Source: a bacterium DOLZORAL124_38_8
Lineage (GTDB): Bacteria; Patescibacteriota; Gracilibacteria; UBA4473
Reading direction: 5' to 3'
Length of the DNA stretch: 64,000 bases
NCBI GenBank assembly: GCA_002747745.1
Contig: PDQG01000005.1
Location: 62,001 to 126,000, forward strand
Below, piece after piece: positions 1-64,000 of this stretch. The notes under the pieces are model-generated. The model ran no database searches. It saw only the letters and a list, made by a program, of their open reading frames with translations, and was not told the DNA's origin. Both the position numbers and the translations under genes were made by a program. The first letter of the stretch is position 1; each line of letters begins with the position of its first letter.

Positions 1-3000
1 TGGGGCTCCATTTTGACTAATGAAAACAGAGCGAGTGAGTTGGTTTTCAAGTTTTCCGTCAGAAGCGGTTAACATGATGGTATGATATCCTTCGTTTTCG
101 AATGAGACTGAAACTTGTTTTCCGATAATCTTTTTCCCAGAATCGGTTTTCCAAGTGTACTCAACGGTATCACCTTCATCTGGATCGTAACCATCGGCTA
201 CGAGCGTGAAAGGAGTATTCGGTTTTCCAAAAGTTTTCGGAAAAATTCTCACGCCTTTTAAAATTGGTTCTCGGTTGGGCATTTGGGCATTTGGTCCAAT
301 AACTTGTACGAGGAAAGCGGTTTCAATTTTTTTCTTTTTTGGGTTCGTCGCTGTTAGTTTTACAACATAGTTCCCTGTTTTTTGGTATACATGAGTTCCG
401 ATTTCTTTGGTACTAGAAGTTCCATCTCCAAAGTCCCAACGATATGTTAATCCTTGTTTATTTTCGAACTGAGGCGTAAAAGTGAACGGTTTGTCGACTC
501 GTTCGACACTGCCAGGTTCTTTTATTATTTGTAATAAGTTAGGAGCCGTTCCTAGGGTTGAAGGTTGCGGTTGTGTTCCAGTTTCATTCACAATGATTGT
601 TTTTTTCACCGAAGCGGTTTTTCCTTTTTTGTCAGAAACAAAGACTTCAATAATGTATGTTCCGTTTTTATCAAAAGAGAAGGTTTCATTCGGGAGCGAT
701 TTTTTGGTTAACACATTGTTTACTTTCCATTGATACGTGATTGGGTCTTGATCCGGATCGTCAGCTTTAACAAAGAGCGAAAAGGTTTCATTGATTTTTC
801 CAAATGGTTTGGGCGACACTGATACTGAATGTATAACCGGAGACCTGTTTGGTAACGGTTCGCCTTTTTTTACGACAGAAATTAAGAATTGAGTTTTTTG
901 TTTTATAGGAGCGCCTGTATCAACGACTAATTCTCCTCGAAAGTTTCCCGCTTTTTGGAAAACATAATTTTTGATTTTTTGGGTTGTTTTAATCGGAGAA
1001 CCATCGCCAAGATTCCAATAATATTTAAATGTTTTAGATGGTTGAACGCTTATACCATTTTCATTCTTGAATTCAGCGGACATATCAAAACTGGTTTCAT
1101 TTACTCTTCCAGCATTTGGATTTATAACCACTCGGTCAATAAGTGTTTGAGACACATTACATTGATGTAAATTGTTTGGGTCACAAACATTTATAATAAG
1201 ATTTTTGGTTGTGGTTAATGATCCATCGCTCACGGTGTACACAACTTTTTTCTTTCCGGTTGAGTTAAATTTATACGACGCATTTTTTGTAGTAGCCACG
1301 CCTTCACCATTAAAGTCCCATCGATGAGTTAGATTATCATTATTGGGGTCTATAACTTGTGGGTAAAAAGACACTGTATCATGTGGGAATACAATTCGGT
1401 TTGGTTGAACAATGATGTGGGAAATAACGGGTCCTTTATTTACAGAACCTTTGCTCACAAATACGGTTTTAGTAAATTCTTTTTCTACGACTGAATCACT
1501 TATCCAAAGCGTTACCGTTTTGGATCCAGATGTTTCAAATTTTCGAACTTCTGCCTCAATTTCTCCATTTTTGGGAGCGGTTTTTAGTTCGGTTTTGGTT
1601 CCATCTGAGAACATCCATCGATATTGTAAGGCGTCATTGTCGAGGTCTTTTACTTGAGCCGAAAAATGGAACTCGGTGTTGGTATCACCAATGGTTTTAT
1701 TGACCATAATTTTTCCTTTTGGGGTGTGGTTTCCGTTTGATATTGTGAGTTTTTGCACTTCAGAATCTTTTGAAGTAGATTTTCCAAAAGAATTTGTGGC
1801 CGTCACTCGGAAGAGGAATTGGTGTTTTCCTTTGAAGGCTGAAAAGTCAAAAACCGTTTCCGAAAAAGTGGCTTTTTGGTCTCTCGGAATTAATTTGGCT
1901 CCACGAGGTCTTTCGTCAGAATTATTTACTACCACGCCAAAATTTACAGATTGTTTTTGGACGAGTTTCCCGTGTTCAAATACCTCAAACACAAAGTTGT
2001 TGAGGGGTTGTTCAAACGGGTCCCATACTTCGGTTTTTACTTGTACGATTCCCGGTTGTGTAGGGTCTTTCGTAATTTGTAAATAATTTACTTCTGGTTT
2101 GGGAACGACCCCTTCGGGATTATCATTGGGGTCAAGTGTTAGTTCAATGATTTCACTGAAAGGTTGATTTTGTAACGATCTTCCTGTTTTTGTTTTTACA
2201 TCTGAAACAACGGTCAACTCTACTCGGCATTCTAAGTCTTCGCCGTAAAATTTAGCCGATACAATCGGTGCATTGTCCGGTAATTCGGGGCAGGTTCCTT
2301 CTCCAGACTCTTTATATACTTTCCATTGGTATTCAGCGATATCTCCAAAGTATTTTTTTGTTTCGGTGGCATCGAATTGTACTTCTTGACCAGAAGTTGG
2401 CAAATATGTTGAAGCTGAGAATTCAGCTTCCAAGACATTTCCGACAATTATTTGAGTCAGTAATTTATGACGGGTTCCGTTTTTGTCTTCTATAACGGCT
2501 GAAGCATAATATTTTCCTCGGTTAAAGAAGGTTTTGGTGGTGGAAAGTTTGGTTTGTGGCGAGCTGACAATCCATCCGTTTCCGTCTCCGAAATTCCAGT
2601 AAACGAATTTTATTTCAGGAGTGTATTTCCCAGAACCTAAATCAGATTTTTTGATATTCAGAGTAATAGGCGTTCCAGTTGGAACTAAAATGATATTTGA
2701 TTGGATTTCTGTTACGTTTGAATCTCGCCAATTCCAACTAAACCAAGGACGCAAATTAGCCGTTTGTTGTAGCTTACAGGCTTCTTGAAGTGGAATGTTG
2801 GAATTTTTTGTACTGGTTACATACAACGGTTGTCCGGTGCTCGGCTCATTTCCAGTTGAGGCCACTTGAATAACGGTATTTACGAGTGGATAAGCGGCAA
2901 AAACAATGAGCAACCCAATGACAGAATAAAGCAGAATTTTTTTTGCTTTTTCGACATTTGATCCTTCTCCGCCGTCGGTTACATAGAGAATCCCTCCATA

Positions 3001-3375
3001 AATAACCATGATTACGCCTAATAATCCGAGGAATCCAAGTCCCCATTTAAGAATATTCAGTACGTATTGACGAATCGAAGTGGTTTGAGCAATTCCATTG
3101 AAAGCTTCGGGACAAGGGAGCGTAAAGTGTCCATCGGGAATCGGACCAACGCCCGTATTCCCAAACATATCGGTCATAATATCTTCACCGATGCCTTTGC
3201 CCCAGTTTTGGATACTTTCTTTGGCATCAGTAGTGCCGTCGTTGTCGGAATCTACATTAATTCCGGCTCCATTTAAGAACGAATTCCCCATATCTTTCCA
3301 AAATCCCGCGTGAGAATCTTGTAATGGGGTAAAGAAACAGCATAAAGCAATGAATCCGAAGAGTATTTTTTTCAT
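1..3375 (-). CDS. Large PKD-repeat surface protein with N-terminal T4SS-pilin-like two-helix module (C-terminus beyond window)
   Basis: The minus-strand frame is open from ATG 3375 to the window edge (1125 codons) with no stop. It begins with a signal peptide (MKKILFGFIALCCFF, ending near HA at residue 23). An acidic DSDNDGTTD calcium-loop-like motif follows, then two hydrophobic helices at roughly residues 100-165 with the linker GGILYVTDGGEGSNVEKAKK. This is the layout of the T4SS pilin-like family common in CPR genomes. From about residue 215 on, beta-rich PKD-like repeats follow, at least seven, with motifs such as YWNFGDGNG, HRWDFNGEG, YYWNLGDGS and YRWDFGDGTSS. It starts 5 nt after the upstream gene at 3381-4304, so the two are co-transcribed. 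A surface adhesin or stalk anchored by the helices is inferred. The C-terminus is not visible. Confidence 0.85.
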   Translation of the reverse strand, partial: MKKILFGFIALCCFFTPLQDSHAGFWKDMGNSFLNGAGINVDSDNDGTTDAKESIQNWGKGIGEDIMTDMFGNTGVGPIPDGHFTLPCPEAFNGIAQTTSIRQYVLNILKWGLGFLGLLGVIMVIYGGILYVTDGGEGSNVEKAKKILLYSVIGLLIVFAAYPLVNTVIQVASTGNEPSTGQPLYVTSTKNSNIPLQEACKLQQTANLRPWFSWNWRDSNVTEIQSNIILVPTGTPITLNIKKSDLGSGKYTPEIKFVYWNFGDGNGWIVSSPQTKLSTTKTFFNRGKYYASAVIEDKNGTRHKLLTQIIVGNVLEAEFSASTYLPTSGQEVQFDATETKKYFGDIAEYQWKVYKESGEGTCPELPDNAPIVSAKFYGEDLECRVELTVVSDVKTKTGRSLQNQPFSEIIELTLDPNDNPEGVVPKPEVNYLQITKDPTQPGIVQVKTEVWDPFEQPLNNFVFEVFEHGKLVQKQSVNFGVVVNNSDERPRGAKLIPRDQKATFSETVFDFSAFKGKHQFLFRVTATNSFGKSTSKDSEVQKLTISNGNHTPKGKIMVNKTIGDTNTEFHFSAQVKDLDNDALQYRWMFSDGTKTELKTAPKNGEIEAEVRKFETSGSKTVTLWISDSVVEKEFTKTVFVSKGSVNKGPVISHIIVQPNRIVFPHDTVSFYPQVIDPNNDNLTHRWDFNGEGVATTKNASYKFNSTGKKKVVYTVSDGSLTTTKNLIINVCDPNNLHQCNVSQTLIDRVVINPNAGRVNETSFDMSAEFKNENGISVQPSKTFKYYWNLGDGSPIKTTQKIKNYVFQKAGNFRGELVVDTGAPIKQKTQFLISVVKKGEPLPNRSPVIHSVSVSPKPFGKINETFSLFVKADDPDQDPITYQWKVNNVLTKKSLPNETFSFDKNGTYIIEVFVSDKKGKTASVKKTIIVNETGTQPQPSTLGTAPNLLQIIKEPGSVERVDKPFTFTPQFENKQGLTYRWDFGDGTSSTKEIGTHVYQKTGNYVVKLTATNPKKKKIETAFLVQVIGPNAQMPNREPILKGVRIFPKTFGKPNTPFTLVADGYDPDEGDTVEYTWKTDSGKKIIGKQVSVSFENEGYHTIMLTASDGKLENQLTRSVFISQNGAP

Positions 3376-3380
3376 GTTTT

Positions 3381-4304
3381 TTAAGCGTGTGATTCAATAA
3401 AAGGCACATTGTTTTGTGTCTGAGACAGTTCTATTCCGCCACCACTAGCACTTAGCAAGGCTTTGACAATAGCGTATGATCCGAAAATTAATAATATTCC
3501 AGCAGCCACATAAAGAATGATGTCTTTGGCTTTGTCTTTGTTTCCGTCGTCTCCCATAGAAGTAACGTATAGGATTCCTGCATAGATAATTGCGATAACC
3601 GCTAGAATAGCCACGAGTGAAAGGGCAAAGTTCACCCAGCCAATAGCGAGTTTTTTTATGCTGGTTTCCTTAGAAATGGTGTTGTCAATTTTTGATTTAG
3701 CAATCCGAGACCCAGCTTTGAGTCCTGGTCCGCTGAAAGACGGTCCTTCGTATACGCCAAACGGAGAATCTTCATCATCGTTTTCGGTTGTTGCGTTATT
3801 GCTATTTTCTAGTTTTCTTGCAACTTCTCTTTTACAGGCTCTTTTGAATTTTCGTATGAGTGATCGTGTGTAGGTATTTTCATTTTCATCCTCATTTCCG
3901 CGCGAATCTCTTTCTACTTGTCTCGGATTGAGCAATTCATCACAGTCTTTTTTTGTGTTGGCATTGTTACAAACAGCTTCATATTTTTTGACTTCTTTTG
4001 CTTTAAACCGTGTATCTTTTTCGTATTCAATTGATACTTTTTTACATTCAGATGATTCTTTTAAAAGTCTTGTTTTCCTGTCCTTTTTCTTTTTGAATTC
4101 TTCTTTTTTAGGAACACAGTGTCCCTTATTCCCAAACCGAACTTTTTTGTCTATTTTACATTTGTTACTGAGTCCGCAGCCTCGTTTTGTGTCGAATCGA
4201 GAGCAATCATACCGATTTTTCTCGGCCTTTACGGGGAAACTAAAAGCTCCAAAAGCAAGAAGAACGAGTCCGAATGTTAAAACCTTTTTGACGATTTGTA
4301 TCAT
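3381..4304 (-). CDS. Exported Cys-rich protein with C-terminal T4SS-pilin-like two-helix module
   Basis: A 307-residue protein from ATG 4304. This start is preferred over the further upstream ATG at 4355 because it gives a clean signal peptide (MIQIVKKVLTFGLVLLAF...VKA). The middle is highly charged, with several cysteines (CSRFDTKRGCGLSNKC, ECKK, CNNANTKKDC, CKRE) that could form disulfides outside the membrane. The C-terminal third has two hydrophobic helices separated by GILYVTSMGDDGNKDKAKD, closely matching the module in the neighbouring PKD protein and in the gene at 33977. It is the first gene of a two-gene operon with the PKD giant. Function is unknown; a membrane or pilus-like subunit is inferred. 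The two-helix family assignment rests on pattern recognition only. Confidence 0.8.
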   Translation of the reverse strand: MIQIVKKVLTFGLVLLAFGAFSFPVKAEKNRYDCSRFDTKRGCGLSNKCKIDKKVRFGNKGHCVPKKEEFKKKKDRKTRLLKESSECKKVSIEYEKDTRFKAKEVKKYEAVCNNANTKKDCDELLNPRQVERDSRGNEDENENTYTRSLIRKFKRACKREVARKLENSNNATTENDDEDSPFGVYEGPSFSGPGLKAGSRIAKSKIDNTISKETSIKKLAIGWVNFALSLVAILAVIAIIYAGILYVTSMGDDGNKDKAKDIILYVAAGILLIFGSYAIVKALLSASGGGIELSQTQNNVPFIESHA

Positions 4305-4394
4305 TTTTGCAAAAATTAATCGTGTAATTTTATCACATTTTAACAAAATAAACAAAGAATCACACTTGAAATGAAACCATAAATATTTCTTTTT

Positions 4395-5006
4395 ATGACT
4401 ATTCGAGAAAAAAATTTACAAAAAGCCCGCGATTGGGCACACCGATTACAAAAATTACCGGGAGTAAAAGCGGTGTATCTTTCGGGGAGTTTGGCGACTC
4501 AAACGGATAATAGTCAATCTGATATTGATTTTTTTATTGTTAGTTTTGCGGGAACAATTTTTACGGCTCGTTTTTTTGTGAATTCTCTTTTGCTGCTATG
4601 TGGTCAGTTAGCTAAGCCTGTGAATCATGCGGGGAAAATTTGTCCGAATCATTTTGTTTCGGAGTCAAAGCTTGAATTATCAGAACGAAATTTGTATTCG
4701 GCACGAATGTTTTCGCAAAACGTCCCACTGGCTGATCCTTATAATACGTGGGCATTATTTCAAACCAAGAATCCCTGGATTGCTTCTTTGGGGTTTGATT
4801 GGGCAGTTCCAGCAAAGCCAAAAAATAATTCCAAAGCGGTTTCACCCTTGTCTTGGTGGCAACGTTGGTTTGAATCTTTGGTAAAATATCTGCAAATTCA
4901 AAAAATTAAGCGTCAGCAAAAAAACGTTGTTTGTGAAGGAATTGTTTTGAATGACACGGAATTACGATTTCACCCTGTGTTAAAATCGAAACACATGGTT
5001 GATTAG
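4395..5006 (+). CDS. Nucleotidyltransferase-fold protein (Pol beta/MNT superfamily)
   Basis: A 203-residue protein. Near residue 27 it has the signature of the DNA-polymerase-beta nucleotidyltransferase superfamily: VYLSGSLATQT followed by SDIDFFIV. The GS pair would bind the nucleotide phosphates and the two Asp of SDID would bind metal. The rest is helical, with a basic C-terminal stretch (QKIKRQQKN). The substrate cannot be told; relatives include minimal nucleotidyltransferases of toxin-antitoxin systems and antibiotic adenylyltransferases. No HEPN partner gene sits beside it, which argues against a MNT-HEPN pair. Its stop codon overlaps that of the convergent def gene (shared bases 5003-5006). 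Confidence 0.75.
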   Translation: MTIREKNLQKARDWAHRLQKLPGVKAVYLSGSLATQTDNSQSDIDFFIVSFAGTIFTARFFVNSLLLLCGQLAKPVNHAGKICPNHFVSESKLELSERNLYSARMFSQNVPLADPYNTWALFQTKNPWIASLGFDWAVPAKPKNNSKAVSPLSWWQRWFESLVKYLQIQKIKRQQKNVVCEGIVLNDTELRFHPVLKSKHMVD

Positions 5007-5479
5007 TTTTTTTCTAAATAATCAATAAATAATTTTCCGTTTAAGTGGTCTAATTCATGGAGAAAAACTCGTGCATCCCAACCATCAAGTTTTTTTTCAC
5101 ACCAATTTCCTTCTAAATTTTGCCATTTAGCTTTTACTTTTTTCGGCCGTGTTACGTTTCCAAAAGTTTCTGGGAGAGACAGACATCCTTCTTCCATCGA
5201 AACCGTTTGTTGCGAAGTCTCAATGATTTCGGGGTTTACCATTGTCACTATTTTTTGATTTTTTCGGCTTTCTAGATTAAACGTTACGATAATAATACGT
5301 TTATTGATTCCCACTTGATTGGCAGCCAACCCGATGCCCGTTACGTTCCCTTCTTGGTCGCCTAACATGGTTTCGACCATTTCTTTGGCGGTATTTTTTA
5401 GTTCGTCATCAAAACTTGTTACCTTTTGACAGACTGTTCGTAGTATTTTTGTATCAGCGCCTGTAATTATTTCCATCAT
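5003..5479 (-). CDS. def: Peptide deformylase
   Basis: Removes the formyl group from the N-terminal methionine of new proteins, using a bound metal ion. All three family motifs are present in order in 158 residues: GIGLAANQVG (about residue 49), EGCLSLPE (about residue 97, metal-binding Cys) and HELDHLNG (about residue 140, metal-binding His and catalytic Glu). Length is normal for the short bacterial form. It is the last gene of the apparent operon rpmE-rpmF-nusB-def, all translation or transcription functions. Two adjacent Met codons (5479, 5476) could both start it. Confidence 0.96.
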   Translation of the reverse strand: MMEIITGADTKILRTVCQKVTSFDDELKNTAKEMVETMLGDQEGNVTGIGLAANQVGINKRIIIVTFNLESRKNQKIVTMVNPEIIETSQQTVSMEEGCLSLPETFGNVTRPKKVKAKWQNLEGNWCEKKLDGWDARVFLHELDHLNGKLFIDYLEKN

Positions 5480-5529
5480 TTAATTTTACTGTACTCAAAA
5501 AATAAAAAAGTAAAAACGAAAGTCTTGGT

Positions 5530-5946
5530 TTACAAATGAAGTTCTTTTTTATAAGAATCCAATACGGCATTGATAAGTGGCGCCGATTTTTCTTCGCCAA
5601 AAAGTTTGGCTATTTCGATATACTCATTTATTACTACCACCGGAGGGGTTTCTAGGTACTTCATTTCGGTTAGTCCGAGGTGCAAGATGGCTCGGTTGAT
5701 GGGTGCAATTTTTTCATAGGCCACATCCGTAGCAAACGCTTTGATAACCAATTTTATCTTTCCAAAATGAGCTTCTGCTTTTTCAAGTATTTCGGTAACC
5801 AATTCTCCAGCTTCTTTGTGATCAATCTCTCTGGTGATATGTTTTAAACACTCTTGTAGCGGGATTTTCTTTTCTCGTTCGGTATAAAAAAAGAACGCCT
5901 GAATAGCAGTAATTCTACTTTCGCGACGTGCTTGTTTTTTGTCCAT
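5530..5946 (-). CDS. nusB: Transcription antitermination factor NusB
   Basis: A 138-residue all-helical protein matching NusB. The N-terminus is basic and RNA-binding (KKQARRESRITAIQAFF). The C-terminal half has the diagnostic APINRAILHLGLTEMKYL and PPVVVINEYIEIAKLFG segments and ends in LINAVLDSY. NusB binds the boxA RNA with S10 and supports rRNA antitermination and ribosome assembly. It lies between rpmF and def on the minus strand with short gaps, consistent with a translation-related operon. Confidence 0.93.
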   Translation of the reverse strand: MDKKQARRESRITAIQAFFFYTEREKKIPLQECLKHITREIDHKEAGELVTEILEKAEAHFGKIKLVIKAFATDVAYEKIAPINRAILHLGLTEMKYLETPPVVVINEYIEIAKLFGEEKSAPLINAVLDSYKKELHL

Positions 5947-5981
5947 ATGGTTATTGTGAACGATACAGTATTTTTTGAAAT

Positions 5982-6218
5982 TTAGGCCTCAATGGTTTTA
6001 ACCGCTTTATCTACAGCTTTTGGAGTAAACACATTTTTTCCTTTGTAGTTTCCACTTGGAGAAGCAAAATGTCTCAATTTGGTTTCACCAGTCTGAGGAC
6101 ACGTATCAAGTACGTATTTCTTTTCCATTTTGGTTCGTTTTTCCAAAGCATATTTACTATGTCGACTTTTGGTTGAACTTACGGCTTGTTTTTTTGAAGG
6201 AACTGGTTTTTTAGACAT
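5982..6218 (-). CDS. rpmF: Ribosomal protein L32, zinc-free form
   Basis: A 78-residue basic protein. The Ser/Lys-rich N-terminus (KPVPSKKQAVSSTKSRHSK) and the central segment CPQTGETKLRHFASPSGNYKGKNV align with L32, where the usual pattern is CPNCGE..LPHRVCPSCGYY. Here only one of the four zinc-binding cysteines remains, so this is a Zn-independent variant. It is somewhat longer than a typical 57-60 residue L32 because of a C-terminal tail. It sits between rpmE and nusB. The identity is well supported by position and sequence. Confidence 0.85.
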   Translation of the reverse strand: MSKKPVPSKKQAVSSTKSRHSKYALEKRTKMEKKYVLDTCPQTGETKLRHFASPSGNYKGKNVFTPKAVDKAVKTIEA

Positions 6219-6272
6219 TTTTTACTTCTTTTAATAATATTTTAATCAAAACAGAAATATTTATAACACTTC

Positions 6273-6518
6273 CTATTTCTTTTTGTCGAGCATTCGATTG
6301 AAACGATCAACTCGTCCTGAGGTATCCACCATGTTTTGTTTTCCTGTGAAGAATGGGTGGCTAGCACTCGAAACATCAAGGTGAATCACAAAATATTCAA
6401 CTCCATTGATAGTTTCTTTTTCTTCCGAAGTAAGTACGGAAGTTCCAATAAAATCTTTTCCAGCACTAGCGTCTCGAAAGATTACGTTATGCGTTGTTGG
6501 ATGTATATCTTTTTTCAT
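6273..6518 (-). CDS. rpmE: Ribosomal protein L31, type B (zinc-free)
   Basis: An 81-residue protein beginning [20 protein letters not shown], which is the start of type B L31. It lacks the CxxC zinc pair of type A and ends with the conserved [20 protein letters not shown] and a basic tail. It is the first gene of the rpmE-rpmF-nusB-def operon on the minus strand. Together with the Cys-poor L32 it suggests a ribosome that does not spend zinc on these proteins. Confidence 0.94.
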
Positions 6519-6527
6519 GTTGCTTTA

Positions 6528-6566
6528 ACAAAAACCCGCACGATTTTAGGGTCGGCGGGTATTTTT
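6528..6566 (-). terminator. Intrinsic terminator after the LPXTG gene
   Basis: On the minus strand, ACCCGC (6534-6539) pairs with GCGGGT (6555-6560) across a loop of about 15 nt, followed by a T run. It lies just after the stop of the LPXTG gene (6588) and before rpmE. Confidence 0.6.
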
Positions 6567-6587
6567 GTCAAATTTTTGTTTTGCTTT

Positions 6588-7859
6588 TTATCGTCTTCGT
6601 CGAAGAGCGAATCCCATAGTGGCTACACCGGCAATAGCCAGGGCGGCAAAGATACCAGATCCGGTACTTGGAAGAAGGGCTCCCTTATTAAGTGTCTTTT
6701 CCGTCTTCTTATTTTTTTCTTCTGTTTGTTGGGACTTGTTTTTCGCCGTTTCGGCTTCTTTTTTTGGATATCGAGATTTGTGATATTTCCCAGTGGTATC
6801 GGTTGTCCAAACAAATTCTTGGAATTGTTTCCAAAGAGATTGTTGGTTTGGTTTGTTTTCGGTTTTTCCTTTGTTGGCTGCTTTATTTCGATGATTTACG
6901 GTAGCGTTTTTTATGTCAACAAAGTTCTTTTCAGAAATATTCAAATCGTTTGCTCCAGGAACTTTGGTTAATTGTCCTCCTCGTGTGTCTCGGTATCGGA
7001 AGTATCCTGCTCGCACAACCGCGCTTTCATTATTTGTATTATCTATGGTGCTTAGTTGGTCTTTTGGAATACATTTGTTTTGAGTGGTATCGAATCCAAA
7101 TCCTGAGTTGCAGACAATTTTACATTCTGGAGCCGCTGAAAACCCTCCGTTTTCAATTTTAATATTAGGACAGGCATCGCTGATTAATCGCACTAAAGCA
7201 ATGCGGTTAATTGATTTTGGAAGTTCTACCATACATACACCATTTTTTACTACGCAGAAATTTTTTGAGTCGTATTCCCAGTCAATGTCGGCGGTTGATA
7301 CTTTATTGCTATCAAGAATTTCTTTGGTTGAGAGTTTTTCGGTAGCCACTAATAATTGTGTATTATCGGCAAAGTGTGTCCAGAATGAGGCATAGGCTTT
7401 TTCTGAAAATTCAATATCGGTGTTGTTGGTTCCAATTTGATATGTTCCAGCTACTTCCACTTTTGGGGGAAGGTCATTTTTGTCAGCTCCGGTTGGATAG
7501 AACTTATATCGGTTTGGGTTTTGAGCGGTTTTAGGAATAGTGAGTTTTCCGTCCCAAAGATCGCCGTTGTCTACGGTTGTTCCAGTAACTTTTGTTCCCC
7601 CAAGAACGATAAGTCTTGGGAATCCACCAGATCGAGCTGATTGTAATACCAAGGCTCCAGTTCCATTAACCGTTGCTGAAACTTTTTTGTCTTTTTTTGT
7701 AATGTCTGATAATTTTACCGAATCGTAAACACACATATCTTCGTTAATAGTCTTGGGGAGCGTGTCTAAACGTTGACATTGCAGTGTTTTTGCGCCAACG
7801 ACTGGCATCAGACACAGGCTGGTCAACAGTGCCGCACTAAGAAAAGAAAGTTTTTTCAT
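6588..7859 (-). CDS. LPXTG cell-wall-anchored surface protein
   Basis: A 423-residue protein from ATG 7859; an earlier ATG at 7886 would bury the signal peptide. The signal peptide MKKLSFLSAALLTSLCLM is followed by a Cys-containing exported region with no domain I recognise. Cysteines at the start and in the middle (CQRLD, CVVKNGVCMVE, CKIVCNSGFGFD...KCIPKD) suggest disulfides and a small EGF-like patch. The C-terminus is a complete sortase sorting signal: LLPSTG, a hydrophobic stretch, then FALRRRR. This implies a sortase elsewhere in the genome and a wall without a standard outer membrane. The ligand is unknown. Confidence 0.85.
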   Translation of the reverse strand: MKKLSFLSAALLTSLCLMPVVGAKTLQCQRLDTLPKTINEDMCVYDSVKLSDITKKDKKVSATVNGTGALVLQSARSGGFPRLIVLGGTKVTGTTVDNGDLWDGKLTIPKTAQNPNRYKFYPTGADKNDLPPKVEVAGTYQIGTNNTDIEFSEKAYASFWTHFADNTQLLVATEKLSTKEILDSNKVSTADIDWEYDSKNFCVVKNGVCMVELPKSINRIALVRLISDACPNIKIENGGFSAAPECKIVCNSGFGFDTTQNKCIPKDQLSTIDNTNNESAVVRAGYFRYRDTRGGQLTKVPGANDLNISEKNFVDIKNATVNHRNKAANKGKTENKPNQQSLWKQFQEFVWTTDTTGKYHKSRYPKKEAETAKNKSQQTEEKNKKTEKTLNKGALLPSTGSGIFAALAIAGVATMGFALRRRR

Positions 7860-8015
7860 GGTTGTCTTCGGGTAAATTAATAACAAATAATCATCTTATA
7901 TTCTATGGAATAACTTTCTTTTTGGGTAATTATTTTGAACAAAAAGAGTTGATATTTGTTTTTTTATGTTTTATTTATCTATTGAAATAACTGTTTTTTT
8001 CTCTACAGTTATCAT

Positions 8016-8627
8016 ATGAATTTGTTGCAAAAAGGAGTTAGTTTTGTTCTCATAAGTTTTGGTTGCTTTTGGGGAATGAGTTTTGCTGAACAAAACAAAT
8101 CTTTGTGTCGAGCGGAAACTTTTGCGAAAATAGAAACTATTCTTCAAGCAAATAAAAATTGTTCTGAGACCTCTTATAAATCAGATATTGGTCGTTCTTT
8201 GATTAAAGTGCAAAAAATATTCCAACCGAAATTGTTTGCGATTCGAAATGATACGGTGTTGCATCCCGTTGAATTGGCGAGCCAGATAGCGGCCGTGTAT
8301 CGAGAGTACGAAGCTTGTCTTGATATAACCTGTCAAAATATTATAAATATTTGTTCGGGGGTGCGGCGGTTAGACCGAAATTTAGACCATTTTCAATATT
8401 GTCAAAGTCGTTCTCAGATTCATAAAAGTATAATGCGACAAATACTTTCGACGGCTAATTTGCAAAATAATGCACAAAAGGGGCGGATTTTGCGTCGTAA
8501 TCGGATGAAATTATTGGAGCAAAAAATGCATAATTGGTTTCAGGTGGCGGCGGTAAAGCTCGTAAATAATTGGGATAATTTTGTTGCGAAAGTTACGACC
8601 CTCGTGCGGAATCCGGTTGGAAGCTAG
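8016..8627 (+). CDS. Exported helical protein of unknown function
   Basis: A 203-residue protein that I do not recognise. It opens with a signal peptide (MNLLQKGVSFVLISFGCFWGMSFA). The mature part is mostly helical and basic, with six cysteines in the N-terminal two thirds (CRAETF, NCSE, CLDITC, ICSG, QYCQ) that could pair. It ends with a strongly basic Arg-rich segment and an amphipathic helix. No membrane anchor or sorting signal is seen after the leader. It stands alone between the divergent LPXTG gene and purA. Codon use resembles its neighbours. Confidence 0.7.
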   Translation: MNLLQKGVSFVLISFGCFWGMSFAEQNKSLCRAETFAKIETILQANKNCSETSYKSDIGRSLIKVQKIFQPKLFAIRNDTVLHPVELASQIAAVYREYEACLDITCQNIINICSGVRRLDRNLDHFQYCQSRSQIHKSIMRQILSTANLQNNAQKGRILRRNRMKLLEQKMHNWFQVAAVKLVNNWDNFVAKVTTLVRNPVGS

Positions 8628-8640
8628 GCCGGAAATTTCT

Positions 8641-8669
8641 TTGACAGAAACCCAAAAATCCGAGAGAAT
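8641..8669 (+). promoter_or_regulatory. Possible sigma-70 promoter for purA
   Basis: A perfect TTGACA at 8641-8646 with GAGAAT 17 nt downstream (8664-8669), 35 nt before the purA start. The -10 match is weak, so a downstream AT-rich -10 (TATACG, 8692-8697) could be used instead. Confidence 0.35.
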
Positions 8670-8703
8670 GCTTGGTGGTTATTACTAATTATTATACGTT
8701 TTT

Positions 8704-9963
8704 ATGAAAAATACAGCCATTATCGGAACACAGTGGGGAGACGAAGGAAAAGGAAAGTTGGTCGATGCTATTAGTGGGAAGTTTGATATTATTTGTCGAA
8801 GTACTGGCGGAGCGAATGCGGGACACACCATTGTGTCAGATGGGAAAAAATTTGTTTTTCATTTATTACCATCTTGTTTACTGCATCCAGAAACGGTCGG
8901 TGTTATTGGAAATGGAACCGTGGTTTGTCCTGTAAGTATTATTGAAGAAGTGGAAAAATTAACGAAAGAAGGGTTGGATTTGACTGGACGGGTGAAAGTT
9001 TCTTTGCGGGCTCATTTATTATTTGATTACCACAAAAAAATTGATGTAGCCTTGGAAGAACGAAAAGGTGACAACAAAATTGGAACGACTGGTCGTGGAA
9101 TTGGACCAGCGTATACCGATAAGGTGGCACGAATTGGGATTCGATGTGAAGATTTATTAGACACTGAATTATTATGGGAAAAAGTACAACGAAATTGTGC
9201 GTTTCATTCAAAAAATTACCATATTGATTTAGACCCAAAAGAAGAGTATGACAAAGTGATGGCGGTGCGAGAAAAAATGAAACCGCTGTTGGTTGATACA
9301 CGAAAGTATTTGTTTGATGCTATTCAATCAGGTAAAAAGGTTTTGTTTGAAGGGGCACAAGCGCATCATTTGGATGTTGATCATGGAACGTACCCATTCG
9401 TAACTTCAAGTTCTATTTCTGCGGGAGGAATTTCGACTGGGTTAGGCGTGGCTCCAAAATACGTGGAAAACATTATTGGTATTGCGAAAGCGTACACGAC
9501 TCGAGTTGGGTCAGGACCTTTCCCAACTGAATTGACTGGGGCGGAAGGAGAAGCTTTGCGTGTTGCGGGGCATGAATTTGGGGCTACCACGGGTCGACCT
9601 CGACGGTGTGGATGGTATGATGCGGTAGTAGTGCGAGATTCAGTCGAAACCAATGGAATTGATGAATTGAATTTGACGAAGTTGGATGTCTTATCTGGTA
9701 TGGAAGAAATTAAAGTTGCTACACGATACTTCTTGGGTGATACTGAATTATTTACTGTTCCAACCACGAAAAAAGCGTTGGCGAATTTACGAATTGAATA
9801 TCAAACGTTCCCTGGATGGAGCGAGGATATTTCTAACGTGCAAAAGTTTGAAGATTTGCCGCAAAATGCTCAAAATTATGTGTTGGCTCTTGAGAAATTG
9901 TCTGGGGCAAAAATTTCATCTATTGGGGTGGGACCAGATAGAAACGATTTGATTTTCCGATAA
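8704..9963 (+). CDS. purA: Adenylosuccinate synthetase
   Basis: Catalyses the GTP-dependent joining of IMP and aspartate, the first committed step to AMP. It is 419 residues, the usual length. The N-terminal GTP/IMP loop GTQWGDEGKGK (residues 7-17) has the catalytic Asp, and STGGANAGHT follows with the catalytic His. IMP-binding GTTGRGIGPAYTDK and the late GRPRRCGWYD motif are also present. Only purA of the purine pathway is in the window, so salvage from IMP is possible. A terminator hairpin follows at 9988. Confidence 0.97.
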   Translation: MKNTAIIGTQWGDEGKGKLVDAISGKFDIICRSTGGANAGHTIVSDGKKFVFHLLPSCLLHPETVGVIGNGTVVCPVSIIEEVEKLTKEGLDLTGRVKVSLRAHLLFDYHKKIDVALEERKGDNKIGTTGRGIGPAYTDKVARIGIRCEDLLDTELLWEKVQRNCAFHSKNYHIDLDPKEEYDKVMAVREKMKPLLVDTRKYLFDAIQSGKKVLFEGAQAHHLDVDHGTYPFVTSSSISAGGISTGLGVAPKYVENIIGIAKAYTTRVGSGPFPTELTGAEGEALRVAGHEFGATTGRPRRCGWYDAVVVRDSVETNGIDELNLTKLDVLSGMEEIKVATRYFLGDTELFTVPTTKKALANLRIEYQTFPGWSEDISNVQKFEDLPQNAQNYVLALEKLSGAKISSIGVGPDRNDLIFR

Positions 9964-9987
9964 TTTTTGAAAACAAAAAATGATATA

Positions 9988-10017
9988 AAGTCGACTGTGT
10001 ATTGGTCGACTTTTTTG
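9988..10017 (+). terminator. Intrinsic terminator after purA
   Basis: AAGTCGAC and GTCGACTT form a stem around the loop TGTGTATTG, followed by six T. It separates purA from the tRNA-Leu promoter. Confidence 0.75.
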
Positions 10018-10045
10018 TGTTTTGAGTATTCATAACGAAAGTTCA

Positions 10046-10073
10046 TTGACAGGGCGTATGATATTTTTATTAT
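10046..10073 (+). promoter_or_regulatory. Promoter of tRNA-Leu
   Basis: Perfect -35 TTGACA (10046-10051) and TATTAT (10068-10073) with a 16-nt spacer. It ends 14 nt before the tRNA 5' end, as expected for a tRNA promoter. Confidence 0.65.
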
Positions 10074-10087
10074 GCGGTCAGTTCTTT

Positions 10088-10175
10088 GCACGAGTGGCGA
10101 AACGGTAGACGCGCAAGATTGAGGGTCTTGTGAGAAGTATTTCTCGTGGAGGTTCAAATCCTCTCTCGTGCACCA
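10088..10175 (+). tRNA. tRNA-Leu (GAG)
   Basis: An 88-nt class II tRNA. Acceptor GCACGAG pairs with CTCGTGC. The anticodon stem CAAGA/TCTTG encloses TTGAGGG, giving anticodon GAG (reads CUC and CUU). A long variable arm (TGAGAAGTATTTCTCG) is typical of Leu. The T-loop is TTCAAAT, and CCA is encoded. A terminator hairpin follows. Confidence 0.95.
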
Positions 10176-10192
10176 GTACAGAGATAAAAAAT

Positions 10193-10222
10193 AAAAACCA
10201 AGCCTTATGCTTGGTTTTTGTT
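10193..10222 (+). terminator. Intrinsic terminator after tRNA-Leu
   Basis: AACCAAGC and GCTTGGTT form a stem around CTTAT, followed by a T-rich run. Confidence 0.75.
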
Positions 10223-10276
10223 TTTTAAATTTGCGGAGCAAAGGCCACGATAAAGTACTTTTAATGTGTGAGGAGT

Positions 10277-10290
10277 AATCCTCTCTCGTG
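10277..10290 (+). repeat. Partial copy of the tRNA-Leu 3' end
   Basis: The 14 bases AATCCTCTCTCGTG repeat 10157-10170 of the tRNA-Leu exactly. The upstream GAGG could pair with CCTC, so it resembles a decayed T-arm plus acceptor strand. Such a direct repeat next to a tRNA may be an old attachment site or a relic of a second tRNA copy. Only about 100 bases lie between the two, so any inserted element is gone. Confidence 0.45.
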
Positions 10291-10399
10291 TTTTTTTCCA
10301 TGAGGGTTCGTTTTTTTTGTGTGAATTATAGTCCCTTTTTTGACAATTTTCTTAAAATTTATCATACTTACTGTCGAATATTTATTAAAAAACAGCAAT

Positions 10400-10963
10400 A
10401 TGTTAGGATTAACCGATTTAAAAGTAGGAGCAAAAATTGAATTTGAAGGTGCTCCGTATCAAATTACTTGGAACCAATTTAGTAAAACGGCTCGACAAGG
10501 AGGGGTGATGAAAGTGAAAATGAAAAACTTGTTGACTGGAAAAACAATGGAAAAAACTTTCCAAGGAAATGATAAAGTGGAAGAAGCAAATGTGGCGTTT
10601 AAACGCGCTCAATTCTTGTATGCGAATGGAGATGAATATGAATTTATGGATCAAGAAACGTTTGAAACGATTTCTTTAGGAAAAGATGTATTGGGTGACT
10701 CGACAAACTATTTAATTGACGGGTTAGACGTTGATTTGCAGTGTTATAATGGGAACCCAATTAATATTCAGTTGAAACCGAAAATGACATTTGAGGTGAC
10801 TTATGCCGAACCAGGCGTAAAAGGTGATACCGCTTCGGGAGGAAATAAAAATGCCACGATTGAAACAGGATTGAATGTGAAAGTTCCATTTTTTATTAAT
10901 ACAGGCGACAAAATTGTTATCAATACTGATACTGGAGAATATACCGAACGAGCCAAAGAATAA
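10400..10963 (+). CDS. efp: Translation elongation factor P with Arg at the modified tip
   Basis: A 187-residue protein from ATG 10400 (MLGLTDLKVGAKIEFEG). The longer reading from 10340 adds a hydrophobic stretch foreign to the family. EF-P relieves ribosome stalling at polyproline. Domain I has FSKTARQGGVMKVKMKNLL where most family members read VKPGKGxAFVRxKLKNL. The tip residue is thus Arg, not Lys, and the flanking Pro-Gly is missing. Domains II and III are complete, ending with the conserved VPFFINTGDKIVINTDTGEY and the E-R-A tail. Arg at the tip recalls the rhamnosylated (EarP) EF-Ps of some Proteobacteria, but here it may be unmodified. Confidence 0.93.
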   Translation: MLGLTDLKVGAKIEFEGAPYQITWNQFSKTARQGGVMKVKMKNLLTGKTMEKTFQGNDKVEEANVAFKRAQFLYANGDEYEFMDQETFETISLGKDVLGDSTNYLIDGLDVDLQCYNGNPINIQLKPKMTFEVTYAEPGVKGDTASGGNKNATIETGLNVKVPFFINTGDKIVINTDTGEYTERAKE

Positions 10964-10980
10964 ATGATATCAAATCTTAG

Positions 10981-11012
10981 AAAAAGTATCCGTCTGATGG
11001 CGGATATTTTTT
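10981..11012 (+). terminator. Intrinsic terminator after efp
   Basis: TATCCG (10987-10992) pairs with CGGATA (11001-11006), followed by a run of T. Confidence 0.6.
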
Positions 11013-11062
11013 GGTGAGAAAGATTGTCAAAAAAAGAATAATTCGGTATGTTTGAGAGGAAG

Positions 11063-11626
11063 ATGAATATTCTACTCACTTGGGACTTGGTTTTAATCTC
11101 TGTGTTGTTGATTGTTTTTCTGTATAATTTTTTATTGGGGCAAAAGGCGACGATAAAAATTATTATTTCTAATTATATTGCTATTTTGACGGCCGATGGG
11201 GTGGTTGATTTTTTTGAAAAATTTTTGCTTGATCACCTGCCTGGAATTCAGAGTTTGATTGCTGATTCGCAATCAACGGTTTTTATGGTATTGCGAATTG
11301 TTTTATTTGCATTAGCGATTTTGATTTTTGTGGTTCGAGGAGGGTTTCATGTAAACCTAGCGCATCATGACCATTGGATGACACGAACAGCGGTGCATGC
11401 GATGTTTTCGTTGTTGTCGGCTAACTTGTTTGTGGCGACAATATTAATTTATTTATCTGGCGATTCTTTTATTCAAGGAATGGCGTTTGGGGCGCGGGGC
11501 AACATTTCCATTTATCAAACGTCTCAGTTTGCACAAATGTTAATGGACTATTATCAATTATGGTTCTCGTTGCCGGCGGTGGCATTTTTGACTACCTCGT
11601 TTTTCTTTGATCCAACAGAAGATTAA
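11063..11626 (+). CDS. Integral membrane protein of unknown function
   Basis: A 187-residue protein from ATG 11063. This start has a GAGAGGA ribosome-binding site just upstream, unlike the earlier ATG at 11048. At least four hydrophobic helices are visible: near the N-terminus (VLISVLLIVFLYNFLL), the middle (IVLFALAILIFVV), the region LLSANLFVATILIYL and the C-terminus (FSLPAVAFLTTSFFF). A His-rich loop (NLAHHDHW) lies between the second and third. No family is recognised. It is followed 3 nt later by the DUF2797 gene, so the two are probably co-transcribed. Confidence 0.75.
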   Translation: MNILLTWDLVLISVLLIVFLYNFLLGQKATIKIIISNYIAILTADGVVDFFEKFLLDHLPGIQSLIADSQSTVFMVLRIVLFALAILIFVVRGGFHVNLAHHDHWMTRTAVHAMFSLLSANLFVATILIYLSGDSFIQGMAFGARGNISIYQTSQFAQMLMDYYQLWFSLPAVAFLTTSFFFDPTED

Positions 11627-11629
11627 TTT

Positions 11630-12532
11630 ATGAAAGTACAAGTATTTGATTATCGGTGGCGGGAAAAAGAGGCTAAAGACTTTTTTGTAGAGTTTGAAGG
11701 AAATAATGGACAAAAAATTGGTCGAAAGCGTTTGTGGTTGGGGCATTCTTTGTCGATTGAAAAATTAGGTACTCCCAATTGTGCGGGTCATATAAGTCCA
11801 GAAACAAAACTTTGGCGACCGTGTCCGAAAGATTCAAAAGGAAAGTTTAAGTGTGAGTATTGTCGGTCTATAGAAGGTGGATTCGTGTTTACGGCTTTTG
11901 ACGGGTTTGATACGTCGCAGTTGAGTCCGGCCGATTTAGCTCGGATTGAAGGAGAGCACTGGGTGTATTTAGCCTATTTTGGCGAAGGAATGGTAAAAGT
12001 AGGGGTTTCGCAATTTGCTCGGAAGTTTTTGCGTCAAATTGAACAAGGGAGTGCCGCCACCTTGTTTATTGCCAAAACTCCTGACGGAGTGTTTGCTCGG
12101 CAGATAGAAACGCTTATTCGTAAAACGGGCTTGGCGGATAAGATTAAAACTTCGCAAAAAAAAGACTTTTTATTTCCAGAAGTGTCATCGGCCAAACAAA
12201 CTTTATTTGAAGTATTAAAAACACACGTGTCTGGTTTGGACGGTGAACACGAATCATTAAAACAGTATTTATTGCCCGAACCAGAGTTTTTTGACTGGAC
12301 GGATGTAGGAATGAAAAAATTGCCTACGCATAACATTCATCCGATAAAGTTAGACGTAGGAGAATGGGTTTCCGGTGAAATTGTTGGATTAAAAGGGCCA
12401 TTTATTATTTTGGATACTGGTGACGATTTAGTGTCTCTTGCGCCGAAAGATTTTCGGGGGTGTATGGTTGACTTTGCGTTGAAACAGAAAGGGCTCGGGA
12501 TTCAATCGGCTTTGCAAAATTCTTTGTTTTAG
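11630..12532 (+). CDS. DUF2797 family protein
   Basis: A 300-residue protein matching the DUF2797 pattern. The N-terminal half has a possible metal site: a Cys at NCAGH, then RPC and CEYC. The segment EHWVYLAYFGEGMVKVGVS is followed by RQIEQGSAATLFIA, as expected for this family. DUF2797 is related in layout to GIY-YIG-like folds, but its role is not established, so no function is assigned. It starts 3 nt after the upstream membrane-protein gene. Codon use is ordinary. Confidence 0.8.
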   Translation: MKVQVFDYRWREKEAKDFFVEFEGNNGQKIGRKRLWLGHSLSIEKLGTPNCAGHISPETKLWRPCPKDSKGKFKCEYCRSIEGGFVFTAFDGFDTSQLSPADLARIEGEHWVYLAYFGEGMVKVGVSQFARKFLRQIEQGSAATLFIAKTPDGVFARQIETLIRKTGLADKIKTSQKKDFLFPEVSSAKQTLFEVLKTHVSGLDGEHESLKQYLLPEPEFFDWTDVGMKKLPTHNIHPIKLDVGEWVSGEIVGLKGPFIILDTGDDLVSLAPKDFRGCMVDFALKQKGLGIQSALQNSLF

Positions 12533-12549
12533 AAAATTATGAAACTGGT

Positions 12550-12577
12550 TTGTCGGAATTCTTTTCTTGCGTATAGT
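12550..12577 (+). promoter_or_regulatory. Promoter for the tRNA-binding-domain gene
   Basis: TTGTCG (12550-12555) and TATAGT (12572-12577) are separated by 16 nt. They end 29 nt before the ATG at 12607. Confidence 0.5.
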
Positions 12578-12606
12578 GGGGGCGAAATTTTTTAACCAAT
12601 GAAATT

Positions 12607-13086
12607 ATGAAGTGTTTTTTTCGAAAATTAAAATCATTTTTTTGTCCCGCTCATACTTGTTGTGGAAAGTGTTGTCGACGTTCTTCTCAAGCAAAACTTG
12701 ATATTGGGTTGTCAGCGGCCGAAAAGAAAATCTTACACAGTTTAGATGCCAAAATTGTGGTAGGGAAAATTCATAGTATTGAAGCACATCCAGACCCAAA
12801 AGTAACGAAAGTGCGAGTGACTCAAACTGAGATTGCTCCTGGGGTGATGGAACAAGTTTTGTGTGGGGCCAAAAATATTGAAGTGGGGCAAATCGTGCCA
12901 GTGGCAACGGTTGGAGCAAAGTTGTCGGAAGACTTTGAAATTGGGGCGCGAAAAATTCGAGGCGTAGAATCAAAAGGAATGATTTGTGCCAAAGATGAAC
13001 TTGGTTTGCCAAAAGAAACAGAAGGAATTTGGGTATTGCCCGCAACCGCTGAAAAATTGCTCGGGAAAAGTTTGAAAGATTTATAA
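12607..13086 (+). CDS. Free-standing tRNA-binding (EMAP/Trbp111-type) domain protein
   Basis: A 159-residue protein. Residues 50-159 form an OB-fold tRNA-binding domain that closely resembles the N-terminal domain of the phenylalanyl-tRNA synthetase beta chain: VVGKIHSIEAHPDPKVTKV, VLCGAKNIEVGQIVPVATVG and IRGVESKGMICAKDELGL. Yet it ends there, with no PheT core following. The first 30 residues are basic and Cys-rich (FFCPAHTCCGKCCRR), perhaps a second nucleic-acid or metal-binding element. It might act as a tRNA chaperone like Trbp111, or have split from PheT. It has its own promoter and terminator. Confidence 0.85.
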   Translation: MKCFFRKLKSFFCPAHTCCGKCCRRSSQAKLDIGLSAAEKKILHSLDAKIVVGKIHSIEAHPDPKVTKVRVTQTEIAPGVMEQVLCGAKNIEVGQIVPVATVGAKLSEDFEIGARKIRGVESKGMICAKDELGLPKETEGIWVLPATAEKLLGKSLKDL

Positions 13087-13109
13087 TTGTTGGGCTTATT
13101 GGTGCATTG

Positions 13110-13143
13110 AAAACACTTCTTTATTGGGGAAGTGTTTTTTTAT
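13110..13143 (+). terminator. Intrinsic terminator
   Basis: AACACTTC (13112-13119) pairs with GAAGTGTT (13129-13136), then seven T. It ends the tRNA-binding-domain gene. Confidence 0.75.
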
Positions 13144-13186
13144 TACTTTTTTCTTTTTTGACTAAAAAAAATATGTTTCTAGACTT

Positions 13187-13356
13187 GAGAAGATTTTTTT
13201 GGCGTGCGTAAAAAGAATCTGTGCTATCTAGCAGAAATTACGCTCTTCTTGGTTCGACTCGCCATCGAACAATTGAGTAAATAGCCTTTCGTTTATTGGA
13301 GCCAACGACAAAATGGAGACATTTTGCAAGAATGGTTCTGTACGTATGTGAACCCT
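13187..13356 (+). ncRNA. Candidate structured RNA upstream of rnj
   Basis: The 255 bases between the terminator at 13143 and rnj at 13399 contain no gene but pack several hairpins into 170 bases. AGAAGA (13188-13193) pairs with TCTTCT (13244-13249). Inside it, GCGTAA (13206-13211) pairs with TTACGC (13238-13243) and TGCT-ATCT-AGCA caps the arm. GTTCGA-CTCGCCA-TCGAAC follows at 13252-13270. A perfect CAAAATG-GAGA-CATTTTG with a GNRA tetraloop lies at 13309-13326. GGTTC pairs with GAACC at 13334-13354. It could be a free ncRNA or an rnj leader. No family is confirmed. Confidence 0.4.
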
Positions 13357-13398
13357 AAAAAATCAGTATAAAAAATTATATTTTAAAAAAATTATAGT

Positions 13399-15342
13399 AT
13401 GAGTGAAGATAAATTAACTTCATTTTTGAGATCATCTGGCTTGTTACCAAAAACCGAGAACGAAAAACCGGTGGCGGGACAAAAGTCACGAAAAAAAACA
13501 AATTCGACTGCTTCTAAAGCGAAGAATCAGCCTGCGCGCAAAGATGGGAGTCGGCGAAACATGGATAAAGGAGGAAATAAGAACGGAGAACCGCGAAAGA
13601 TTTCGAATCATAATCCGAATTTTGGGCGACCAACACATGAAAAACGGGAAAAGTATCATCCTACAAATTATTTGAAGGGCGAAAAAAAGACGGGAGATAT
13701 TCGCATTGTGCCACTTGGTGGATTGGAACAAGTGGGAATGAACATGATGTTTATTGAATGGGGCGATGAAATTTTGATTATTGATACCGGATTATTGTTC
13801 CCTGATGCGGAACATTTGGGGGTAGATGTTTTGGTTCCAAACATTGAGTATTTGGTGCAAAACAAACACAAGATTAAAGGGGTGATTTATACACATGGAC
13901 ACCTTGATCATATTGGGGGCGTTCCTCATATTATTCCAGAGTTAGGATTCCCTAAAATGTATGCGACACGGTTGACCAAAGAATTAATTTTGGCGAATAC
14001 GGATCATCCAGATATGTTGAAAAAATACAAAATAATGGAAATTACTCCGGAAAGTAAAATTAAATTAGGGCGTTTTGAAGTCGAGTTTTTCCATATTAAT
14101 CATTCTATCCCGGACGGCGTTGGAATTGTGGTAAATACTCCCGCTGGAGCCATTATTAATACTTCCGATTTTAAAATTGATCACAATCCGTCGGATGAAA
14201 ATCCTGCCGATTTAGGACGTATTGCGCAAATCGGAAAAAAAGGAGTGTTGGCGGCGTTGGTGGATTCAACAAATGCCATGAAACCAGGGCAAACTTTGTC
14301 TGAATCAGTGGTGCAAGCCGAACTTTCTAAGCAAATTGAATCGGTGAAAGGCCGAATGATTATTACCACTTTTGCGTCTTCGATCGGTCGGATTTCGAAA
14401 ATTGTAGAAACGGCTGAAAAATGTGGGAAAACAGTATTTATTTCGGGGCGTTCAATGGAAAAAAATCTTACGATTGCTCGAAAATTGAATTATTTGAAAT
14501 GTAAAGATGGAACCTTACAACGAATGTCGAGAAAGGCTGATAAAATGGATCCGAGTAAGGTGTTGATTTTATCAACGGGGTCACAAGGAGAACCGTTAGC
14601 GGCTTTAACTCGAATGGCGGTTGGAACGCATCGAGATATTACGCTCAAAAAAGAAGATACCATTCTCTTTTCGTCTTCGCCGATTATTGGAAATGAAACA
14701 AATATTGTTTCGGTGATTAATAATTTAACAGAGATTGGGTGTACTATTATTGATAAAGATGGTTTTGATGTGTACGTTTCGGGGCATGGATATGCTGACG
14801 AAGTTAAATTAATGGTGTCATTGTTGAATCCGAAATATTTTGTTCCGATTCATGGAGAGCTCTTTATGCGACATGGAAGTCGTGACATGATTATTAAAGA
14901 ATTGGCCTTCCCACCAGAAAATACGTTTATTATGCGGAATGGACGAGGATTAGTTCTGAACGGAAACAAAGCTCGATTAATGACGCCCAAAGAGGCGATT
15001 AAAACCGGAATCGAAATGATTGATATTCGGGAAAAAATTGATGAACATATTTTACGAGATAGAACACTAATGGGACATGGTGGAGCTATCATGTTTGTTA
15101 TTAATCATGCTAAAGGGGTTATTAAAGATTTGGAAATACGAGCCAAAGGGTTCCGTCATATGAATATGAAACATGAAATTTTTAAATTATTAGAAGACAC
15201 CGTTCGAAAAAGTTTTGAAAAAGGATATTCAAGCGCCAAAAATACAAAAGCCTTAGAAAAGGTGATTGGAGAAAATGCGCAGAGGGTATTGATGCAAAAG
15301 TTTAGAAAAGAAGCTTTGATTGAGGTGATTGTTTTAGATTAG
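13399..15342 (+). CDS. rnj: Ribonuclease J (beta-CASP metallo-beta-lactamase)
   Basis: A 647-residue protein. An unusual basic, low-complexity N-terminal extension of about 95 residues (many Lys, Asn, Arg) precedes the RNase J core. The core has GGLEQVGMNM, the metal motif THGHLDHIGG (about residue 165), the HSIPDG and NTSDFKID motifs, the beta-CASP region (TGSQGEP) and SGHGYADE. A C-terminal domain completes it. RNase J has 5'-3' exonuclease and endonuclease activity and is a main mRNA decay enzyme in bacteria without RNase E. The extension may bind RNA or ribosomes. A structured-RNA candidate sits directly upstream. Confidence 0.94.
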   Translation: MSEDKLTSFLRSSGLLPKTENEKPVAGQKSRKKTNSTASKAKNQPARKDGSRRNMDKGGNKNGEPRKISNHNPNFGRPTHEKREKYHPTNYLKGEKKTGDIRIVPLGGLEQVGMNMMFIEWGDEILIIDTGLLFPDAEHLGVDVLVPNIEYLVQNKHKIKGVIYTHGHLDHIGGVPHIIPELGFPKMYATRLTKELILANTDHPDMLKKYKIMEITPESKIKLGRFEVEFFHINHSIPDGVGIVVNTPAGAIINTSDFKIDHNPSDENPADLGRIAQIGKKGVLAALVDSTNAMKPGQTLSESVVQAELSKQIESVKGRMIITTFASSIGRISKIVETAEKCGKTVFISGRSMEKNLTIARKLNYLKCKDGTLQRMSRKADKMDPSKVLILSTGSQGEPLAALTRMAVGTHRDITLKKEDTILFSSSPIIGNETNIVSVINNLTEIGCTIIDKDGFDVYVSGHGYADEVKLMVSLLNPKYFVPIHGELFMRHGSRDMIIKELAFPPENTFIMRNGRGLVLNGNKARLMTPKEAIKTGIEMIDIREKIDEHILRDRTLMGHGGAIMFVINHAKGVIKDLEIRAKGFRHMNMKHEIFKLLEDTVRKSFEKGYSSAKNTKALEKVIGENAQRVLMQKFRKEALIEVIVLD

Positions 15343-15363
15343 TATTGGAAAGTTTGTTGAAAC

Positions 15364-15395
15364 ATAAAAAAACGCCAAACGGCGTTTTTTTTTAT
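15364..15395. terminator. Bidirectional terminator between rnj and the cold-shock gene
   Basis: AACGCC (15371-15376) and GGCGTT (15381-15386) form a stem with A-rich and T-rich flanks on both sides. It can end transcription from both convergent genes. Confidence 0.75.
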
Positions 15396-15413
15396 TTTGT
15401 TTTTTAACAAGAA

Positions 15414-15614
15414 TTATCCTTCAATAACTCGTACGTTTACCGCGTTTAATCCTTTGGCTGATTCAGAGGCTTCGAATTCAACGGTGTCGCCTTCTTTGAT
15501 TTGACCTCCTTCTACGTCAGTAATGTGTACAAAATAATCAGATTCGCTTCCTTCTACTGAAATAAATCCAAATCCTTTTTCGTCGTTAAAAAATTTAACT
15601 TTTCCTGTGCTCAT
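15414..15614 (-). CDS. Cold-shock domain protein (CspA family)
   Basis: A 66-residue single-domain cold-shock protein with both RNA-binding motifs: RNP1 as KGFGFISVE and RNP2 as DYFVHITDV. The start GKVKFFNDEKGFG is the family's classic opening. It binds single-stranded RNA or DNA and acts as an RNA chaperone. The upstream region (15615-15707) has no gene and contains the purine-rich tract AGGAGGTAGGAGAAG, plausible as part of a leader. A TTGACA overlapping the stop of the next gene (15708-15713) could be its -35 box. Confidence 0.95.
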   Translation of the reverse strand: MSTGKVKFFNDEKGFGFISVEGSESDYFVHITDVEGGQIKEGDTVEFEASESAKGLNAVNVRVIEG

Positions 15615-15709
15615 GTATAAAAATGATAAAATAGTATTTGCAAAGTTGTTTTCAAATTTCTTCTCCTACCTCCTATTGCCACTCAATGGTCGTTTTTTTT
15701 GTGGTTCTG

Positions 15710-16357
15710 TCAATTGTTTTTGGGCTTTTCGGCAATTACAATCCAGTTTTTTCCACGGAATAATTGGTGTGAAATAATTTTAAATCCAGCGTTTTTCATT
15801 TTTTTTGCTAGTGTTTTTCCTGGTACCGTTCGGTAGTAGCGTGGGTGTTTGTCTTTTCCAAACGGAACGAGGTAATTCTTGAATCCACTCAGCCACCAGT
15901 CTTTTCGGTTCCAGTTATATTGGCGGTATTTTTTAGGAATTTTCCACGTAGTTAAAAATACCTTTCCACCAGGTTTGGTTATGCGGAATAATTCTGATAA
16001 ACATTGCGTTTGTTCGGTTGGTTTGAGTAGGTGATGAAAGGCCGCAATAGAAATAACTAAATCAAAATTTTCGGATCCAAACGGCAATGGGTTGGCAAAA
16101 GAACCTTGAAAAAAGTGGTCGTAAGGAAAACTTTCTTGGGCGATGCGGAGCATATTTTTTGATAAATCAAAGCCGTGGTAAAACCCTTGGGGAATAATGT
16201 CGGTGGGTAAAAAATTACGCAGTCGGCCATTTCCGCATCCTAAGTCGAGTACTCGTTGGTGTTTTTTGAGTAACGGCGCTATTTTTTCAAATTCGGGCCA
16301 TCCGTGTTGGCGGGTTTGAGAAAAATTTTGGGCGAATTGATCGTAATGGCTTTCCAT
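15710..16357 (-). CDS. SAM-dependent methyltransferase, Trm9/ALKBH8-like
   Basis: A 215-residue class I methyltransferase. Motif I is VLDLGCGNGRLRNFLP at about residue 40. YHGFDLSKNML carries the acidic ribose-binding residue, and FDLVISIAAFHHLLKP is motif IV. The opening YDQFAQNFSQTRQHGWPEF and the LFRITKPGGKVFLTTW segment resemble the tRNA wobble-uridine methyltransferase Trm9/ALKBH8. Substrate by this likeness is only a suggestion. It follows the glycosyltransferase gene by 12 nt in the same direction. It ends in TGA, the only TGA stop seen in the window, and that TGA overlaps a TTGACA hexamer. Confidence 0.8.
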   Translation of the reverse strand: MESHYDQFAQNFSQTRQHGWPEFEKIAPLLKKHQRVLDLGCGNGRLRNFLPTDIIPQGFYHGFDLSKNMLRIAQESFPYDHFFQGSFANPLPFGSENFDLVISIAAFHHLLKPTEQTQCLSELFRITKPGGKVFLTTWKIPKKYRQYNWNRKDWWLSGFKNYLVPFGKDKHPRYYRTVPGKTLAKKMKNAGFKIISHQLFRGKNWIVIAEKPKNN

Positions 16358-16369
16358 GTTTCTTTGTTT

Positions 16370-17137
16370 TTATTTAAGTCCCCACTTAGCAAAGTATTTA
16401 AACATTGAATGAATGTGAATCCAAAACGTTTTTCGGAACAGAGCTTTGAAAATATTTCCGCCTGATAACCGATTGGGGTCGTGGTAGGCGGTAGCAGTAA
16501 CTACTTGGAGGGTTTGTCCGTGGGTTTGTTTCAGTCGTCGGCAAAAATCGGTGTCTTCAAAAAAGAGGAAAAATCGGTTATCAAAACCGTTTAATTGATT
16601 GAAAACTTCCTTTTTTAGCACCCAAAAACTTCCTTGAGCCCAATCAGAAACTTGGTTTTTTTGCGGGTGTTGACGTACAATTTGGTCACCAAAAAGTCGT
16701 CGTTTTAAAAGTGGTAACACTCGTGGAAACGGTCGCATGTTTTCGAGTATTTGTCCGTCTTTTGTTTGTAAAACTGGCACGCAAATAGTGGGTTTTGTTT
16801 GAGTTTGTAGTGTGTTGATAAGTTCATCAAGTGTGTGTTGGTGTAGTTCAATGTCGGGGTTTACAATGGCTAACGTTTGGTAACGAGCAAACCGCACGCC
16901 TTCAAAGTTTCCTTCGCCGTAACCAAGGTTTTGGCTCAGGGTGATAGCATGAATATTTGGGTGGGTGTTGGCGAGTGTTTTAACGGCCTGTGTTTCGGCT
17001 TCGTTTTTAAAATTATCAACAATAATCCATTCCCAATCAATCTTGGGGGCGTATTTTAACAAAGACGCTTTTAGTCGTCCTAGTTTGCTAGAACTGCCAA
17101 AATTGACGGTAATAATAGAGACGCCGTTTTTCCTCAT
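16370..17137 (-). CDS. Family 2 glycosyltransferase
   Basis: A 255-residue GT-A fold enzyme. It starts with GVSIITVNFGSSSKLGRL, then WIIVDNFKNEAE. The metal/nucleotide region is LAIVNPDIELHQHTL. The acceptor region has WAQGSFWVLKKEVFNQLNG and FFLFFEDTDFCRRLKQ, a layout typical of rhamnosyltransferase-like GT2 enzymes. No membrane helix is evident, so it probably acts at the cytoplasmic face on lipid-linked sugars. It forms a two-gene unit with the downstream methyltransferase. The sugar donor cannot be told. Confidence 0.88.
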   Translation of the reverse strand: MRKNGVSIITVNFGSSSKLGRLKASLLKYAPKIDWEWIIVDNFKNEAETQAVKTLANTHPNIHAITLSQNLGYGEGNFEGVRFARYQTLAIVNPDIELHQHTLDELINTLQTQTKPTICVPVLQTKDGQILENMRPFPRVLPLLKRRLFGDQIVRQHPQKNQVSDWAQGSFWVLKKEVFNQLNGFDNRFFLFFEDTDFCRRLKQTHGQTLQVVTATAYHDPNRLSGGNIFKALFRKTFWIHIHSMFKYFAKWGLK

Positions 17138-17189
17138 TCATCAAACATCATAATCATGTTTGGTAAAATGTCAGATTTTTTAAGAGTAT

Positions 17190-17982
17190 TTAGTAAAACT
17201 TTTCTCCGTCATAGCCATAGGGGATGAGCATAACATCGTCGAGATGTCCATTGAAGTTATGATATCCTAAATATAATCCACCGAGACCAAAATCTTTTGT
17301 TTGTTTTATGGTTTTTCCTCCTATGAACTCGCCGTCTATCCAAAGTCTAGCGGTTGTTCCATCATAGCTTCCAACAATGAACTGCCACTTATTTATTTTT
17401 AATTTATTCTCGCCTTTAAGAGCAAAATTTCCTTTGTTAATATAAAATACAATGTGATTAGCTCTTGCAGAGATGCCTGTGTTATTTTCTATAAATACGG
17501 GATAAGTGTCTTGTGTAGGAACAGCTATCTTTGTCCAAAGAGCAAAAGTTATTTTTTTTAATGGTTTACTGTTTTCAACAGTTCTTCCTATGCTTCCATT
17601 TTTTATAGTCAAAGCATGGTTATTTGAAAAAGGTGCGGTTATGCTTTTGGTTAAATTTTGATTGCTATGTCGTAAATTATTTTTGCTAGAAGACTTGTCG
17701 GTGATTTGTGTTCCAACGTTTCCGTTTGGTAAAAAATCATTTTCAAAATCATACCAAGCGGTAAAAAGTTTATCATTCATGCTGGCATTAGCGGCTAAGG
17801 CTTGGCGTTTAAACTGAGTTGCGGCTGCCTGCGCTTTAGCGAGTCGGGCCTTCTCGATATATGAATTGTACTGAGCGATGCCCATGCCTGATAAAATTCC
17901 AATAATAACAATTACGACGAGTAATTCTATGAGGGTAAAGGCTTTTAAGCTAATGTTTCTTGTGTGTGTGTGTGTGGAACAT
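17190..17982 (-). CDS. Prepilin with LamG-like lectin domain, out of frame with its ATG behind a (CA)8 tract (phase-variable, OFF)
   Basis: The pilin frame contains ISLKAFTLIELLVVIVIIG, a class III prepilin leader, then GMGIAQYNSYIEKARLAKAQ and a C-terminal beta-sandwich. That part (TAWYDFEND, ITFALWTKIA, WQFIVGSYDGTTARLWIDG, LYLGYHNFNGHLDDVML) looks like a LamG/concanavalin-type lectin fold. In the pilin frame no usual start codon precedes the leader; a stop lies at 17994-17996. An ATG at 17982 opens MFHTHTH but reads into TAG at 17950-17952. One more CA unit would join ATG and pilin as a 264-residue protein with leader MFHTHTHTRNISLKA. Other pseudopilins here also have KA|FTLIE, so that processing site is plausible. 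It is divergent from prs. Confidence 0.75.
17961..17976 (-). repeat. (TG)8 / (CA)8 dinucleotide repeat inside prepilin start
   Basis: Eight perfect TG units on the plus strand, read as (CA)8 between the ATG at 17982 and the prepilin cleavage region. Nine units (or six) would put ATG in frame with the pilin; eight do not. Confidence 0.9.
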
Positions 17983-18064
17983 TTTAGTTGATTTTATTTT
18001 CCATTGCATTGTAATTAAAACAGTTTTGATTTACAAAATTTTTAATTTTGCCACACTGAGCGTG

Positions 18065-19000
18065 ATGAAAAAATTTAAAATATTTGCGGGTTCGAGTGCG
18101 GTAGATTTTACCCAAAATATGGCAGCAGCCATTAATGTGCCAGTAGGAAGTACTACGATTAAGAAGTTTGCGTGTGGTGAGTTGTATGTACGATTTGACG
18201 AGTCTTTCCGTGGGCAAGACGTGTTTATTGTGCAAACAGGACGAACGTACCATATGAATGAAGATTTAATGGAATTGTTCTTGTTGATTGATGCGGCGAA
18301 ACAAAGTTTTGCGGATAATATTCATGTGGTAATGCCGTATTTTCCGTACTCACGGCAAGATAAAATTCACGAAGCCCGAGAAGGAATTTCGGCAAAATTG
18401 TTTGCTAATTTGTTAGAACGAGCCGGAGCAAGCCGAGTGATTACTATGCACTTACATTCTGATCAAATTCAAGGGTTCTTTGATTGTCCAGTAGACAATA
18501 TTAATCCGCGACGATTGTTTGTGGAATATTTCAAAAATAAAAACTTGCAAGACGCCGTAGTGGTTTCGCCTGATGCGGGGGGAGCCAAAGAAGCCAAAAA
18601 ATTTGCGGATGCATTAGAAGTGCCATTGGTTATTTTGCATAAAAGCCGACCAAAGCATAACGAATCGGAAGTGAGTCACGTGATTGGGGAAGTTGAGGGG
18701 AAAACGGCGATTATTTTGGACGATATGGTCGATACAGCTGGGTCTGTTTGCGGAGCCAAACAAGCTTTGTTGCAAGCGGGAGCGAATAAAGATGTATATT
18801 TAGCGGCGACTCATCCAGTGTTTTCTGGTCCAGCTATCGAGCGGCTAACAGCGGCTGAATTTGCAGAAATTGTTTGTACCGATTCGTTACCAGTCGCGAC
18901 TCCACCGAAAAACTTTAAAGTGTTGAGTGTGGCACCGTTGCTGGGAGAAGTGGTAAATAATGTAGCGAACCAAAAATCGGTATCGTCTTTGTATATGTAA
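18065..19000 (+). CDS. prs: Ribose-phosphate pyrophosphokinase (PRPP synthetase)
   Basis: Makes PRPP from ribose 5-phosphate and ATP for nucleotide synthesis. It is 311 residues from ATG 18065; the longer open frame from 17960 adds unrelated sequence overlapping the divergent prepilin start. Visible motifs are FAGSSAVDFTQNMA at the start, MPYFPYSRQDKIH (ATP-binding loop), HLHSDQIQGFF, the SPDAGGAKEAKKFA flap and the PRPP-binding loop IILDDMVDTAGSV. It lies 82 nt from the divergent prepilin gene and 3 nt before a FemAB gene, with which it is probably co-transcribed. Confidence 0.95.
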   Translation: MKKFKIFAGSSAVDFTQNMAAAINVPVGSTTIKKFACGELYVRFDESFRGQDVFIVQTGRTYHMNEDLMELFLLIDAAKQSFADNIHVVMPYFPYSRQDKIHEAREGISAKLFANLLERAGASRVITMHLHSDQIQGFFDCPVDNINPRRLFVEYFKNKNLQDAVVVSPDAGGAKEAKKFADALEVPLVILHKSRPKHNESEVSHVIGEVEGKTAIILDDMVDTAGSVCGAKQALLQAGANKDVYLAATHPVFSGPAIERLTAAEFAEIVCTDSLPVATPPKNFKVLSVAPLLGEVVNNVANQKSVSSLYM

Positions 19001-19003
19001 TAT

Positions 19004-20056
19004 ATGAAAAACCTTACAGAAGCATATACGCTGGTGGCTTTGACCGACCAAAATGCGGCTCAATGGGACGAATTTGTTTTGTCTGAGCCAACTGGTTCGG
19101 TGCATCAGTTATCGAGTTGGGTGGAGTTTCAAACCAAAATTCCGGGGCGAGAAGTAGCCAAAGGGTTTGGAGTGCGAGATAAAAAAGGTGATTTTGTGGC
19201 CACGGTTATTTGTGTACAAATGGATACTGGTTTTTTGGGGAAAAAATGGTGGTATTCGGCTAGAGGACCAGTGGTAAATATGCAAAAAAATGCCGCTGCG
19301 GCAGAGTTTTTGTTTCGGATGGTAAAACGAAACTTGACCCAACATGGCGGAATGTTTTGGCGCGTAGATCCGTATTTTTCGGAAACTGATTGGCAACGAA
19401 TCCTTGATTTAGAAACGAAACCCGCGGTGCAAAATTATCAACCAACTGATACCTTGATGTTGGATTTAACAAAATCGGATGAGGAGTTGTTAAAAGAAAT
19501 GAAGCGGAAAGGGCGGTATAATATCAAACAAGCCCAAAAACACGAAATTAAGTACGAGGTGTATGCTGACGGAAAATTTACCAAAGAAGCCTTGCAACAG
19601 TTTTGGGATTTGAACATAGCCACCACCGACCGCGACGGATTTAGTGGACACCAAAAAGAGTATTATCGACATTTTTTGCGTTCGTTGCCCGAAACCGCCG
19701 TGTTGTTTTTAGCCAAAAAAGATGAAACACCCGTGGCAGCCGCTATTTCTACCTTTGCTGGGAGTAAGGCGATTTATTATTTTGGAGCGTCAACGTCGGA
19801 TAATGCGTTGCGAAAACTAATGGCCCCGTACGGATTACAATGGCGCATGATTCAGTATGCCAAAGAAAAAGGTTGTAAGACTTATGATTTTTTAGGCATC
19901 GCTCCCGAAGGAGAAGAAAATCATCCGTATGCCGGAATTTCGGAATTTAAGTGGAAGTTTGGTGGGTACCGAGATACGTTTGTCGCTGGAAAAGAAATTC
20001 CGTTAAATGGGTTTTGGTATTGGGTGTACCGAGTGATGAAGAAGTTGAGAAAATAA
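19004..20056 (+). CDS. FemAB/FemX-type peptidoglycan bridge aminoacyltransferase
   Basis: A 350-residue protein with the double-GNAT FemAB layout. The first half has GSVHQLSSWVEFQTKIP and KKWWYSARGPVV. The helical-arm entry is MKRKGRYNIKQAQKHEI. The second half has TTDRDGFSGHQKEYYRHF and the late signature YDFLGIAPEGE followed by YAGISEFKWKFGG. These enzymes add amino acids from aminoacyl-tRNA to the lipid-linked peptidoglycan stem peptide. With murA (38104) and an LPXTG protein it supports a peptidoglycan wall with cross-bridges. It follows prs by 3 nt. Confidence 0.9.
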   Translation: MKNLTEAYTLVALTDQNAAQWDEFVLSEPTGSVHQLSSWVEFQTKIPGREVAKGFGVRDKKGDFVATVICVQMDTGFLGKKWWYSARGPVVNMQKNAAAAEFLFRMVKRNLTQHGGMFWRVDPYFSETDWQRILDLETKPAVQNYQPTDTLMLDLTKSDEELLKEMKRKGRYNIKQAQKHEIKYEVYADGKFTKEALQQFWDLNIATTDRDGFSGHQKEYYRHFLRSLPETAVLFLAKKDETPVAAAISTFAGSKAIYYFGASTSDNALRKLMAPYGLQWRMIQYAKEKGCKTYDFLGIAPEGEENHPYAGISEFKWKFGGYRDTFVAGKEIPLNGFWYWVYRVMKKLRK

Positions 20057-20105
20057 GGTTTTTGTTGTGGTTTCTTGCTTTTGATTTTGAAAAGGAAATG
20101 GAAGA

Positions 20106-20124
20106 CTCCAAATCAAGTTTGGAG
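20106..20124. repeat. Palindrome with TCAAG loop
   Basis: CTCCAAA-TCAAG-TTTGGAG, 50 bases after the femX stop. It may serve as a weak terminator. The TCAAG loop is shared with the palindrome at 49101-49119. The 250-base gap 20057-20306 otherwise holds only the palindrome at 20171 and a TTGACA at 20248. Confidence 0.5.
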
Positions 20125-20170
20125 ATTTACTATGAAAATATATTCCCTTTTCTAAAAACATTGTTGGTCA

Positions 20171-20187
20171 TTCTGGCTTGTCCAGAA
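20171..20187. repeat. Dispersed palindrome copy 1 (TTCTGG-CTTGT-CCAGAA)
   Basis: A 6-bp stem with a 5-nt loop. The reverse complement of this 17-base sequence occurs exactly at 49185-49201, both in gene-free DNA. The pair suggests a small REP-like repeat family. Confidence 0.6.
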
Positions 20188-20306
20188 CCTAGTTCTTAAC
20201 GACCTTTGTATGACAATCGTTTGAGCGATGGTGTTTTTCGGTATTTATTGACAAAACCAAAATTCTAAACAAAATTGTGATGAATTTTATTTACTACAAT
20301 TTAGTT

Positions 20307-20423
20307 ATGGGAAAAAAGAAAACCGCACGTTGGAAAAAGAATTTAGGACTAAAAATTGTTTGTTTAATTGGTTTGATTGCCTTGTTGGGGGTGTCATTTT
20401 TACCATTTTTAGGAATTTTATAA
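20307..20423 (+). CDS. Small membrane protein, 38 residues
   Basis: A short open frame: a basic N-terminus (MGKKKTARWKKNLG) followed by one hydrophobic helix (IVCLIGLIALLGVSFLPFLG). A TACAAT at 20296-20301 lies 5 nt before the ATG, so a leaderless mRNA is plausible. It lies 13 nt upstream of gltX and may be co-transcribed with it. It resembles the many uncharacterised single-helix small proteins of bacteria. No function is recognised and it could still be chance, but positive-inside topology and position favour a real gene. Confidence 0.5.
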   Translation: MGKKKTARWKKNLGLKIVCLIGLIALLGVSFLPFLGIL

Positions 20424-20436
20424 TTTAGTGCTTACT

Positions 20437-21858
20437 ATGTCAGATGTTATTGTTCGAATGCCACCGTCACCGACGGGGCTTTTGCATTTAGGAACCGCTC
20501 GTGCGGCTTTGTTTAATTGGTTGTTTGCGAAAAGCCAAGGTGGAAAAATTATTTTCCGTTGGGAAGATACCGACCGAGAACGATCGAAACCAGAATTTGA
20601 AACCATTATTTTAGATGGGTTGAAATGGTTGGGAATGGATTTTGCGGCGGAGTGCGAGTTTTATCGACAAACCGAAAACACGGCGGTGCACGAAGCTCAT
20701 TTGCAAAAACTATGGGAAAACGGAAAAGTGTTTCCGTGTTTTGTAACGCCTGAAGAGATTGATGCCGAGCGAGAGAAAGCCCGAGCCGAAAAACGAAATT
20801 TTGTGTTCTGGTCACCCTTTCGAGATTTACCAAAAGCCGAAGCGGAAGCCAGAATGAAAACGGACCCGTTTGTGTGGCGGTTGAAAACCCCAAAAAACGA
20901 ATGGATTAATTTTAAAGATGTGGTGCGGAAGAAAGTTTCGGTTAATACCGATACATTGGGAGACTTTGCCGTAGCGCGAAGCGATGGTTCGGTGTTGTAT
21001 ATGTTGGCCAATGTGGTTGACGATGCCACGCAAGGGGTAACACATGTTATTCGGGGTGAAGATCATGTTTCGAATACGCCCAAACAAATTTTAATTTATA
21101 AGGCTTGTGGATACAATGTGCCACAGTTTGCGCATTTACCGTTAGTATTAGATGCCAAAAAACGAAAACTTTCGAAACGAAATGTTGAGCCTGGAGTGGC
21201 GGTATTGGTCTCTGATTTTCAAAAAGCTGGATTTGTGCCAGAAGCGGTAGTAAACGGACTTGTGTTTTTGGGGTGGCATCCAAAAGACACCAAACAAGAA
21301 ATCTTCTCGTTTGCTGAGTTAGAACAAGTTTTTGCGTTGGAAAAAGTAAATTCGGCTGGATCGCAATACGATTTCGAAAAAATGTTGTGGTTTAATGCCA
21401 AATGGATGAAACAATTACCGATTGAGAAAATTCAAGCTTATTATGAAGCTTTCTCTGGGAAAAAGGTGGCGTTAGAAGTGCTTGATGTGGCTCGACAAAA
21501 AGCCAAAACGATGGCCGATTTTGAAGAAACATTTGCTTATTTATTGGCTGATCCTGGGTTTGAAGTGGAGCGATTAGTCAACGAACGATTTGGATTGACA
21601 ATTGAAAAATCGAAAGAAATTCTAGCTGAAATTGTAGCCGTGTTAGACGGAATTGCTGAAACAGATTTTAATGCGGCGGTTATTAAAGATAAATCGGTGG
21701 AAAAAATTGCAGAATTAGGATTAAAAAATGGTGAATTTTTAACGCCATTCCGCGCGGCCTTGAGTAACCGAGATGCGTCGGCGGGGCCATTTGATATTGC
21801 GGCGGCTATTGGAAAGTCTGCTACTTTAAGCCGATTAAATCGAGCCATTTTAGCCTAA
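20437..21858 (+). CDS. gltX: Glutamyl-tRNA synthetase
   Basis: A class I synthetase of 473 residues. The ATG at 20437 (MSDVIVRMPPSPTG) is preferred over an upstream one at 20428. The HIGH-type motif is PSPTGLLHLGTARAALFN, followed by FRWEDTDRERSKPE. The KMSKS equivalent is KKRKLSKRN near residue 240. The connective region has VIRGEDHVSNTPKQ and the C-terminal helical anticodon-binding part is complete. It charges tRNA-Glu and, if the cell lacks GlnRS, perhaps also tRNA-Gln for GatCAB. That cannot be decided here. Confidence 0.96.
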   Translation: MSDVIVRMPPSPTGLLHLGTARAALFNWLFAKSQGGKIIFRWEDTDRERSKPEFETIILDGLKWLGMDFAAECEFYRQTENTAVHEAHLQKLWENGKVFPCFVTPEEIDAEREKARAEKRNFVFWSPFRDLPKAEAEARMKTDPFVWRLKTPKNEWINFKDVVRKKVSVNTDTLGDFAVARSDGSVLYMLANVVDDATQGVTHVIRGEDHVSNTPKQILIYKACGYNVPQFAHLPLVLDAKKRKLSKRNVEPGVAVLVSDFQKAGFVPEAVVNGLVFLGWHPKDTKQEIFSFAELEQVFALEKVNSAGSQYDFEKMLWFNAKWMKQLPIEKIQAYYEAFSGKKVALEVLDVARQKAKTMADFEETFAYLLADPGFEVERLVNERFGLTIEKSKEILAEIVAVLDGIAETDFNAAVIKDKSVEKIAELGLKNGEFLTPFRAALSNRDASAGPFDIAAAIGKSATLSRLNRAILA

Positions 21859-21958
21859 AAACTGTAACAAGTACGAAAATATTTCGTTTTATATAAAGAC
21901 GGAATATTTTTGGGTAGGAATATTTGCCTTTATTAAAAAATATATTAAATTACCATAG

Positions 21959-23746
21959 ATGAAAGGAGTTATATTAGCTGGAGGAACTGGATCTCGATTA
22001 TTTCCGTCAACACGTGTGACGAATAAACATTTATTGCCAGTCTATAATCGTCCGATGATTACGTATCCAATTGAGACGTTGAAAAACTCTGGGGTGCGAG
22101 ATATTTTGGTAATTACTTCGAGTCAAAACGCGTCTGACTTTTTACGATTTCTGGGGTCTGGAAAAGATTTTGGGGTAAATTTTACCTATAAAGTGCAAGA
22201 TGGGGCAGGCGGAATTGCTCAAGCCTTGAGTTTGGCTGAAGGGTTTGCGGCTGGAGATTCGGTAGCGGTAATTTTAGGTGATAATATTTTTGAAGATGAT
22301 TTTTCGGAACAAACCTTGACGTTCCGAAATGGGGCTCATATTTTCTTAAAACCGGTTGATGATCCAGAACGATTTGGCGTGGTAGAGTTGGATTCGAATG
22401 GCTTGGTTCAGTCTATTACTGAAAAACCAATGTTGCCTAAGTCTAATTTAGCACAGGCTGGAATGTATATCTACGACGCGGAAGTGTTTGATATTATTCG
22501 AACATTGAAACCGTCTGATCGAGGCGAATTAGAAATTACCGATGTGAATCAAGTGTATCTTGAAAAAGGGGCTTTGAAGGCTTCGAAATTGAAGGGTATG
22601 TGGATTGATGCTGGAACGCATGAAAGTTTGTTGGAGGCCAGTATTTTAGCTCAAGAAGTGTTTGGAAACGAAGGGGGGGCTACGAAAAAAATGATGAAAC
22701 CGTTGCCGGTACGAGCCAGTGTGCAACCAAAAATTTCCATTGGAGTTGTGCTACATAATTCCGAAAAATACGTACGACCGTGTTTTACGGCGTTGCAAAA
22801 ACAAAACTATAAAAATGTTGAAATTTTGGTGTTTGATAACGCTTCAACGGATGAGGGGGTAAGTATTTTGAAACAAGAGTTTTCGGATATAACGGTGGTG
22901 GAATCAAAAGAAAATATTGGATTTGCCAAAGCTCACAATCAACTCATTAAACAATCGAATGGAGAATTCTATGCGTGTGTGAACGTTGATGCGTTTTTAG
23001 AACCAAATTTCTTGACGGAGTTGTTTCATGCGATTCAGCAAAAACCAAATATTGGTTCGGTAGGGGGAAAACTCAAACGATGGAATTTTGAAGCGTTTGA
23101 AAAAGGAGACACTTCCGAAGGGAAAACGAACTTTATCGACTCAACGGGAATTGCTTTGACGAAGGCACATAAGTTTTTTGATAAAGGCCAAGGTGAAGTT
23201 GATTTTGGACAATACGACGAAGAATCGTTGGTGTTTGGTGTGTCTGGTGCGGCGGCGTTGTACCGAAAAAAATCGTTAGAAGATGTAGCGTTTGAAAATG
23301 AACACGGAGAAAAAGAATTTTTTGATGAGGCGATGTTCTTGTACAAAGAAGATGTTGATTTAGCGTATCGGTTGCAATGGGCTGGGTGGAAATCGGCGTA
23401 TACTCCAATGGCGGTGGGGTATCATGATCGAACGAACTTTGGAGTGAAGGCTTCTTTAACCGAAACAATCAAACATCGAATGCAAAAGCCCGCGTTTATT
23501 AATAAACAATCTTATATTAACCATAAGGTGCTTCTGGAAAAAAATTTCTCATCAGATTTTTCATCGGATGTGCAAGGGGCAACTGGGTGGTATAATTTCA
23601 AAAAATTGTTGTATATTATCATTGCCGAACCAGAAAATTTGGTGGCTTGGTGGAAAGTTCGCAAAATGAAAAATCGTCTTAATGCTTGGCGAAAATCTAT
23701 GCCTAAACGAGTCAATAAAGCAGAAATTGAACAATTAATGGAATAA
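21959..23746 (+). CDS. Fusion of RmlA-type sugar nucleotidyltransferase and GT2 glycosyltransferase
   Basis: A 595-residue protein with two enzymes in one chain. Residues 1-240 match glucose-1-phosphate thymidylyltransferases: GVILAGGTGSRLFPSTRVTN, KHLLPVYNRPMI, VILGDNIFEDDF, FGVVELDSNG, EKPMLPKSN and WIDAGTHESLLEA. After a short linker, residues 257-595 match a GT2 glycosyltransferase: ISIGVVLHNSEKYVRPCFTA, VLVFDNAST-type region, ENIGFAKAHNQLIKQS, VNVDAFLEPNF, GAAALYRKKSLED and LYKEDVDLAYRLQWAGW. It probably activates a sugar and passes it on for surface glycan synthesis. No internal stop separates the halves. A terminator follows. Confidence 0.9.
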   Translation: MKGVILAGGTGSRLFPSTRVTNKHLLPVYNRPMITYPIETLKNSGVRDILVITSSQNASDFLRFLGSGKDFGVNFTYKVQDGAGGIAQALSLAEGFAAGDSVAVILGDNIFEDDFSEQTLTFRNGAHIFLKPVDDPERFGVVELDSNGLVQSITEKPMLPKSNLAQAGMYIYDAEVFDIIRTLKPSDRGELEITDVNQVYLEKGALKASKLKGMWIDAGTHESLLEASILAQEVFGNEGGATKKMMKPLPVRASVQPKISIGVVLHNSEKYVRPCFTALQKQNYKNVEILVFDNASTDEGVSILKQEFSDITVVESKENIGFAKAHNQLIKQSNGEFYACVNVDAFLEPNFLTELFHAIQQKPNIGSVGGKLKRWNFEAFEKGDTSEGKTNFIDSTGIALTKAHKFFDKGQGEVDFGQYDEESLVFGVSGAAALYRKKSLEDVAFENEHGEKEFFDEAMFLYKEDVDLAYRLQWAGWKSAYTPMAVGYHDRTNFGVKASLTETIKHRMQKPAFINKQSYINHKVLLEKNFSSDFSSDVQGATGWYNFKKLLYIIIAEPENLVAWWKVRKMKNRLNAWRKSMPKRVNKAEIEQLME

Positions 23747-23774
23747 AAAAAACTCCCGTTAGGGAGTTTTTTTC
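23745..23774. terminator. Bidirectional terminator
   Basis: AACTCCC (23751-23757) and GGGAGTT (23762-23768) around GTTA, with A and T runs on either side, between two convergent genes. Confidence 0.8.
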
Positions 23775-23789
23775 TTTTCGAATTATTTT

Positions 23790-24386
23790 TTACAAATCTT
23801 CCGCGTGTTTTTCTAGGTATTCGGCTACGCCGTCTTTACTTTCTTTCATTCCTTCGTCTCCTTTTTTCCATCCTGCTGGGCAGACTTCTCCGTATTTATT
23901 GGTAAAGAGCATTGTGTCGACCATTCGGATCATTTCGTCAATATTTCGTCCGAGTGGTAAGTCGTTGATAACCGCGTGTCGAACGGTTCCGTCTTTGTCG
24001 AGCAAGAATGACCCTCGAAGGGCTACTGATTCGTTGAATAATACGTCAAAGTCTCGAGCGATTTGTTTGGTAATATCTGCTACGAGTGGAAATTCAACGC
24101 GTCCAATTCCACCCTTTTCTACGGGTGTTTCTCGCCAAGCAAAGTGTGAGAATTGTGAGTCTACAGAAACACCGATAACGTTGATGCCTCGTTCTTTAAA
24201 CTCAGACATTCTTTTAGAAAAGGCAATAATTTCAGAAGGACAAACAAAGGTAAAATCTAGTGGATAAAAGAATACTACGGCTCCTTTTTCTCCGAGATTT
24301 TCATAAAGGTTAAATTCTTCTTCTATTTTTCCGTTTGCCAGTACAGCTTGGGCGGTAAAGTTTGGTGCTTTTTGTGTTACAATCAT
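23790..24386 (-). CDS. Typical 2-Cys peroxiredoxin (AhpC/Prx1 family)
   Basis: A 198-residue peroxiredoxin that reduces hydrogen peroxide and organic peroxides. The peroxidatic Cys is in FYPLDFTFVCPSEI (about residue 50). The catalytic Arg region is LRGSFLLDKDGTVRHA, and the resolving Cys is in EVCPAGWKKGDEG near residue 170. This spacing is that of typical 2-Cys dimers. Thioredoxin reductase is at 58697, which could supply electrons through a thioredoxin. It stands alone as a transcription unit. Confidence 0.95.
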   Translation of the reverse strand: MIVTQKAPNFTAQAVLANGKIEEEFNLYENLGEKGAVVFFYPLDFTFVCPSEIIAFSKRMSEFKERGINVIGVSVDSQFSHFAWRETPVEKGGIGRVEFPLVADITKQIARDFDVLFNESVALRGSFLLDKDGTVRHAVINDLPLGRNIDEMIRMVDTMLFTNKYGEVCPAGWKKGDEGMKESKDGVAEYLEKHAEDL

Positions 24387-24464
24387 GAGAATACGTAAGT
24401 TATGAATTTAATAATTTTTGTAATAATATCACTAATTTTATTTTAAATAAATTTTTAACCAGAT

Positions 24465-27344
24465 TTATTTTTTCAAGGTTAGTATATCTTTTAGGAAGAA
24501 TCCCGTATGACTCTCTTTGATTTGGGCTACTTCTTCGGGCGTTCCAGTGGCGACTACGACTCCTCCTTTGTCTCCACCTTCTGGTCCGATGTCAACGAGG
24601 TAATCACAACATTTTAGCACATCAAGATTATGTTCAATGACGACCATTGAATTTCCTTTGTCGACCAATTTTTGGAGCACTCCCAAAAGTTTTTTTACAT
24701 CACTGAAATGCAGTCCAGTTGTTGGTTCATCTAATACATAAATGGTGCTTCCGGTTGATTTTTTCATTAATTCGGTGGCGAGTTTTACCCGCTGAGCTTC
24801 TCCGCCAGAAAGCGTGGTAGCACTTTGTCCCAATTTCATGTACCCGAGTCCAACTTCGTTGAGTGCGTGGAGTTTTTCGGATATTTTTCCAATGTTTTCG
24901 AAGAATTTTACGCCGTCTTCAATGGTCATATCTAGGACATCCGCAATAGATTTTCCGCGGTAGGTTACTTCGAGTGTTTCGTCGTTGTAGCGTTTTCCTC
25001 CACAAGATTCACACGGAACATACACGTCTGGCAGGAAATGCATTTCTACTTTTTTGAGTCCGTCTCCGCTACAAGATTCGCACCGCCCTCCTTTGACATT
25101 GAAACTGAATCGGCTGCTTGAGTATCCGCGAATGCGGGCTTCGGTGGTGCTGGCAAATAATTCTCGGATATCGGTAAATACTCCCGTATAGGTAGCGGGG
25201 TTAGAACGTGGCGTTCGTCCAATAGGAGACTGGTCGATAGAAATAAGTTTATCTAATGCTTCAACGCCTTCTATGCTGTCATGATCTCCAGCTGGTTTTT
25301 TGGCTCGGTTTAATTCTCGAGCTAATACTGGTACTAAAATTTTATTAATTAAAGATGATTTTCCACTTCCAGAGACTCCCGCGATTCCAACAAAACATCC
25401 GAGTGGAATTTCGACATCAATATTTTTGAGGTTATTCTGTCGGGCCCCAAAGATTTTTAGTTTTCCCAACGGTTTTCGTCGAATTCGTGGTACACGGATT
25501 TTTTTTCGTCCGTACAAGAAATCAGCGGTTTCTGTGTCGGCGTGTTCCATTTCGGACATGGTTCCTGCAAACACTAAGTTTCCTCCGTGAACTCCAGACT
25601 TTGGTCCAATTTCGATAATATGGTCGGCTACCCGCATGGTGTCTTCGTCGTGTTCCACGACTAAGACGGAGTTTCCTAAATCTCGTAGATGTTTGAGGGT
25701 TTTGATAAGTTTGGTGTTATCTCGTTGGTGTAATCCAATTGATGGTTCATCAAGTACGTACAGTACGCCTTGTAATTGGCTTCCAATTTGAGTGGCAAGC
25801 CGAATTCGTTGGGCTTCTCCTCCCGACAAGGTATTGGCCGCTCGAGATAAAGTAAGATAAGACAAACCAACGTTTTCTAAGAAACTTAGTCGGTCTTTAA
25901 TTTCTTTTTTGATAGGAAGCACGATTTTACTGTTTTCTTCAGTTTCTTTTACCGATTCAATCCAAGATTTTACTTCTGGAACTTGCATTCCGGTAATGTC
26001 TGCAATCGATTGGCCGTCGACAAACACATTTCGTCCATAAATATTTAGTCGGGCTCCGTTACATTCCGAACAAGTCGATTCAATCATAAATCCTTCTAAT
26101 TTTTTTCGTAAAAAGTCCGATTCGGCTTCGTTGAACCGTTTTTCGGTTTGGGTAGCGGCTCCTTCAAATGTGGTTTCAGTGGTTTTTCCTCGATTCGCTC
26201 CTTGAAGTGGCACGGTAAATACTTCGTCGCCAGTTCCTTTAATAATACGCGTGATATTTTCTTCCGAAATTTCGCCCATTGGTTGGTCGATAGTAAAGCC
26301 GTATTTTTCTCCAACGGCTTTAACGCACGAAGTATACCAAGCCAATGAGTTTGACCCCAAGGTGCTCCAAGGCAAAATTCCACCTTCGCGAATAGAAAGT
26401 TTGGGGTTAATAGCCGTTTTGGGATTTAATTCTAATCGGTATCCAAGTCCGTGACAGGCATCACACGCACCGTGCGGCGAATTGAATGAGAACATTCGAG
26501 GTTCGAGTGGGGGGAACGAAAACCCCGTTTCGGGGTCAGATAACAATTCTGAAAACAAATGATCGGTTTCGTCACTCATGCGGTGGGCTACCATAATACC
26601 TTCTCCAAATTTGAGTGCTGTTTCAATCGAATCGATGACTCGCATACGGTCGTCGTTTTTTTCTTCTACTTGGTCGCCTCCATCAAGTTCTACAAACTGT
26701 TTTGAGTAATCAGTTTTAACTAATCGGTCTACGACAATTTCGATGGTGTGTTTTTTTTGTGGATCAAGTTGAATGTCTTCGTTAATGGTCATAATTTCGC
26801 CATCAATTCTGAGCCGTACAAACCCTGCTTTTTGTATTTTTTCAATTTCACCCGTGTGTTCGCCTTTTCGTCCGCGCACGATGGGTGCTAAAATCATGTA
26901 TTTCTCTCCGTCTTCCCATTGGTTTAGGACGTCTAGAATTTGGGTTGGCGTTTGGGACACTAATTCTCGTCCGTTCTCCGGATTGATTGGCGTTCCGATT
27001 TTCGCAAACAATAACCGCAAATAGTCGTACATTTCGGTTACGGTTCCTACGGTTGAGCGGGGGTTTCGGGGGGCTGATTTTTGGTCAATTGAAATGGCGG
27101 GAGATAATCCGTCGATAGAATCAACTTCGGGTTTTTCTTGTAATTGTAAAAACTGCCGAGCGTACGTTGAAAGTGATTCGACATATCGTCTTTGTCCTTC
27201 GGCGTAAATGGTATCAAACGCTAATGATGATTTTCCACTTCCTGATACTCCGGTTACTACCACTAATTTTTCTCTCGGAATTTCTACATCTATGTTTTTT
27301 AGATTATGCATCCGCGCGCCTTTTACCACAATGTTTTTTGACAT
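24465..27344 (-). CDS. uvrA: UvrABC system protein A
   Basis: A 959-residue nucleotide excision repair ATPase. ATG 27344 ([20 protein letters not shown]) is chosen over an upstream start at 27437, because the family starts here. Two ABC cassettes are present: Walker [15 protein letters not shown] (N-terminal half) and [14 protein letters not shown] (C-terminal half). Both ABC signatures are LSGGEAQR, with [11 protein letters not shown] and [11 protein letters not shown]. Zinc-finger pairs are [25 protein letters not shown] and CESCGGKRY. UvrB and UvrC are not in the window. Confidence 0.97.
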
Positions 27345-27431
27345 ACTTTTTGTTTTAAGGTTATAAAAAATACAAAAAAAGAGCCGACAAATGTGCCGTA
27401 CTCTTGGAACAGAAAGATTGTAGAAATTTAG

Positions 27432-27460
27432 TTGCAAAAAGTCAAAAATTTTGGTATAAT
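27432..27460 (+). promoter_or_regulatory. Strong sigma-70-type promoter
   Basis: TTGCAA (27432-27437) and a perfect TATAAT (27455-27460) with a 17-nt spacer, giving a leader of about 23 nt before the ATG at 27490. Confidence 0.8.
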
Positions 27461-27489
27461 TTTCTGATTTACTAAAAATAAATATTCAA

Positions 27490-27903
27490 ATGGGATTAGA
27501 AGGATTTAAATATAACGAAAATAATGAAAGTAATAACAATAAGGTCGAAACTAAAAAGTCGGTTGATTGGAAATTGATTTCGGAAAATGTGGCATTAAAA
27601 ACAAAATTAGCGGCAAATGAAGCTCTAGCTAATAAAGTCTTGGCTGAAAATTATATTGATAATGCTTTTGAAGAACTTCCGAGCGATGTAGAAGTAAAAG
27701 ATGTTCGAAACGAATCGGTTGAATATCAATTTGGAGTGGCGGTTAATAACAACCCAGGGTTGAAGGGAACTCTGATGGCGTTTTTTTCAGGGAGTGGAAA
27801 GAAAGAGTCGGAAGCGAATTTTGCCGCGATGAATGATGTTATGAATGATACTACCAAGCAATTAGGGCGAAGCTCGATGAACGGTTTTGATGCAGTAGTG
27901 TAA
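27490..27903 (+). CDS. Small cytoplasmic protein of unknown function
   Basis: A 137-residue protein that I do not recognise. It has no signal peptide or membrane helix. The N-terminus is Asn/Glu-rich and probably disordered (FKYNENNESNNNKVE). The middle is helical and Ala-rich (ALKTKLAANEALANKVLAE). A Gly-rich patch (NNNPGLKGTLMAFFSGSGKK) precedes the end. It has one of the best promoters in the window and its own terminator, suggesting a well-expressed single gene. Confidence 0.7.
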   Translation: MGLEGFKYNENNESNNNKVETKKSVDWKLISENVALKTKLAANEALANKVLAENYIDNAFEELPSDVEVKDVRNESVEYQFGVAVNNNPGLKGTLMAFFSGSGKKESEANFAAMNDVMNDTTKQLGRSSMNGFDAVV

Positions 27904-27930
27904 GGTTTTAAATTTTCTTCTATTCTTATA

Positions 27931-27957
27931 AAAAAATCAGCCAACGGCTGATTTTTT
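27931..27957. terminator. Bidirectional terminator
   Basis: AAATCAGCC-AAC-GGCTGATTT with flanking A and T runs, between the small protein gene and the convergent pseudopilin operon. Confidence 0.8.
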
Positions 27958-27970
27958 GTTTTAATTCGTT

Positions 27971-28816
27971 TTATTTTGTGGTTCCTATTGCACCCCAGTT
28001 AATCCATTGGTCGACGTTGTTTTGGTCGGTTTTATACTGAATGACTTTTTTACGGTTGTTGGCGGTGCCAGTGGCGGTTACGGTGCCGGTTAGAGGAGCC
28101 ATTGTTTCGTTATTTGTAATAGTTATTTTTACTTTATTTTTTGATAAATTTTCGAGTGAAAGTGTGCAGGTGTCTTTTGCTATGAATGATTTAGATGCAT
28201 TCCAAAAATATGTTCCAACGTTTTTGGGTTTTGTTTTAGTGTCAAAAGTCTCAAAGCGTGTTTTGTCATCAGATTTATCAATCTTTCCTATCCAGTTAAT
28301 TAAATCATTTCCAATTTGGTTAAAATTTCCTTGAATAGAGGCGGTTGATGAATTTTCACCAGATTCATTGCAACGGATGGTCCAGAAGACATTTTTCTTA
28401 ACTTCTTTTTGTGATATGTTTATTGAAAGGGTAGGGAGCGTTTTTATTTTTTGTGTCTTTCCGTTGATAGATGTTTGTAACCGTACAGTTTGTTGTTGTT
28501 TCGGTTTCAAGATTACAAAAAATTCAGTAGCAAGGTTATTTATTTTGGTATTTCCTTCGGCTCTAGTCAGATTTATTTTTTTTGTTCCATGATAAATAGG
28601 ATTTTCTTTCAGCGTTAAATTGGCCATTTCCACTCCAGATTCGGCGGCAAAATAGGCTCGTTCTCCGTTTAAGGTGTCAGCTGAAAAGGCTAGTTCTTTT
28701 ACTAACACATTGGCCACTCCCATTACGGCCGTAATAATCAACACTGAAATAAGCACGACTGATATGAGTGTGATTCCTTGGTTTTTGTGAGGGGTGAGTT
28801 TTTTATAGTTTTTCAT
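27971..28816 (-). CDS. PilX/GspK-like minor pseudopilin
   Basis: A 281-residue protein from ATG 28816 (MKNYKKLTPHKNQGITLISV); an earlier ATG gives an unlikely extension. The prepilin-like motif QGITLISVVLISVLIIT has a Gly before the cleavage site, but lacks the usual Glu at +5, as in PilX/GspK proteins. The helix continues to RAYFAAESGVEMANLTL, which is the PilX N-terminal pattern. The rest is a beta-rich globular part with few cysteines. It is the last gene of the pseudopilin operon and is separated from the rest by the GIY-YIG gene and an inverted hairpin pair. Confidence 0.78.
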   Translation of the reverse strand: MKNYKKLTPHKNQGITLISVVLISVLIITAVMGVANVLVKELAFSADTLNGERAYFAAESGVEMANLTLKENPIYHGTKKINLTRAEGNTKINNLATEFFVILKPKQQQTVRLQTSINGKTQKIKTLPTLSINISQKEVKKNVFWTIRCNESGENSSTASIQGNFNQIGNDLINWIGKIDKSDDKTRFETFDTKTKPKNVGTYFWNASKSFIAKDTCTLSLENLSKNKVKITITNNETMAPLTGTVTATGTANNRKKVIQYKTDQNNVDQWINWGAIGTTK

Positions 28817-28848
28817 TATTTTTTTGTAGACAATTTTAGTATAGAAGA

Positions 28849-28912
28849 TCCCGTCAATATTTGAAAGTTTGTTGGACGGGACCCGCGCAACCATTATTTA
28901 AATATTCGCGGG
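28849..28912. repeat. Pair of inverted hairpins (REP-like)
   Basis: Hairpin 1 is TCCCGTC (28849-28855) with GACGGGA (28875-28881). Hairpin 2 is CCCGCG (28882-28887) with CGCGGG (28907-28912). Each loop is 19 nt. The loop of hairpin 1 and the reverse complement of loop 2 both begin AATATTT and end GTTG, so the two hairpins are diverged inverted copies. They lie between the GIY-YIG gene and the last pseudopilin gene. Confidence 0.7.
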
Positions 28913-28920
28913 GTCTTCGC

Positions 28921-29220
28921 TTATGTTTTAGTGATTAAATTATATAAGTCTTTCCATTCTGGGTTGATTGATTCTATAAGATTCTTCTTCCAAGCACGGC
29001 AATATTTTTTTATTTTTCTTTCTCTTGCAAGACTTGACTCAAAGTCTCCACCAGATTCGAAGTATACCAGTTTTGTGAGATTATATTTTTTAGTAAATCC
29101 TTCTACTAATTTTTGTCTGTGTGTGTAGATTCTTTGGATAAGATCTATTGTTCTTCCGACATAAAAAGTAGTGTGATTTTTGTTGGTTAGTATGTATATA
29201 AAGTGGTTATTTTTAGTCAT
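28921..29220 (-). CDS. GIY-YIG nuclease-domain protein
   Basis: A 99-residue single-domain protein of the YhbQ/UPF0213-like type. The two halves of the active site are visible: FIYILTNKNHTTFYVGRT (with the two Tyr), and the catalytic Arg in LIQRIYTHRQK. FESGGDFESSLARERKIKKY includes the conserved Glu. These small nucleases are of uncertain role; some relatives are mobile. It sits inside the pseudopilin operon, next to an inverted hairpin pair, which hints at insertion. Confidence 0.88.
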   Translation of the reverse strand: MTKNNHFIYILTNKNHTTFYVGRTIDLIQRIYTHRQKLVEGFTKKYNLTKLVYFESGGDFESSLARERKIKKYCRAWKKNLIESINPEWKDLYNLITKT

Positions 29221-29255
29221 GATTCGTATGCAATCATTGTTTAATATTGATAGGA

Positions 29256-29738
29256 TTAAAACTTATACTTTCGAGACGAAATGGTAGTACGAATAAATTG
29301 TTGTACCGATGGATCTTTTTTTGATTGAACTTTCAAAAATATTTGTACTTTAGGTTGGGTATTTTCTTTGTTTGTTATAACAAATTTGGAAGTTTTATTA
29401 TCTGTTATTATTTTAAACCTTTTTGATATAAGTCGTTCATTATTCATTGTAAATGAATTGCTGTCAGTATTTATCGAAAAATTATAAGGTTTATCATTTT
29501 CACATTTAAGATTTACAAAGTTAGATTTTCCACTTGTAATCTCACAATTTCGGGCACGGTCGGTAAGCCGAGCCAAGGCAAAATTGACTTCCTTTTGCAT
29601 TTGACGAGCAATTTCGATACGCATTTTTGTTTGCACAAATTGAGCGTACACGCCCAAAGCACTGGTAAGAATCACCGCTCCAATAGTGATAGAAATCATC
29701 AATTCGATGAGCGTAAACGCCTTTTTTTGGTGTTTCAT
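29256..29738 (-). CDS. Minor pseudopilin (GspJ/PilW-like)
   Basis: A 160-residue protein. KHQKKAFTLIELMISITIG is a class III leader with cleavage after Ala and Glu at +5. The helix is followed by IARQMQKEVNFALARLTDRARN, which matches the GspJ/PilW pattern, then a beta-rich domain with two Cys (CEITSGK, LKCEND). Its ATG overlaps the stop of the preceding gene by one base (29738), so the genes are translationally coupled. It would help start or cap the pilus. Confidence 0.82.
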   Translation of the reverse strand: MKHQKKAFTLIELMISITIGAVILTSALGVYAQFVQTKMRIEIARQMQKEVNFALARLTDRARNCEITSGKSNFVNLKCENDKPYNFSINTDSNSFTMNNERLISKRFKIITDNKTSKFVITNKENTQPKVQIFLKVQSKKDPSVQQFIRTTISSRKYKF

Positions 29739-30190
29739 TATTTCTTCCAGTTAGTAAGTATGCTCTGCATTTCTACAATTTTGGTGTTGTTTCGTGAGAC
29801 CGTGCAGGTGATGGTGGCTTCGACTGGTATTTGGATCATTTTGATATTTTGTCCACCTGAATTTGTACCAACAAAGTCAATATTTTTGTTTTTTGTTGAA
29901 ATTTCTCGTGATATTTTAAAAGTTCCAAATTTTTCTTCGTCTTTGGTTAGGGTTTCTAACTCATTTGTCCAATTATCAAAATTTCGCCAGTTGATGTCGC
30001 GTTGATTACGGGCGTTTTCTAAACACTCTTGTGCAAGGTAGGTGGCGGTTAGTCGGGTTTGGTTTTGTGCCACGGTGGTAATAAACGATCCAATAAGTTT
30101 GAATCCAGCCAGTACCGCCATACTTAAAATAACCATCGCAATCATCACTTCGATGATAGAAAAGGCGGGTTTTTTAGTGGTTATTTTCAT
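29738..30190 (-). CDS. Minor pseudopilin (GspI/PilV-like)
   Basis: A 150-residue protein with KPAFSIIEVMIAMVILSMAV as the prepilin motif, Glu at +5. The continuation LTATYLAQECLENARNQRD is the GspI/PilV signature, in which the segment after the helix carries A-x-E-x-x-x-E-x-A-R. The globular end is small. It lies between the GspH-like and GspJ-like genes, the same order as in type II secretion and type IV pilus operons. Confidence 0.82.
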   Translation of the reverse strand: MKITTKKPAFSIIEVMIAMVILSMAVLAGFKLIGSFITTVAQNQTRLTATYLAQECLENARNQRDINWRNFDNWTNELETLTKDEEKFGTFKISREISTKNKNIDFVGTNSGGQNIKMIQIPVEATITCTVSRNNTKIVEMQSILTNWKK

Positions 30191-30210
30191 TTTCTGGGAT
30201 TTAATGATGT

Positions 30211-30732
30211 TTAATTTTTTAGTGTTACGGGTTGAGCGGTTACAAGGCCTGAGGTTTTATTGATATTAATGGATGATTTGAATGAATTTGAAGAGAAAGG
30301 AATGGTTTGAATCAAACTCTCCTTTATAGGACATGATATTCCCCTACAAGGAATAGTTTTTATATCACCAAATGGTGGTTGATATAACACGCAAAAATTT
30401 TTGTCTAATTTGGTGTTTCCAGCCAGTGTTATTGGATGAGAGCAAGGGATTGGTATTGAACAGTTTTTGGCTCTTGCGTGCTTTTCCGTTATACAAATTT
30501 TATTGGAATTATTTTTTCCAGAAACGATAATGGCTTTATTGATTGAGCGACTGCTCGAAAATCCTTCCGCGAGAGCGGCTTCAATTTGTTCGCGCGCGTT
30601 TATGATGCGTTGTTTTTGAATTGTTTGGTTCCAGTTTATCATGCCCACGGTGAACAAAATTCCCATAATAACAATGGTTACCAGAATTTCTATCAGCGTA
30701 AAAGCGTTTTGTTTAGGCTCCAGTAAAGGCAT
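30211..30732 (-). CDS. Minor pseudopilin (GspH/FimT-like)
   Basis: A 173-residue protein from ATG 30732, which overlaps the end of the PilC gene by 20 nt. The prepilin motif is KQNAFTLIEILVTIVIMG. The next segment, INAREQIEAALAEGFSSSRSINKAI, is typical of GspH/FimT. Cysteines in the C-terminal half (KICITE, KNCSIPIPC, PCRGISC) could form disulfides in the exported domain. It is the first pseudopilin after the PilC gene. Confidence 0.82.
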   Translation of the reverse strand: MPLLEPKQNAFTLIEILVTIVIMGILFTVGMINWNQTIQKQRIINAREQIEAALAEGFSSSRSINKAIIVSGKNNSNKICITEKHARAKNCSIPIPCSHPITLAGNTKLDKNFCVLYQPPFGDIKTIPCRGISCPIKESLIQTIPFSSNSFKSSININKTSGLVTAQPVTLKN

Positions 30733-31855
30733 CTTGTAGGGCAAAAATAGGTTTTAAAATAGCGAGTCCCATAAATATTACGGCTACCGATACAATCACC
30801 AAAATTACTGGCGAAAGCATTTTTGATAGGTTTTTGATGTCGGCATCAAATTGCAGTTGGTATTGGGTACCAGTTTTTTGCAAAATTTCGGTTATGGCTC
30901 CAGATTTTTCTCCAATTTCAATGACTTCTCCAATAATAGGGTCAATTTCTGGTGATTCTTTAAATCCTTCAGACAGTTGGTCTCCGGCCACAATTCGTTG
31001 TTCGACACTGTATATTTCTTCGGAAATTACTTTGTTGTCTACAATTTGTCGTAGTACTTGCATGGCTTTAGAAACTGGAATTCCAGCTTCGAGTAAGGTA
31101 GCAAAGTTGGTGGCAATTTGAATGGTAGAAAAATTGCGGACAAATTTACTTACAATTGGGGTGTCGAGTAATATTTTATGCCATTGGATTTTCCCTTCGG
31201 GCGAATCTTTCCAGTTTTTGAAAAACAAAGCGGCCGCCACAAGAATGGTTAGCAAAATCCACCACGAACTTTGTACAAATTCTGAAGTCGCAATTAAGGC
31301 TCGGGTTTCCCACGGTAGTTCGGCTCCGAGTGAGGCGAACATTTCTTTGAATTTTGGTACCACAAAAATCATCATGGCAAATCCAGACAAAATAATCACG
31401 CCAAAGACGGTGATTGGGTACACCATGGCTGATTTAATTTGCATTGAGAGTTTTAAGTTTTTGTCCATTTGAACGGCCAAGTAAGACAAAACTTCTTCAA
31501 GTTTTCCCGTAATTTCTGCCGAGTAAATCATTTTAATTTCTGATTCGTTGAAAAAATCAGGATATTTTGACATGGCTGACGATAATGGCATTCCACGTTC
31601 GTTAATATCGTAATGAATGGTTGCCAACACCCGTTGGAGCCGTTCTGAACGGGCACGTTCGGATAACATTTTAATGGCTTGGCTTACGCGAATTCCCGAA
31701 CCCACTAACAATTTCAGTGAGTTAAAAAACAAACTTTTTTCTTTGGCAGGGAGGGGCGTATTATCGATTAAAAAATCGTTTAGTTTTTCATGCCAAGGAA
31801 TATCACGGCGGTCAGTTACGCCGTAAATAACGGTTGAAGCAGTTTTATTGTTCAT
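30713..31855 (-). CDS. pilC: Type IV pilus inner-membrane platform protein PilC/GspF
   Basis: A 380-residue protein from ATG 31855. Two GspF repeats are visible. The first has LLVGSGIRVSQAIKML and MPLSSAMSKYPDFFNESEIKMI, followed by AEITGKLEEVL and a helix pair. The second has LLEAGIPVSKAMQVL, LSEGFKESPEIDPII and VIEIGEKSGAITEIL. Membrane helices are at about 165-185, 215-235 and the C-terminus (VILVIVSVAVIFMGLAIL). It is the core platform that the assembly ATPase drives. It overlaps the upstream PilO-like gene by 11 nt. The ATPase and prepilin peptidase genes are not in this window. Confidence 0.95.
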   Translation of the reverse strand: MNNKTASTVIYGVTDRRDIPWHEKLNDFLIDNTPLPAKEKSLFFNSLKLLVGSGIRVSQAIKMLSERARSERLQRVLATIHYDINERGMPLSSAMSKYPDFFNESEIKMIYSAEITGKLEEVLSYLAVQMDKNLKLSMQIKSAMVYPITVFGVIILSGFAMMIFVVPKFKEMFASLGAELPWETRALIATSEFVQSSWWILLTILVAAALFFKNWKDSPEGKIQWHKILLDTPIVSKFVRNFSTIQIATNFATLLEAGIPVSKAMQVLRQIVDNKVISEEIYSVEQRIVAGDQLSEGFKESPEIDPIIGEVIEIGEKSGAITEILQKTGTQYQLQFDADIKNLSKMLSPVILVIVSVAVIFMGLAILKPIFALQDAFTGA

Positions 31856-32366
31856 TTGTTTGCGGTTGAGATTCAAAATAGTACGAGTACAAATTTACGC
31901 CGAAGGTTGTTTGGTCGTCTTCGTTTTTTTCGATGGCAAAATTTTCAACGCCCATTAGTAGTGGGTTTGATTCGACACTTTTGAGAAACAACAAAATTTG
32001 TGATCGAAACCCTGTAACCGAAAACTGTGTTGAAAGTTTTTGGAGTCCATTAGCCTCGGTTGTTTTGCTAAACTGAATTGCGTCGCTCACCGTTACGCCC
32101 GCTTTTTGGCTTAATTTTTTAATATCGGTAATGAGTTCGCCTTGATTAAACTCCGTAGGAATGAAATGTTTGATGGAATCTTTAGACGCTTGCAGGGCTT
32201 CAAATTCTTTTTTTACGGCTTTGAATTTAGTCGTCTTTTGTTGTTTGGTTTGTTGTAACGTTTGTATTTCTTTTTGAAGTGTGTCTACGGCTCGTTTTTT
32301 AGGTAATCCCACAAACCCAAATAATAGTACCGCACTTAAGATGAGAATAATATTTAGATTTTTCAT
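31845..32366 (-). CDS. PilO-like alignment protein
   Basis: A 173-residue protein with one N-terminal membrane helix (NLNIILILSAVLLFGFVG). A coiled coil follows (DTLQKEIQTLQQTKQQ...EFEALQAS), then a compact ferredoxin-like fold with FRSQILLFLKSVESNPLLMGVENF, the typical PilO C-terminal pattern. PilO with PilN bridges the cytoplasmic motor and the extracytoplasmic pilus parts. It lies 1 nt after another PilO/PilN-like gene and overlaps pilC. Confidence 0.8.
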   Translation of the reverse strand: MKNLNIILILSAVLLFGFVGLPKKRAVDTLQKEIQTLQQTKQQKTTKFKAVKKEFEALQASKDSIKHFIPTEFNQGELITDIKKLSQKAGVTVSDAIQFSKTTEANGLQKLSTQFSVTGFRSQILLFLKSVESNPLLMGVENFAIEKNEDDQTTFGVNLYSYYFESQPQTNEQ

Positions 32367-32367
32367 T

Positions 32368-32859
32368 TTATTTGAGAGTAAAAGTTAGGGTAAACATAAG
32401 GTTGTTATTGTCGTCTTTTTGGGTTTGAAGTGAATGGATGAAAGGCGTTTCAACCTTTGATGATTCTTGAAGCCGTTTGAGGAGCAACTGAATACTTTCG
32501 ACACTGGCAGCTTTGCCAGAAACCTCTACTTGGTATGGTTTGGTGTTGGTACTACTAAATTGTTGGAACGAAAGAGACGGCGTTTCGAAATTAGTAATAC
32601 TCGACATAATTTTTGACCAAGCGATTCGTGATTTTGTTTTGTCGACTAATGCCACCATGTGTTGTGATGTTTGGTTTTGAGAACTTCCGTTTAATTGGTC
32701 ATCAATGTTTTTGATTGATTTTTCCAAGAGTTCTTTTTGTGGTTTCAGTTGCGACTGTTGGTACTGGAAATATCCAGTAACACCCGCGGATACAAGTAAC
32801 AAAACAATGGCAATAATACTGAGTTTTGATTTTTTTGGGGTTGGTTGGACGGTATTCAT
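32368..32859 (-). CDS. PilN/PilO-like membrane protein
   Basis: A 163-residue protein with a short cytoplasmic N-terminus, one helix (LSIIAIVLLLVSAGVTGYF) and a coiled-coil neck (QQSQLKPQKELLEKSIKNID). The C-terminal fold contains SVESIQLLLKRLQESSKVE, parallel to the next gene. The two adjacent genes are probably a heterodimer like PilN-PilO. The sequence alone does not decide which is which. Confidence 0.7.
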   Translation of the reverse strand: MNTVQPTPKKSKLSIIAIVLLLVSAGVTGYFQYQQSQLKPQKELLEKSIKNIDDQLNGSSQNQTSQHMVALVDKTKSRIAWSKIMSSITNFETPSLSFQQFSSTNTKPYQVEVSGKAASVESIQLLLKRLQESSKVETPFIHSLQTQKDDNNNLMFTLTFTLK

Positions 32860-32875
32860 GATAAAAAATTAAGAT

Positions 32876-33880
32876 TTAAGAGTTTGTTTCGCGGCTATTT
32901 CCATACACTCGAGAACTAACCGTGGTTTGAAGATGTAGGTGTGGAGCGTTATCAACTTCGAAAGAATATTTTTCAGGGTTTTTAATAGCGGTTGATAATT
33001 GAATGGTCACTTTCGGGTGTTGTTGGGCTGAATCATCTCGGAAAGCTAAGTAAGGATCTTTCTTTGGGGTGATTTTAAAATTTAAGGATTGTATGTTTAC
33101 GGAATCTAATGAGATGGCTTGCCAATCGTGTGCCATAACCAAGCACTTTGATTTGGTATCAATGTCTAAATCTAAAATTGGATAATTTATTCCATTATTA
33201 CTTATCTTACATTGATTATTCTTCCATTGTGGGGAGGTGCTCCAAATATCGGCTTCGCCGTCGTGGTTGGTGTCGGCCCCAATTTCGACTTTGGCTTGAA
33301 TGTGGGCACAGTTTTCGTTGTCTGGTTCGCAAGTGTCGCTTGATTTAGTTCGTTTAAAAGCAAATCTTCTGGTGCGGGTATTATTGATTAAATACAATTC
33401 TTCGAGTGAATTTTTATGAAAGGCTACGGTGCAAGGGTCTGAGGTTCCGTCATTTTTTACGCCTCCAAGTTGTCGGTCTGGCACGTTGTCATCGTTCGTG
33501 TCCCAATAAAAAACTTCTGGGTAATTAAGTTTTGCTCGGTTAGTAGAGTTATTTTCACAAGCATTGTTTTCAGTATAAGTTGAACTACAAGGATTTGCAT
33601 TTATTAATTTAGGCAATTGCAATCGATCAAATTTGGGGCATTGAGTATTACTTGGTCCAACTTCAATAAAATATCGATCATAATCGACCACATTGTTTTG
33701 AGTGACGGAGATAAGTTTGTCTAATAAAAACCGTGATTCGCGTTGGAATTCTTTGGCAATACGGAGTCGTTTTTCTCCTAATTGAATAGACTGACTAAAT
33801 TGGAATATAAACCCAACAAAGATGGTTAAAAGCGTCATGGCGGTTAACACTTCTACGAGGGTAAATCCTTTTTGTTTCAT
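32876..33880 (-). CDS. Large minor pseudopilin (GspJ/PilW-like), first gene of the operon
   Basis: A 334-residue protein. KQKGFTLVEVLTAMTLLTIF is a class III leader with Gly at -1 and Glu at +5. RLRIAKEFQRESRFLLDKLISV is the following helix. The large globular part has several cysteines (QCPKF, NPCSST, NACEN, DPCTV, TCEPDNENC, NQCKIS) and a DTNHDGEADIW calcium-loop-like motif. It is much longer than usual minor pseudopilins, so it may be a tip subunit. It is the first gene of the pseudopilin operon and follows a terminator. Confidence 0.82.
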   Translation of the reverse strand: MKQKGFTLVEVLTAMTLLTIFVGFIFQFSQSIQLGEKRLRIAKEFQRESRFLLDKLISVTQNNVVDYDRYFIEVGPSNTQCPKFDRLQLPKLINANPCSSTYTENNACENNSTNRAKLNYPEVFYWDTNDDNVPDRQLGGVKNDGTSDPCTVAFHKNSLEELYLINNTRTRRFAFKRTKSSDTCEPDNENCAHIQAKVEIGADTNHDGEADIWSTSPQWKNNQCKISNNGINYPILDLDIDTKSKCLVMAHDWQAISLDSVNIQSLNFKITPKKDPYLAFRDDSAQQHPKVTIQLSTAIKNPEKYSFEVDNAPHLHLQTTVSSRVYGNSRETNS

Positions 33881-33913
33881 CGTTTATTATGATACGAAAG
33901 TTTCGAGAAAAAC

Positions 33914-33948
33914 ACAAAAAAAACATCTTCAATCAAGAAGATGTTTTT
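33914..33948 (-). terminator. Intrinsic terminator after the T4SS-pilin-like gene
   Basis: On the minus strand AACATCTTC-TTGATT-GAAGATGTT followed by eight T. It separates the pilin-like gene at 33977 from the pseudopilin operon. Confidence 0.8.
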
Positions 33949-33976
33949 AAGAAAAAGTTTTTTATGTTTAATGCAC

Positions 33977-34369
33977 TTAAATGGTGCTACCTGTCGCAGT
34001 TCCAAATCCAGCAATTACGGTATTTACAATCGCGTAAGCGGCCATGATAACCAAGATACCTACGGCTGCATAAATAATAGTGTTTTTTGCTTTTTCTGTG
34101 TCTTCACCCGCTGAAGTCATATATTGGAATCCTCCCCAAATGATGATGATTACGGCTACGATTCCCAAGAAAGTAAGTCCTTTTGATACGTATCGTAAAA
34201 TAATTTGTCGCAAACTTCCTTCAGTATCACCAGTACCAGTACCAGCTACGTTATCACCAGGGGTGATTAATTGGGCTTCTGCTACTGGAGCAACAAAGTC
34301 CGGAGCAACAATAGACATGACTCCAAGAGCCAAGAACAGACCAAGAACAGGGGCTAAAAACTTTTTCAT
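33977..34369 (-). CDS. T4SS-pilin-like (VirB2-like) two-helix protein
   Basis: A 130-residue protein from ATG 34369; this start gives the signal peptide MKKFLAPVLGLFLALGVM with cleavage near AEA. After a Gly/Thr-rich linker come two helices, GLTFLGIVAVIIIIWGGF and TIIYAAVGILVIMAAYAIV, separated by YMTSAGEDTEKAKN. This is the family of small pilin-like proteins frequent in CPR genomes, also seen as a module in the genes at 1-3375 and 3381. It has its own promoter and terminator, so it is probably strongly expressed. Whether it forms a filament is unknown. Confidence 0.85.
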   Translation of the reverse strand: MKKFLAPVLGLFLALGVMSIVAPDFVAPVAEAQLITPGDNVAGTGTGDTEGSLRQIILRYVSKGLTFLGIVAVIIIIWGGFQYMTSAGEDTEKAKNTIIYAAVGILVIMAAYAIVNTVIAGFGTATGSTI

Positions 34370-34416
34370 TTTTTTATGTGTTAAACAAATATTAAGTTTT
34401 AAATGAATTCCAGTAA

Positions 34417-34445
34417 ATTTTAACATAGATTTAATTAAAAATCAA
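34417..34445 (-). promoter_or_regulatory. Promoter of the T4SS-pilin-like gene
   Basis: On the minus strand TTGATT (34445-34440) and TAAAAT (34422-34417) are 17 nt apart, about 48 nt before the ATG at 34369. Confidence 0.6.
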
Positions 34446-34470
34446 CTAAAATATAGAATTCGACTAAATT

Positions 34471-34857
34471 TTAGTTCTTCCTGTTTGTTTTGGCAAATCT
34501 TTTTTTTGCTTGTTTAATGAGCTTTATAGAAAGAAAGATTAGTAGAAATAAAATACTTATAGTGATTACGATGAAAGGGAGTCCTTGTAATATTTTTTGA
34601 GTCCAAAGTTTTAATTTTAATTCTTTTAATTCGTCTTTATTTAATTCATTTAAATGATCATCTAAATCATTATTGTTGTTTTTATTAGAAATGGAGAGTT
34701 GCGTGTTAGTATTTGTTTTAAGTGTGTTTTCTTTGTCGTTTAAGCTGTTTCCAAAATTTCCTGGGGCAATAAATTGGGCTTTAATTGTTGGTGTTGTTGA
34801 GACGAGTACGGCTCCGAATAAAAATAAGCAAATGATTGCGGATGAAATTTTTTTCAT
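34471..34857 (-). CDS. Exported small protein with C-terminal membrane helix
   Basis: A 128-residue protein from ATG 34857. The signal peptide MKKISSAIICLFLFGAVL is followed by AQFIAPGNFGNSLND, which resembles the mature start of the neighbouring pilin-like protein (AQLITPGDNVAG). An Asn/Lys-rich charged middle is followed by one helix (FIVITISILFLLIFLSIKL) and a basic tail. It looks like a degenerate or partner version of the T4SS-pilin-like gene with a single helix. Function is unknown. Confidence 0.65.
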   Translation of the reverse strand: MKKISSAIICLFLFGAVLVSTTPTIKAQFIAPGNFGNSLNDKENTLKTNTNTQLSISNKNNNNDLDDHLNELNKDELKELKLKLWTQKILQGLPFIVITISILFLLIFLSIKLIKQAKKRFAKTNRKN

Positions 34858-34993
34858 TTTTAACATTATTATTTTATAAACAATTTTTTTAGTATGGCTT
34901 CATTATAAATATGAACTCATTTTATAGCAAAGAAATATTATGAATCTCAGATGTTTTTTTATAATTTTTGGAAAATTTTTTTTGAAAATTATG

Positions 34994-34999
34994 TATAAT
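34994..34999 (+). promoter_or_regulatory. -10 box of recG, leaderless start
   Basis: A perfect TATAAT ends 7 nt before the recG ATG at 35007, so transcription would start at or next to the start codon. No ribosome-binding site is seen. Confidence 0.55.
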
Positions 35000-35006
35000 T
35001 TGCTTG

Positions 35007-37085
35007 ATGACCTTAGAATTTCCGTTAAAAAAGTTACTCAATACTACGCCGAAACACTTGGCAAAACTAGAAGCTTTGCATGTTGTTACGGGGCGTGATT
35101 TGGTAGAATATTTTCCGCGGGCAGTTGAATCGACAGATGTTCGGTCGAGTTTTGGGGCGATTGAAATGGATAAGAAAAACACGGTGGGCGGATTGTTGTG
35201 TGATTTTCGGTTAGAAAAAACGGCTCGTGGACGAAAAATTGGAAAAGCGGCTCTGGTACTTGATGACGGCGTGGTGATGGAAAGTGTCTGGTTTTCGGTG
35301 CCGTATGTGTTGCGAAACTTGCGTGATGAATCGCGGGTGTTTTTAGTGGGAAAAGTAAGTCGAAATTATGGGAAAATTCAAATTTCAAATCCAGAAGTTC
35401 ATCTTGATAAAACCGTGCATGTGGGCGGTGTGCGGGCGATTTATTCTGAATCGTTACCGATTACCAGCAAATGGTTACGAGAGAAAATGCATGGTTTGTT
35501 GCCGCTCATTCAAGCTCACGAATATCCAGAATTTTTACCGGCGAGTATTTTGGAAGCCGAGTCATTTTTACCCCGCCACGAAGCCCTGAAATTAATTCAT
35601 GCCCCGACTTCGGTTGAAGCTTGGAATGCGGCACGACGGCGGTTGGCTTTTGAAGAATTATTTGAAATTCAGTTACGAGTGTTACAAGAAAAATTTTTGC
35701 GACAAGCGGAAGCCGAAAATCCATTTAAAGTGGTGTTTGATGCTGAGTTGGTAAAACAAGATTTAGCGACGTTACCATTTGCGTTAACGCTGGCACAAAA
35801 ACGCGTTTTATTTCAAATTTTACAGGATTTTCAGCAACCTGTGGCGGCGCATCGGTTGGTGCAGGGAGATGTTGGGAGCGGAAAAACAGTAGTGGCTTTT
35901 TTGGCGGCCGCACAAATGGTACGAGCGGGGTTTCAAGTGGCGATTTTGGCTCCCACGGAAATTTTGGCACAACAGCATTTTGAAAAAGCTAAGCAATTCT
36001 TTGCACATATCGATGTTGGTCGAACCGAAACACCGAATTTGTTGGGAGAATCCAATTCGGGCGTCGTGGTAGAGTTGTTGACGGGATCTGTGACGGCCAA
36101 GCAGAAAAAAGATATCAAGCAACGATTAGTTCAAAAAAAAGTGGACGTACTTATTGGGACGCACGCTCTTTTGACTGAAGACACAGTATTCCATTCATTG
36201 GGGTTAGCCGTGGTTGATGAACAACATCGGTTTGGGGTTGCACAACGAGCGATTTTAGCCGAAAATAAATCACACGTTGTGTCTATGACGGCTACGCCGA
36301 TTCCTCGGACATTAGCGCTGACTATTTATGGCAATCAAGAATTAAGTGTTATTAACGAATTACCGGCCGGACGAAAACCCATTATTACTCGTGTGGTGGC
36401 GGATGATGCCACTGAACGAAAAATGAATTTATTTATTGATGATCAGTGTGAAAAAGGTCGGCAAGTGTTTTGGGTGTGTCCGTTGGTAGAAGAATCGGAA
36501 AAAATTGAAGCGAAAAGTGTTTTGGCTGAATTTGAGCGGGTACGACAAATTTTTGCGAAGCGACGGGTTGAGTATTTACACGGAAAAATGCGCCCAGCTG
36601 AGAAAAAACAAATTATGGAACGTTTTCAGCGGAAAGAATTTGATATTTTGGTGTCGACGTCGGTTATTGAAGTGGGGGTGGATATTCCTGATTCGACGGT
36701 GATGGTTATTGAAAATTCTGAACGGTTCGGGTTGTCGCAATTGCATCAGTTTCGTGGGCGAATTGGGCGGAATGATTTACAATCGTATTGTTTTTTAAAG
36801 GTCGGAAAGCGAGAAGATAAACAAAAAATTCGATTAAAAGCGATGGAACGGTTTACGAGTGGGCAAAAATTATCAGAAATTGATTTAGAACTACGAGGAA
36901 TGGGAGAGATATATGGCGTGAAACAAAGTGGGTTGCCGGAATTTAAAGTGGCAGATATTTCAAACTTGCCATTGTTGGAATCAGCAAAGCACTGGGCCGA
37001 GCAAATTTTGGAAGCGGATCCGCACCTAGAAAAACACCCATTGTTGGCTCAACGATTACAAAAACAGGTGGTGTATTTTCAATAA
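35007..37085 (+). CDS. recG: ATP-dependent DNA helicase RecG
   Basis: A 692-residue protein, the normal length for RecG, which remodels stalled forks and branched DNA. The N-terminal wedge domain has the OB fold (VFLVGKVSRNYGKIQISNPE). The helicase part has Walker A LVQGDVGSGKTVVAFLAA, motif Ia ILAPTEILAQQHF, the DEQH box VVDEQHRFGVAQR, motif III SMTATPIPRTLALT, and motifs V-VI STSVIEVGVDIP and HQFRGRIGRND. The C-terminal hairpin region LELRGMGEIYG is complete. ATG 35007 is preferred over TTG 35004. Confidence 0.96.
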   Translation: MTLEFPLKKLLNTTPKHLAKLEALHVVTGRDLVEYFPRAVESTDVRSSFGAIEMDKKNTVGGLLCDFRLEKTARGRKIGKAALVLDDGVVMESVWFSVPYVLRNLRDESRVFLVGKVSRNYGKIQISNPEVHLDKTVHVGGVRAIYSESLPITSKWLREKMHGLLPLIQAHEYPEFLPASILEAESFLPRHEALKLIHAPTSVEAWNAARRRLAFEELFEIQLRVLQEKFLRQAEAENPFKVVFDAELVKQDLATLPFALTLAQKRVLFQILQDFQQPVAAHRLVQGDVGSGKTVVAFLAAAQMVRAGFQVAILAPTEILAQQHFEKAKQFFAHIDVGRTETPNLLGESNSGVVVELLTGSVTAKQKKDIKQRLVQKKVDVLIGTHALLTEDTVFHSLGLAVVDEQHRFGVAQRAILAENKSHVVSMTATPIPRTLALTIYGNQELSVINELPAGRKPIITRVVADDATERKMNLFIDDQCEKGRQVFWVCPLVEESEKIEAKSVLAEFERVRQIFAKRRVEYLHGKMRPAEKKQIMERFQRKEFDILVSTSVIEVGVDIPDSTVMVIENSERFGLSQLHQFRGRIGRNDLQSYCFLKVGKREDKQKIRLKAMERFTSGQKLSEIDLELRGMGEIYGVKQSGLPEFKVADISNLPLLESAKHWAEQILEADPHLEKHPLLAQRLQKQVVYFQ

Positions 37086-37164
37086 AAAAAATGATTTTAA
37101 AATTTTTTTAAAAAAACTTGCGTCTCTTATTTTTTTTAGTAAATTTCTTGGGCTTTGTGGTTTT

Positions 37165-37240
37165 GCCGTCTTAGCTCAGCTGGTAGAGCAACGGATTTGT
37201 AACCCGTAGGTCACCGGTTCGATCCCGGTAGACGGCTCCA
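37165..37240 (+). tRNA. tRNA-Thr (TGT)
   Basis: A 76-nt class I tRNA. Acceptor GCCGTCT pairs with AGACGGC. The D-arm is GCTC/GAGC and the anticodon stem ACGGA/CCCGT (one mismatch-like closing pair) encloses TTTGTAA, anticodon TGT. The T-arm is CCGG-TTCGATC-CCGG, and CCA is encoded. A terminator follows at 37257. Confidence 0.95.
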
Positions 37241-37256
37241 GGAAAATACAAAGTGA

Positions 37257-37286
37257 AGCACCTCCTGAAAGGGAGGTGTTTTTTTG
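37257..37286 (+). terminator. Intrinsic terminator after tRNA-Thr
   Basis: CACCTCC (37259-37265) pairs with GGAGGTG (37272-37278), then seven T. Confidence 0.8.
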
Positions 37287-37300
37287 TGCTTTGAAAAATT

Positions 37301-38107
37301 TTGGAAATGTTTACGCTTTGTGTGATGTTAAGAGAGGGGTTTTATTTTCTATATAAATTGGCACAATCAAGTGTATTTGGCGGATTTATTTTGTGTTTAT
37401 TGTTGGCGTTTTGGTTGTTAGGAATCCAGTCGGGGCTTCGCGCCGATTTATTGTTTGGGTGTGTGTTGGTGGTGCAAATTTTATTAGTTGTGTTTCAATT
37501 TGAGTCCAAAAAAGAGGCGAAAGTGATTGGTTTGTTTCATTTGGTAGGAACGGCCATGGAGGTGTTTAAAACTTCGGCGGCGATTGGGTCGTGGTCTTAT
37601 GCGCACATTGGTTTTTTTGCTATTGGGAATGTGCCGTTGTTTACTGGATTTATGTATGCTTCGGTAGGAAGTTTTATTGCTCGGTGTTGGCGTATTTTAC
37701 AATTTAAATTTGAGAATTATCCACCCTTTTGGCAGACGGTTGTTTTGTCAGTTCTGATTTATGCGAATTTTTTTACGCATCATTATTTGCCCGACATTCG
37801 GAGTGTCTTATTTTTGCTTGCGGGAGTGGTGTATGGACGCACGTTTATACATTTTAAAGTGTATCAAAAACAATGGCGAATCCCGTTACTACTGGCGTGT
37901 GGGTTGGCGGCAGCGGTTATTTTTTTTGCAGAAAATGTAGGAACTTTTTCACGGTATTGGGTGTATCCAAATCAAGTAGATGGTTGGCACATGGTACCGT
38001 TGGGTAAATTTGGATCGTGGTTTTTGTTACTGATTTTGAGTTTTGTGTTAGTAACGTTGGTTCACCGTGATAAATTGTATCTACGAACCGATTGTGAGAA
38101 GTCTTAA
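37301..38107 (+). CDS. DUF817 integral membrane protein
   Basis: A 268-residue protein with about seven hydrophobic helices. It matches the DUF817 family closely: LFHLVGTAMEVFKTSAAIGS, GNVPLFTGFMYASVGSFIAR, IYANFFTHHYLPDIRS, FAENVGTFSRYWVYPNQ and GWHMVPLGKFGSWFLLLI. Conserved His, Asp and Glu in the helices suggest a membrane enzyme, but the family has no established function. A later ATG at 37325 is an alternative start. Its stop codon overlaps that of the convergent murA (38104-38107). Confidence 0.9.
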   Translation: MEMFTLCVMLREGFYFLYKLAQSSVFGGFILCLLLAFWLLGIQSGLRADLLFGCVLVVQILLVVFQFESKKEAKVIGLFHLVGTAMEVFKTSAAIGSWSYAHIGFFAIGNVPLFTGFMYASVGSFIARCWRILQFKFENYPPFWQTVVLSVLIYANFFTHHYLPDIRSVLFLLAGVVYGRTFIHFKVYQKQWRIPLLLACGLAAAVIFFAENVGTFSRYWVYPNQVDGWHMVPLGKFGSWFLLLILSFVLVTLVHRDKLYLRTDCEKS

Positions 38108-39675
38108 CTTTTTCTTGTGATTTGTGCCCCAAGACTTTGAAGATTTTTTTCAAAATTTTCGTAACCACGGTCGATGTAATCAATGTTGGTTACTTTGGTC
38201 GTGCCTTTGGCAATGAGTCCGGCTAAAACCATGGCGGCTCCGGCTCGTAAATCCCAACTTTGAACACTGGTTCCTTTGAGCGGAGTTTTTCCTGTAACTT
38301 GAGCTTGGTGTGCGTTTAACAATGATACGTTGGCGCCCATTTTTTCCAGTTCTGAGAGGTAAGTTAGTCGGTTTTCGAAGAGTGTTTCAAAGATAATTGA
38401 TGAACCTTCGCATTGGGTTAGTAATACGCCAAAGGGTGATTGTAAATCGGTTGAAAATCCAGGGAAAATAGCGGTTTGTAATTTTGGAATAGCTTTGAGG
38501 TTTTGTTTTCCGAAAATATGAAGTGTGTTATCAAAGAATTCAAAACTCGCCCCCGTTCGTTTTAAAACTCCATAGAATGACAACAGTTCGTGGTGATTGA
38601 CGTTTTCAATCCATACATCTCCTTCGGTTAAAATGCCGGCAATACCATACGTGGCGGCGAGGAGTCCGTCTGGTGGAATGCGGAAAGTTCCGCCTTTTAA
38701 GTTGGGGGCTTTGAGGCCTCGAATGGTTAAATGATGCGTTCCAATGCCGTCAATTTGGGCGCCCATGTCGGCTAACATTTGTACGGTGGCGGTTACATGG
38801 GTTTCCATGGCGGTAAAAAATATTTCGGAAGTCCCGGCGGTTCCAGCAGCAAACATGGCTAGATTTTCGGTAGCGGTAACGCTGGCTTCTGGCAACAAAA
38901 CTTGTGGGTGAATAATTTCTTCTTCGGTTTGGTTTTCGTTGGTAAGACAGAGTTTAGAAATAGTTGATTGTTTGAGTTTTCCGTCAAAATTGAGTTCGAT
39001 TTGGTTGCCTTTATCGGTTACTTTGGCTCCAAACGCTTCAAACCCGTTTAAATGAACATCATTAGGTCGGGCACCGATAATGCAGCCTCCTGGTTTGAGG
39101 ATTTTTGCGTGTCCGAAGCGGGCTAAAAGTGGTCCTACAATAAGAATAGAAGCACGGAATTTTTTGGCTTGTGGGCAATGTTCGAGTTTTTCTGGGTCAA
39201 TATTTTGAGCCGTGATTTTTACTTTTCCGTTGACTAAATCTCGTTCGACTACGGCTCCGAGGGTTTCAAAAATATCAAGTAACAATCGGATATCAGTGAT
39301 ATTGGGAACATTGATAAATTCACAGGTTTGGGTGGTAAGGAGCGCTGCACATAACATGGGTAAAGCCCCGTTTTTGGCTCCAGGAATGCTGATTCTTCCT
39401 GATAATTTTTGTCCGCCGATGATTTCGAAATATTCGTTCATTTTTTGTGTTTTTAATGTTTGTGGAAACGGGTGTTTGCCGTTTGGAAATTTAATTATAT
39501 CGGGAGAGAGTGATAAAAGTTTTTGTAAAACGGCTTTGTTTTTAGGAAAACTTTTGCCCTCAATCCAATTATGGACTGATTGTCGTTTTACTCCTAAAAA
39601 ATCGCCCAAAGTCGTTGGGGTCCACCGATTTTGGGTGAGCCATTCCTTGAAATTAGGGGAAAATTGAGGATTCAT
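38104..39675 (-). CDS. murA: UDP-GlcNAc 1-carboxyvinyltransferase with N-terminal helix-turn-helix domain
   Basis: A 523-residue protein. Residues 79-523 are a full MurA, the first committed enzyme of peptidoglycan synthesis: EIIGGQKLSGRISIPGAKNG, the catalytic-Cys loop KPGGCIIGARPNDVHLNGF, FRIPPDGLLAATYG, and the closing VTNIDYIDRGYENF. The first 78 residues form a Cro/XRE-like helix-turn-helix (TLGDFLGVKRQSVHNWIEGK) in the same frame, with no stop between. An internal ATG at 39441 could give MurA alone. The added domain may regulate the gene or be a CPR-specific fusion. Confidence 0.93.
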   Translation of the reverse strand: MNPQFSPNFKEWLTQNRWTPTTLGDFLGVKRQSVHNWIEGKSFPKNKAVLQKLLSLSPDIIKFPNGKHPFPQTLKTQKMNEYFEIIGGQKLSGRISIPGAKNGALPMLCAALLTTQTCEFINVPNITDIRLLLDIFETLGAVVERDLVNGKVKITAQNIDPEKLEHCPQAKKFRASILIVGPLLARFGHAKILKPGGCIIGARPNDVHLNGFEAFGAKVTDKGNQIELNFDGKLKQSTISKLCLTNENQTEEEIIHPQVLLPEASVTATENLAMFAAGTAGTSEIFFTAMETHVTATVQMLADMGAQIDGIGTHHLTIRGLKAPNLKGGTFRIPPDGLLAATYGIAGILTEGDVWIENVNHHELLSFYGVLKRTGASFEFFDNTLHIFGKQNLKAIPKLQTAIFPGFSTDLQSPFGVLLTQCEGSSIIFETLFENRLTYLSELEKMGANVSLLNAHQAQVTGKTPLKGTSVQSWDLRAGAAMVLAGLIAKGTTKVTNIDYIDRGYENFEKNLQSLGAQITRKS

Positions 39676-39782
39676 TTCAAATTTTATTCTTCTTTTTTTT
39701 ACTTATCCGTCAAATTTTTACCAAAATTCTTTGTGGGTCGTAAATTTGTCTTTCGGTGCGAGTCTTGATAAAATTGGCATCG

Positions 39783-40439
39783 ATGTATGAAAAATTAAAA
39801 AAATATCAGTTTGAGTTTGTTTGTGCGAGTTTAGCGTTGGTAGGAATAATCGGACTGATGGTTGGGTATGTGTTCTCTACTGATTTTTCGCAATTTTCTA
39901 CGTATGGGGGGCTAGTTTTGAATGAAAAAGAACAAGCATTATTAGAGTGTTTATCAGACAAAAACGCTGGCTGTTTAAAGCAAGTTCAGTTGGTAACTTA
40001 TGGGCAAACTACTTGGGAAACAAAAAATGCGAATGTGGTTCCACCGCAAGGTGTTTTGCGGTGTTATGATGGAAAAGATATTTACTGTGATAAATATGGA
40101 GGCTATTACACTTTTGAAGAAGCAAAATCGTTGTGTAAAGCCAAAAAAATGCATTTGCCAACCCTCGAAGATTTTCAATATTTGTATGCGGTGTTTGGGA
40201 AAAACCAAGATCGACTTATTTTTGATATGAATTTGTTTCCAGCGGGGGCTATTGTGTGGGGCGAATCTTCGGTGTGGGTTGATAAGGTGGCTCGATATTG
40301 GGCCGAAGATTTATATAATCCGAAAAAACAGTTGTATTATGGATTTACAGTTGGAAAATCTCCTGTGGCGGGTGAATTGCCACCAGAACACAAAGATTCT
40401 CGGTTTTCGGTGCGGTGTGTAAAATATGAATGGGAATAA
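39783..40439 (+). CDS. Membrane-anchored protein with Fib_succ_major/DUF1566-like domain
   Basis: A 218-residue protein from ATG 39783. One N-terminal helix (FVCASLALVGIIGLMVGYVF) anchors it, with no clear cleavage site. The exported part has Cys residues (CLSDKNAGCLK, CYDGKDIYC, LCKAKK, RCVKYE). A segment YYTFEEAKSLCKAKKMHLPT is followed by LEDFQYLYAVFG, the pattern of the paralogous-domain (Fib_succ_major/DUF1566) family. WGESSVWVD and FSVRCVKYEWE near the end also fit. Role unknown; surface exposure is inferred. Confidence 0.7.
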   Translation: MYEKLKKYQFEFVCASLALVGIIGLMVGYVFSTDFSQFSTYGGLVLNEKEQALLECLSDKNAGCLKQVQLVTYGQTTWETKNANVVPPQGVLRCYDGKDIYCDKYGGYYTFEEAKSLCKAKKMHLPTLEDFQYLYAVFGKNQDRLIFDMNLFPAGAIVWGESSVWVDKVARYWAEDLYNPKKQLYYGFTVGKSPVAGELPPEHKDSRFSVRCVKYEWE

Positions 40440-40440
40440 T

Positions 40441-41514
40441 TTATTGCTGACGAATTGTCTGGCAGTAATGCGTTAGGGCTTCGCAGAAATTCTGTACGGA
40501 TTCGTCCGTCAAAAATGAGTGAAGTGAAATCCTTAGTGGAAACTGCCAGTCAGGATTTTTTTCGAAAAATTGAATGGTAGTGGTGGGTTGTAAAATGTCG
40601 TTTGTGCAGGCAGACCCAGTAGAAACACAAATTTGTTCTTGGTCCGATAACATTTGAGCGAGTTGTCCGCCACGAATGTTTTTGAAACTTACATTTATAA
40701 TGCCTGGAACCCGTGGTAAATCGGCGTGCCGAATTTTGCTGTCGGGAATGGTTTGCCTAATGTGTTGCTCGATTTGTGTTTGCCAATGTTTGATTTGTGC
40801 CAACTTTGGAGTGGATTCAAAATTTTGGGTGGAAAGGTTGTTGGTTCCTAATAATTCAAACGCTGTGGACATGCCAAGGGCTAACCAACAATTTTTGGTG
40901 TGAGTGTCTTTGCTGATAGATTTCCATTGTTGGGGTTTTTTCATCCAAATTAGTCCAATCATTTTTGGTCCGTAAAATTTGTGCGGAGCCATGGTGATGA
41001 TGTCGGCGTTCTCAAAATCAAGTCCCGTTTTGCCAACAGCTTGAACGGCATCTTGATGAATAATAGCGTGCGGGAATTTTTCTCTCAACGTTTGTGTGTC
41101 AAAGATAGTACCCGTTTCGGCGTTGGCACGCATAAGCGAAATAAATTGGGCGTGGGTAGGAATATCTGCAAAATCTCCAAGTGGGTCAAAACGGTTCGTT
41201 GGCAAAATTTCGTCTAACACAGACGAATGTTCAACGGCCGAACAAAACATGTTTTGGCGTCCGAATTTTTTGTGGGCTTCCCAAAGAACTTTTTGGTTTC
41301 CGTGCGTGCCCGAATGACTGATGGCTAATTGGTTTTTAGCGACCCCTAAAATATCCGCAATTTTTTGCAAGGCTTGGTCTTGTTTTTTGTGGGCGGCAAA
41401 TCCGTGCCGGTGTTTAGAGTTTTCATTACCGAAAAAACTGAAGTTTTCTTGCATTACTGTTTGTACTTCTGGATGTAGTGGGGTGGTGGCAGCGGCGTCA
41501 AAATAGTTTTTCAT
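40441..41514 (-). CDS. Cysteine desulfurase (NifS/IscS-like)
   Basis: A 357-residue class V aminotransferase-fold PLP enzyme that takes sulfur from cysteine for Fe-S clusters or tRNA thiolation. The start YFDAAATTPLHPEVQ is diagnostic. The PLP lysine is in MAPHKFYGPKMIGLIW, preceded by HQDAVQAVGK. The active-site Cys loop is CVSTGSACTNDI. It is a little shorter than the usual IscS (about 400), with a compact middle. No IscU or SufU partner is adjacent, so a role with MnmA in tRNA thiolation is as likely as Fe-S assembly. Confidence 0.92.
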   Translation of the reverse strand: MKNYFDAAATTPLHPEVQTVMQENFSFFGNENSKHRHGFAAHKKQDQALQKIADILGVAKNQLAISHSGTHGNQKVLWEAHKKFGRQNMFCSAVEHSSVLDEILPTNRFDPLGDFADIPTHAQFISLMRANAETGTIFDTQTLREKFPHAIIHQDAVQAVGKTGLDFENADIITMAPHKFYGPKMIGLIWMKKPQQWKSISKDTHTKNCWLALGMSTAFELLGTNNLSTQNFESTPKLAQIKHWQTQIEQHIRQTIPDSKIRHADLPRVPGIINVSFKNIRGGQLAQMLSDQEQICVSTGSACTNDILQPTTTIQFFEKNPDWQFPLRISLHSFLTDESVQNFCEALTHYCQTIRQQ

Positions 41515-41638
41515 TCATTCATAACTTTAGAAAAACGCGATAAGTTTACAAGTTTACCAGCTGACGAGTTTATATGTGTGAGTTATTTTGCTTTTTTTAG
41601 AGTTCTTTTTACTATGATTCTGATTTATAAATTAAAAG

Positions 41639-42082
41639 ATGAATATGTTGAAAAAATTAGTAATATTTATGGGATTTCTGTTGGTTTCGACTCAGGTTTG
41701 GGCACAACGAATTCCGACGATAGAAATTTTTCATGGAAATGGATGCCCGCATTGTGCGCAAGAACTAGATTGGATTGAATCTGAATTGAAGCCAATGTAT
41801 CCAGATTTGAAAGTTTTGGAATATGAGGTGTGGTTTCACCCAGAAAATAAAACCCTTTGGGAGAACCGTATGAAGAAATTTAACCTAAAGCCACAGGCAG
41901 TGCCAACTAATATTGTTGGAAATCAAGTTTTGGTCGGATTTAAAAAAGAGGCGCTTTTGGCGGAAATGAAAAAAAATTTTGGAGAACCGAAAAAAATTGA
42001 AAAGAAAGTTGAAGTTAAAACAGAGAAAAAAAGTTGGTGGAGTGGTTTTTTAGAAACCATTCTTGGTTGGTTTGGAGTATAA
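41639..42082 (+). CDS. Exported thioredoxin/glutaredoxin-like protein with CPHC active site
   Basis: A 147-residue protein. The leader LKKLVIFMGFLLVSTQVWA is followed by IPTIEIFHGNGCPHCAQELD, a thioredoxin fold with a CPHC redox pair. The cis-Pro loop AVPTNIVGNQVLVGF is present. After a Lys-rich linker, the last residues (SWWSGFLETILGWFGV) form an amphipathic or membrane-seeking helix. It lies 72 nt upstream of a CcdA/DsbD-like gene in the same direction, which would supply electrons or shuttle disulfides across the membrane. The many Cys-rich exported proteins of this window are possible substrates. Confidence 0.85.
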   Translation: MNMLKKLVIFMGFLLVSTQVWAQRIPTIEIFHGNGCPHCAQELDWIESELKPMYPDLKVLEYEVWFHPENKTLWENRMKKFNLKPQAVPTNIVGNQVLVGFKKEALLAEMKKNFGEPKKIEKKVEVKTEKKSWWSGFLETILGWFGV

Positions 42083-42154
42083 GAAAGGAAATTTTTAGTT
42101 AACCAGGTGGACAATGTGCCAGTTAGCAAGCAAAAAAAGTAAATTAAAAAAAAT

Positions 42155-43012
42155 ATGAAAAAAGGAGTTTTATTCGGATTAGGATTGGCGTTGCTCGCCA
42201 CCGTTTCGGTTGAAGCAGCGGGTGAAATAGCGGTTAATGTCGGTTCGGCGGTTGATAATAGTTTGATTGAGCGAACGTTAAAACTTCCGTGGCCGGTAAT
42301 GTCTTTTATTTTAGGGTTGATAGATGGATTTAATCCGTGTGCCATGTGGACACTGCTCATTTTGATTGGGTTTTTGTTAGGCATGAATGATCGCAAAAAA
42401 CGGTGGTTTATTGGTGGGATTTTTATTGCGAGTTCGGCGGTTTTGTACTTTGGAGCGTTGTTAGCTTATCTACTTGGGTTTGAAGCCATTGCGGCGTATG
42501 CTTCAGGAACGGTGATGTTGTGGGTGTTTCGAGTAGTTGGTTTGGTAGCATTAGTAAGTGGAATGAAAACCTTGTGGGATGGAATTCGAAACAAAAATGA
42601 ATGTAGTGTGAAAGACATTCATGAACGACGAAATTTTAAAACAAAATTGGAACAGATTTTGGCCCGTGATCAATTTTGGCTGGTTTTGGTTGGCGTGATT
42701 GGGCTGGCTTTTGCGGTCAATGTGGTTGAATTATTATGTAGTTTTGCGATTCCAACGTTGTTTACTAATACGTTAGTGAATGTCTTGGATTTATCATTTA
42801 TGAATCAATTGTTGGGAATCTTTATTTATGACGTAGCGTATATATTTGATGATATTTTGGTGTTCTCGCTGGCGATGTTTGCCGTGAGTTCGGTACAATT
42901 AACTTCTGGGAAATTCGTGCGAGCGTCTAATCTAATTGGTGGATTGCTTTTGTTGGTATTGGGTGGATTAATGATTTTTAACCCAGCGTTATTAGGGCAA
43001 TTGGCTGGATAG
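42155..43012 (+). CDS. CcdA/DsbD-type transmembrane thiol transporter
   Basis: A 285-residue protein with a leader and about six membrane helices. The key motif is ILGLIDGFNPCAMWTLLILI, matching the NPC-containing first helix of DsbD/CcdA. The second conserved Cys is in NVVELLCSFAIPTLF. The two Cys would form the membrane disulfide that carries reducing power from cytoplasmic thioredoxin to exported partners. The preceding gene is the likely partner. Thioredoxin reductase is encoded at 58697. It ends 96 nt before the octamer-repeat prepilin gene. Confidence 0.87.
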   Translation: MKKGVLFGLGLALLATVSVEAAGEIAVNVGSAVDNSLIERTLKLPWPVMSFILGLIDGFNPCAMWTLLILIGFLLGMNDRKKRWFIGGIFIASSAVLYFGALLAYLLGFEAIAAYASGTVMLWVFRVVGLVALVSGMKTLWDGIRNKNECSVKDIHERRNFKTKLEQILARDQFWLVLVGVIGLAFAVNVVELLCSFAIPTLFTNTLVNVLDLSFMNQLLGIFIYDVAYIFDDILVFSLAMFAVSSVQLTSGKFVRASNLIGGLLLLVLGGLMIFNPALLGQLAG

Positions 43013-43108
43013 AATTTTAATTTTGGTTTTCGCGTTAAAAAATTTAGGTGTCTAGTTAAAATTTGAGAAAAGACTTGATTAAACTGGTACGTAATTAGAC
43101 TTATTTTG

Positions 43109-43704
43109 ATGCAAGTTCGCAAGTTCGCAAGTTCGCAAGTTCGCAAGTTCGCAAGTTCGCAAGTTCGCAAGTAGCTCGGCGAGGGTTTACGTTGATTGAA
43201 TTATTGGTAGTAATTGTAATAATCGGAATCCTTGCTGGAATGGGGATTGCTCAATATAAGCAGACGGTTTATAAGGCTCAGGAGGCTAAAGCGTTGGCTG
43301 AGATGGCACAGATAAAAAAGGCTATTCGACTATTAGAAGTTGAAACAGGGAAGACAATCGGAGGGTTTTCGATTGGTACTTGTGTGCAAAATCCTGAATT
43401 CAAAATGGTTGGTTGTGCAGGAGGTTTGTTATGTAAAGAAGAAGTAGCAAAACCTACAAATTCTGGTCAAGAATTTGATTTTGGAAAGAAATGGGCGGGA
43501 CCATATATAGATAAAAGTGTATTAATTGACCCATGGGGAACACCATATGAGTTTGATTGGGATTTTGTTTGTTACAATAACCCTAAGTATGCACAAAAGG
43601 AATGTAATGGAAAATCTGTTATTTCGGCTATTATGTCGTATGGACCAGATAGGTCTGGTAGTTATAAAGATAATATTATAATTCCGTTTTGTGTTCCCAA
43701 GTAG
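43109..43704 (+). CDS. GspG-like prepilin, out of frame with its ATG behind an octamer repeat (phase-variable, OFF)
   Basis: The ATG at 43109 reads MQVRKFASSQV... through seven GCAAGTTC units and stops at TAG 43172-43174. The pilin frame (another frame) reads QVARRG|FTLIELLVVIVIIGIL and continues with AGMGIAQYKQTVYKAQEAKA. The C-terminal domain has GPYIDKSVLIDPWGTPYEFD and MSYGPDRSG, the pattern of the major pseudopilin GspG. No ATG, GTG or TTG precedes the leader in that frame after the stop at 43096. Removing one unit (six copies) joins the two parts, giving 195 residues with a 23-residue leader. TAGACTTATTTTGATG upstream is shared with the prepilin gene at 56154. Confidence 0.8.
43111..43171 (+). 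repeat. Octanucleotide repeat (GCAAGTTC)7 plus partial copy
   Basis: Seven perfect GCAAGTTC units (43111-43166) and the partial GCAAG, beginning at the G of the ATG. Eight is not a multiple of three, so unit number sets the reading frame: six or nine copies are in frame with the pilin, seven and eight are not. Confidence 0.95.
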
Positions 43705-43822
43705 TGAATCTAAATTATGACGGATTTTTGGTTTCTGAAATTTTGTTTAAAAACACTCGAAAACAGTTGACAATTTTTAGTAAAACACAAAAATTTGCCT
43801 GATTTTATTTAACATTGTTGAA

Positions 43823-45205
43823 ATGCAAAAAATTTACGACAACATTAAATCTATTGCTGGACCAATCCTTGTGGTTGATGGAGTAAAAGATGCCAAATAC
43901 GAAGAGCTAGTAGAAGTACAACTGGCTGACGGAAGTACCAAAATGGGGAAAGTTTTGGAATCTCATAATGGACGAGCGATGGTTCAAATGTTTGAGTCTA
44001 CGCAAGGACTTTCTACCGAAAATTTGAAAGCAAAATTCACCGGAAAAGTGGCCACTTTGGGGGTTTCTCCAGATATGCTCGGACGAGTGTTCAATGGAGC
44101 GGGAAAAGCGCTTGATGATGGACCAGCTGTGTTAGCGGAAAAACAAATTGATATTTCAGGAATGGCGATTAATCCATATTCTCGAACCTTCCCATCAGAC
44201 TTTATCCAAACTGGTATTTCGACTATTGATGTGATGAATACTTTGGTGCGAGGACAAAAATTACCAGTGTTTTCAGGGTCTGGGTTGCCACACGCTGAAT
44301 TAGCGACACAAATTGCCCGACAAGCGAAAGTGAATGATGGATCTGAGTTTGCGGTAGTGTTTGGAGCCATGGGGGTAACGTTTGAAGAAGCGATGTTCTT
44401 TAAAAACGAATTTGAACGAACTGGAGCGATTGAAAACTCAACGTTGTTCTTGAATACGGCGGCCGATCCAGTGGTAGAACGAATTTCTGTGCCACGAATG
44501 GCGTTGTCTTTTGCTGAATACTTGGCGTTTGAAAAAGACATGCACGTGTTGGTGATTTTGACCGACATGACCAACTACGCAGAAGCGTTGCGAGAAGTGT
44601 CTGCGGCCCGAAAAGAAGTGCCAGGACGACGAGGATATCCAGGATACCTCTATACTGATCTTTCAACTATTTATGAACGAGCGGGACGAGTAAAAGGTTC
44701 AAACGGATCTTTGACGCAAGTGCCAATCTTATCAATGCCAGAAGATGATATTACTCATCCAGTGCCAGATTTGACTGGATATATTACCGAAGGACAATTC
44801 GTGGTTGATCGAGGATTGTACCAAAAGAAAGCGATGCCACCAGTAGACGTGTTGAAATCATTGTCTCGATTGGCCGGAGCTGGAATGGGAGAAGGAAAAA
44901 CTCGAGAAGATCACTCAAAACTAAAAGATCAATTGTTTGCGTGTTATGCCCGAGGGAAAGACGTACGAGAATTGGCCGTTGTGTTGGGAGAAAGTTCTTT
45001 GTCTGACGTAGATAAATTGTACTTGGCGTTTGCGGATGCTTTTGAAAAAGAATTTGTAGGACAAGGCTTTGATGTTGACCGAACAATTTTAGAATCATTA
45101 GAACTTGGATGGGAATTATTGCGACCATTCCCAATTACTGAATTGAAACGGTTGAACCAAAAAACAATTGATAAATACCACCCAGATTTTAAAGACAAAA
45201 ACTAA
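43823..45205 (+). CDS. V/A-type ATP synthase subunit B, without neighbouring subunit genes
   Basis: A 460-residue protein clearly of the V/A-type ATPase B (NtpB) family. Visible signatures are [20 protein letters not shown] (degenerate P-loop, as expected for the non-catalytic subunit), [35 protein letters not shown] and [20 protein letters not shown]. The C-terminal [11 protein letters not shown] is also complete. It is a regulatory nucleotide-binding subunit of the ring that couples ATP to ion movement. No A, C, D, E, I or K subunit lies nearby: upstream is a prepilin gene and downstream a terminator. The rest must be elsewhere or missing. Confidence 0.95.
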
Positions 45206-45233
45206 GAAACATTGGGTTTAGATTTAGATTATG

Positions 45234-45263
45234 AAAAATACCGCCGAATGGCGGTGTTTTTTG
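45234..45263 (+). terminator. Intrinsic terminator after the V-type B subunit gene
   Basis: ACCGCC-GAAT-GGCGGT (45240-45255) followed by a T run. The 119 bases up to 45382 hold no gene that I can see. Confidence 0.75.
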
Positions 45264-45382
45264 ATATGAATGATTTTAGTTTTTCTTACTAAAAGCAAAA
45301 TAGTGTAAATCTTTTTCGGTCCAATCTTACAGTGGGGGAATTTATGAATAGCTGGTTCAGTTAAATCGTGTTCGTTTTTATT

Positions 45383-45637
45383 TTATGCTGCTATTGGGGA
45401 GTCATCGTTTTCTATCGGAGTTTTTTCTCTTTCGAATACTACGACCATTGCTTCAACAGCCCAAAACCCAAATTTTCTTCTCATCTCTTTTTCTATGTTT
45501 TTAAACCTCCACCCGGCTTTTGCTTGTTCATTTAGGAATGTGTCGAACTTTTCTTTGTTTATTTTTCCATTTCCTAAAAGTATTGAGCTAAGTGCACTTT
45601 CTTCATAAATAGCTGTTTTATATTCATACTGTTTCAT
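45383..45637 (-). CDS. DUF4177 family small protein
   Basis: An 84-residue protein from ATG 45637 (MKQYEYKTAIYEES); an earlier start would add a hydrophobic stretch. It matches the DUF4177 pattern: YEYKT near the start, FLNEQAKAGWRFKNIEKE in the middle, and VEAMVVVFER at the end. These are small alpha-beta proteins of unknown role. It follows the same strand as the exchanger gene upstream (46771), separated by about 60 nt. Confidence 0.75.
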   Translation of the reverse strand: MKQYEYKTAIYEESALSSILLGNGKINKEKFDTFLNEQAKAGWRFKNIEKEMRRKFGFWAVEAMVVVFEREKTPIENDDSPIAA

Positions 45638-45697
45638 CTCTAAATTATATAACAAAATAAATAAAAAATCCAATAAAAATTTAGAGAACTACTTTTC

Positions 45698-46771
45698 TTA
45701 TACTCCCATAAAAATATTTACTACGACGAAAGCAATAAACATCAAAGTAAGAATGATTCCTTGCCATTTGTGAGTCCGAAACTTTGTAATAGCGAAAAGT
45801 AGTAAAATAGCGAATAAGTATCCAAATAAAAATAGGATTGAAGTCGTCATTTTTTCGGTTTCTGCTCCGGAAATATTCCCATTTAGAAAGGCATATGGAA
45901 TTGAAACGAGTGCAAAACTAATACAAATATCCAGGGTGTTACTTCCGAGGGCATTTCCAATGGCTTGGTCGATGTTATTTTCTTTGGCGAGGGCAATGTT
46001 TGAAAATAATTCGGGAATAGAACTTCCGCCCGCGAGTACGGTTAGGGCGATGAGGGTGCTGGAAACACCAATCATTTCGGCAAAAGTAACCGATGATTCT
46101 ACAAATGTATAAGTTAATACGCCGATGGCAATGAGCGTAATGATAAATCCAACGGGAATTTTTTTGATAAGTCCAAACTTGTCATCAGGATTTGGAATTA
46201 TAGAAAGAATCTTCTCAAGCCAATGTTTGTTCTCTCTCTCTCTCTCTCTCTCTCTAGCTGAAAGTTCTAAGTGTAAATCAAAATTTGATTTTTTATGGGT
46301 GGCAATAAGAATTGTTATATAACAAATATGGTAGGCTGATAGGATAACGAGTTCCCAGCCAGTGAGAGCTTGTCCTGATGATAGGAATGCCCATAGAAGA
46401 ATTACAGATCCACCATAAATAGCTGAAGTTCGTAGAAGGCCTCGAGGATCTAACTTGACGGATTTTTTGGTGAATAGTAATGGAATCCCAATAACTACGG
46501 TGATTTGAAAAATAGCAGAACCAATAATAGTGGCTAATCCAAGGGCTGGGTTATCGTGTAAAATGTATAATCCGATAAAACTAATAGCAATTTCTGGGGC
46601 AGATGTTCCGAGGGCTTGAATGGTTTCACCAGCAACAAAATCACTTAGATGCCATTGTTTTTTAAAGTGTTCAGTCCAGTTCATAAAAGGTCCATCGGAG
46701 ACAATTCCGATGGCTTGTACCAGAATTATGATGGCAATACAGAGTCCGATTCCTATTAAAATTTCAATCAT
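45698..46771 (-). CDS. CaCA-family Na+/Ca2+ exchanger-like protein containing a (TC)12 tract (phase-variable, ON)
   Basis: A 357-residue protein with the two inverted alpha repeats of the Ca2+/cation antiporter family: ETIQALGTSAPEIAISFIGL in the first half and AGGSSIPELFSNIALAKE plus IGNALGSNTLDICISFAL in the second. About ten membrane helices are visible. Between the halves is the soluble loop HLELSARERERERENKHW, where RERERERE is encoded by an AG repeat. The gene is in frame as sequenced. Changing the tract by one unit brings TAA or TGA within about 15 codons and would leave only the first half. It would export cations such as Ca2+ or exchange Na+. Confidence 0.92.
   Translation of the reverse strand: MIEILIGIGLCIAIIILVQAIGIVSDGPFMNWTEHFKKQWHLSDFVAGETIQALGTSAPEIAISFIGLYILHDNPALGLATIIGSAIFQITVVIGIPLLFTKKSVKLDPRGLLRTSAIYGGSVILLWAFLSSGQALTGWELVILSAYHICYITILIATHKKSNFDLHLELSARERERERENKHWLEKILSIIPNPDDKFGLIKKIPVGFIITLIAIGVLTYTFVESSVTFAEMIGVSSTLIALTVLAGGSSIPELFSNIALAKENNIDQAIGNALGSNTLDICISFALVSIPYAFLNGNISGAETEKMTTSILFLFGYLFAILLLFAITKFRTHKWQGIILTLMFIAFVVVNIFMGV
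46231..46255 (-). repeat. (TC)12 / (GA)12 dinucleotide repeat in exchanger gene
   Basis: Twelve perfect TC units and a final T, within the loop between the two exchanger halves. In the current frame it encodes RERERERE. The two other frames end soon after at TAA or TGA. Confidence 0.93.
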
Positions 46772-46780
46772 TGTAATTTT

Positions 46781-47854
46781 CTAATTTTCGGTTGATTGTT
46801 CGAGTAAACTCTTTTGTTCTTCGAGGGCGAGGGCTTCGACAATTTTGTCTAAGTTTCCTTCTAAAATTCCGGGAAGATTTGAGAAATTTTGTCCGATTCG
46901 GTGGTCTGTTACTCGGTCTTGCGGGAAGTTGTAGGTTCTGATTTTATCAGAACGATCCCCTGATCCGATTTGTACCAATCGTTTGGCTCCGAGTTCTTTT
47001 TGTTTTTTCTCTTCTTCAATTGCGTGCAAACGAGACCGCAATACCGTAAAGGCTTTTTCTTTGTTTTTTAATTGTGATTTCCCATCTTGGCACGTTACTA
47101 CCAATCCACTCGGAATATGTGTTAATCGGACGGCTGAATCGGTTGTATTCACCGATTGTCCTCCGTTTCCGCTTGAGCGGTATACATCCACTCGTACATC
47201 AGAGTCTTTAATTTCAATGGTTGATTCTTCTACTTCGGGCATAACAACAATTGAAATTGCTGAAGTGTGGACTCGTCCTTGGCTTTCGGTGGCAGGAATC
47301 CGTTGTACTCGGTGTACGCCCCCTTCGAATTTTAGTTTTCCATACGCGCCAAATCCAGAAACCTTGAACACAACTTCCTTAATTCCTCCGCCGTCGTTCC
47401 AGTTTTCGTCCATAATTTCGGTGCTGAATCCATTATTTTCAGCAAACTTAAGCATCATGCGGTAGACTTCGTTGGCAAAGAGCGCGGCCTCGTCTCCACC
47501 AGTTCCTGGTCTGATTTCGACGATACAATTTTTTTCGTCGTTTGGATCGCGTGGAATAAGCGCAATTTTTAAATCTTCTTCGATTTGAGGGAGTTTCGCT
47601 TTGGCTTCGTCTAACTCTTCTTTGGCCATTTCTTGCATATCTGGGTCTTTTTCTGTGCGGAGTAAGGTTTCTGAGTCAGTTTTTTGCACTGAAAATTTGA
47701 TGTATTCAGACGCCAGTTGGTATTTTGATTCCAAGGCCTTTCGTTTTTGGCTTAATTCTCGTAATCGATCTTGATCAGAATATATGTCTGGGCTTTGTAA
47801 TTCGTCTTCTAATTTCTTGAATTCGGCTACTACTTTTTTGGCTTTTTCTAACAT
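46781..47854 (-). CDS. prfA: Peptide chain release factor 1
   Basis: A 357-residue protein from ATG 47854 ([18 protein letters not shown]); a longer open frame upstream overlaps the divergent ATP-grasp gene and is not used. It is RF1, reading UAA and UAG: the anticodon-like PAT lies in [18 protein letters not shown], and the peptidyl-hydrolysis GGQ is in [21 protein letters not shown]-type helices and [15 protein letters not shown] are complete. This fits the near absence of TGA stops in the window. RF2 is not in the window. It follows the exchanger gene on the same strand. Confidence 0.96.
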
Positions 47855-47889
47855 ATGAGTACGATTTTCGTATAAGTAATTTCCCCAGT

Positions 47890-49098
47890 ATGGTATATAA
47901 AACTTCGTCAAAAGGCAATGAATTTGAGCAAAAATATCATTTGTCGACTTCTTTTTTTGAGAAATTGAAAGTGTTGGTAGCACATTTGTCTTATTCAACG
48001 AATACTCCTTGGAGTGCTTTGCCATGGAAGAATCAGTGTGCTCCGTTAGTATGGAAATATAAATGGCAATTTCCGTGGCTTGAATGGGTAAATCCATCTA
48101 TGTCTCATTATTCGGGATTAATCGGAGTTCCAAAATCAGAAATTAACCGGCATTTAGTGAGCAAATTTATGCCGATTTCGGTATTGGTAGAGCAAAAAAT
48201 GTCTTTGGAAAACTTTTTAGCATTTTTAAAAAAATATAAATTATCTTTTCCCATTATTTGTAAACCCAATGCGGGAGAACGATCTACTGGAGTATATTTT
48301 ATTCAAAATGGGTCGGAGTTATCTCAGTTTATTGCTACGGCACCGGATGAACCATTTTTGGTGCAAGAATTTCTCGGTCAAAAAAAAGAGTTTGGTATTG
48401 TGATGGTGCGAAAATCGGTTAGTTCGAATGAGTTTTCCGTGTTTTCGTGTGTCGAAAAACAAGCCCGACGGGTTATTGGAGATGGAAAGTCAACTATACA
48501 AGCATTGGTCGAGCAATTGCCAATTGCGGTGGCTCAGCGACAAAAAATCTTGTTATCTTTATCAGAAGATGAAAAACAGACGGTTTTGCCCGTAAACGAA
48601 GAACGAAAAATTGCTCGAATGGCCAGTGTGTCGTTAGGAACGGTATTTGTAAATCGGCAAGATGAAGTTACTCCAGCGCTCGAAAAAAGTTTGTCGGCGG
48701 CGTTGGTAAACTACCAAGGCTTTAATGTGGGGCGGTTTGATATTATGGCGGATTCGTTAGCCGATATTGAAAAAGAAAATTATAAAATTATTGAATTGAA
48801 TGGAGTTGGGGCTACGCCGCTGACTATTTATGAGTTGGATCGTAGTGTAGAAAGTGTGTACGAACAGTTAGAAAATTATTATGATTTGTTGTTGGAATGG
48901 GGACGAAAGAATGCATCGAAAAAGCGTTTGTCGATAGTTGATTATTGGCATTTTTTACGGTCGGTGTATCCAGCGGTAAAACAACAGAAAACATCTGATT
49001 TGGTGCGAAAACTAGAGAAGCAAAATTTCAAAATTTTATTTTATAATTGGTGGAAATTTGAGAAAAATGGTCGTAGAAATGGACGAGAAAACTCATAA
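47890..49098 (+). CDS. ATP-grasp family carboxylate-amine ligase-like protein
   Basis: A 402-residue protein. The ATP-grasp fold is visible from about residue 115: [16 protein letters not shown] (phosphate-binding loop), [34 protein letters not shown] and, near the end, the metal motif [15 protein letters not shown]. The [11 protein letters not shown] segment recalls cyanophycin synthetase and related ligases. An N-terminal region rich in Trp ([26 protein letters not shown]) is unusual. The substrate is not clear; peptide or lipid modification is possible. It is divergent from prfA, 35 nt apart. Confidence 0.8.
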
Positions 49099-49100
49099 TT

Positions 49101-49119
49101 TCCCGCACTTGATGCGGGA
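49101..49119. repeat. Palindrome with CTTGA/TCAAG loop
   Basis: TCCCGCA-CTTGA-TGCGGGA, directly after the ATP-grasp stop, then a T-rich stretch. It may end that transcript. Its loop matches the palindrome at 20106-20124 in reverse complement. Confidence 0.6.
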
Positions 49120-49184
49120 TCTTCGTTTTCTTTTTTGTCAAAATACTTCTAGTCAGAAATTGGGAAATATAAAAATTTTTTAGA

Positions 49185-49201
49185 TTCTGGACAAGCCAGA
49201 A
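49185..49201. repeat. Dispersed palindrome copy 2
   Basis: TTCTGG-ACAAG-CCAGAA, the exact reverse complement of 20171-20187. Confidence 0.6.
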
Positions 49202-49216
49202 TAACCTTGGTGTGTT

Positions 49217-49798
49217 TTATTCAGATTTTGGTTTCGGGAATTTTTTCCGAATTTCTCGTAGGGCGCGCATATGAATGATGCGGATGTTTCCTTCGGATTT
49301 TTGGAGTATGTCTGCCATTTCTCGGTAGGAAAAATCTTCCATGTATCGTAATTCCAATACTTGGGCGTGAATGGGAGAAAGATTGGTCAGAATTTTTTTT
49401 ATTTCCTGTTGTTGATACTGTTTTTGTAATCCTTCGTCTGGAGTATCGTGTGGATCTTCTAGCAAAAATTTGTCTTCGCCTTCGTCGTCGGTTAACCCCA
49501 AATATTCTTTTTGTTTGCGGTAAAAATCAATGACGGTGTTTTGTGCAATTCTGAATATCCACGCCGCAAAACTTTGTTTGATTTTGGGGTTAGGAGCATA
49601 AGAGTTTATTTTTTGTACGATTTTCAGAAAAATATCCGAAACAATATCTTCGGCTTCGTTTTGGTTCACTCGAAACGATACAAACCGAAAAATTTTATCG
49701 TAAAAATGCTCAAACAGAATCCCAAATTGTTCGGTATCGCCTGCCTGCACTTGTTGTACAAGTGTTTCAATTTCAGTAGGCGAAAGGTTTTTAGGCAT
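49217..49798 (-). CDS. ECF-type sigma-70 family factor
   Basis: A 193-residue protein. Region 2 has FGILFEHFYDKIFRFVSFRV, EAEDIVSDIFLKIVQKI and AAWIFRIAQNTVIDFYRK, which bind the -10 element and core polymerase. A short acidic linker follows. Region 4 is LTNLSPIHAQVLELRYMED and FSYREMADILQKSEGNIR, the helix-turn-helix for the -35. Only two regions are present, so it is an ECF-type factor. No anti-sigma gene is next to it. It is divergent from the xer recombinase gene. Confidence 0.92.
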   Translation of the reverse strand: MPKNLSPTEIETLVQQVQAGDTEQFGILFEHFYDKIFRFVSFRVNQNEAEDIVSDIFLKIVQKINSYAPNPKIKQSFAAWIFRIAQNTVIDFYRKQKEYLGLTDDEGEDKFLLEDPHDTPDEGLQKQYQQQEIKKILTNLSPIHAQVLELRYMEDFSYREMADILQKSEGNIRIIHMRALREIRKKFPKPKSE

Positions 49799-49886
49799 TC
49801 ATCTTTATTTTAACATTCCAGTTTGACCTGTAAATTATAATTTTTGTGTTTGGTAAAAAACTCTCGTTTCTTTTATACTAATATTG

Positions 49887-50807
49887 ATGAAGTTTTCGTT
49901 AGCGAGAGAGAAGTATTTTCGGTATTTGGTAAATATCAAAGACGCTTCAAAATATACGATTAAAAATTATACCAAGGCGTTAGAGGCGTTTGGTGCGGTT
50001 ATTGGCGAAAATACTCATTTGTCGAAAATTTCGATGGATCATTTAGACTCGTTTTATGATTATTTGTTTGGCTTAAAAAACCGTCGTGGCGAACCAGTTT
50101 CGGCGAATACCAAAAATTTGTATTTAATTCCAGTACGAAGTTTTTTAAAATTTTGTATTAAGCGAGATTTAGACCAGAATATTCTCGCCCCAGAAAAAAT
50201 TGAATTATCAAAATACAAGGCGCGTGATGTGTCGGGGTTGACGTTGGAGGAGTTAACTATGTTGCGGGATTTTTCGGGCATAAAAAATAAAATAATTGCC
50301 GCGCGCGATGCGGCTATCATCGAGTTGTTATATTCAACGGGGTTACGAATTGCCGAACTACATTCGCTTAATCGGAGCCAAGTAAATTTAGACCTAAAAG
50401 AGTTTACGGTGTTAGGAAAAGGAAAGAAATATCGAACCGTGTTTTTAACAGATCGAGCGGTGGAAAAGTTGCAAACCTATTTTGATTTACGCACAGATAA
50501 TTTTCAGCCAGTGTTTTTGAATGCTAAAACACGTCCTGATGAGTTTGAAACTGCGGGTGAATCGCGCCGTTTATCGACCAATGCCATTGAGAATATGGTG
50601 CGAACGAGAGCGATTCGAGTTGGTATTACCAAACCGGTAACACCGCACAAATTACGGCATACATTTGCAACTCATTTGTTACGGAATGGAGCCGATTTGC
50701 GGAGTGTGCAAGAGATGCTTGGTCATTCGAATATTTCGACTACGCAAATTTATACACACGTGGTAAATGCCGATTTAAAAGCGGCGCACAAAAAGTTTTT
50801 AAATTAG
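49887..50807 (+). CDS. Tyrosine recombinase XerC/XerD-like
   Basis: A 306-residue protein. The N-terminal SAM-like domain (REKYFRYLVNIKDASKYTIK) is followed by the catalytic domain. Active-site residues are Arg in YSTGLRIAELHSL, Lys in VLGKGKKYRTV, HKLRH in VTPHKLRHTFATHLL, His in LGHSNISTTQIYTHV and the final Tyr of that motif. This layout fits the chromosome-dimer-resolving Xer type better than a phage integrase. ATG 49887 lies 7 nt after TATACT (49874-49879), so a leaderless mRNA is likely. The 147-base gap after it (50808-50954) holds no gene. Confidence 0.92.
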   Translation: MKFSLAREKYFRYLVNIKDASKYTIKNYTKALEAFGAVIGENTHLSKISMDHLDSFYDYLFGLKNRRGEPVSANTKNLYLIPVRSFLKFCIKRDLDQNILAPEKIELSKYKARDVSGLTLEELTMLRDFSGIKNKIIAARDAAIIELLYSTGLRIAELHSLNRSQVNLDLKEFTVLGKGKKYRTVFLTDRAVEKLQTYFDLRTDNFQPVFLNAKTRPDEFETAGESRRLSTNAIENMVRTRAIRVGITKPVTPHKLRHTFATHLLRNGADLRSVQEMLGHSNISTTQIYTHVVNADLKAAHKKFLN

Positions 50808-50954
50808 GAGTTATTGTATTTTTGGTCATTACGAGCGAAAGCGGGTCGAAGTATCTTCAATTTGTATTAAATTGTTTTGCAAAACACTGGAATATCTTTC
50901 GGCTTCTTTCTTTTGATTTAACTTTTTTCGCTCAAGAATAGTAATCAGATTTAA

Positions 50955-51656
50955 TTAGGCTTTCAGCGGATTATGTTTTGGTTCTCCAACGGCTCGCGGG
51001 AATTTTTTGGGTGTTTTTTCAAATTTTTTTAAAACCACAAATCGTCGTTCTAGGTCTAAATAATCGCTTTCAAATACTTCCATTACCATTCCGCCTAACC
51101 GTTCGGCAACCGACTCGTTTTCAAACACATCATCTAAAATAGAGGGCGTTTGGTAGGCAATCATTTTTCCGCCCACTTTTAAAAATGGCAGGGTGATTTC
51201 CAATAAAGTCGTCCACGGAGCCACCGCTCGACACACAATCACATCAAATTGCTCTCGGTATTCTGGATCGTGCCCGAGCGTTTCGGCGCGTTCGTTGATG
51301 GTGGTAATATTTAAACTCAATTCGTTTGCCATATTTTGCACGGCTTTTAATTTTTTCCCGACCGAATCTAGCCCAGTAATTTGAGCACTCGGAAAAATAA
51401 TTCCCAATGGTAATGACGGATATCCACCACCACAACCAACATCGAGTATTTTTTTGTCGGCTAAATCAAAAAACTTGGCTACCATTACCGAATCAAGAAA
51501 ATGTTTGATGTAAATTCCTTCTTCGTCTCGAATGGCTGACAGGTTTATTTTTGAGTTCCAGTCGGTGAACAATTGGTGCAATTTTTTAAATGATTCGCCT
51601 TGGTTGGTTACAAATTCGGGTAATGATTGGGCGGTAGTAAGTTGTTTCCAGTCCAT
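50955..51656 (-). CDS. rsmG: 16S rRNA (guanine-527-N7)-methyltransferase RsmG
   Basis: A 233-residue GidB-type methyltransferase. The start LFTDWNSKINLSAIRDEEG and YIKHFLDSVM are diagnostic, followed by the SAM motif KKILDVGCGGGYPSLPLGI and QITGLDSVGKKLKAVQN. VIVCRAVAPWTTLLEITLPF is the substrate-side loop. A basic tail of about 20 residues ends the protein (KKFEKTPKKFPRAVGEPKH). It begins 1 nt after the DUF1622 gene, so the two are co-transcribed. Confidence 0.94.
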   Translation of the reverse strand: MDWKQLTTAQSLPEFVTNQGESFKKLHQLFTDWNSKINLSAIRDEEGIYIKHFLDSVMVAKFFDLADKKILDVGCGGGYPSLPLGIIFPSAQITGLDSVGKKLKAVQNMANELSLNITTINERAETLGHDPEYREQFDVIVCRAVAPWTTLLEITLPFLKVGGKMIAYQTPSILDDVFENESVAERLGGMVMEVFESDYLDLERRFVVLKKFEKTPKKFPRAVGEPKHNPLKA

Positions 51657-51657
51657 T

Positions 51658-52062
51658 TTAAGCGATTATTTTAGGCGTATCTTCTTTGTCTTTTTTGGGG
51701 AATCGTTTTTTGAACGATTTTTTTGAACTTTGCGTTCGTTTGGTGGCTTGTTTTAGTTCAACTAATTCTTTGTTTACAAAATGTGTTAGTAGGATTCGTA
51801 ATCCAACCAACACTACAATGTGAATCAAAACGGAAGTGTTTCGTTCTAATACTAGGGTGTCTAAGATGTCTTTGGCTACTAAAAAATCAAGCCCTAATAA
51901 TAAATGTTGTGATAGTTCTAACCGCGAAGCTTGAAAGAATGAGTCTTCTTTTTTTTCGATATACATTTTGGCGGCTTTCACCACGCCCACCACAATAATA
52001 AGCCCGCCAAATAACCCAATGGCGAAGGCAAAAATTTCGATAATCGTTTTGAGTAAAAACAT
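51658..52062 (-). CDS. DUF1622 family membrane protein
   Basis: A 134-residue protein with three hydrophobic helices (IFAFAIGLFGGLIIVVGVV; LLLGLDFLVAKDILDTLV; SVLIHIVVLVGLRILLT). LELSQHLLLGLDFLVAKDIL is the pattern of DUF1622, a small membrane family of unknown role. The C-terminal 40 residues are very basic (KRTQSSKKSFKKRFPKK) and lie in the cytoplasm by the positive-inside rule. It is co-transcribed with rsmG. Confidence 0.83.
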   Translation of the reverse strand: MFLLKTIIEIFAFAIGLFGGLIIVVGVVKAAKMYIEKKEDSFFQASRLELSQHLLLGLDFLVAKDILDTLVLERNTSVLIHIVVLVGLRILLTHFVNKELVELKQATKRTQSSKKSFKKRFPKKDKEDTPKIIA

Positions 52063-52095
52063 TTTTATAGTTGAAGTTAGAAATTTGGTTTAATT

Positions 52096-52971
52096 TTAGT
52101 TATTCGCCAGTGTTTCAGCGGCTTCAACGGTGTTTTCAATCAACGAAGCAACCGTCATTGGTCCTACCCCACCTGGTACTGGTGAAATGGCTGCTACTTT
52201 GTTTTTGGCTGATTCAAACTCAACATCGCCGCACAATTTCCATCCTCGTTCGGTGTCAGGGGCGTCTTTTCGATGAATTCCGACATCAATAATAACCGCT
52301 CCTTTTGGGAAATCATCTCCCGTAAACATTTCTGGTCGGCCAACCGCTACAATAATAATATCAGCGTCTGCCATTTTGGCTTTTATGTCTTTGGTTTTTG
52401 AGTGACAAACGGTTACGGTAGCTCGTTTGTTTAGGGCGAGGGCGGCCACTGGTTTTCCAACAATATTAGAACGACCAATCACGCAAATGTTTTTTCCCGT
52501 CATATCGCCAATGGTGTCTTCAATCATGGTGATGATTCCTTTGGGCGTACAACATTGTAAACAAGGTTCGCCCAAGAATAGTTTTCCAATGTTTTCTGGG
52601 GTAAATCCGTCGACATCCTTGGCTGGGGCAATAGTTTGCAGTACTTTGGTTACCGAAATATGGTCGGGAAGTGGTAGTTGGACAATGACTCCGTGAATTG
52701 AATCGTCGGCGTTGATTTGTTTGATTTCATCTAAAATTTCTGCTTCGCTGATAGTGTCTTCGTAGCGTCGTACTTCACTTAAAATTCCGGCTTTGGTCGC
52801 AAACTTTTCTTTTTGTCGTACATAACTGGCACTAGCCGAATGATTTCCGACTAAAATTACAACCAATTTAGGCTGAATACCCTGCGCGTTTAATTTTGCA
52901 ACTCGTGGTTTGAGTGAGTTCTCGATTAAGTTTTCGGCGATTTGTTTTCCAGAAATAATTTGAGCGGTCAT
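52096..52971 (-). CDS. folD: Bifunctional methylene-THF dehydrogenase/cyclohydrolase
   Basis: A 291-residue FolD that interconverts 5,10-methylene-THF and 10-formyl-THF for purine and formyl-Met synthesis. The catalytic Lys lies in ASYVRQKEKFATKAG, folate contacts in VIVQLPLPDHISVTKVL, and PAKDVDGFTPENIGKLF is diagnostic. NADP binding has CVIGRSNIVGKPVAALAL. The end has SPVPGGVGPMTVASLIENT. It lies 24 nt after tmk on the same strand. With def and a formyl-Met pathway it fits ordinary bacterial initiation. Confidence 0.96.
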   Translation of the reverse strand: MTAQIISGKQIAENLIENSLKPRVAKLNAQGIQPKLVVILVGNHSASASYVRQKEKFATKAGILSEVRRYEDTISEAEILDEIKQINADDSIHGVIVQLPLPDHISVTKVLQTIAPAKDVDGFTPENIGKLFLGEPCLQCCTPKGIITMIEDTIGDMTGKNICVIGRSNIVGKPVAALALNKRATVTVCHSKTKDIKAKMADADIIIVAVGRPEMFTGDDFPKGAVIIDVGIHRKDAPDTERGWKLCGDVEFESAKNKVAAISPVPGGVGPMTVASLIENTVEAAETLANN

Positions 52972-52995
52972 TGCGATTAGGTGTTAGTGAATAGT

Positions 52996-53667
52996 TTATG
53001 ATTTTTTTTGGAGTCGTTCGAGCACTAAGTTTAAAATTTCGGCACCGATTTCTTCTCGTCGTCTGAGTTCTCCGCCTTTATCAACGGATAATTTTTGCCA
53101 ACGGAAATCGGTTTCGCATCGGTCTAGGGCTACGGCTCGTACTTTGGCTAGATATTCATTATCCGATTCGTGCAAATCGGTGGTGCGGCCTTTGGCGGCG
53201 TGTATTTGTTCACGGGCTTCTGGCGAAGCATCTAAAAACAAGACTAAACTTTCACGAGGAAATCCGTTTAGTTCGTATTCAAGCGTTTCGACAAAATGAA
53301 TTAGATCTTCGGCTTCGACTTTTGATTGTGCTCGTGCGGGGGTATAGATAAGGTTTGAGGTTACGCCGCGGTCAAAAATAACCACATCATTTTCAATCAA
53401 CAATTTTTGAATTTCTTCGGTTTGAGCCACGCGGTCAGAGGCGTAAAGAGCGGCAATGGCTTTCGGGTCAAGGTTGTGAAAGTTTCCACACTCACCTCGT
53501 AAATAAGCCGCAATGCGGGCTCCAGCAGGAGTTTGTTCGTAGCCTGGAAATCGTTTCCAACCGACTTTAATGTTGTGTTTGGCTAAGTTTTTCAGCAAAA
53601 TTTCGGTTTGGGTTGATTTTCCGCAGGCATCTAATCCTTCTAGTACAATTATGGGAGCTTTTTTCAT
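52996..53667 (-). CDS. tmk: Thymidylate kinase
   Basis: A 223-residue dTMP kinase from ATG 53667. The P-loop is VLEGLDACGKSTQTEIL, with Ala-Cys where most have GA-G. The DRx motif is VIFDRGVTSNLIYTPARAQ, which contacts the thymine and phosphates. ALYASDRVAQ is the dTMP-binding helix and LFLDASPEAR leads into the lid. An upstream GTG (53676) is less likely. It follows ordinary nucleotide metabolism; folD is just downstream. Confidence 0.93.
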   Translation of the reverse strand: MKKAPIIVLEGLDACGKSTQTEILLKNLAKHNIKVGWKRFPGYEQTPAGARIAAYLRGECGNFHNLDPKAIAALYASDRVAQTEEIQKLLIENDVVIFDRGVTSNLIYTPARAQSKVEAEDLIHFVETLEYELNGFPRESLVLFLDASPEAREQIHAAKGRTTDLHESDNEYLAKVRAVALDRCETDFRWQKLSVDKGGELRRREEIGAEILNLVLERLQKKS

Positions 53668-53829
53668 TTTGTTCACACTAAATTCGACGCTATAGTATTT
53701 GTTTCGTTTAAAAAAAACAAACAGAAATCGACTGGGTTTTTGAACGCTTGTTTAAAAAACATACTTTTATTTGACTTAAATTCAAAAAAGTTTTAAAAAT
53801 ATTTTGAAATATTCTTATCTTACAATTTG

Positions 53830-54771
53830 ATGAATAAACAAATACAATTATTAGGGGCTGTTTTATTGCTTGGTTCAGCCGTGGTTTTTGCGACACAGGC
53901 GGTTCATTACGGAAACAGAACGAGAAAAAATATCACTCGACGTTTTTCTTATCATATGCGAACGGGAAATAATTCGGCTTATTTGCGAGACAAAACCGTC
54001 GAAAAAAAAGGGTATATGCGCCCACGAGTAACGGCAAATAAAGGTGTTACAAGTGAAAAGAATAATCCGATTAGAAAGTTTGTGGGTGGAAGACGATGGG
54101 TTAATGGGCGTTCGTCTTTTTCAAGTTTGAAGAAAATTTCGGTGGAGAAAAAAGGATACATGCGCCCACGAGTAACGGTTGATCGTGCGGAAAAATCGCC
54201 TCAAAGTACGCCACTTCGAACCATTACAAACCGAACTTTGCCAACCTCGAAAAAACTCAATTCTCCGTATGTGGCAACGAGAAAACACGTGATGTTACAT
54301 ACAGAATTTAAACCTTCAGAACTTAAAAATGTTCAATCAGAATCATTTGCGTTAGATTTGCCAACCGAAATGTTGCAAACCAGCAAATCAAAAACCGAAT
54401 TGACGGCACGAACAGCTGATGGAGTAAAATTAAATATAGAAATACTTTCACCAGAAAAAGAAACGGGGTTTGACGGAACGGCTCGAGCAATTGCGGAAAC
54501 TCAGTTGAAAAAACGGCTTGATGTGTCGACTATCAACCAAACACGAAAAGTGTCTGAACAATTTGGGAAAAATCACATTAAGTTTTTGCAAACTCCAGCT
54601 ACCAAATATTTTGAAAAAGTAAGTACTGGAAACCAAAAATCTCTGGCACAACGGGTGCAAGAAAATCCGAATGGAGGTTTCGTGTATATGGAGGTTTCAG
54701 CGTTGGAAAAACAATTGAACAAGGTATTAAATTTTGCCAACCAAATATTTAATTCATTTAATCTGAATTAG
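53830..54771 (+). CDS. Exported basic protein with a duplicated GYMRPRV motif
   Basis: A 313-residue protein that I do not recognise. The ATG at 53830 opens a signal peptide (MNKQIQLLGAVLLLGSAVVFA). The mature part is strongly basic. The 12-residue motif VEKKGYMRPRVT occurs twice, near residues 56 and 104, with the DNA partly conserved too. The second half is alpha/beta-like, with LDLPTEMLQTSKSKTEL and FVYMEVSALEKQLNK. No membrane anchor beyond the leader and no cysteine are seen. A terminator follows at 54806. Confidence 0.72.
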   Translation: MNKQIQLLGAVLLLGSAVVFATQAVHYGNRTRKNITRRFSYHMRTGNNSAYLRDKTVEKKGYMRPRVTANKGVTSEKNNPIRKFVGGRRWVNGRSSFSSLKKISVEKKGYMRPRVTVDRAEKSPQSTPLRTITNRTLPTSKKLNSPYVATRKHVMLHTEFKPSELKNVQSESFALDLPTEMLQTSKSKTELTARTADGVKLNIEILSPEKETGFDGTARAIAETQLKKRLDVSTINQTRKVSEQFGKNHIKFLQTPATKYFEKVSTGNQKSLAQRVQENPNGGFVYMEVSALEKQLNKVLNFANQIFNSFNLN

Positions 54772-54805
54772 TGAAAATTTTCTAACTTTAGGGGAACATT
54801 CAATT

Positions 54806-54837
54806 AGATTCTGTTGTGAACGACAGAATCTTTTTTG
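54806..54837 (+). terminator. Intrinsic terminator
   Basis: AGATTCTGT (54806-54814) pairs with ACAGAATCT (54823-54831), then T-rich. It ends the gene at 53830. Confidence 0.8.
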
Positions 54838-54870
54838 TAAAAAAAAAGTATTTTGCTACCATAGTTTGTG

Positions 54871-56061
54871 ATGACTGATTTATTAAAAAAGTTTCGAAAA
54901 AAAATTGTTGATTTAGGCTTTTCTCACAACAAGGAGTCAAAAGTTGAAGCCATTGATTTGTCAGATTTGCCAGCCGTACAAACAGAAGAAGTGCCGAAGG
55001 TTGAGTTTACCATTTCTTCGATGACGATTGCGAAAGTGTTGTTTGTGGGGGCCTTGTTTTTAGTAGGAAAAGAGTTATTGTTAGAGTTAAAAAGCATCAT
55101 TATTATGACGGCGTTATCAAGTTTGTTGGCGCTCGGATTGTCACCGTTTTTGGATAGATTGGAACGGTTTAAAATTCCGCGTCCACTGGCAATATTGATT
55201 TTATATATAGTTTTTTTAGGGGTGTTGGCGGTTGTGTTTATTCAGGTATTACCAATGTTGTCAGAACAATTATTGGGTATTGCCAAAGAACTAAAACACT
55301 TAGTTTTCTCTCCAAAATTTGAAATTCCTTTTATCGGAAAACTTGGGCTCAATATTAACGCGACTGATTTACAAGGATTAGTAGCCAATAATCTGACAGA
55401 AATTTCTCAAAATTTACAGTCAGTGGCTGGATCTACGTTTGATATTGTGGGAAGTATCTTCCAAGGGGTATTTAACTTTGTGTATACATTGATTTTATTG
55501 TTCTTTATGTTACTAGAACGAGAAAAAATTGGACGTTTTGTTTTGAGTCATTTGCCTTCTGATACGAGAAAATATGTGTACCAAAAAACCATTGACGTGC
55601 AGCATAAAATGGCCCATTGGTTTAAAGGTCAAATTATGGTGATGATTGTGGTCGGTGTTGGAATTTATATTGGAATGAAGATATTTTCGCTTATTTTTGG
55701 CGTAAAATATGCTGCGACCATTGCTATTGTGGCAGGAATTATGGAATTGTTCCCATATATTGGAGCGGCTTTGTCTACCGTTTTGGCTGGAGTGGTAGCG
55801 GCAAATGAATCTGCGACCGCCTTCTTATTTGTGTTAGGATGGATGGGATTAGTTCAATTCTTAGAAGGAAATATTTTAGTTCCATTGGTGATGGAGAAAG
55901 CGGTCGGATTATCATCGGTGGTGGTGATTTTGTCATTGTCTATTGCGGGTACTTTGGGGTATGCCGTAGGTGGAATTGCGGTCTCAATTCTTGGTATGAT
56001 TTTTGCCATTCCGTTGGCGGCCATTGGGTCAATCTTTATTTCGGGTGAGCATAAAGATTAA
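54871..56061 (+). CDS. AI-2E family (PerM-like) membrane transporter
   Basis: A 396-residue protein from ATG 54871, with a cytoplasmic N-terminal segment of about 45 residues and then eight or so membrane helices. Family marks are LSPFLDRLERFKIPRPLAIL, the loop of LSEQLLGIAKELKHLV, WFKGQIMVMIVVGVGIYIG, IMELFPYIGAALSTVLAGVV and VQFLEGNILVPLVMEKAVGL. The AI-2E transporter family includes exporters of autoinducer-2 and other small molecules and a Na+/H+ antiporter. The cargo here is unknown. It is flanked by a terminator and the pentamer-repeat prepilin gene. Confidence 0.9.
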   Translation: MTDLLKKFRKKIVDLGFSHNKESKVEAIDLSDLPAVQTEEVPKVEFTISSMTIAKVLFVGALFLVGKELLLELKSIIIMTALSSLLALGLSPFLDRLERFKIPRPLAILILYIVFLGVLAVVFIQVLPMLSEQLLGIAKELKHLVFSPKFEIPFIGKLGLNINATDLQGLVANNLTEISQNLQSVAGSTFDIVGSIFQGVFNFVYTLILLFFMLLEREKIGRFVLSHLPSDTRKYVYQKTIDVQHKMAHWFKGQIMVMIVVGVGIYIGMKIFSLIFGVKYAATIAIVAGIMELFPYIGAALSTVLAGVVAANESATAFLFVLGWMGLVQFLEGNILVPLVMEKAVGLSSVVVILSLSIAGTLGYAVGGIAVSILGMIFAIPLAAIGSIFISGEHKD

Positions 56062-56153
56062 TAAAGATAATGAATAGTTTTTTACTATAAGAATGTCTTG
56101 AAATCTAGTGAAAAAATTAGACAAAGAAAGTGGCAGAAAATAGACTTAATTTG

Positions 56154-56902
56154 ATGAGTTTTATTGAACCGAACCGAACCGAACCGAACCGAACCGAACC
56201 GAACCGAACCGAACCGCGTTAGCGTTTAGGCAATTTGCTCGCGGATTAGTTAAAGGGTTTACTCTCATAGAGTTATTGGTGGTAATTGTGATAATTGGGA
56301 TTTTGTCTGGAATGGGAATTGCTCAGTATCGTTCGTATATGAATAAAGCGAAAGATGCTAAAATAACTTCTGATTTAGCTCAGATTTCTAAAATTTTGCA
56401 GGCGGATAGAGTGAGTCGAAATAAATCGGATTATTCACATCTTATAAAAAATGAAGATGGGCAACTACGAAATGATGCGGTTGAAGTGGTGCGAATTATA
56501 AAAGAGGCTGGTTTTAAATTACCAAGTCCTGATGAGGCCTGTTATTTTATTATGATCCCGTGGGAATTACATGAGAAATCATTTCCTTACGGAAAAAAAA
56601 CGGATTTTGCGGTGGTTTCATTGCGGTCAGGGATGTTAAACACTAATTTGGAGGCTCCATTTGGAGAAATGATATTGGCGAATGGAACGTCTGAATCAGT
56701 GAATGTGTTATTAAACCCAGCACTGAATCCTCGAAGAGGGTCAGGATACACTTGGGGGAAATCACTTCGTTCGTGGTATAAGGATTATTATAAGGGGGCT
56801 TGTAAGGATAGCCCATCTTATGAATATTGGAATGGAATAGCTCTAAATGGACAACCGTATATAAATGCTTTTAGTTTTATTCCGATTGATCCGAGTTTGT
56901 AA
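56154..56902 (+). CDS. Prepilin, out of frame with its ATG behind a pentamer repeat (phase-variable, OFF)
   Basis: The ATG at 56154 opens MSFIEPNRTEPNRT... through ten GAACC units and meets TAG at 56220-56222. In another frame the prepilin reads ALAFRQFARGLVKG|FTLIE, then LLVVIVIIGILSGMGIAQYRS and a globular domain with CYFIMIPWELHEKSF. That frame has TGA at 56165-56167 and no start codon. Nine or twelve units would join the two, giving 247 residues with a 33-residue leader ending KG. The upstream TAGACTTAATTTGATG is nearly identical to that before the prepilin at 43109, which supports this ATG. The C-terminal domain has no family that I recognise. Confidence 0.8.
56166..56215 (+). repeat. 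Pentanucleotide repeat (GAACC)10
   Basis: Ten perfect GAACC units, 12 nt after the ATG at 56154. Five is not a multiple of three. Nine or twelve copies put the ATG in frame with the prepilin; ten does not. Confidence 0.95.
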
Positions 56903-56917
56903 ATTTCTTTTAAGTAT

Positions 56918-58591
56918 TTAATTGCTGGATTTGGCATCAACTAACTGTAATTTTATTTGTGGTTGTCCTTGCCAATACTGGGTATCAGCATAAAATAGAA
57001 TATCGTATTTGGTGTTTAATTTGATGTTTTTTAAGTGGGGTGGGGTAAAAAATGACACGAATCTAATGGGGGTTCCGTTTACGAGTCCGTTCAATTGGAA
57101 GTGTTCATTGCTCTGTCCGAGGCTTTTTTGTTCGGTAATAAATACATTTTTAACGCCTAAAATTGGGTTTGGGTTTCCTTCGCCAAACGGAGCGAGCGTT
57201 TTTATTTTGGTTATAAGTGTTTCGGTTATCAATTCATACGGAAGCCACGCTTCGACTTGGTGGGTTTTGGGTGGGAACTCGCATTGATTAAAATAGTTTT
57301 GCAAGGCGGTTTTAAGAGCTTCAAAGTTTGATTCTTCGCATACAAATCCTGCAGCCCCGCTGTGTCCACCATAAAATGTTAGATATTGAACGACGGTTGG
57401 TTCGTGCAGGGCTTTGATAATGGATACGCCTGGTACTGATCGGCACGATGCGCCAATACTTCCGTCTGATTTTTTGGTACAAGCAATGGTTGGCGTTCCC
57501 GTTTGTTCTGATATACGTGAGGCAATAAGTCCTAAAATTCCAGGTAACCAATGATCGGCGTACAAAATTTGGCATTTCTGACTTTTATCTATTTGTAGGC
57601 GTGATTCTTGCAAACCGTTTTGGGTGAGTTCTTTTCGTGCTTGGTTTAGTTCTTGCAAGTGCCGAATAATGTTTTGTGTATTATTGGGATTGCCCAAAAA
57701 TAATTGTGCGGCGATAAGTCGGTCACCAATTCGAGATGCGGCATTAAGGTGTGGGGCGATAAAAAAACCAATGGTTTCTTCGTTCATTTCACCAGCGTTG
57801 GTTTGGGTGTCTAATAGGGCCTTTAGTCCGCTCCATTCTGATTGGTTCATATTTTGTAATCCGAGTTGCGTAATAAGGCGGTTTTCGCCCACCAGTTCGA
57901 CACAATCCGCGACTACTCCAATGGCGGAAATTTCAATAAATTTTTTCCAAAATTCAGCGGCTTCACGTTTGGTTGAATATTTTGTTTCGGCGAGGGCTTG
58001 TACTAGTTTTAAGGCTACCGCGGATCCGGAAAATTCTTGTTCGGAATAATCGGGATTCAGTTTAGGGTTGATAACGGCTACGGCTGCTTTTGGAAACGAT
58101 TCTTTTTTTGGGGTGTGGTGGTCGGTTACGATAGTGTCAATGCCAACTGATTGTGCGTAAGCCACTTCGTTATTATCATTGATTCCACAATCGCAGGTAA
58201 TTACGAGCGAAACTTGTTTGCTAGCAATTTCATCAAATAAATAGTTTTTGAGTCCGTGGTTATCATTAGTGCGGTCAGGAATACGGTACGAAACCAGTCC
58301 GCCTAATTCGGCAATGGCTTTGGTTAAAATAACGGTCGAGGTAATACCGTCGGAATCAAAATCGCCAAACACAATAATGCGTTCTTGGTTTTTAATAGCG
58401 GTAAAAATCCGCTCACAAGCGGTTTGCATGCCGTCTAACTCAAACGGATTGGTAAACAGATTCCACCACTCGCCTGTAAATTGTGGGGGATTATTGGCAT
58501 TTGTTATTCGTGGTCTGTTGTGCGACAAAATATCCCACAATTCTTGGTCGGAATTTATGGTAGGAGCTGGAGTCCAGACATTTTTATTCAT
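56918..58591 (-). CDS. recJ: Single-stranded-DNA exonuclease RecJ
   Basis: A 557-residue 5'-3' single-strand exonuclease of the DHH family. Motif I is VFGDFDSDGITSTVIL, motif II VITCDCGINDNNEV and motif III DTIVTDHHTPKKE (DHH). INPKLNPDYS and FSGSAVALKLVQAL follow, then IGVVADCVELVGENR. The C-terminal DHHA1 half has ASCRSVPGVSIIKAL and FYGGHSGAAGFVCEE. It works with RecG and UvrA in repair. The C-terminal OB fold seems complete. Confidence 0.95.
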   Translation of the reverse strand: MNKNVWTPAPTINSDQELWDILSHNRPRITNANNPPQFTGEWWNLFTNPFELDGMQTACERIFTAIKNQERIIVFGDFDSDGITSTVILTKAIAELGGLVSYRIPDRTNDNHGLKNYLFDEIASKQVSLVITCDCGINDNNEVAYAQSVGIDTIVTDHHTPKKESFPKAAVAVINPKLNPDYSEQEFSGSAVALKLVQALAETKYSTKREAAEFWKKFIEISAIGVVADCVELVGENRLITQLGLQNMNQSEWSGLKALLDTQTNAGEMNEETIGFFIAPHLNAASRIGDRLIAAQLFLGNPNNTQNIIRHLQELNQARKELTQNGLQESRLQIDKSQKCQILYADHWLPGILGLIASRISEQTGTPTIACTKKSDGSIGASCRSVPGVSIIKALHEPTVVQYLTFYGGHSGAAGFVCEESNFEALKTALQNYFNQCEFPPKTHQVEAWLPYELITETLITKIKTLAPFGEGNPNPILGVKNVFITEQKSLGQSNEHFQLNGLVNGTPIRFVSFFTPPHLKNIKLNTKYDILFYADTQYWQGQPQIKLQLVDAKSSN

Positions 58592-58640
58592 ACAAAATTA
58601 TGGTAAATGGTTTGCGGTGGTTGGCAAGGTTTGAAATATA

Positions 58641-58672
58641 AAAAACTTTCCCTAGTTCGCGGGAAAGTTTTA
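58641..58672 (-). terminator. Intrinsic terminator after trxB
   Basis: On the minus strand AAACTTTCCC pairs with GGGAAAGTTT (58643-58652 and 58661-58670), followed by T-rich DNA, 25 bases past the trxB stop. Confidence 0.75.
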
Positions 58673-58696
58673 AAGAGATGGTTTCTATGAATTTTT

Positions 58697-59635
58697 TTAA
58701 TTCAAATATTGTTCGGCGTCCATGGCGGCCATGCAACCAGCTCCTGCCGCAGTAATGGCTTGTTGGTAGTGGTGGTCGCTTACATCTCCGGCCACAAACA
58801 CGCTTGGAATGTTGGTTCGTGTTTTGTTGGTAACTTTAATGTATTTGGCGTCGGTTAATTCGATAGATTCGTCTAAGAATTTGGTGTTTGGGTTATGTCC
58901 AATCGCAACAAAAATTCCGTTTAATTCTAAAGTCGATTTTTCTCCGCTATCGCTATCGGTTAACTCTACACTTTCAATCAACATGTCTCCGTTAATATCG
59001 GTTACATTTTTGTTCCACACCATTTCAATTTTTTCGTTGGCAAACACTCGTTCTTGCATTGGTTTGCTGGCTCGAAGTTCGTTTCGTCGGTGAATCAAAT
59101 ACACTTTGCTGGCAAACTTCGTCAAAAACATTGCTTCTTCGCAAGCGGTGTCTCCGCCTCCTACTACACACACGGTCTTGTTTCGAAAGAAGGCTCCGTC
59201 ACACGTGGCACAAGCGGTGTACCCTCGTCCCCAAAACTTTTTTTCTAATTCGTCTTGTTTGTCTTTGTCGCCACCAAAATCAAGCCAACGAGCCGAGGCT
59301 CCAGTGGCAATAATCACCGATTCGGTTTCGATGGTTTCGGTGTCTGAAATATGAAGTTTTAAGTTTTTTTCGTCAGAAAAATCAACGCTTTTAACCATTT
59401 TATTGGCGGTTCGAGCGCCAAAGTTTTGGGCTTGTGTACGCATATTGGCCATTAATTCTGGTCCCATAATTCCGTCTGGAAACCCTGGGAAATTTTCAAC
59501 ATCGCTGGTTCCCATAAGTTGTCCTCCTGGATTGCTTCCTTCTAGTACGAGTGGGTTTAAATCGGCTCGTGCGGCATAAATAGCCGCGGTTAATCCGGCT
59601 GGTCCAGAACCAATAATAACAAGTTTTTCTTTCAT
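58697..59635 (-). CDS. trxB: Thioredoxin reductase
   Basis: A 312-residue FAD/NADPH enzyme. The FAD motif is IIGSGPAGLTAAIYAARAD, followed by GGQLMGTSDVENFPGF. The redox Cys pair is in GYTACATCDGAFFRN (CATC). NADPH binding has CVVGGGDTACEEAMFLTK and YLIHRRNELRASKPM. The C-terminal FVAGDVSDHHYQQAITAAG contains the FAD-binding Asp. It supplies electrons to thioredoxin, and through it perhaps to the peroxiredoxin (23790) and the CcdA pair (42155). Confidence 0.96.
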   Translation of the reverse strand: MKEKLVIIGSGPAGLTAAIYAARADLNPLVLEGSNPGGQLMGTSDVENFPGFPDGIMGPELMANMRTQAQNFGARTANKMVKSVDFSDEKNLKLHISDTETIETESVIIATGASARWLDFGGDKDKQDELEKKFWGRGYTACATCDGAFFRNKTVCVVGGGDTACEEAMFLTKFASKVYLIHRRNELRASKPMQERVFANEKIEMVWNKNVTDINGDMLIESVELTDSDSGEKSTLELNGIFVAIGHNPNTKFLDESIELTDAKYIKVTNKTRTNIPSVFVAGDVSDHHYQQAITAAGAGCMAAMDAEQYLN

Positions 59636-59721
59636 AATAGGGATGGTTTTTAAAAATCTTTCTTATGATACTAAGAAAGATTTTTGCTTCAAGTAAGAGT
59701 TGTGGTTTGGACTACAACAAA

Positions 59722-62700
59722 TTATCGGTAATTCTTTTTATTTTTTAACCACTTGTGGAATTCTCCGATATTATGGAAATGTTCATCTTCAAAATATCCC
59801 GTTCCATCTACTTCAAATGTTGGTTTTCCTGAAAATTCGTTATATAGTTGTCGTATTCCATCGTAGATAGCAAATGGAATGGCCGCTGATCTTGCAGAAA
59901 CATACGTTGATTCATGGAACGTGTCATCAGCTTGGTCAAAGGCATCAGCTTGTCTGGCAGATAGATAATCTGAAATAAAATCCTGATTTATTGTTTGTCC
60001 GTTCCAGAATTGTTTATCTAGCGCGAGTAGCGAGCGGAAATCTTCCATTATTTGTCCATCAGAATCAATCATTCCGTTGTCTTCCAAAAGTTTTACTTTC
60101 CAAATTGGGGTATCTGGTTTTCCGTCTGGTACTGGGAGTCGGACGATTTCCTCGTGTGATAAGTTGCTGGCTCCTCGATACAAGAAATCGTATGATTCTT
60201 TTTGGTATTCGTTGGTTTTCCAAGAGGCTGCGGTGCATTTTTCAGTCTCTTCGTATTCAGCGACAAAAAAGTCGGCCAGAGTTTTAGATTTAGAATTCAT
60301 AAATCGTTTTCCTAAATCTGTGTCGCGTAAAAATATTCGTAATTCTGACTGGCTAAATCCAATGTGTTTAAACATTTCCCATTTTTCTTCATTAATCATC
60401 GACTCATCTGCTTTCAAGAATGATTTGAATCCGTCTTTGGTGATATCTTTGATGTTATTCCAATCTTTAAGTGAAATACCCAATCCCTTTCGTTCGTAAG
60501 CAGTTTTGTGTTTATTTAATACGAGTTTATCAAAAATAGTTTTAAATACAGGGTCATCTTTTTGAGCGTACAATTTATTGTAGGCATCGCTGGTTTCCTT
60601 AAAGTACAAAGTTTCATTCGTGTTTAAATCGTGTAAATCTTTAGCGAGTTCCGAAATAGTATTGTATTGTTTTTGTTTAATACGAGAATGCCCTTCGGTT
60701 ACCTCAAACTTTGTACCAGTTGTGTTTCCAATAGTTTCAATTAGATTTTTATCTAAGGCGGTTTTAATTGTTCTTATTTCTTCAATGGTCATTCCGCCCG
60801 CGTGTGGAAGTTTTAAAAGTGAAATGAAAAGAGGGTTAATTTTTGCATCTTCAATTGTGTTTAAATTAAATAGCCCTTTTTCTAACACACCAGCTTTATT
60901 TAAGTTGTAGAGTTTTTTTATGAATGTTGCTCCTGGTAATTTATTTACTTGGGTTTCACTCAATAAATTTTCTCCATTATTTAATAACAATTTTTTAGCT
61001 TTTTCATTAAATTCTCCTTTTCCGTTTTTAGCAATCTCTACTTGGTGCATAAAGTAGTCAGAGAGGTTTTCGTATTTTGATTTTAGGAAGTTTTGTCCTT
61101 TGGTGCTGTTAAGCCAGTTTTTAACATCATTTTTATCGTTAAACCCAAGTTTTGCCAGCAATATTAGATGGGCTTGATTGAATTTATTGGTTCGGAATTG
61201 TTTTAGGTCGTTTTTTGAAATATTTCGAATATCATTCCAATCATTGGTATCCAAATTAATTTCTTTTTCTACTAACTGTTTCATCACCCATTTAAATTCG
61301 GGGGTGTCTTTGGCGGCGTCTAAATACAGACTTGATTCGTTCTCCTCAGGAGTGTCTGGGTCTTCTGGATTTTCTGGGTCGGTATTTGGATCATCGTTGT
61401 TCTTTGGTAGATGTTCGTTGATGTTATTTTGGAGGCGAGTTTTGTATCCACTCTCTTCCATAATGTTTAAAAGTTTGGTTTTAATAGTAATATCAACATC
61501 TGTAAACGATTGATTAACAATTTCTTCTACGGTAATAGAAATATTTTCTTCGTCTTTTTTGGTGGCGAGTATTTCTTCAAATCCTTGCCTTATTTGTTCT
61601 ACAAAATACTTGTTTGCTTTGAATAAGGCGTCAATTTCTTCTTTTGAAGCTTTAGATTCTAACGCTTTTTCTACTTCTTGTATTAAGGTAGAAATACTTT
61701 TTTCATGTTTTTCTTTCGCTTCTTTGGCTCTTTCCTCTTCTTCTTCTTCTTCTTTTTGCTTTTGTTCTTCGGTTATTTTAGTTTTTACTTTCGTGTTTTC
61801 AAATGGATTATCGGTAATTCCCTCAATACCGAGTTCACCGTATTCTTGGGCTTCTTTAAGTACTTCTTCTCGATGTGTTTTGGCATCATCTAGAGCTGTT
61901 TGATAAGCGTTTATATTCTTTTTTAATGTAGAGACATTAATTATCTTTTTGCTTCCATTTAAGGCGCCCACGATTGCGGTTACTGTTTCATCGAGGTTTT
62001 TTAATTGTTTTAAATCTTCAACATTTGATAGTTGTGTTTTTAAGTTTTCGGCTTTAGCGAGGGCTTCTTGAGCGACTGAGTCCGTTACCACGCCTTCATT
62101 TTGGCTAGCATTAATTTGGTCTTGGAGGGCCCCAATTACTTCTTCTAGCTTGGTTTTAAATTCGGCTCCGCTGTTTTCCAAAGCGGTTTTCTGTGTGTCA
62201 ACTGTTTGGTCTAATTTGAGTTGTTTTCTGATAGATTGTTCCGAAAATGTATCAAAGGCGTCTTTTAGTTTTTGTTCGGTTGCCTGTAATTGTTTTTTGG
62301 CTTTTTCCAATCGTTCTTTTGCTTTTGGTCGATTTGGGAAGGCCGCTTCTTGGGCTTCTTTTAATTCAGCTTGGGCTTCTTCATATGCTACTTGCAACGC
62401 CGAGAAGTTTTTTTGTTCTTTGTATTTATCAGCCTGTTCTTTGTTATTTTTTCGTTCGTTTTCATCGGTAGAAACCATTTTTGATGCTTCTAAAACAGTT
62501 TTATATCGATCATATTCTGGATTCTTGGTGTTGTTTTTGAATCGGAACGCCGACATTTTGAAATCTACCGCTTCGGCGATGGTTTGGTATTCTTGTAATA
62601 TTCGTCCAGAAGCACGAACCAATTTGTTGGCATTTCGTTTTGAAATTTCGGCTTTTTCAAATAATTCAACCGCTTCTGATACGGCTTTATCCCGTTTGGC

Positions 62701-63402
62701 AATTAGTTTAGGGTTATTAAGTGACTGAGCGAGTTCTTGTCCTTTTATCCGAGCTTCTAATAACTCTTTTCGAACTTCGTATTGTTTGTTGACAAAGTTT
62801 TGAATTTCCAAATTTTTGTTATGGAATTTTTGAAATTCTTCGAAAGATTCTTGGAATGGTTTTTGGAATTCTTTTATCGATTTTTTTAAGGACCGTTGTT
62901 TCTCTTTGAAATTTCTTCGGGCTTGTCGTCTTGTTTTTCGAGTAGTTCTTTTTTCTTCTCGGGTGGCGTTCTCCAGTGGTCCGTCATGAGCCGTTTCAAA
63001 CCCTTCATTCGTTTCGGCTAGTTCTTGTTCGGCTTGTTGGGCTTCGTTTAGACTTTCCAAAATTTCTTGACCATATTTCCCCAAGACTTTTTGAGTGTTT
63101 AATTCAACTTTATCTAATCCTGTTTGTATTTCTTGGAACGATTTAGTGTCGTTTATTTTTAAATCTCGTAATTCTTTGAGCCACGGTCGTTCTCCTTTGA
63201 ATTTGTATTCAGTTTTTTTCTTGTTACAGTTAAACATTTCCGCTACGGTGTTTTTGAGCGAAGTAAGGGCATTTTTTGATTCATCTATGACAGGAGACTT
63301 ATCAGAGACTTCGGTCTGTTTTAAGACCTCGGTGTTTTGAAATATGAATCTATTTCTTGCTAAATTCGTATTTTCTCCGAAACTGTTGACTACAAATTTC
63401 AT
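59722..63402 (-). CDS. Very large coiled-coil protein with a tandem C-terminal domain
   Basis: A 1226-residue protein with no signal peptide or membrane helix and no recognised family. The first 700 residues are long coiled coils rich in Glu, Lys, Ala and Gln (for example EAQAELKEAQEAAFPNR), including an acidic run of about seven Glu. An acidic Pro-Glu-Asp linker (PENPEDPDTPEEN) follows. The last 500 residues hold two copies of a roughly 200-residue domain: TNDWNDIRNISKNDLKQF / LKDWNNIKDITKDGFKSF, then NFLKSKYENLSDYFM / RFMNSKSKTLADFFV, then LYNLNKAGVLE / VKLLEDNGMID. It may be a structural or cytoskeletal scaffold. Confidence 0.8.
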   Translation of the reverse strand: MKFVVNSFGENTNLARNRFIFQNTEVLKQTEVSDKSPVIDESKNALTSLKNTVAEMFNCNKKKTEYKFKGERPWLKELRDLKINDTKSFQEIQTGLDKVELNTQKVLGKYGQEILESLNEAQQAEQELAETNEGFETAHDGPLENATREEKRTTRKTRRQARRNFKEKQRSLKKSIKEFQKPFQESFEEFQKFHNKNLEIQNFVNKQYEVRKELLEARIKGQELAQSLNNPKLIAKRDKAVSEAVELFEKAEISKRNANKLVRASGRILQEYQTIAEAVDFKMSAFRFKNNTKNPEYDRYKTVLEASKMVSTDENERKNNKEQADKYKEQKNFSALQVAYEEAQAELKEAQEAAFPNRPKAKERLEKAKKQLQATEQKLKDAFDTFSEQSIRKQLKLDQTVDTQKTALENSGAEFKTKLEEVIGALQDQINASQNEGVVTDSVAQEALAKAENLKTQLSNVEDLKQLKNLDETVTAIVGALNGSKKIINVSTLKKNINAYQTALDDAKTHREEVLKEAQEYGELGIEGITDNPFENTKVKTKITEEQKQKEEEEEEERAKEAKEKHEKSISTLIQEVEKALESKASKEEIDALFKANKYFVEQIRQGFEEILATKKDEENISITVEEIVNQSFTDVDITIKTKLLNIMEESGYKTRLQNNINEHLPKNNDDPNTDPENPEDPDTPEENESSLYLDAAKDTPEFKWVMKQLVEKEINLDTNDWNDIRNISKNDLKQFRTNKFNQAHLILLAKLGFNDKNDVKNWLNSTKGQNFLKSKYENLSDYFMHQVEIAKNGKGEFNEKAKKLLLNNGENLLSETQVNKLPGATFIKKLYNLNKAGVLEKGLFNLNTIEDAKINPLFISLLKLPHAGGMTIEEIRTIKTALDKNLIETIGNTTGTKFEVTEGHSRIKQKQYNTISELAKDLHDLNTNETLYFKETSDAYNKLYAQKDDPVFKTIFDKLVLNKHKTAYERKGLGISLKDWNNIKDITKDGFKSFLKADESMINEEKWEMFKHIGFSQSELRIFLRDTDLGKRFMNSKSKTLADFFVAEYEETEKCTAASWKTNEYQKESYDFLYRGASNLSHEEIVRLPVPDGKPDTPIWKVKLLEDNGMIDSDGQIMEDFRSLLALDKQFWNGQTINQDFISDYLSARQADAFDQADDTFHESTYVSARSAAIPFAIYDGIRQLYNEFSGKPTFEVDGTGYFEDEHFHNIGEFHKWLKNKKNYR

Positions 63403-63474
63403 AGTTTTTTTGTAATGTATCTTGGCATTGTATCATAAATCCGGTAAAAAATCAAGCGTCGAAAATGTTTTTTA

Positions 63475-63505
63475 AAAAAAACACTTCAAAGTGAAGTGTT
63501 TCTTT
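63475..63505 (-). terminator. Intrinsic terminator after rplU
   Basis: On the minus strand AACACTTC pairs with GAAGTGTT around ACTTT, followed by a T run, just after the rplU stop at 63527. Confidence 0.75.
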
Positions 63506-63526
63506 CTTGAGTTCTTTTTTCTTAAA

Positions 63527-64000
63527 TTATTTTCCTCCGTTCAATTCTTCTTGCCAAGCTTTTAATTCGTCCCATTTTCCAGCGGCTGCCATTTCAGCTT
63601 GTTTTGGCCAAGTATCTGGGGTATGATTTCCTCGTACGTCTGCAATAATTTCCGCAATTTTCCCTGCGTCGGTTTTTGCTAATTTTGCAAAAGTTTCTAC
63701 TCCAGCGTTAGCTAAAGTTTCAGCGATTTTTGGTCCAATTCCTTCAATCTTTGTCAAATCATCTTCTTTTTTGGCACTGGTTTTTTTAGGGGCTGCTTTT
63801 TTGGTAGCTTTTGTTCCGCCAATAGAAATAATTTCGATTAAAGTGTAATCTTGTCGGTGTCCTTGTGTTTTTCGGTATCGTTTTCGTGGTTTCATTTTGA
63901 ATACCCGTACTTTTTTCCCTCGTCCGTGTTCGAGTACTTTAGCTTCAACGGTTTTCCCTTCAATAATTGGCGTTCCAATTTCGAAGTTTTTTCCGTCTGC
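63527..64000 (-). CDS. rplU: Ribosomal protein L21 fused to a helix-hairpin-helix domain (start beyond window)
   Basis: The frame runs to the right edge, so the N-terminus is missing. The visible first half is L21: [40 protein letters not shown] and RQDYTLIEI. An Ala/Lys linker then leads to a helix-hairpin-helix domain: [34 protein letters not shown] and a final [20 protein letters not shown]. The same L21 fusion is known from Bacteroidetes, where it is annotated as L21/unknown-domain fusion protein. The added domain may touch rRNA. It has its own terminator. Confidence 0.93.

Follow-up and report, generated by a model that had tools for sequence, protein, structure and literature searches.

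The window, meaning the whole 64,000-nucleotide stretch of DNA that was analysed, carries three prepilin genes (L015, L003 and L006) that each have a tandem repeat behind an ATG, together with a type IV pilus cluster:

17190..17945, minus strand: L015 prepilin with a Laminin_G_3 (concanavalin-like lectin) head, KA↓FTLIELLVVIVIIGILSGMGIAQY (the arrow marks the cleavage site)
17961..17976, minus strand: (CA)8 between the ATG and the pilin of L015; OFF phase
17980..17982, minus strand: start codon (ATG) of L015, the LamG pilin gene; as sequenced, not in frame with the pilin
17991..17996, minus strand: −10-like TAAAAT, 8 nt upstream of the L015 ATG; predicted leaderless start
29256..33880, minus strand: type IV pilus cluster (four prepilins, PilC, PilO and PilN), free of start-codon repeats
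30713-31876, minus strand: PilC
31845-32366, minus strand: PilO
32368-32859, minus strand: PilN
43096..43101, plus strand: −10-like TAGACT, 7 nt upstream of the L003 ATG; predicted leaderless start
43109..43111, plus strand: start codon (ATG) of L003, the T2SSG-like pilin gene; as sequenced, not in frame with the pilin
43111..43172, plus strand: (GCAAGTTC)7.75 repeat of L003; OFF phase, TAG at 43172-43174
43177..43704, plus strand: L003 prepilin, RRG↓FTLIELL.., with a T2SSG-like head
56141..56146, plus strand: −10-like TAGACT, 7 nt upstream of the L006 ATG, inside a 55-nt block common with L007
56154..56156, plus strand: start codon (ATG) of L006, the third of these pilin genes; as sequenced, not in frame with the pilin
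56166..56216, plus strand: (GAACC)10.2 repeat of L006; OFF phase, TAG at 56220-56222
56252..56902, plus strand: L006 prepilin, KG↓FTLIELL.., with a head related to that of L009 (56% over the pilin)

The three genes are spaced 13-38 kb apart on a single contig. An earlier note on this DNA had described repeats with units of 2, 8 and 5 nt behind their ATGs, and all three are present, with two tract ends off by one base. As the note had also claimed, each ATG is out of frame and runs into a TAG just past the tract, and no such repeat is found at the four prepilins of the cluster at 29.2-33.9 kb. The nearest ATG begins 6, 2 and 12 nt ahead of the tract in L015, L003 and L006, respectively, and opens a reading frame of 10, 21 and 22 codons, closed by the TAG at 8, −1 and 3 nt past the tract end. 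The leaders that had been proposed (KA↓F, RRG↓F and KG↓F) were found in the pilin frame behind the tracts, as ..LKA↓F, ..ARRG↓F and ..LVKG↓F, and from the preceding stop to the cleavage site this frame contains no ATG, GTG or TTG in any of the three genes. The heads differ, in agreement with the note: Pfam scans assign Laminin_G_3 to L015 (E 2e-13), T2SSG to L003 (E 9e-5, over the cut-off) and no head to L006. Ten simulated Markov-1 genomes contain no run of unit 2, 5 or 8 nt longer than 23 nt, a length that the tracts of 62 and 51 nt exceed. The (CA)8 of L015, at 16 nt, is not beyond that maximum by itself, and is counted in the set because of its place and because a paralogue carries (CA)10.

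Across the whole draft genome (909,522 bases in 10 contigs), 10 of 21 prepilin genes have a tandem repeat directly behind the ATG, so that the three genes named earlier understate the set. The description of these genes as unlinked was right in part: L015, L003, L006 and two further members of the set are on the same contig, and the remaining five are each on a different one. The repeat units are CA, GA, GAACC, CAGAA, GTCTC or GCAAGTTC, none of them a multiple of three; unit lengths are 2, 5 or 8 nt and tracts span 16-62 nt. Nine of the ten tracts are perfect, that of L014 being broken by one changed base. As sequenced, eight genes are out of frame (OFF) and two are in frame (ON). A tract is found in 10/12 prepilins with a G(M/I)GI(A/S)Q helix vs 0/9 other prepilins (Fisher 2e-4, the grouping being post hoc, with the tract carriers already known). 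Repeats of these types are concentrated at pilins: 8/11 tracts over threshold in a 464-kb sample sit at prepilin starts, as do, in the whole genome, two of three (GA)8 tracts, both (CA)8 tracts (one of them that of L015) and all three (GAACC)4 arrays. An in-frame (TCT) tract lies at 61736-61754, and reverse-transcriptase tracts were noted as well. The genome encodes MutS and MutL, whose presence may slow the slippage of 2-nt tracts.

The assignment of these proteins as type IV prepilins is based on a G/A↓F cleavage site, a T/S-L-I/V-E motif and a hydrophobic helix, all of which are present, and all 21 exceed the Pfam cut-off for PF07963 (N_methyl) in the genome search. Protein-level scans place most of them over the cut-off too, with L020 (20.7 bits) and L021 (21.0) just below 21.2; the L015 and L009 proteins as scanned began behind the cleavage site. 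Leaders end in RRG, VKG, LKA, VLA and similar, but the repeat adds to their length, and a long leader encoded by a repeat is not usual in a type IV prepilin. Behind the helix, the heads of the ten are lectin-like LamG, T2SSG-like, weakly ComP-like or of no assigned kind. As regards the lollipop fold of type IV prepilins, a structure model of P0003 has a helix at residues 4-54 followed by a mixed head (mean pLDDT 70.8), and a fold search with it against the PDB returned no match at E <= 0.001; the model of P0006 is of poor quality. Gene callers place false starts inside the helix (P0004, P0005, P0035 and P0244), and such pilins are therefore under-annotated. For assembly, the genome encodes one prepilin peptidase, three T2SSE ATPases and PilC/N/O.

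The start signals of this genome bear on how a repeat at the ATG would act. Shine-Dalgarno-like words precede only 3.6% of 248 ORFs, and TANNNT peaks 7-9 nt upstream of the ATG of genome ORFs. Among the ten switch genes, seven have a −10-like box 7-8 nt upstream of the ATG and three have no box at leaderless distance; none of the ten ATGs is preceded by a Shine-Dalgarno word. The near-absence of Shine-Dalgarno sites and the position of the −10-like boxes suggest leaderless mRNAs, and with such mRNAs the ATG ahead of the repeat is probably the only start.

Comparison of repeats within the genome revealed differences in unit number among copies of one cassette (7.2/8.2/10.2; 10/13; 8/10), the first of these being the GAACC cassette with 10.2 units in L006, 8.2 in L007 and 7.2 in L009. 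L006 and L007, which lie on separate contigs, match at 53/55 positions before the tract, 34/35 behind it and 79/81 in the helix, but at only 220/597 in the head. Promoter, repeat leader and helix thus appear to move between genes as one block, the two heads being unrelated. This block exchange is evidence of recombination, but not of a single expression site. Only for L021 does the protein collection allow a tract to be checked in two records, as the GA tract falls within the leader called for its protein (P0245); both contigs list the same protein. This identity counts against switching, with a weight limited by the fact that both records may derive from the same reads and are perhaps not independent. 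A second record of the genome itself seems to be present in that collection, where V-ATPase B occurs on two contigs; the L009 protein was found there on an 80,847-base contig. Contig occurrence of the called pilins was considered as evidence of switching and dropped. The pattern is not clear: as called, the L003, L006 and L007 proteins were each seen on a single contig and those of L012, L015, L019 and L021 on two, two member sequences exist for L009 and L020, and the called protein of L002, which has no repeat, is likewise confined to a single contig.

Start-codon repeats at pilin genes are sparse among relatives. The family reading covered 52 prepilins from 17 genomes, selected with a motif filter (a set that overlaps with, and is not identical to, 72 listed matches in 19 family relatives). 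In one genome (G001) 1/20 prepilins has a start-codon repeat, and none of the 32 prepilins of 16 further family genomes has one; the switch set is therefore lineage-specific. The check suggested earlier, for other such pilins in related genomes, gave one LamG pilin of a sister genus, with an in-frame (CA)19, and none in those 16 genomes. A class-wide tract search covered (CA)9, (GA)9 and GAACC. (GAACC)4 is absent from the other 352 genomes of the class, and the 38 stretches at (CA)9/(GA)9 tracts of other class members include, among the matches listed, at least one further prepilin start (L254). Among 183 prepilin matches (from 80 of 193 confirmed relatives plus family loci, with some overlap), two have a tract within 120 nt, in both cases ahead of the likely start and not behind it (GTG in L108, ATG in L134). 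At the protein level, 219 listed proteins have a recognisable prepilin site, and the two flagged as repeat-encoded (P0011 and P0245) both belong to the genome studied here, as does P0006, whose NRTEP repeats were filtered merely as a long leader. This protein-level count is too low, because OFF genes would be miscalled.

Taken from sequence, these data argue for start-codon repeats that act as slipped-strand ON/OFF translation switches on a repertoire of pilins served by one machine, as the earlier note had proposed; we give this reading a probability of about 0.85. It is supported by ten genes with six repeat types, by closed wrong frames and intact OFF frames, by the unit differences between cassettes, by the single peptidase gene and by the (CA)19 of the sister genus. 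In the proposed mechanism, the polymerase would gain or lose repeat units at the start-codon tract. One of the three phases would join the ATG to the pilin frame, and the other two would stop at most 24 nt past the repeat. Restart at an internal site in the pilin is unlikely because start signals are predicted to be leaderless and Shine-Dalgarno sites are almost lacking, and OFF would be near-complete in most genes. The single prepilin peptidase would process whichever prepilins are switched on, and one PilC-containing machine would assemble them, so that every cell would show a head combination of its own.

An alternative that we consider unlikely is that the repeats are neutral: the leader would tolerate any sequence, tracts would have grown by chance, and the OFF genes would be decaying pseudogenes. 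Two pilins of the same subfamily that have no tract fit such decay, namely L019, a related LamG pilin interrupted by an in-frame stop, and L012, whose short, irregular, TC-rich leader may be a decayed tract. However, in the eight OFF genes the frame encoding the pilin is intact over 157-251 codons, although it has no ATG or GTG start (the range is 157-252 codons across all ten switch genes), and notable repeats are rare elsewhere in the genome. Moreover, both wrong frames hit a stop at most 24 nt past the repeat in 10/10 switch genes, as compared with 40/335 ORFs (12%). dN is lower than dS in the five paralogue pairs compared, which is only indicative given that dS is high or saturated.

Less probable still is a tuning role, with ribosome slippage on the repeat, or initiation at TTG or ATT, keeping every gene at a low or graded level. 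Across the ten genes only one phase links the ATG to the pilin frame and the other phases end early, with the reservation that an in-frame TTG borders the tract of L007, immediately ahead of it, and that an in-frame ATT follows the tract in L009, L011 and L015; low expression in the OFF phase is possible for these four. In contrast, none of the start codons tested for occurs in frame in L003, L006, L010 or L014, the ten ATGs have no Shine-Dalgarno words and are predicted to be leaderless starts, and three unit lengths with unrelated sequences are unlike one slippery site. Assembly or sequencing error, with true alleles in frame and wrong unit counts in the consensus of a 10-contig draft, is very improbable, since wrong counts would not put repeats at pilin starts, tracts of 16-62 nt are below the usual read length, the split of two genes in frame and eight not is close to the 1/3 expected of free phases, and the LamG pilin of the sister genus carries a tract in a separate assembly.

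If the genes are switched as proposed, cells of one population could show different attachment fibres. This would bear on how CPR cells find and change hosts; a cultivated member binds its host via type IV pili, according to one report (PMC12206443). From the pili of cultivated CPR relatives we infer, by analogy, a role in host-cell binding. A more far-reaching and tentative proposal, to which we give somewhat less than even odds, is that this is a CPR bacterium with combinatorial, Opa-like host recognition on type IV pili, in which at least ten switchable heads share one machine, cassettes are reshuffled onto new heads, and a clone hedges its bets over host cells. In this picture, mRNAs that are leaderless as predicted would turn the start-codon repeat into an unusually tight switch.

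Start-codon repeats are a classic means of phase variation in pathogens adapted to a host. In Haemophilus influenzae, the lic genes carry 4-nt repeats behind multiple start codons. The likeness to the pilins lies in a frame-shifting repeat directly behind the ATG and in start codons that lie in different frames, L007 having both an ATG and a TTG; the lic genes encode glycan enzymes, in contrast to the pilins described here. Among the matches listed in the open-access literature, no report of start-codon-repeat phase variation was found for CPR bacteria or for a type IV prepilin family. The nearest, as far as its available text goes, describes in Gracilibacteria BD1-5 a hypervariable repeat gene for a predicted extracellular protein and lists 15 GspG proteins (PMC6851277); there, 9-nt frame-keeping repeats lie within the protein and vary mainly synonymously, with neither an ON/OFF switch nor a pilin link in that text. 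For Saccharibacteria, the corresponding part of a study of type IV pili gives 12 putative pilins in a CPR bacterium, two of which aid host binding, one of them a major pilin and the other a minor pilin that has an additional C-terminal domain, and describes two extrusion systems without mention of phase variation (PMC12206443), in contrast to the start-codon switches proposed here.

Neisseria provides close parallels. Variable type IV pilus components are represented by pilC and by pilE/pilS. Phase switching of pilC occurs by an in-gene G(n) tract (PMC11475388); pilC differs from the pilin set in that its product is a tip adhesin and its tract is of a single type. pilE recombines with silent pilS copies, and a single expression locus of this kind was rejected, as the ten pilin genes have separate ATGs and 7/10 also a −10-like box of their own, 7-8 nt upstream. 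In the opa system, about 11 genes for opacity adhesins each have CTCTT repeats where the leader peptide is encoded, and independent switching gives combinations (PMC3745409, PMC11475388); for the pilins, switching is our reading of the repeats. Both are scattered paralogous families of surface proteins with a repeat of their own just behind each start, where unit changes restore or disrupt the frame. Differences lie in the proteins (type IV prepilins vs Opa outer-membrane proteins), in the repeats (six units vs one), in the predicted leaderless starts and in the organism, which is here a likely CPR member and no known pathogen. Membership in the Opa family was rejected, as Pfam scans of the ten pilins give pilin, LamG or no heads, and not Opa. 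By analogy, then, the predicted switches of the ten-pilin set work like those of opa without the set being a member of that family.

A prepilin motif search of the DOLZORAL124_38_8 draft genome (909,522 bases in 10 contigs, 98.94% complete, 0.13% contamination) returned 21 genes, all above the cut-off; one, L001, is truncated by a contig end. A start-codon repeat lies behind the ATG in 10 of the 21. The window covers bases 62,001-126,000 of contig C6, and the three such genes in it match their description in an earlier note: tracts of (CA)8, (GCAAGTTC)7.75 and (GAACC)10.2 each stand directly 3' of the ATG, a TAG closes the ATG frame at the end of the tract, and the pilin is in another frame. 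Their globular ends, or heads, are LamG-like (L015), T2SSG-like (L003) and, in L006, one that has no Pfam match and is related to that of L009 (56% over the pilin). The three-gene set proposed in that note thus grows to ten switch genes genome-wide, eight with the ATG out of the pilin frame as sequenced (OFF) and two with it in frame (ON). Unit lengths in all ten (2, 5 or 8 nt) leave a remainder of 2 when divided by 3, and units of 1, 4 or 7 nt do not occur among them.

Switch genes of the genome, with repeat unit, copy number and phase as sequenced
L003: 8-nt unit, 7.75 copies, OFF
L006: GAACC, 10.2 copies, OFF
L007: GAACC, 8.2 copies, OFF
L009: GAACC, 7.2 copies, OFF
L010: CA, 10 copies, OFF
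L015: CA, 8 copies, OFF
L011: CAGAA, 9.4 copies, OFF
L014: GTCTC, 3.8 + 7.8 copies, interrupted by one changed base, OFF
L020: GA, 10 copies, ON
L021: GA, 13 copies, ON

The other 11 prepilin genes lack any tract above 10 nt. They comprise the minor pilins of the pilus cluster, correctly described earlier as repeat-free, other minor pilins, L001/L002, L012 (with an irregular, TC-rich leader), L017 (with (AC)5, in frame) and L019. L001 and L002 (contig C9, 34021-34760) are a tandem pair of nearly identical non-switch pilin starts, the second truncated by the contig end, and are likely the major pilins. L019 (contig C4, from 128516) is a LamG pilin paralogue that lacks a start-codon repeat and is interrupted by a single in-frame stop inside the lectin domain.

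Evidence for a switch function comes from the arrangement of reading frames. In all ten switch genes, both non-pilin frames run into a stop no more than 24 nt past the tract, compared with 40 of 335 ORFs of at least 150 codons, where the distance was counted from where codon 8 ends. With the six cassette types treated as independent, such closed wrong frames have a chance probability of about 3e-6. The repeat units contain no stop codon in any phase, and beyond the tracts the frames stay open for 157-252 codons. Paralogue pairs show a lower dN than dS (0.40 vs 1.38 for L006/L009; 0.48 vs 1.39 for L015/L020), which is indicative only, as dS is near saturation.

The cassette of leader, repeat and helix appears to move independently of the head. 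L006 and L007, on different contigs, are identical at 53 of 55 bases before the tract, 34 of 35 behind it and 79 of 81 in the helix, and their heads (220/597) and the DNA farther upstream (35/90) match no better than unrelated sequence. L020 and L021 have the leader behind the tract in common (25/26) and not the head; L015 and L020 have a LamG head in common and different leaders, CA and GA. These matches argue that leader-helix block and head have been exchanged between genes. Copies of one block differ in repeat number.

Shine-Dalgarno-like words precede the ATG in only 3.6% of 248 mechanically called ORFs of at least 200 codons, with the first ATG taken as start. TANNNT boxes are commonest at 7, 8 and 9 nt upstream (29, 25 and 21, vs about 10 at most of the other spacings). 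Leaderless mRNA shows this pattern, and messages translated in this genome are predicted to be mostly leaderless. No Shine-Dalgarno word precedes any of the ten switch-gene ATGs, and seven have a TANNNT box 7-8 nt upstream (missing in L010, L014 and L021). If the mRNA does begin at the ATG, as sequence suggests, the repeat would be present in every message and hard to by-pass. Most switch genes have no other start.

Such tracts are rare elsewhere in the genome. A 464-kb sample (the window plus twenty 20-kb stretches; 51% of the genome) held 11 tracts above thresholds, eight at pilin starts, with three of the stretches picked for their pilins; in a fairer subset (contigs C4 and C1, 340 kb) pilin starts account for two of three. 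The sample contained no homopolymer of at least 10. Whole-genome pattern searches found (GA)8 three times, twice at pilin starts, and (CA)8 twice, both at pilin starts; among 353 genomes of the class, (GAACC)4 occurs in this one alone, at its three pilin starts. The non-pilin tracts of the sample are (TCT)6.33, (GACA)4.25 and (TC)12.5, the last in an Na/Ca exchanger gene (PF01699; 45698-46771). There it reads as (GA)12.5 on the minus strand (46231-46255), between the two halves of the gene and in frame as sequenced, followed 3' by ACAAACA, the same letters as follow the GA tracts of L020 and L021. A one-unit change would shift the frame, so the ion exchanger may carry another such switch.

A check of relatives' prepilins for start-codon repeats gave one case. 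The comparison drew on 19 other family genomes, all from outside the genus. Of 54 prepilins read in the stretches sampled (20 in G001, a genome of a sister genus, 32 from 16 more family members and two in G033, from another family), only L056 of G001, a LamG pilin with 34% identity to L020 over its length, bears a tract of real length, (CA)19, in frame; the remaining 53 have none, two G001 pilins carrying 2.6 copies of an A-rich 8-mer (10/21 vs 1/54; Fisher 4e-6). A second, distant tract on a prepilin was seen in G343, from another family of the class: at L254 (799-1110), (GA)9 follows an ATG, out of frame, and leads into a prepilin-like gene (N_methyl above cut-off) that runs past the contig end. 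Pilin matches in some members of the class contain in-frame TGA codons, a trait of code-25 lineages; the present genome has long frames without TGA, such as UvrA (990 codons) and MutS (879). Its V-type ATPase B subunit (43823-45205) has its closest named matches in Candidatus Peregrinibacteria (84%) and Candidatus Gracilibacteria (83%), and we regard the bacterium as a CPR member of the Gracilibacteria/Peregrinibacteria group. Against switching, the L021 protein, P0245, whose leader spans the GA tract, is identical on two contigs of the protein collection, in which this genome appears to be recorded twice; at this one locus the two records, which may not be independent samples, do not differ.

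The data support the earlier reading of a slipped-strand ON/OFF pilin repertoire, in which repeat numbers would vary. Slippage would alter the number of units, ON genes would supply a common assembly machine, cells would differ in their pilin sets, and the heads may bind host or neighbour surfaces. The genome has one prepilin peptidase gene and three T2SSE ATPases, and the window encodes PilC, PilN and PilO. Since MutS and MutL are both encoded, slippage would act against working repair; mismatch repair of this type poorly sees 5- and 8-nt units.

Repeats also occur in other genes of the class. Reverse-transcriptase (RT) genes of other genomes hold internal dinucleotide repeats of 9-22 units (L220-L228, L241, L246 and L252; also L240, L243 and L248; L244 by look), and 15 of 38 loci are RT-like. 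RVT_1 is found in L221 and L228, and PADLOC RT models gave matches as well. The repeats recur at two sites, after GLLGAIER..FLK or before GMPIGNLTSQ, whose IGNLTSQ motif is as in diversity-generating retroelements. Across the tract, two of 12 RT-like loci with a clear upstream part are in phase (L221, L228) and ten are out. These RT genes thus look phase-variable across several families, and may be more novel than the pilin switches. In G179, two paralogous, apparently secreted proteins (L237, L238) carry (TC)13, which keeps the frame, and (TC)21, which does not, in what look like signal peptides.

Pili have been described in a cultivated CPR member (PMC12206443). The few open-access papers matched, judged by title and abstract, contained no report of phase variation or slippage on pilins in CPR, Patescibacteria, Gracilibacteria or Saccharibacteria; the nearest CPR case is a BD1-5 gracilibacterium gene with in-frame 9-nt repeats (PMC6851277). 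Switching of Neisseria pilC is described as acting through a G tract (PMC11475388). The closest known design is that of the Neisseria opa genes, about 11 scattered genes each with CTCTT repeats in the leader (PMC3745409, PMC11475388), and the evidence supports the pilin switch set as a known kind of design, new both in its host group and in its class of protein.
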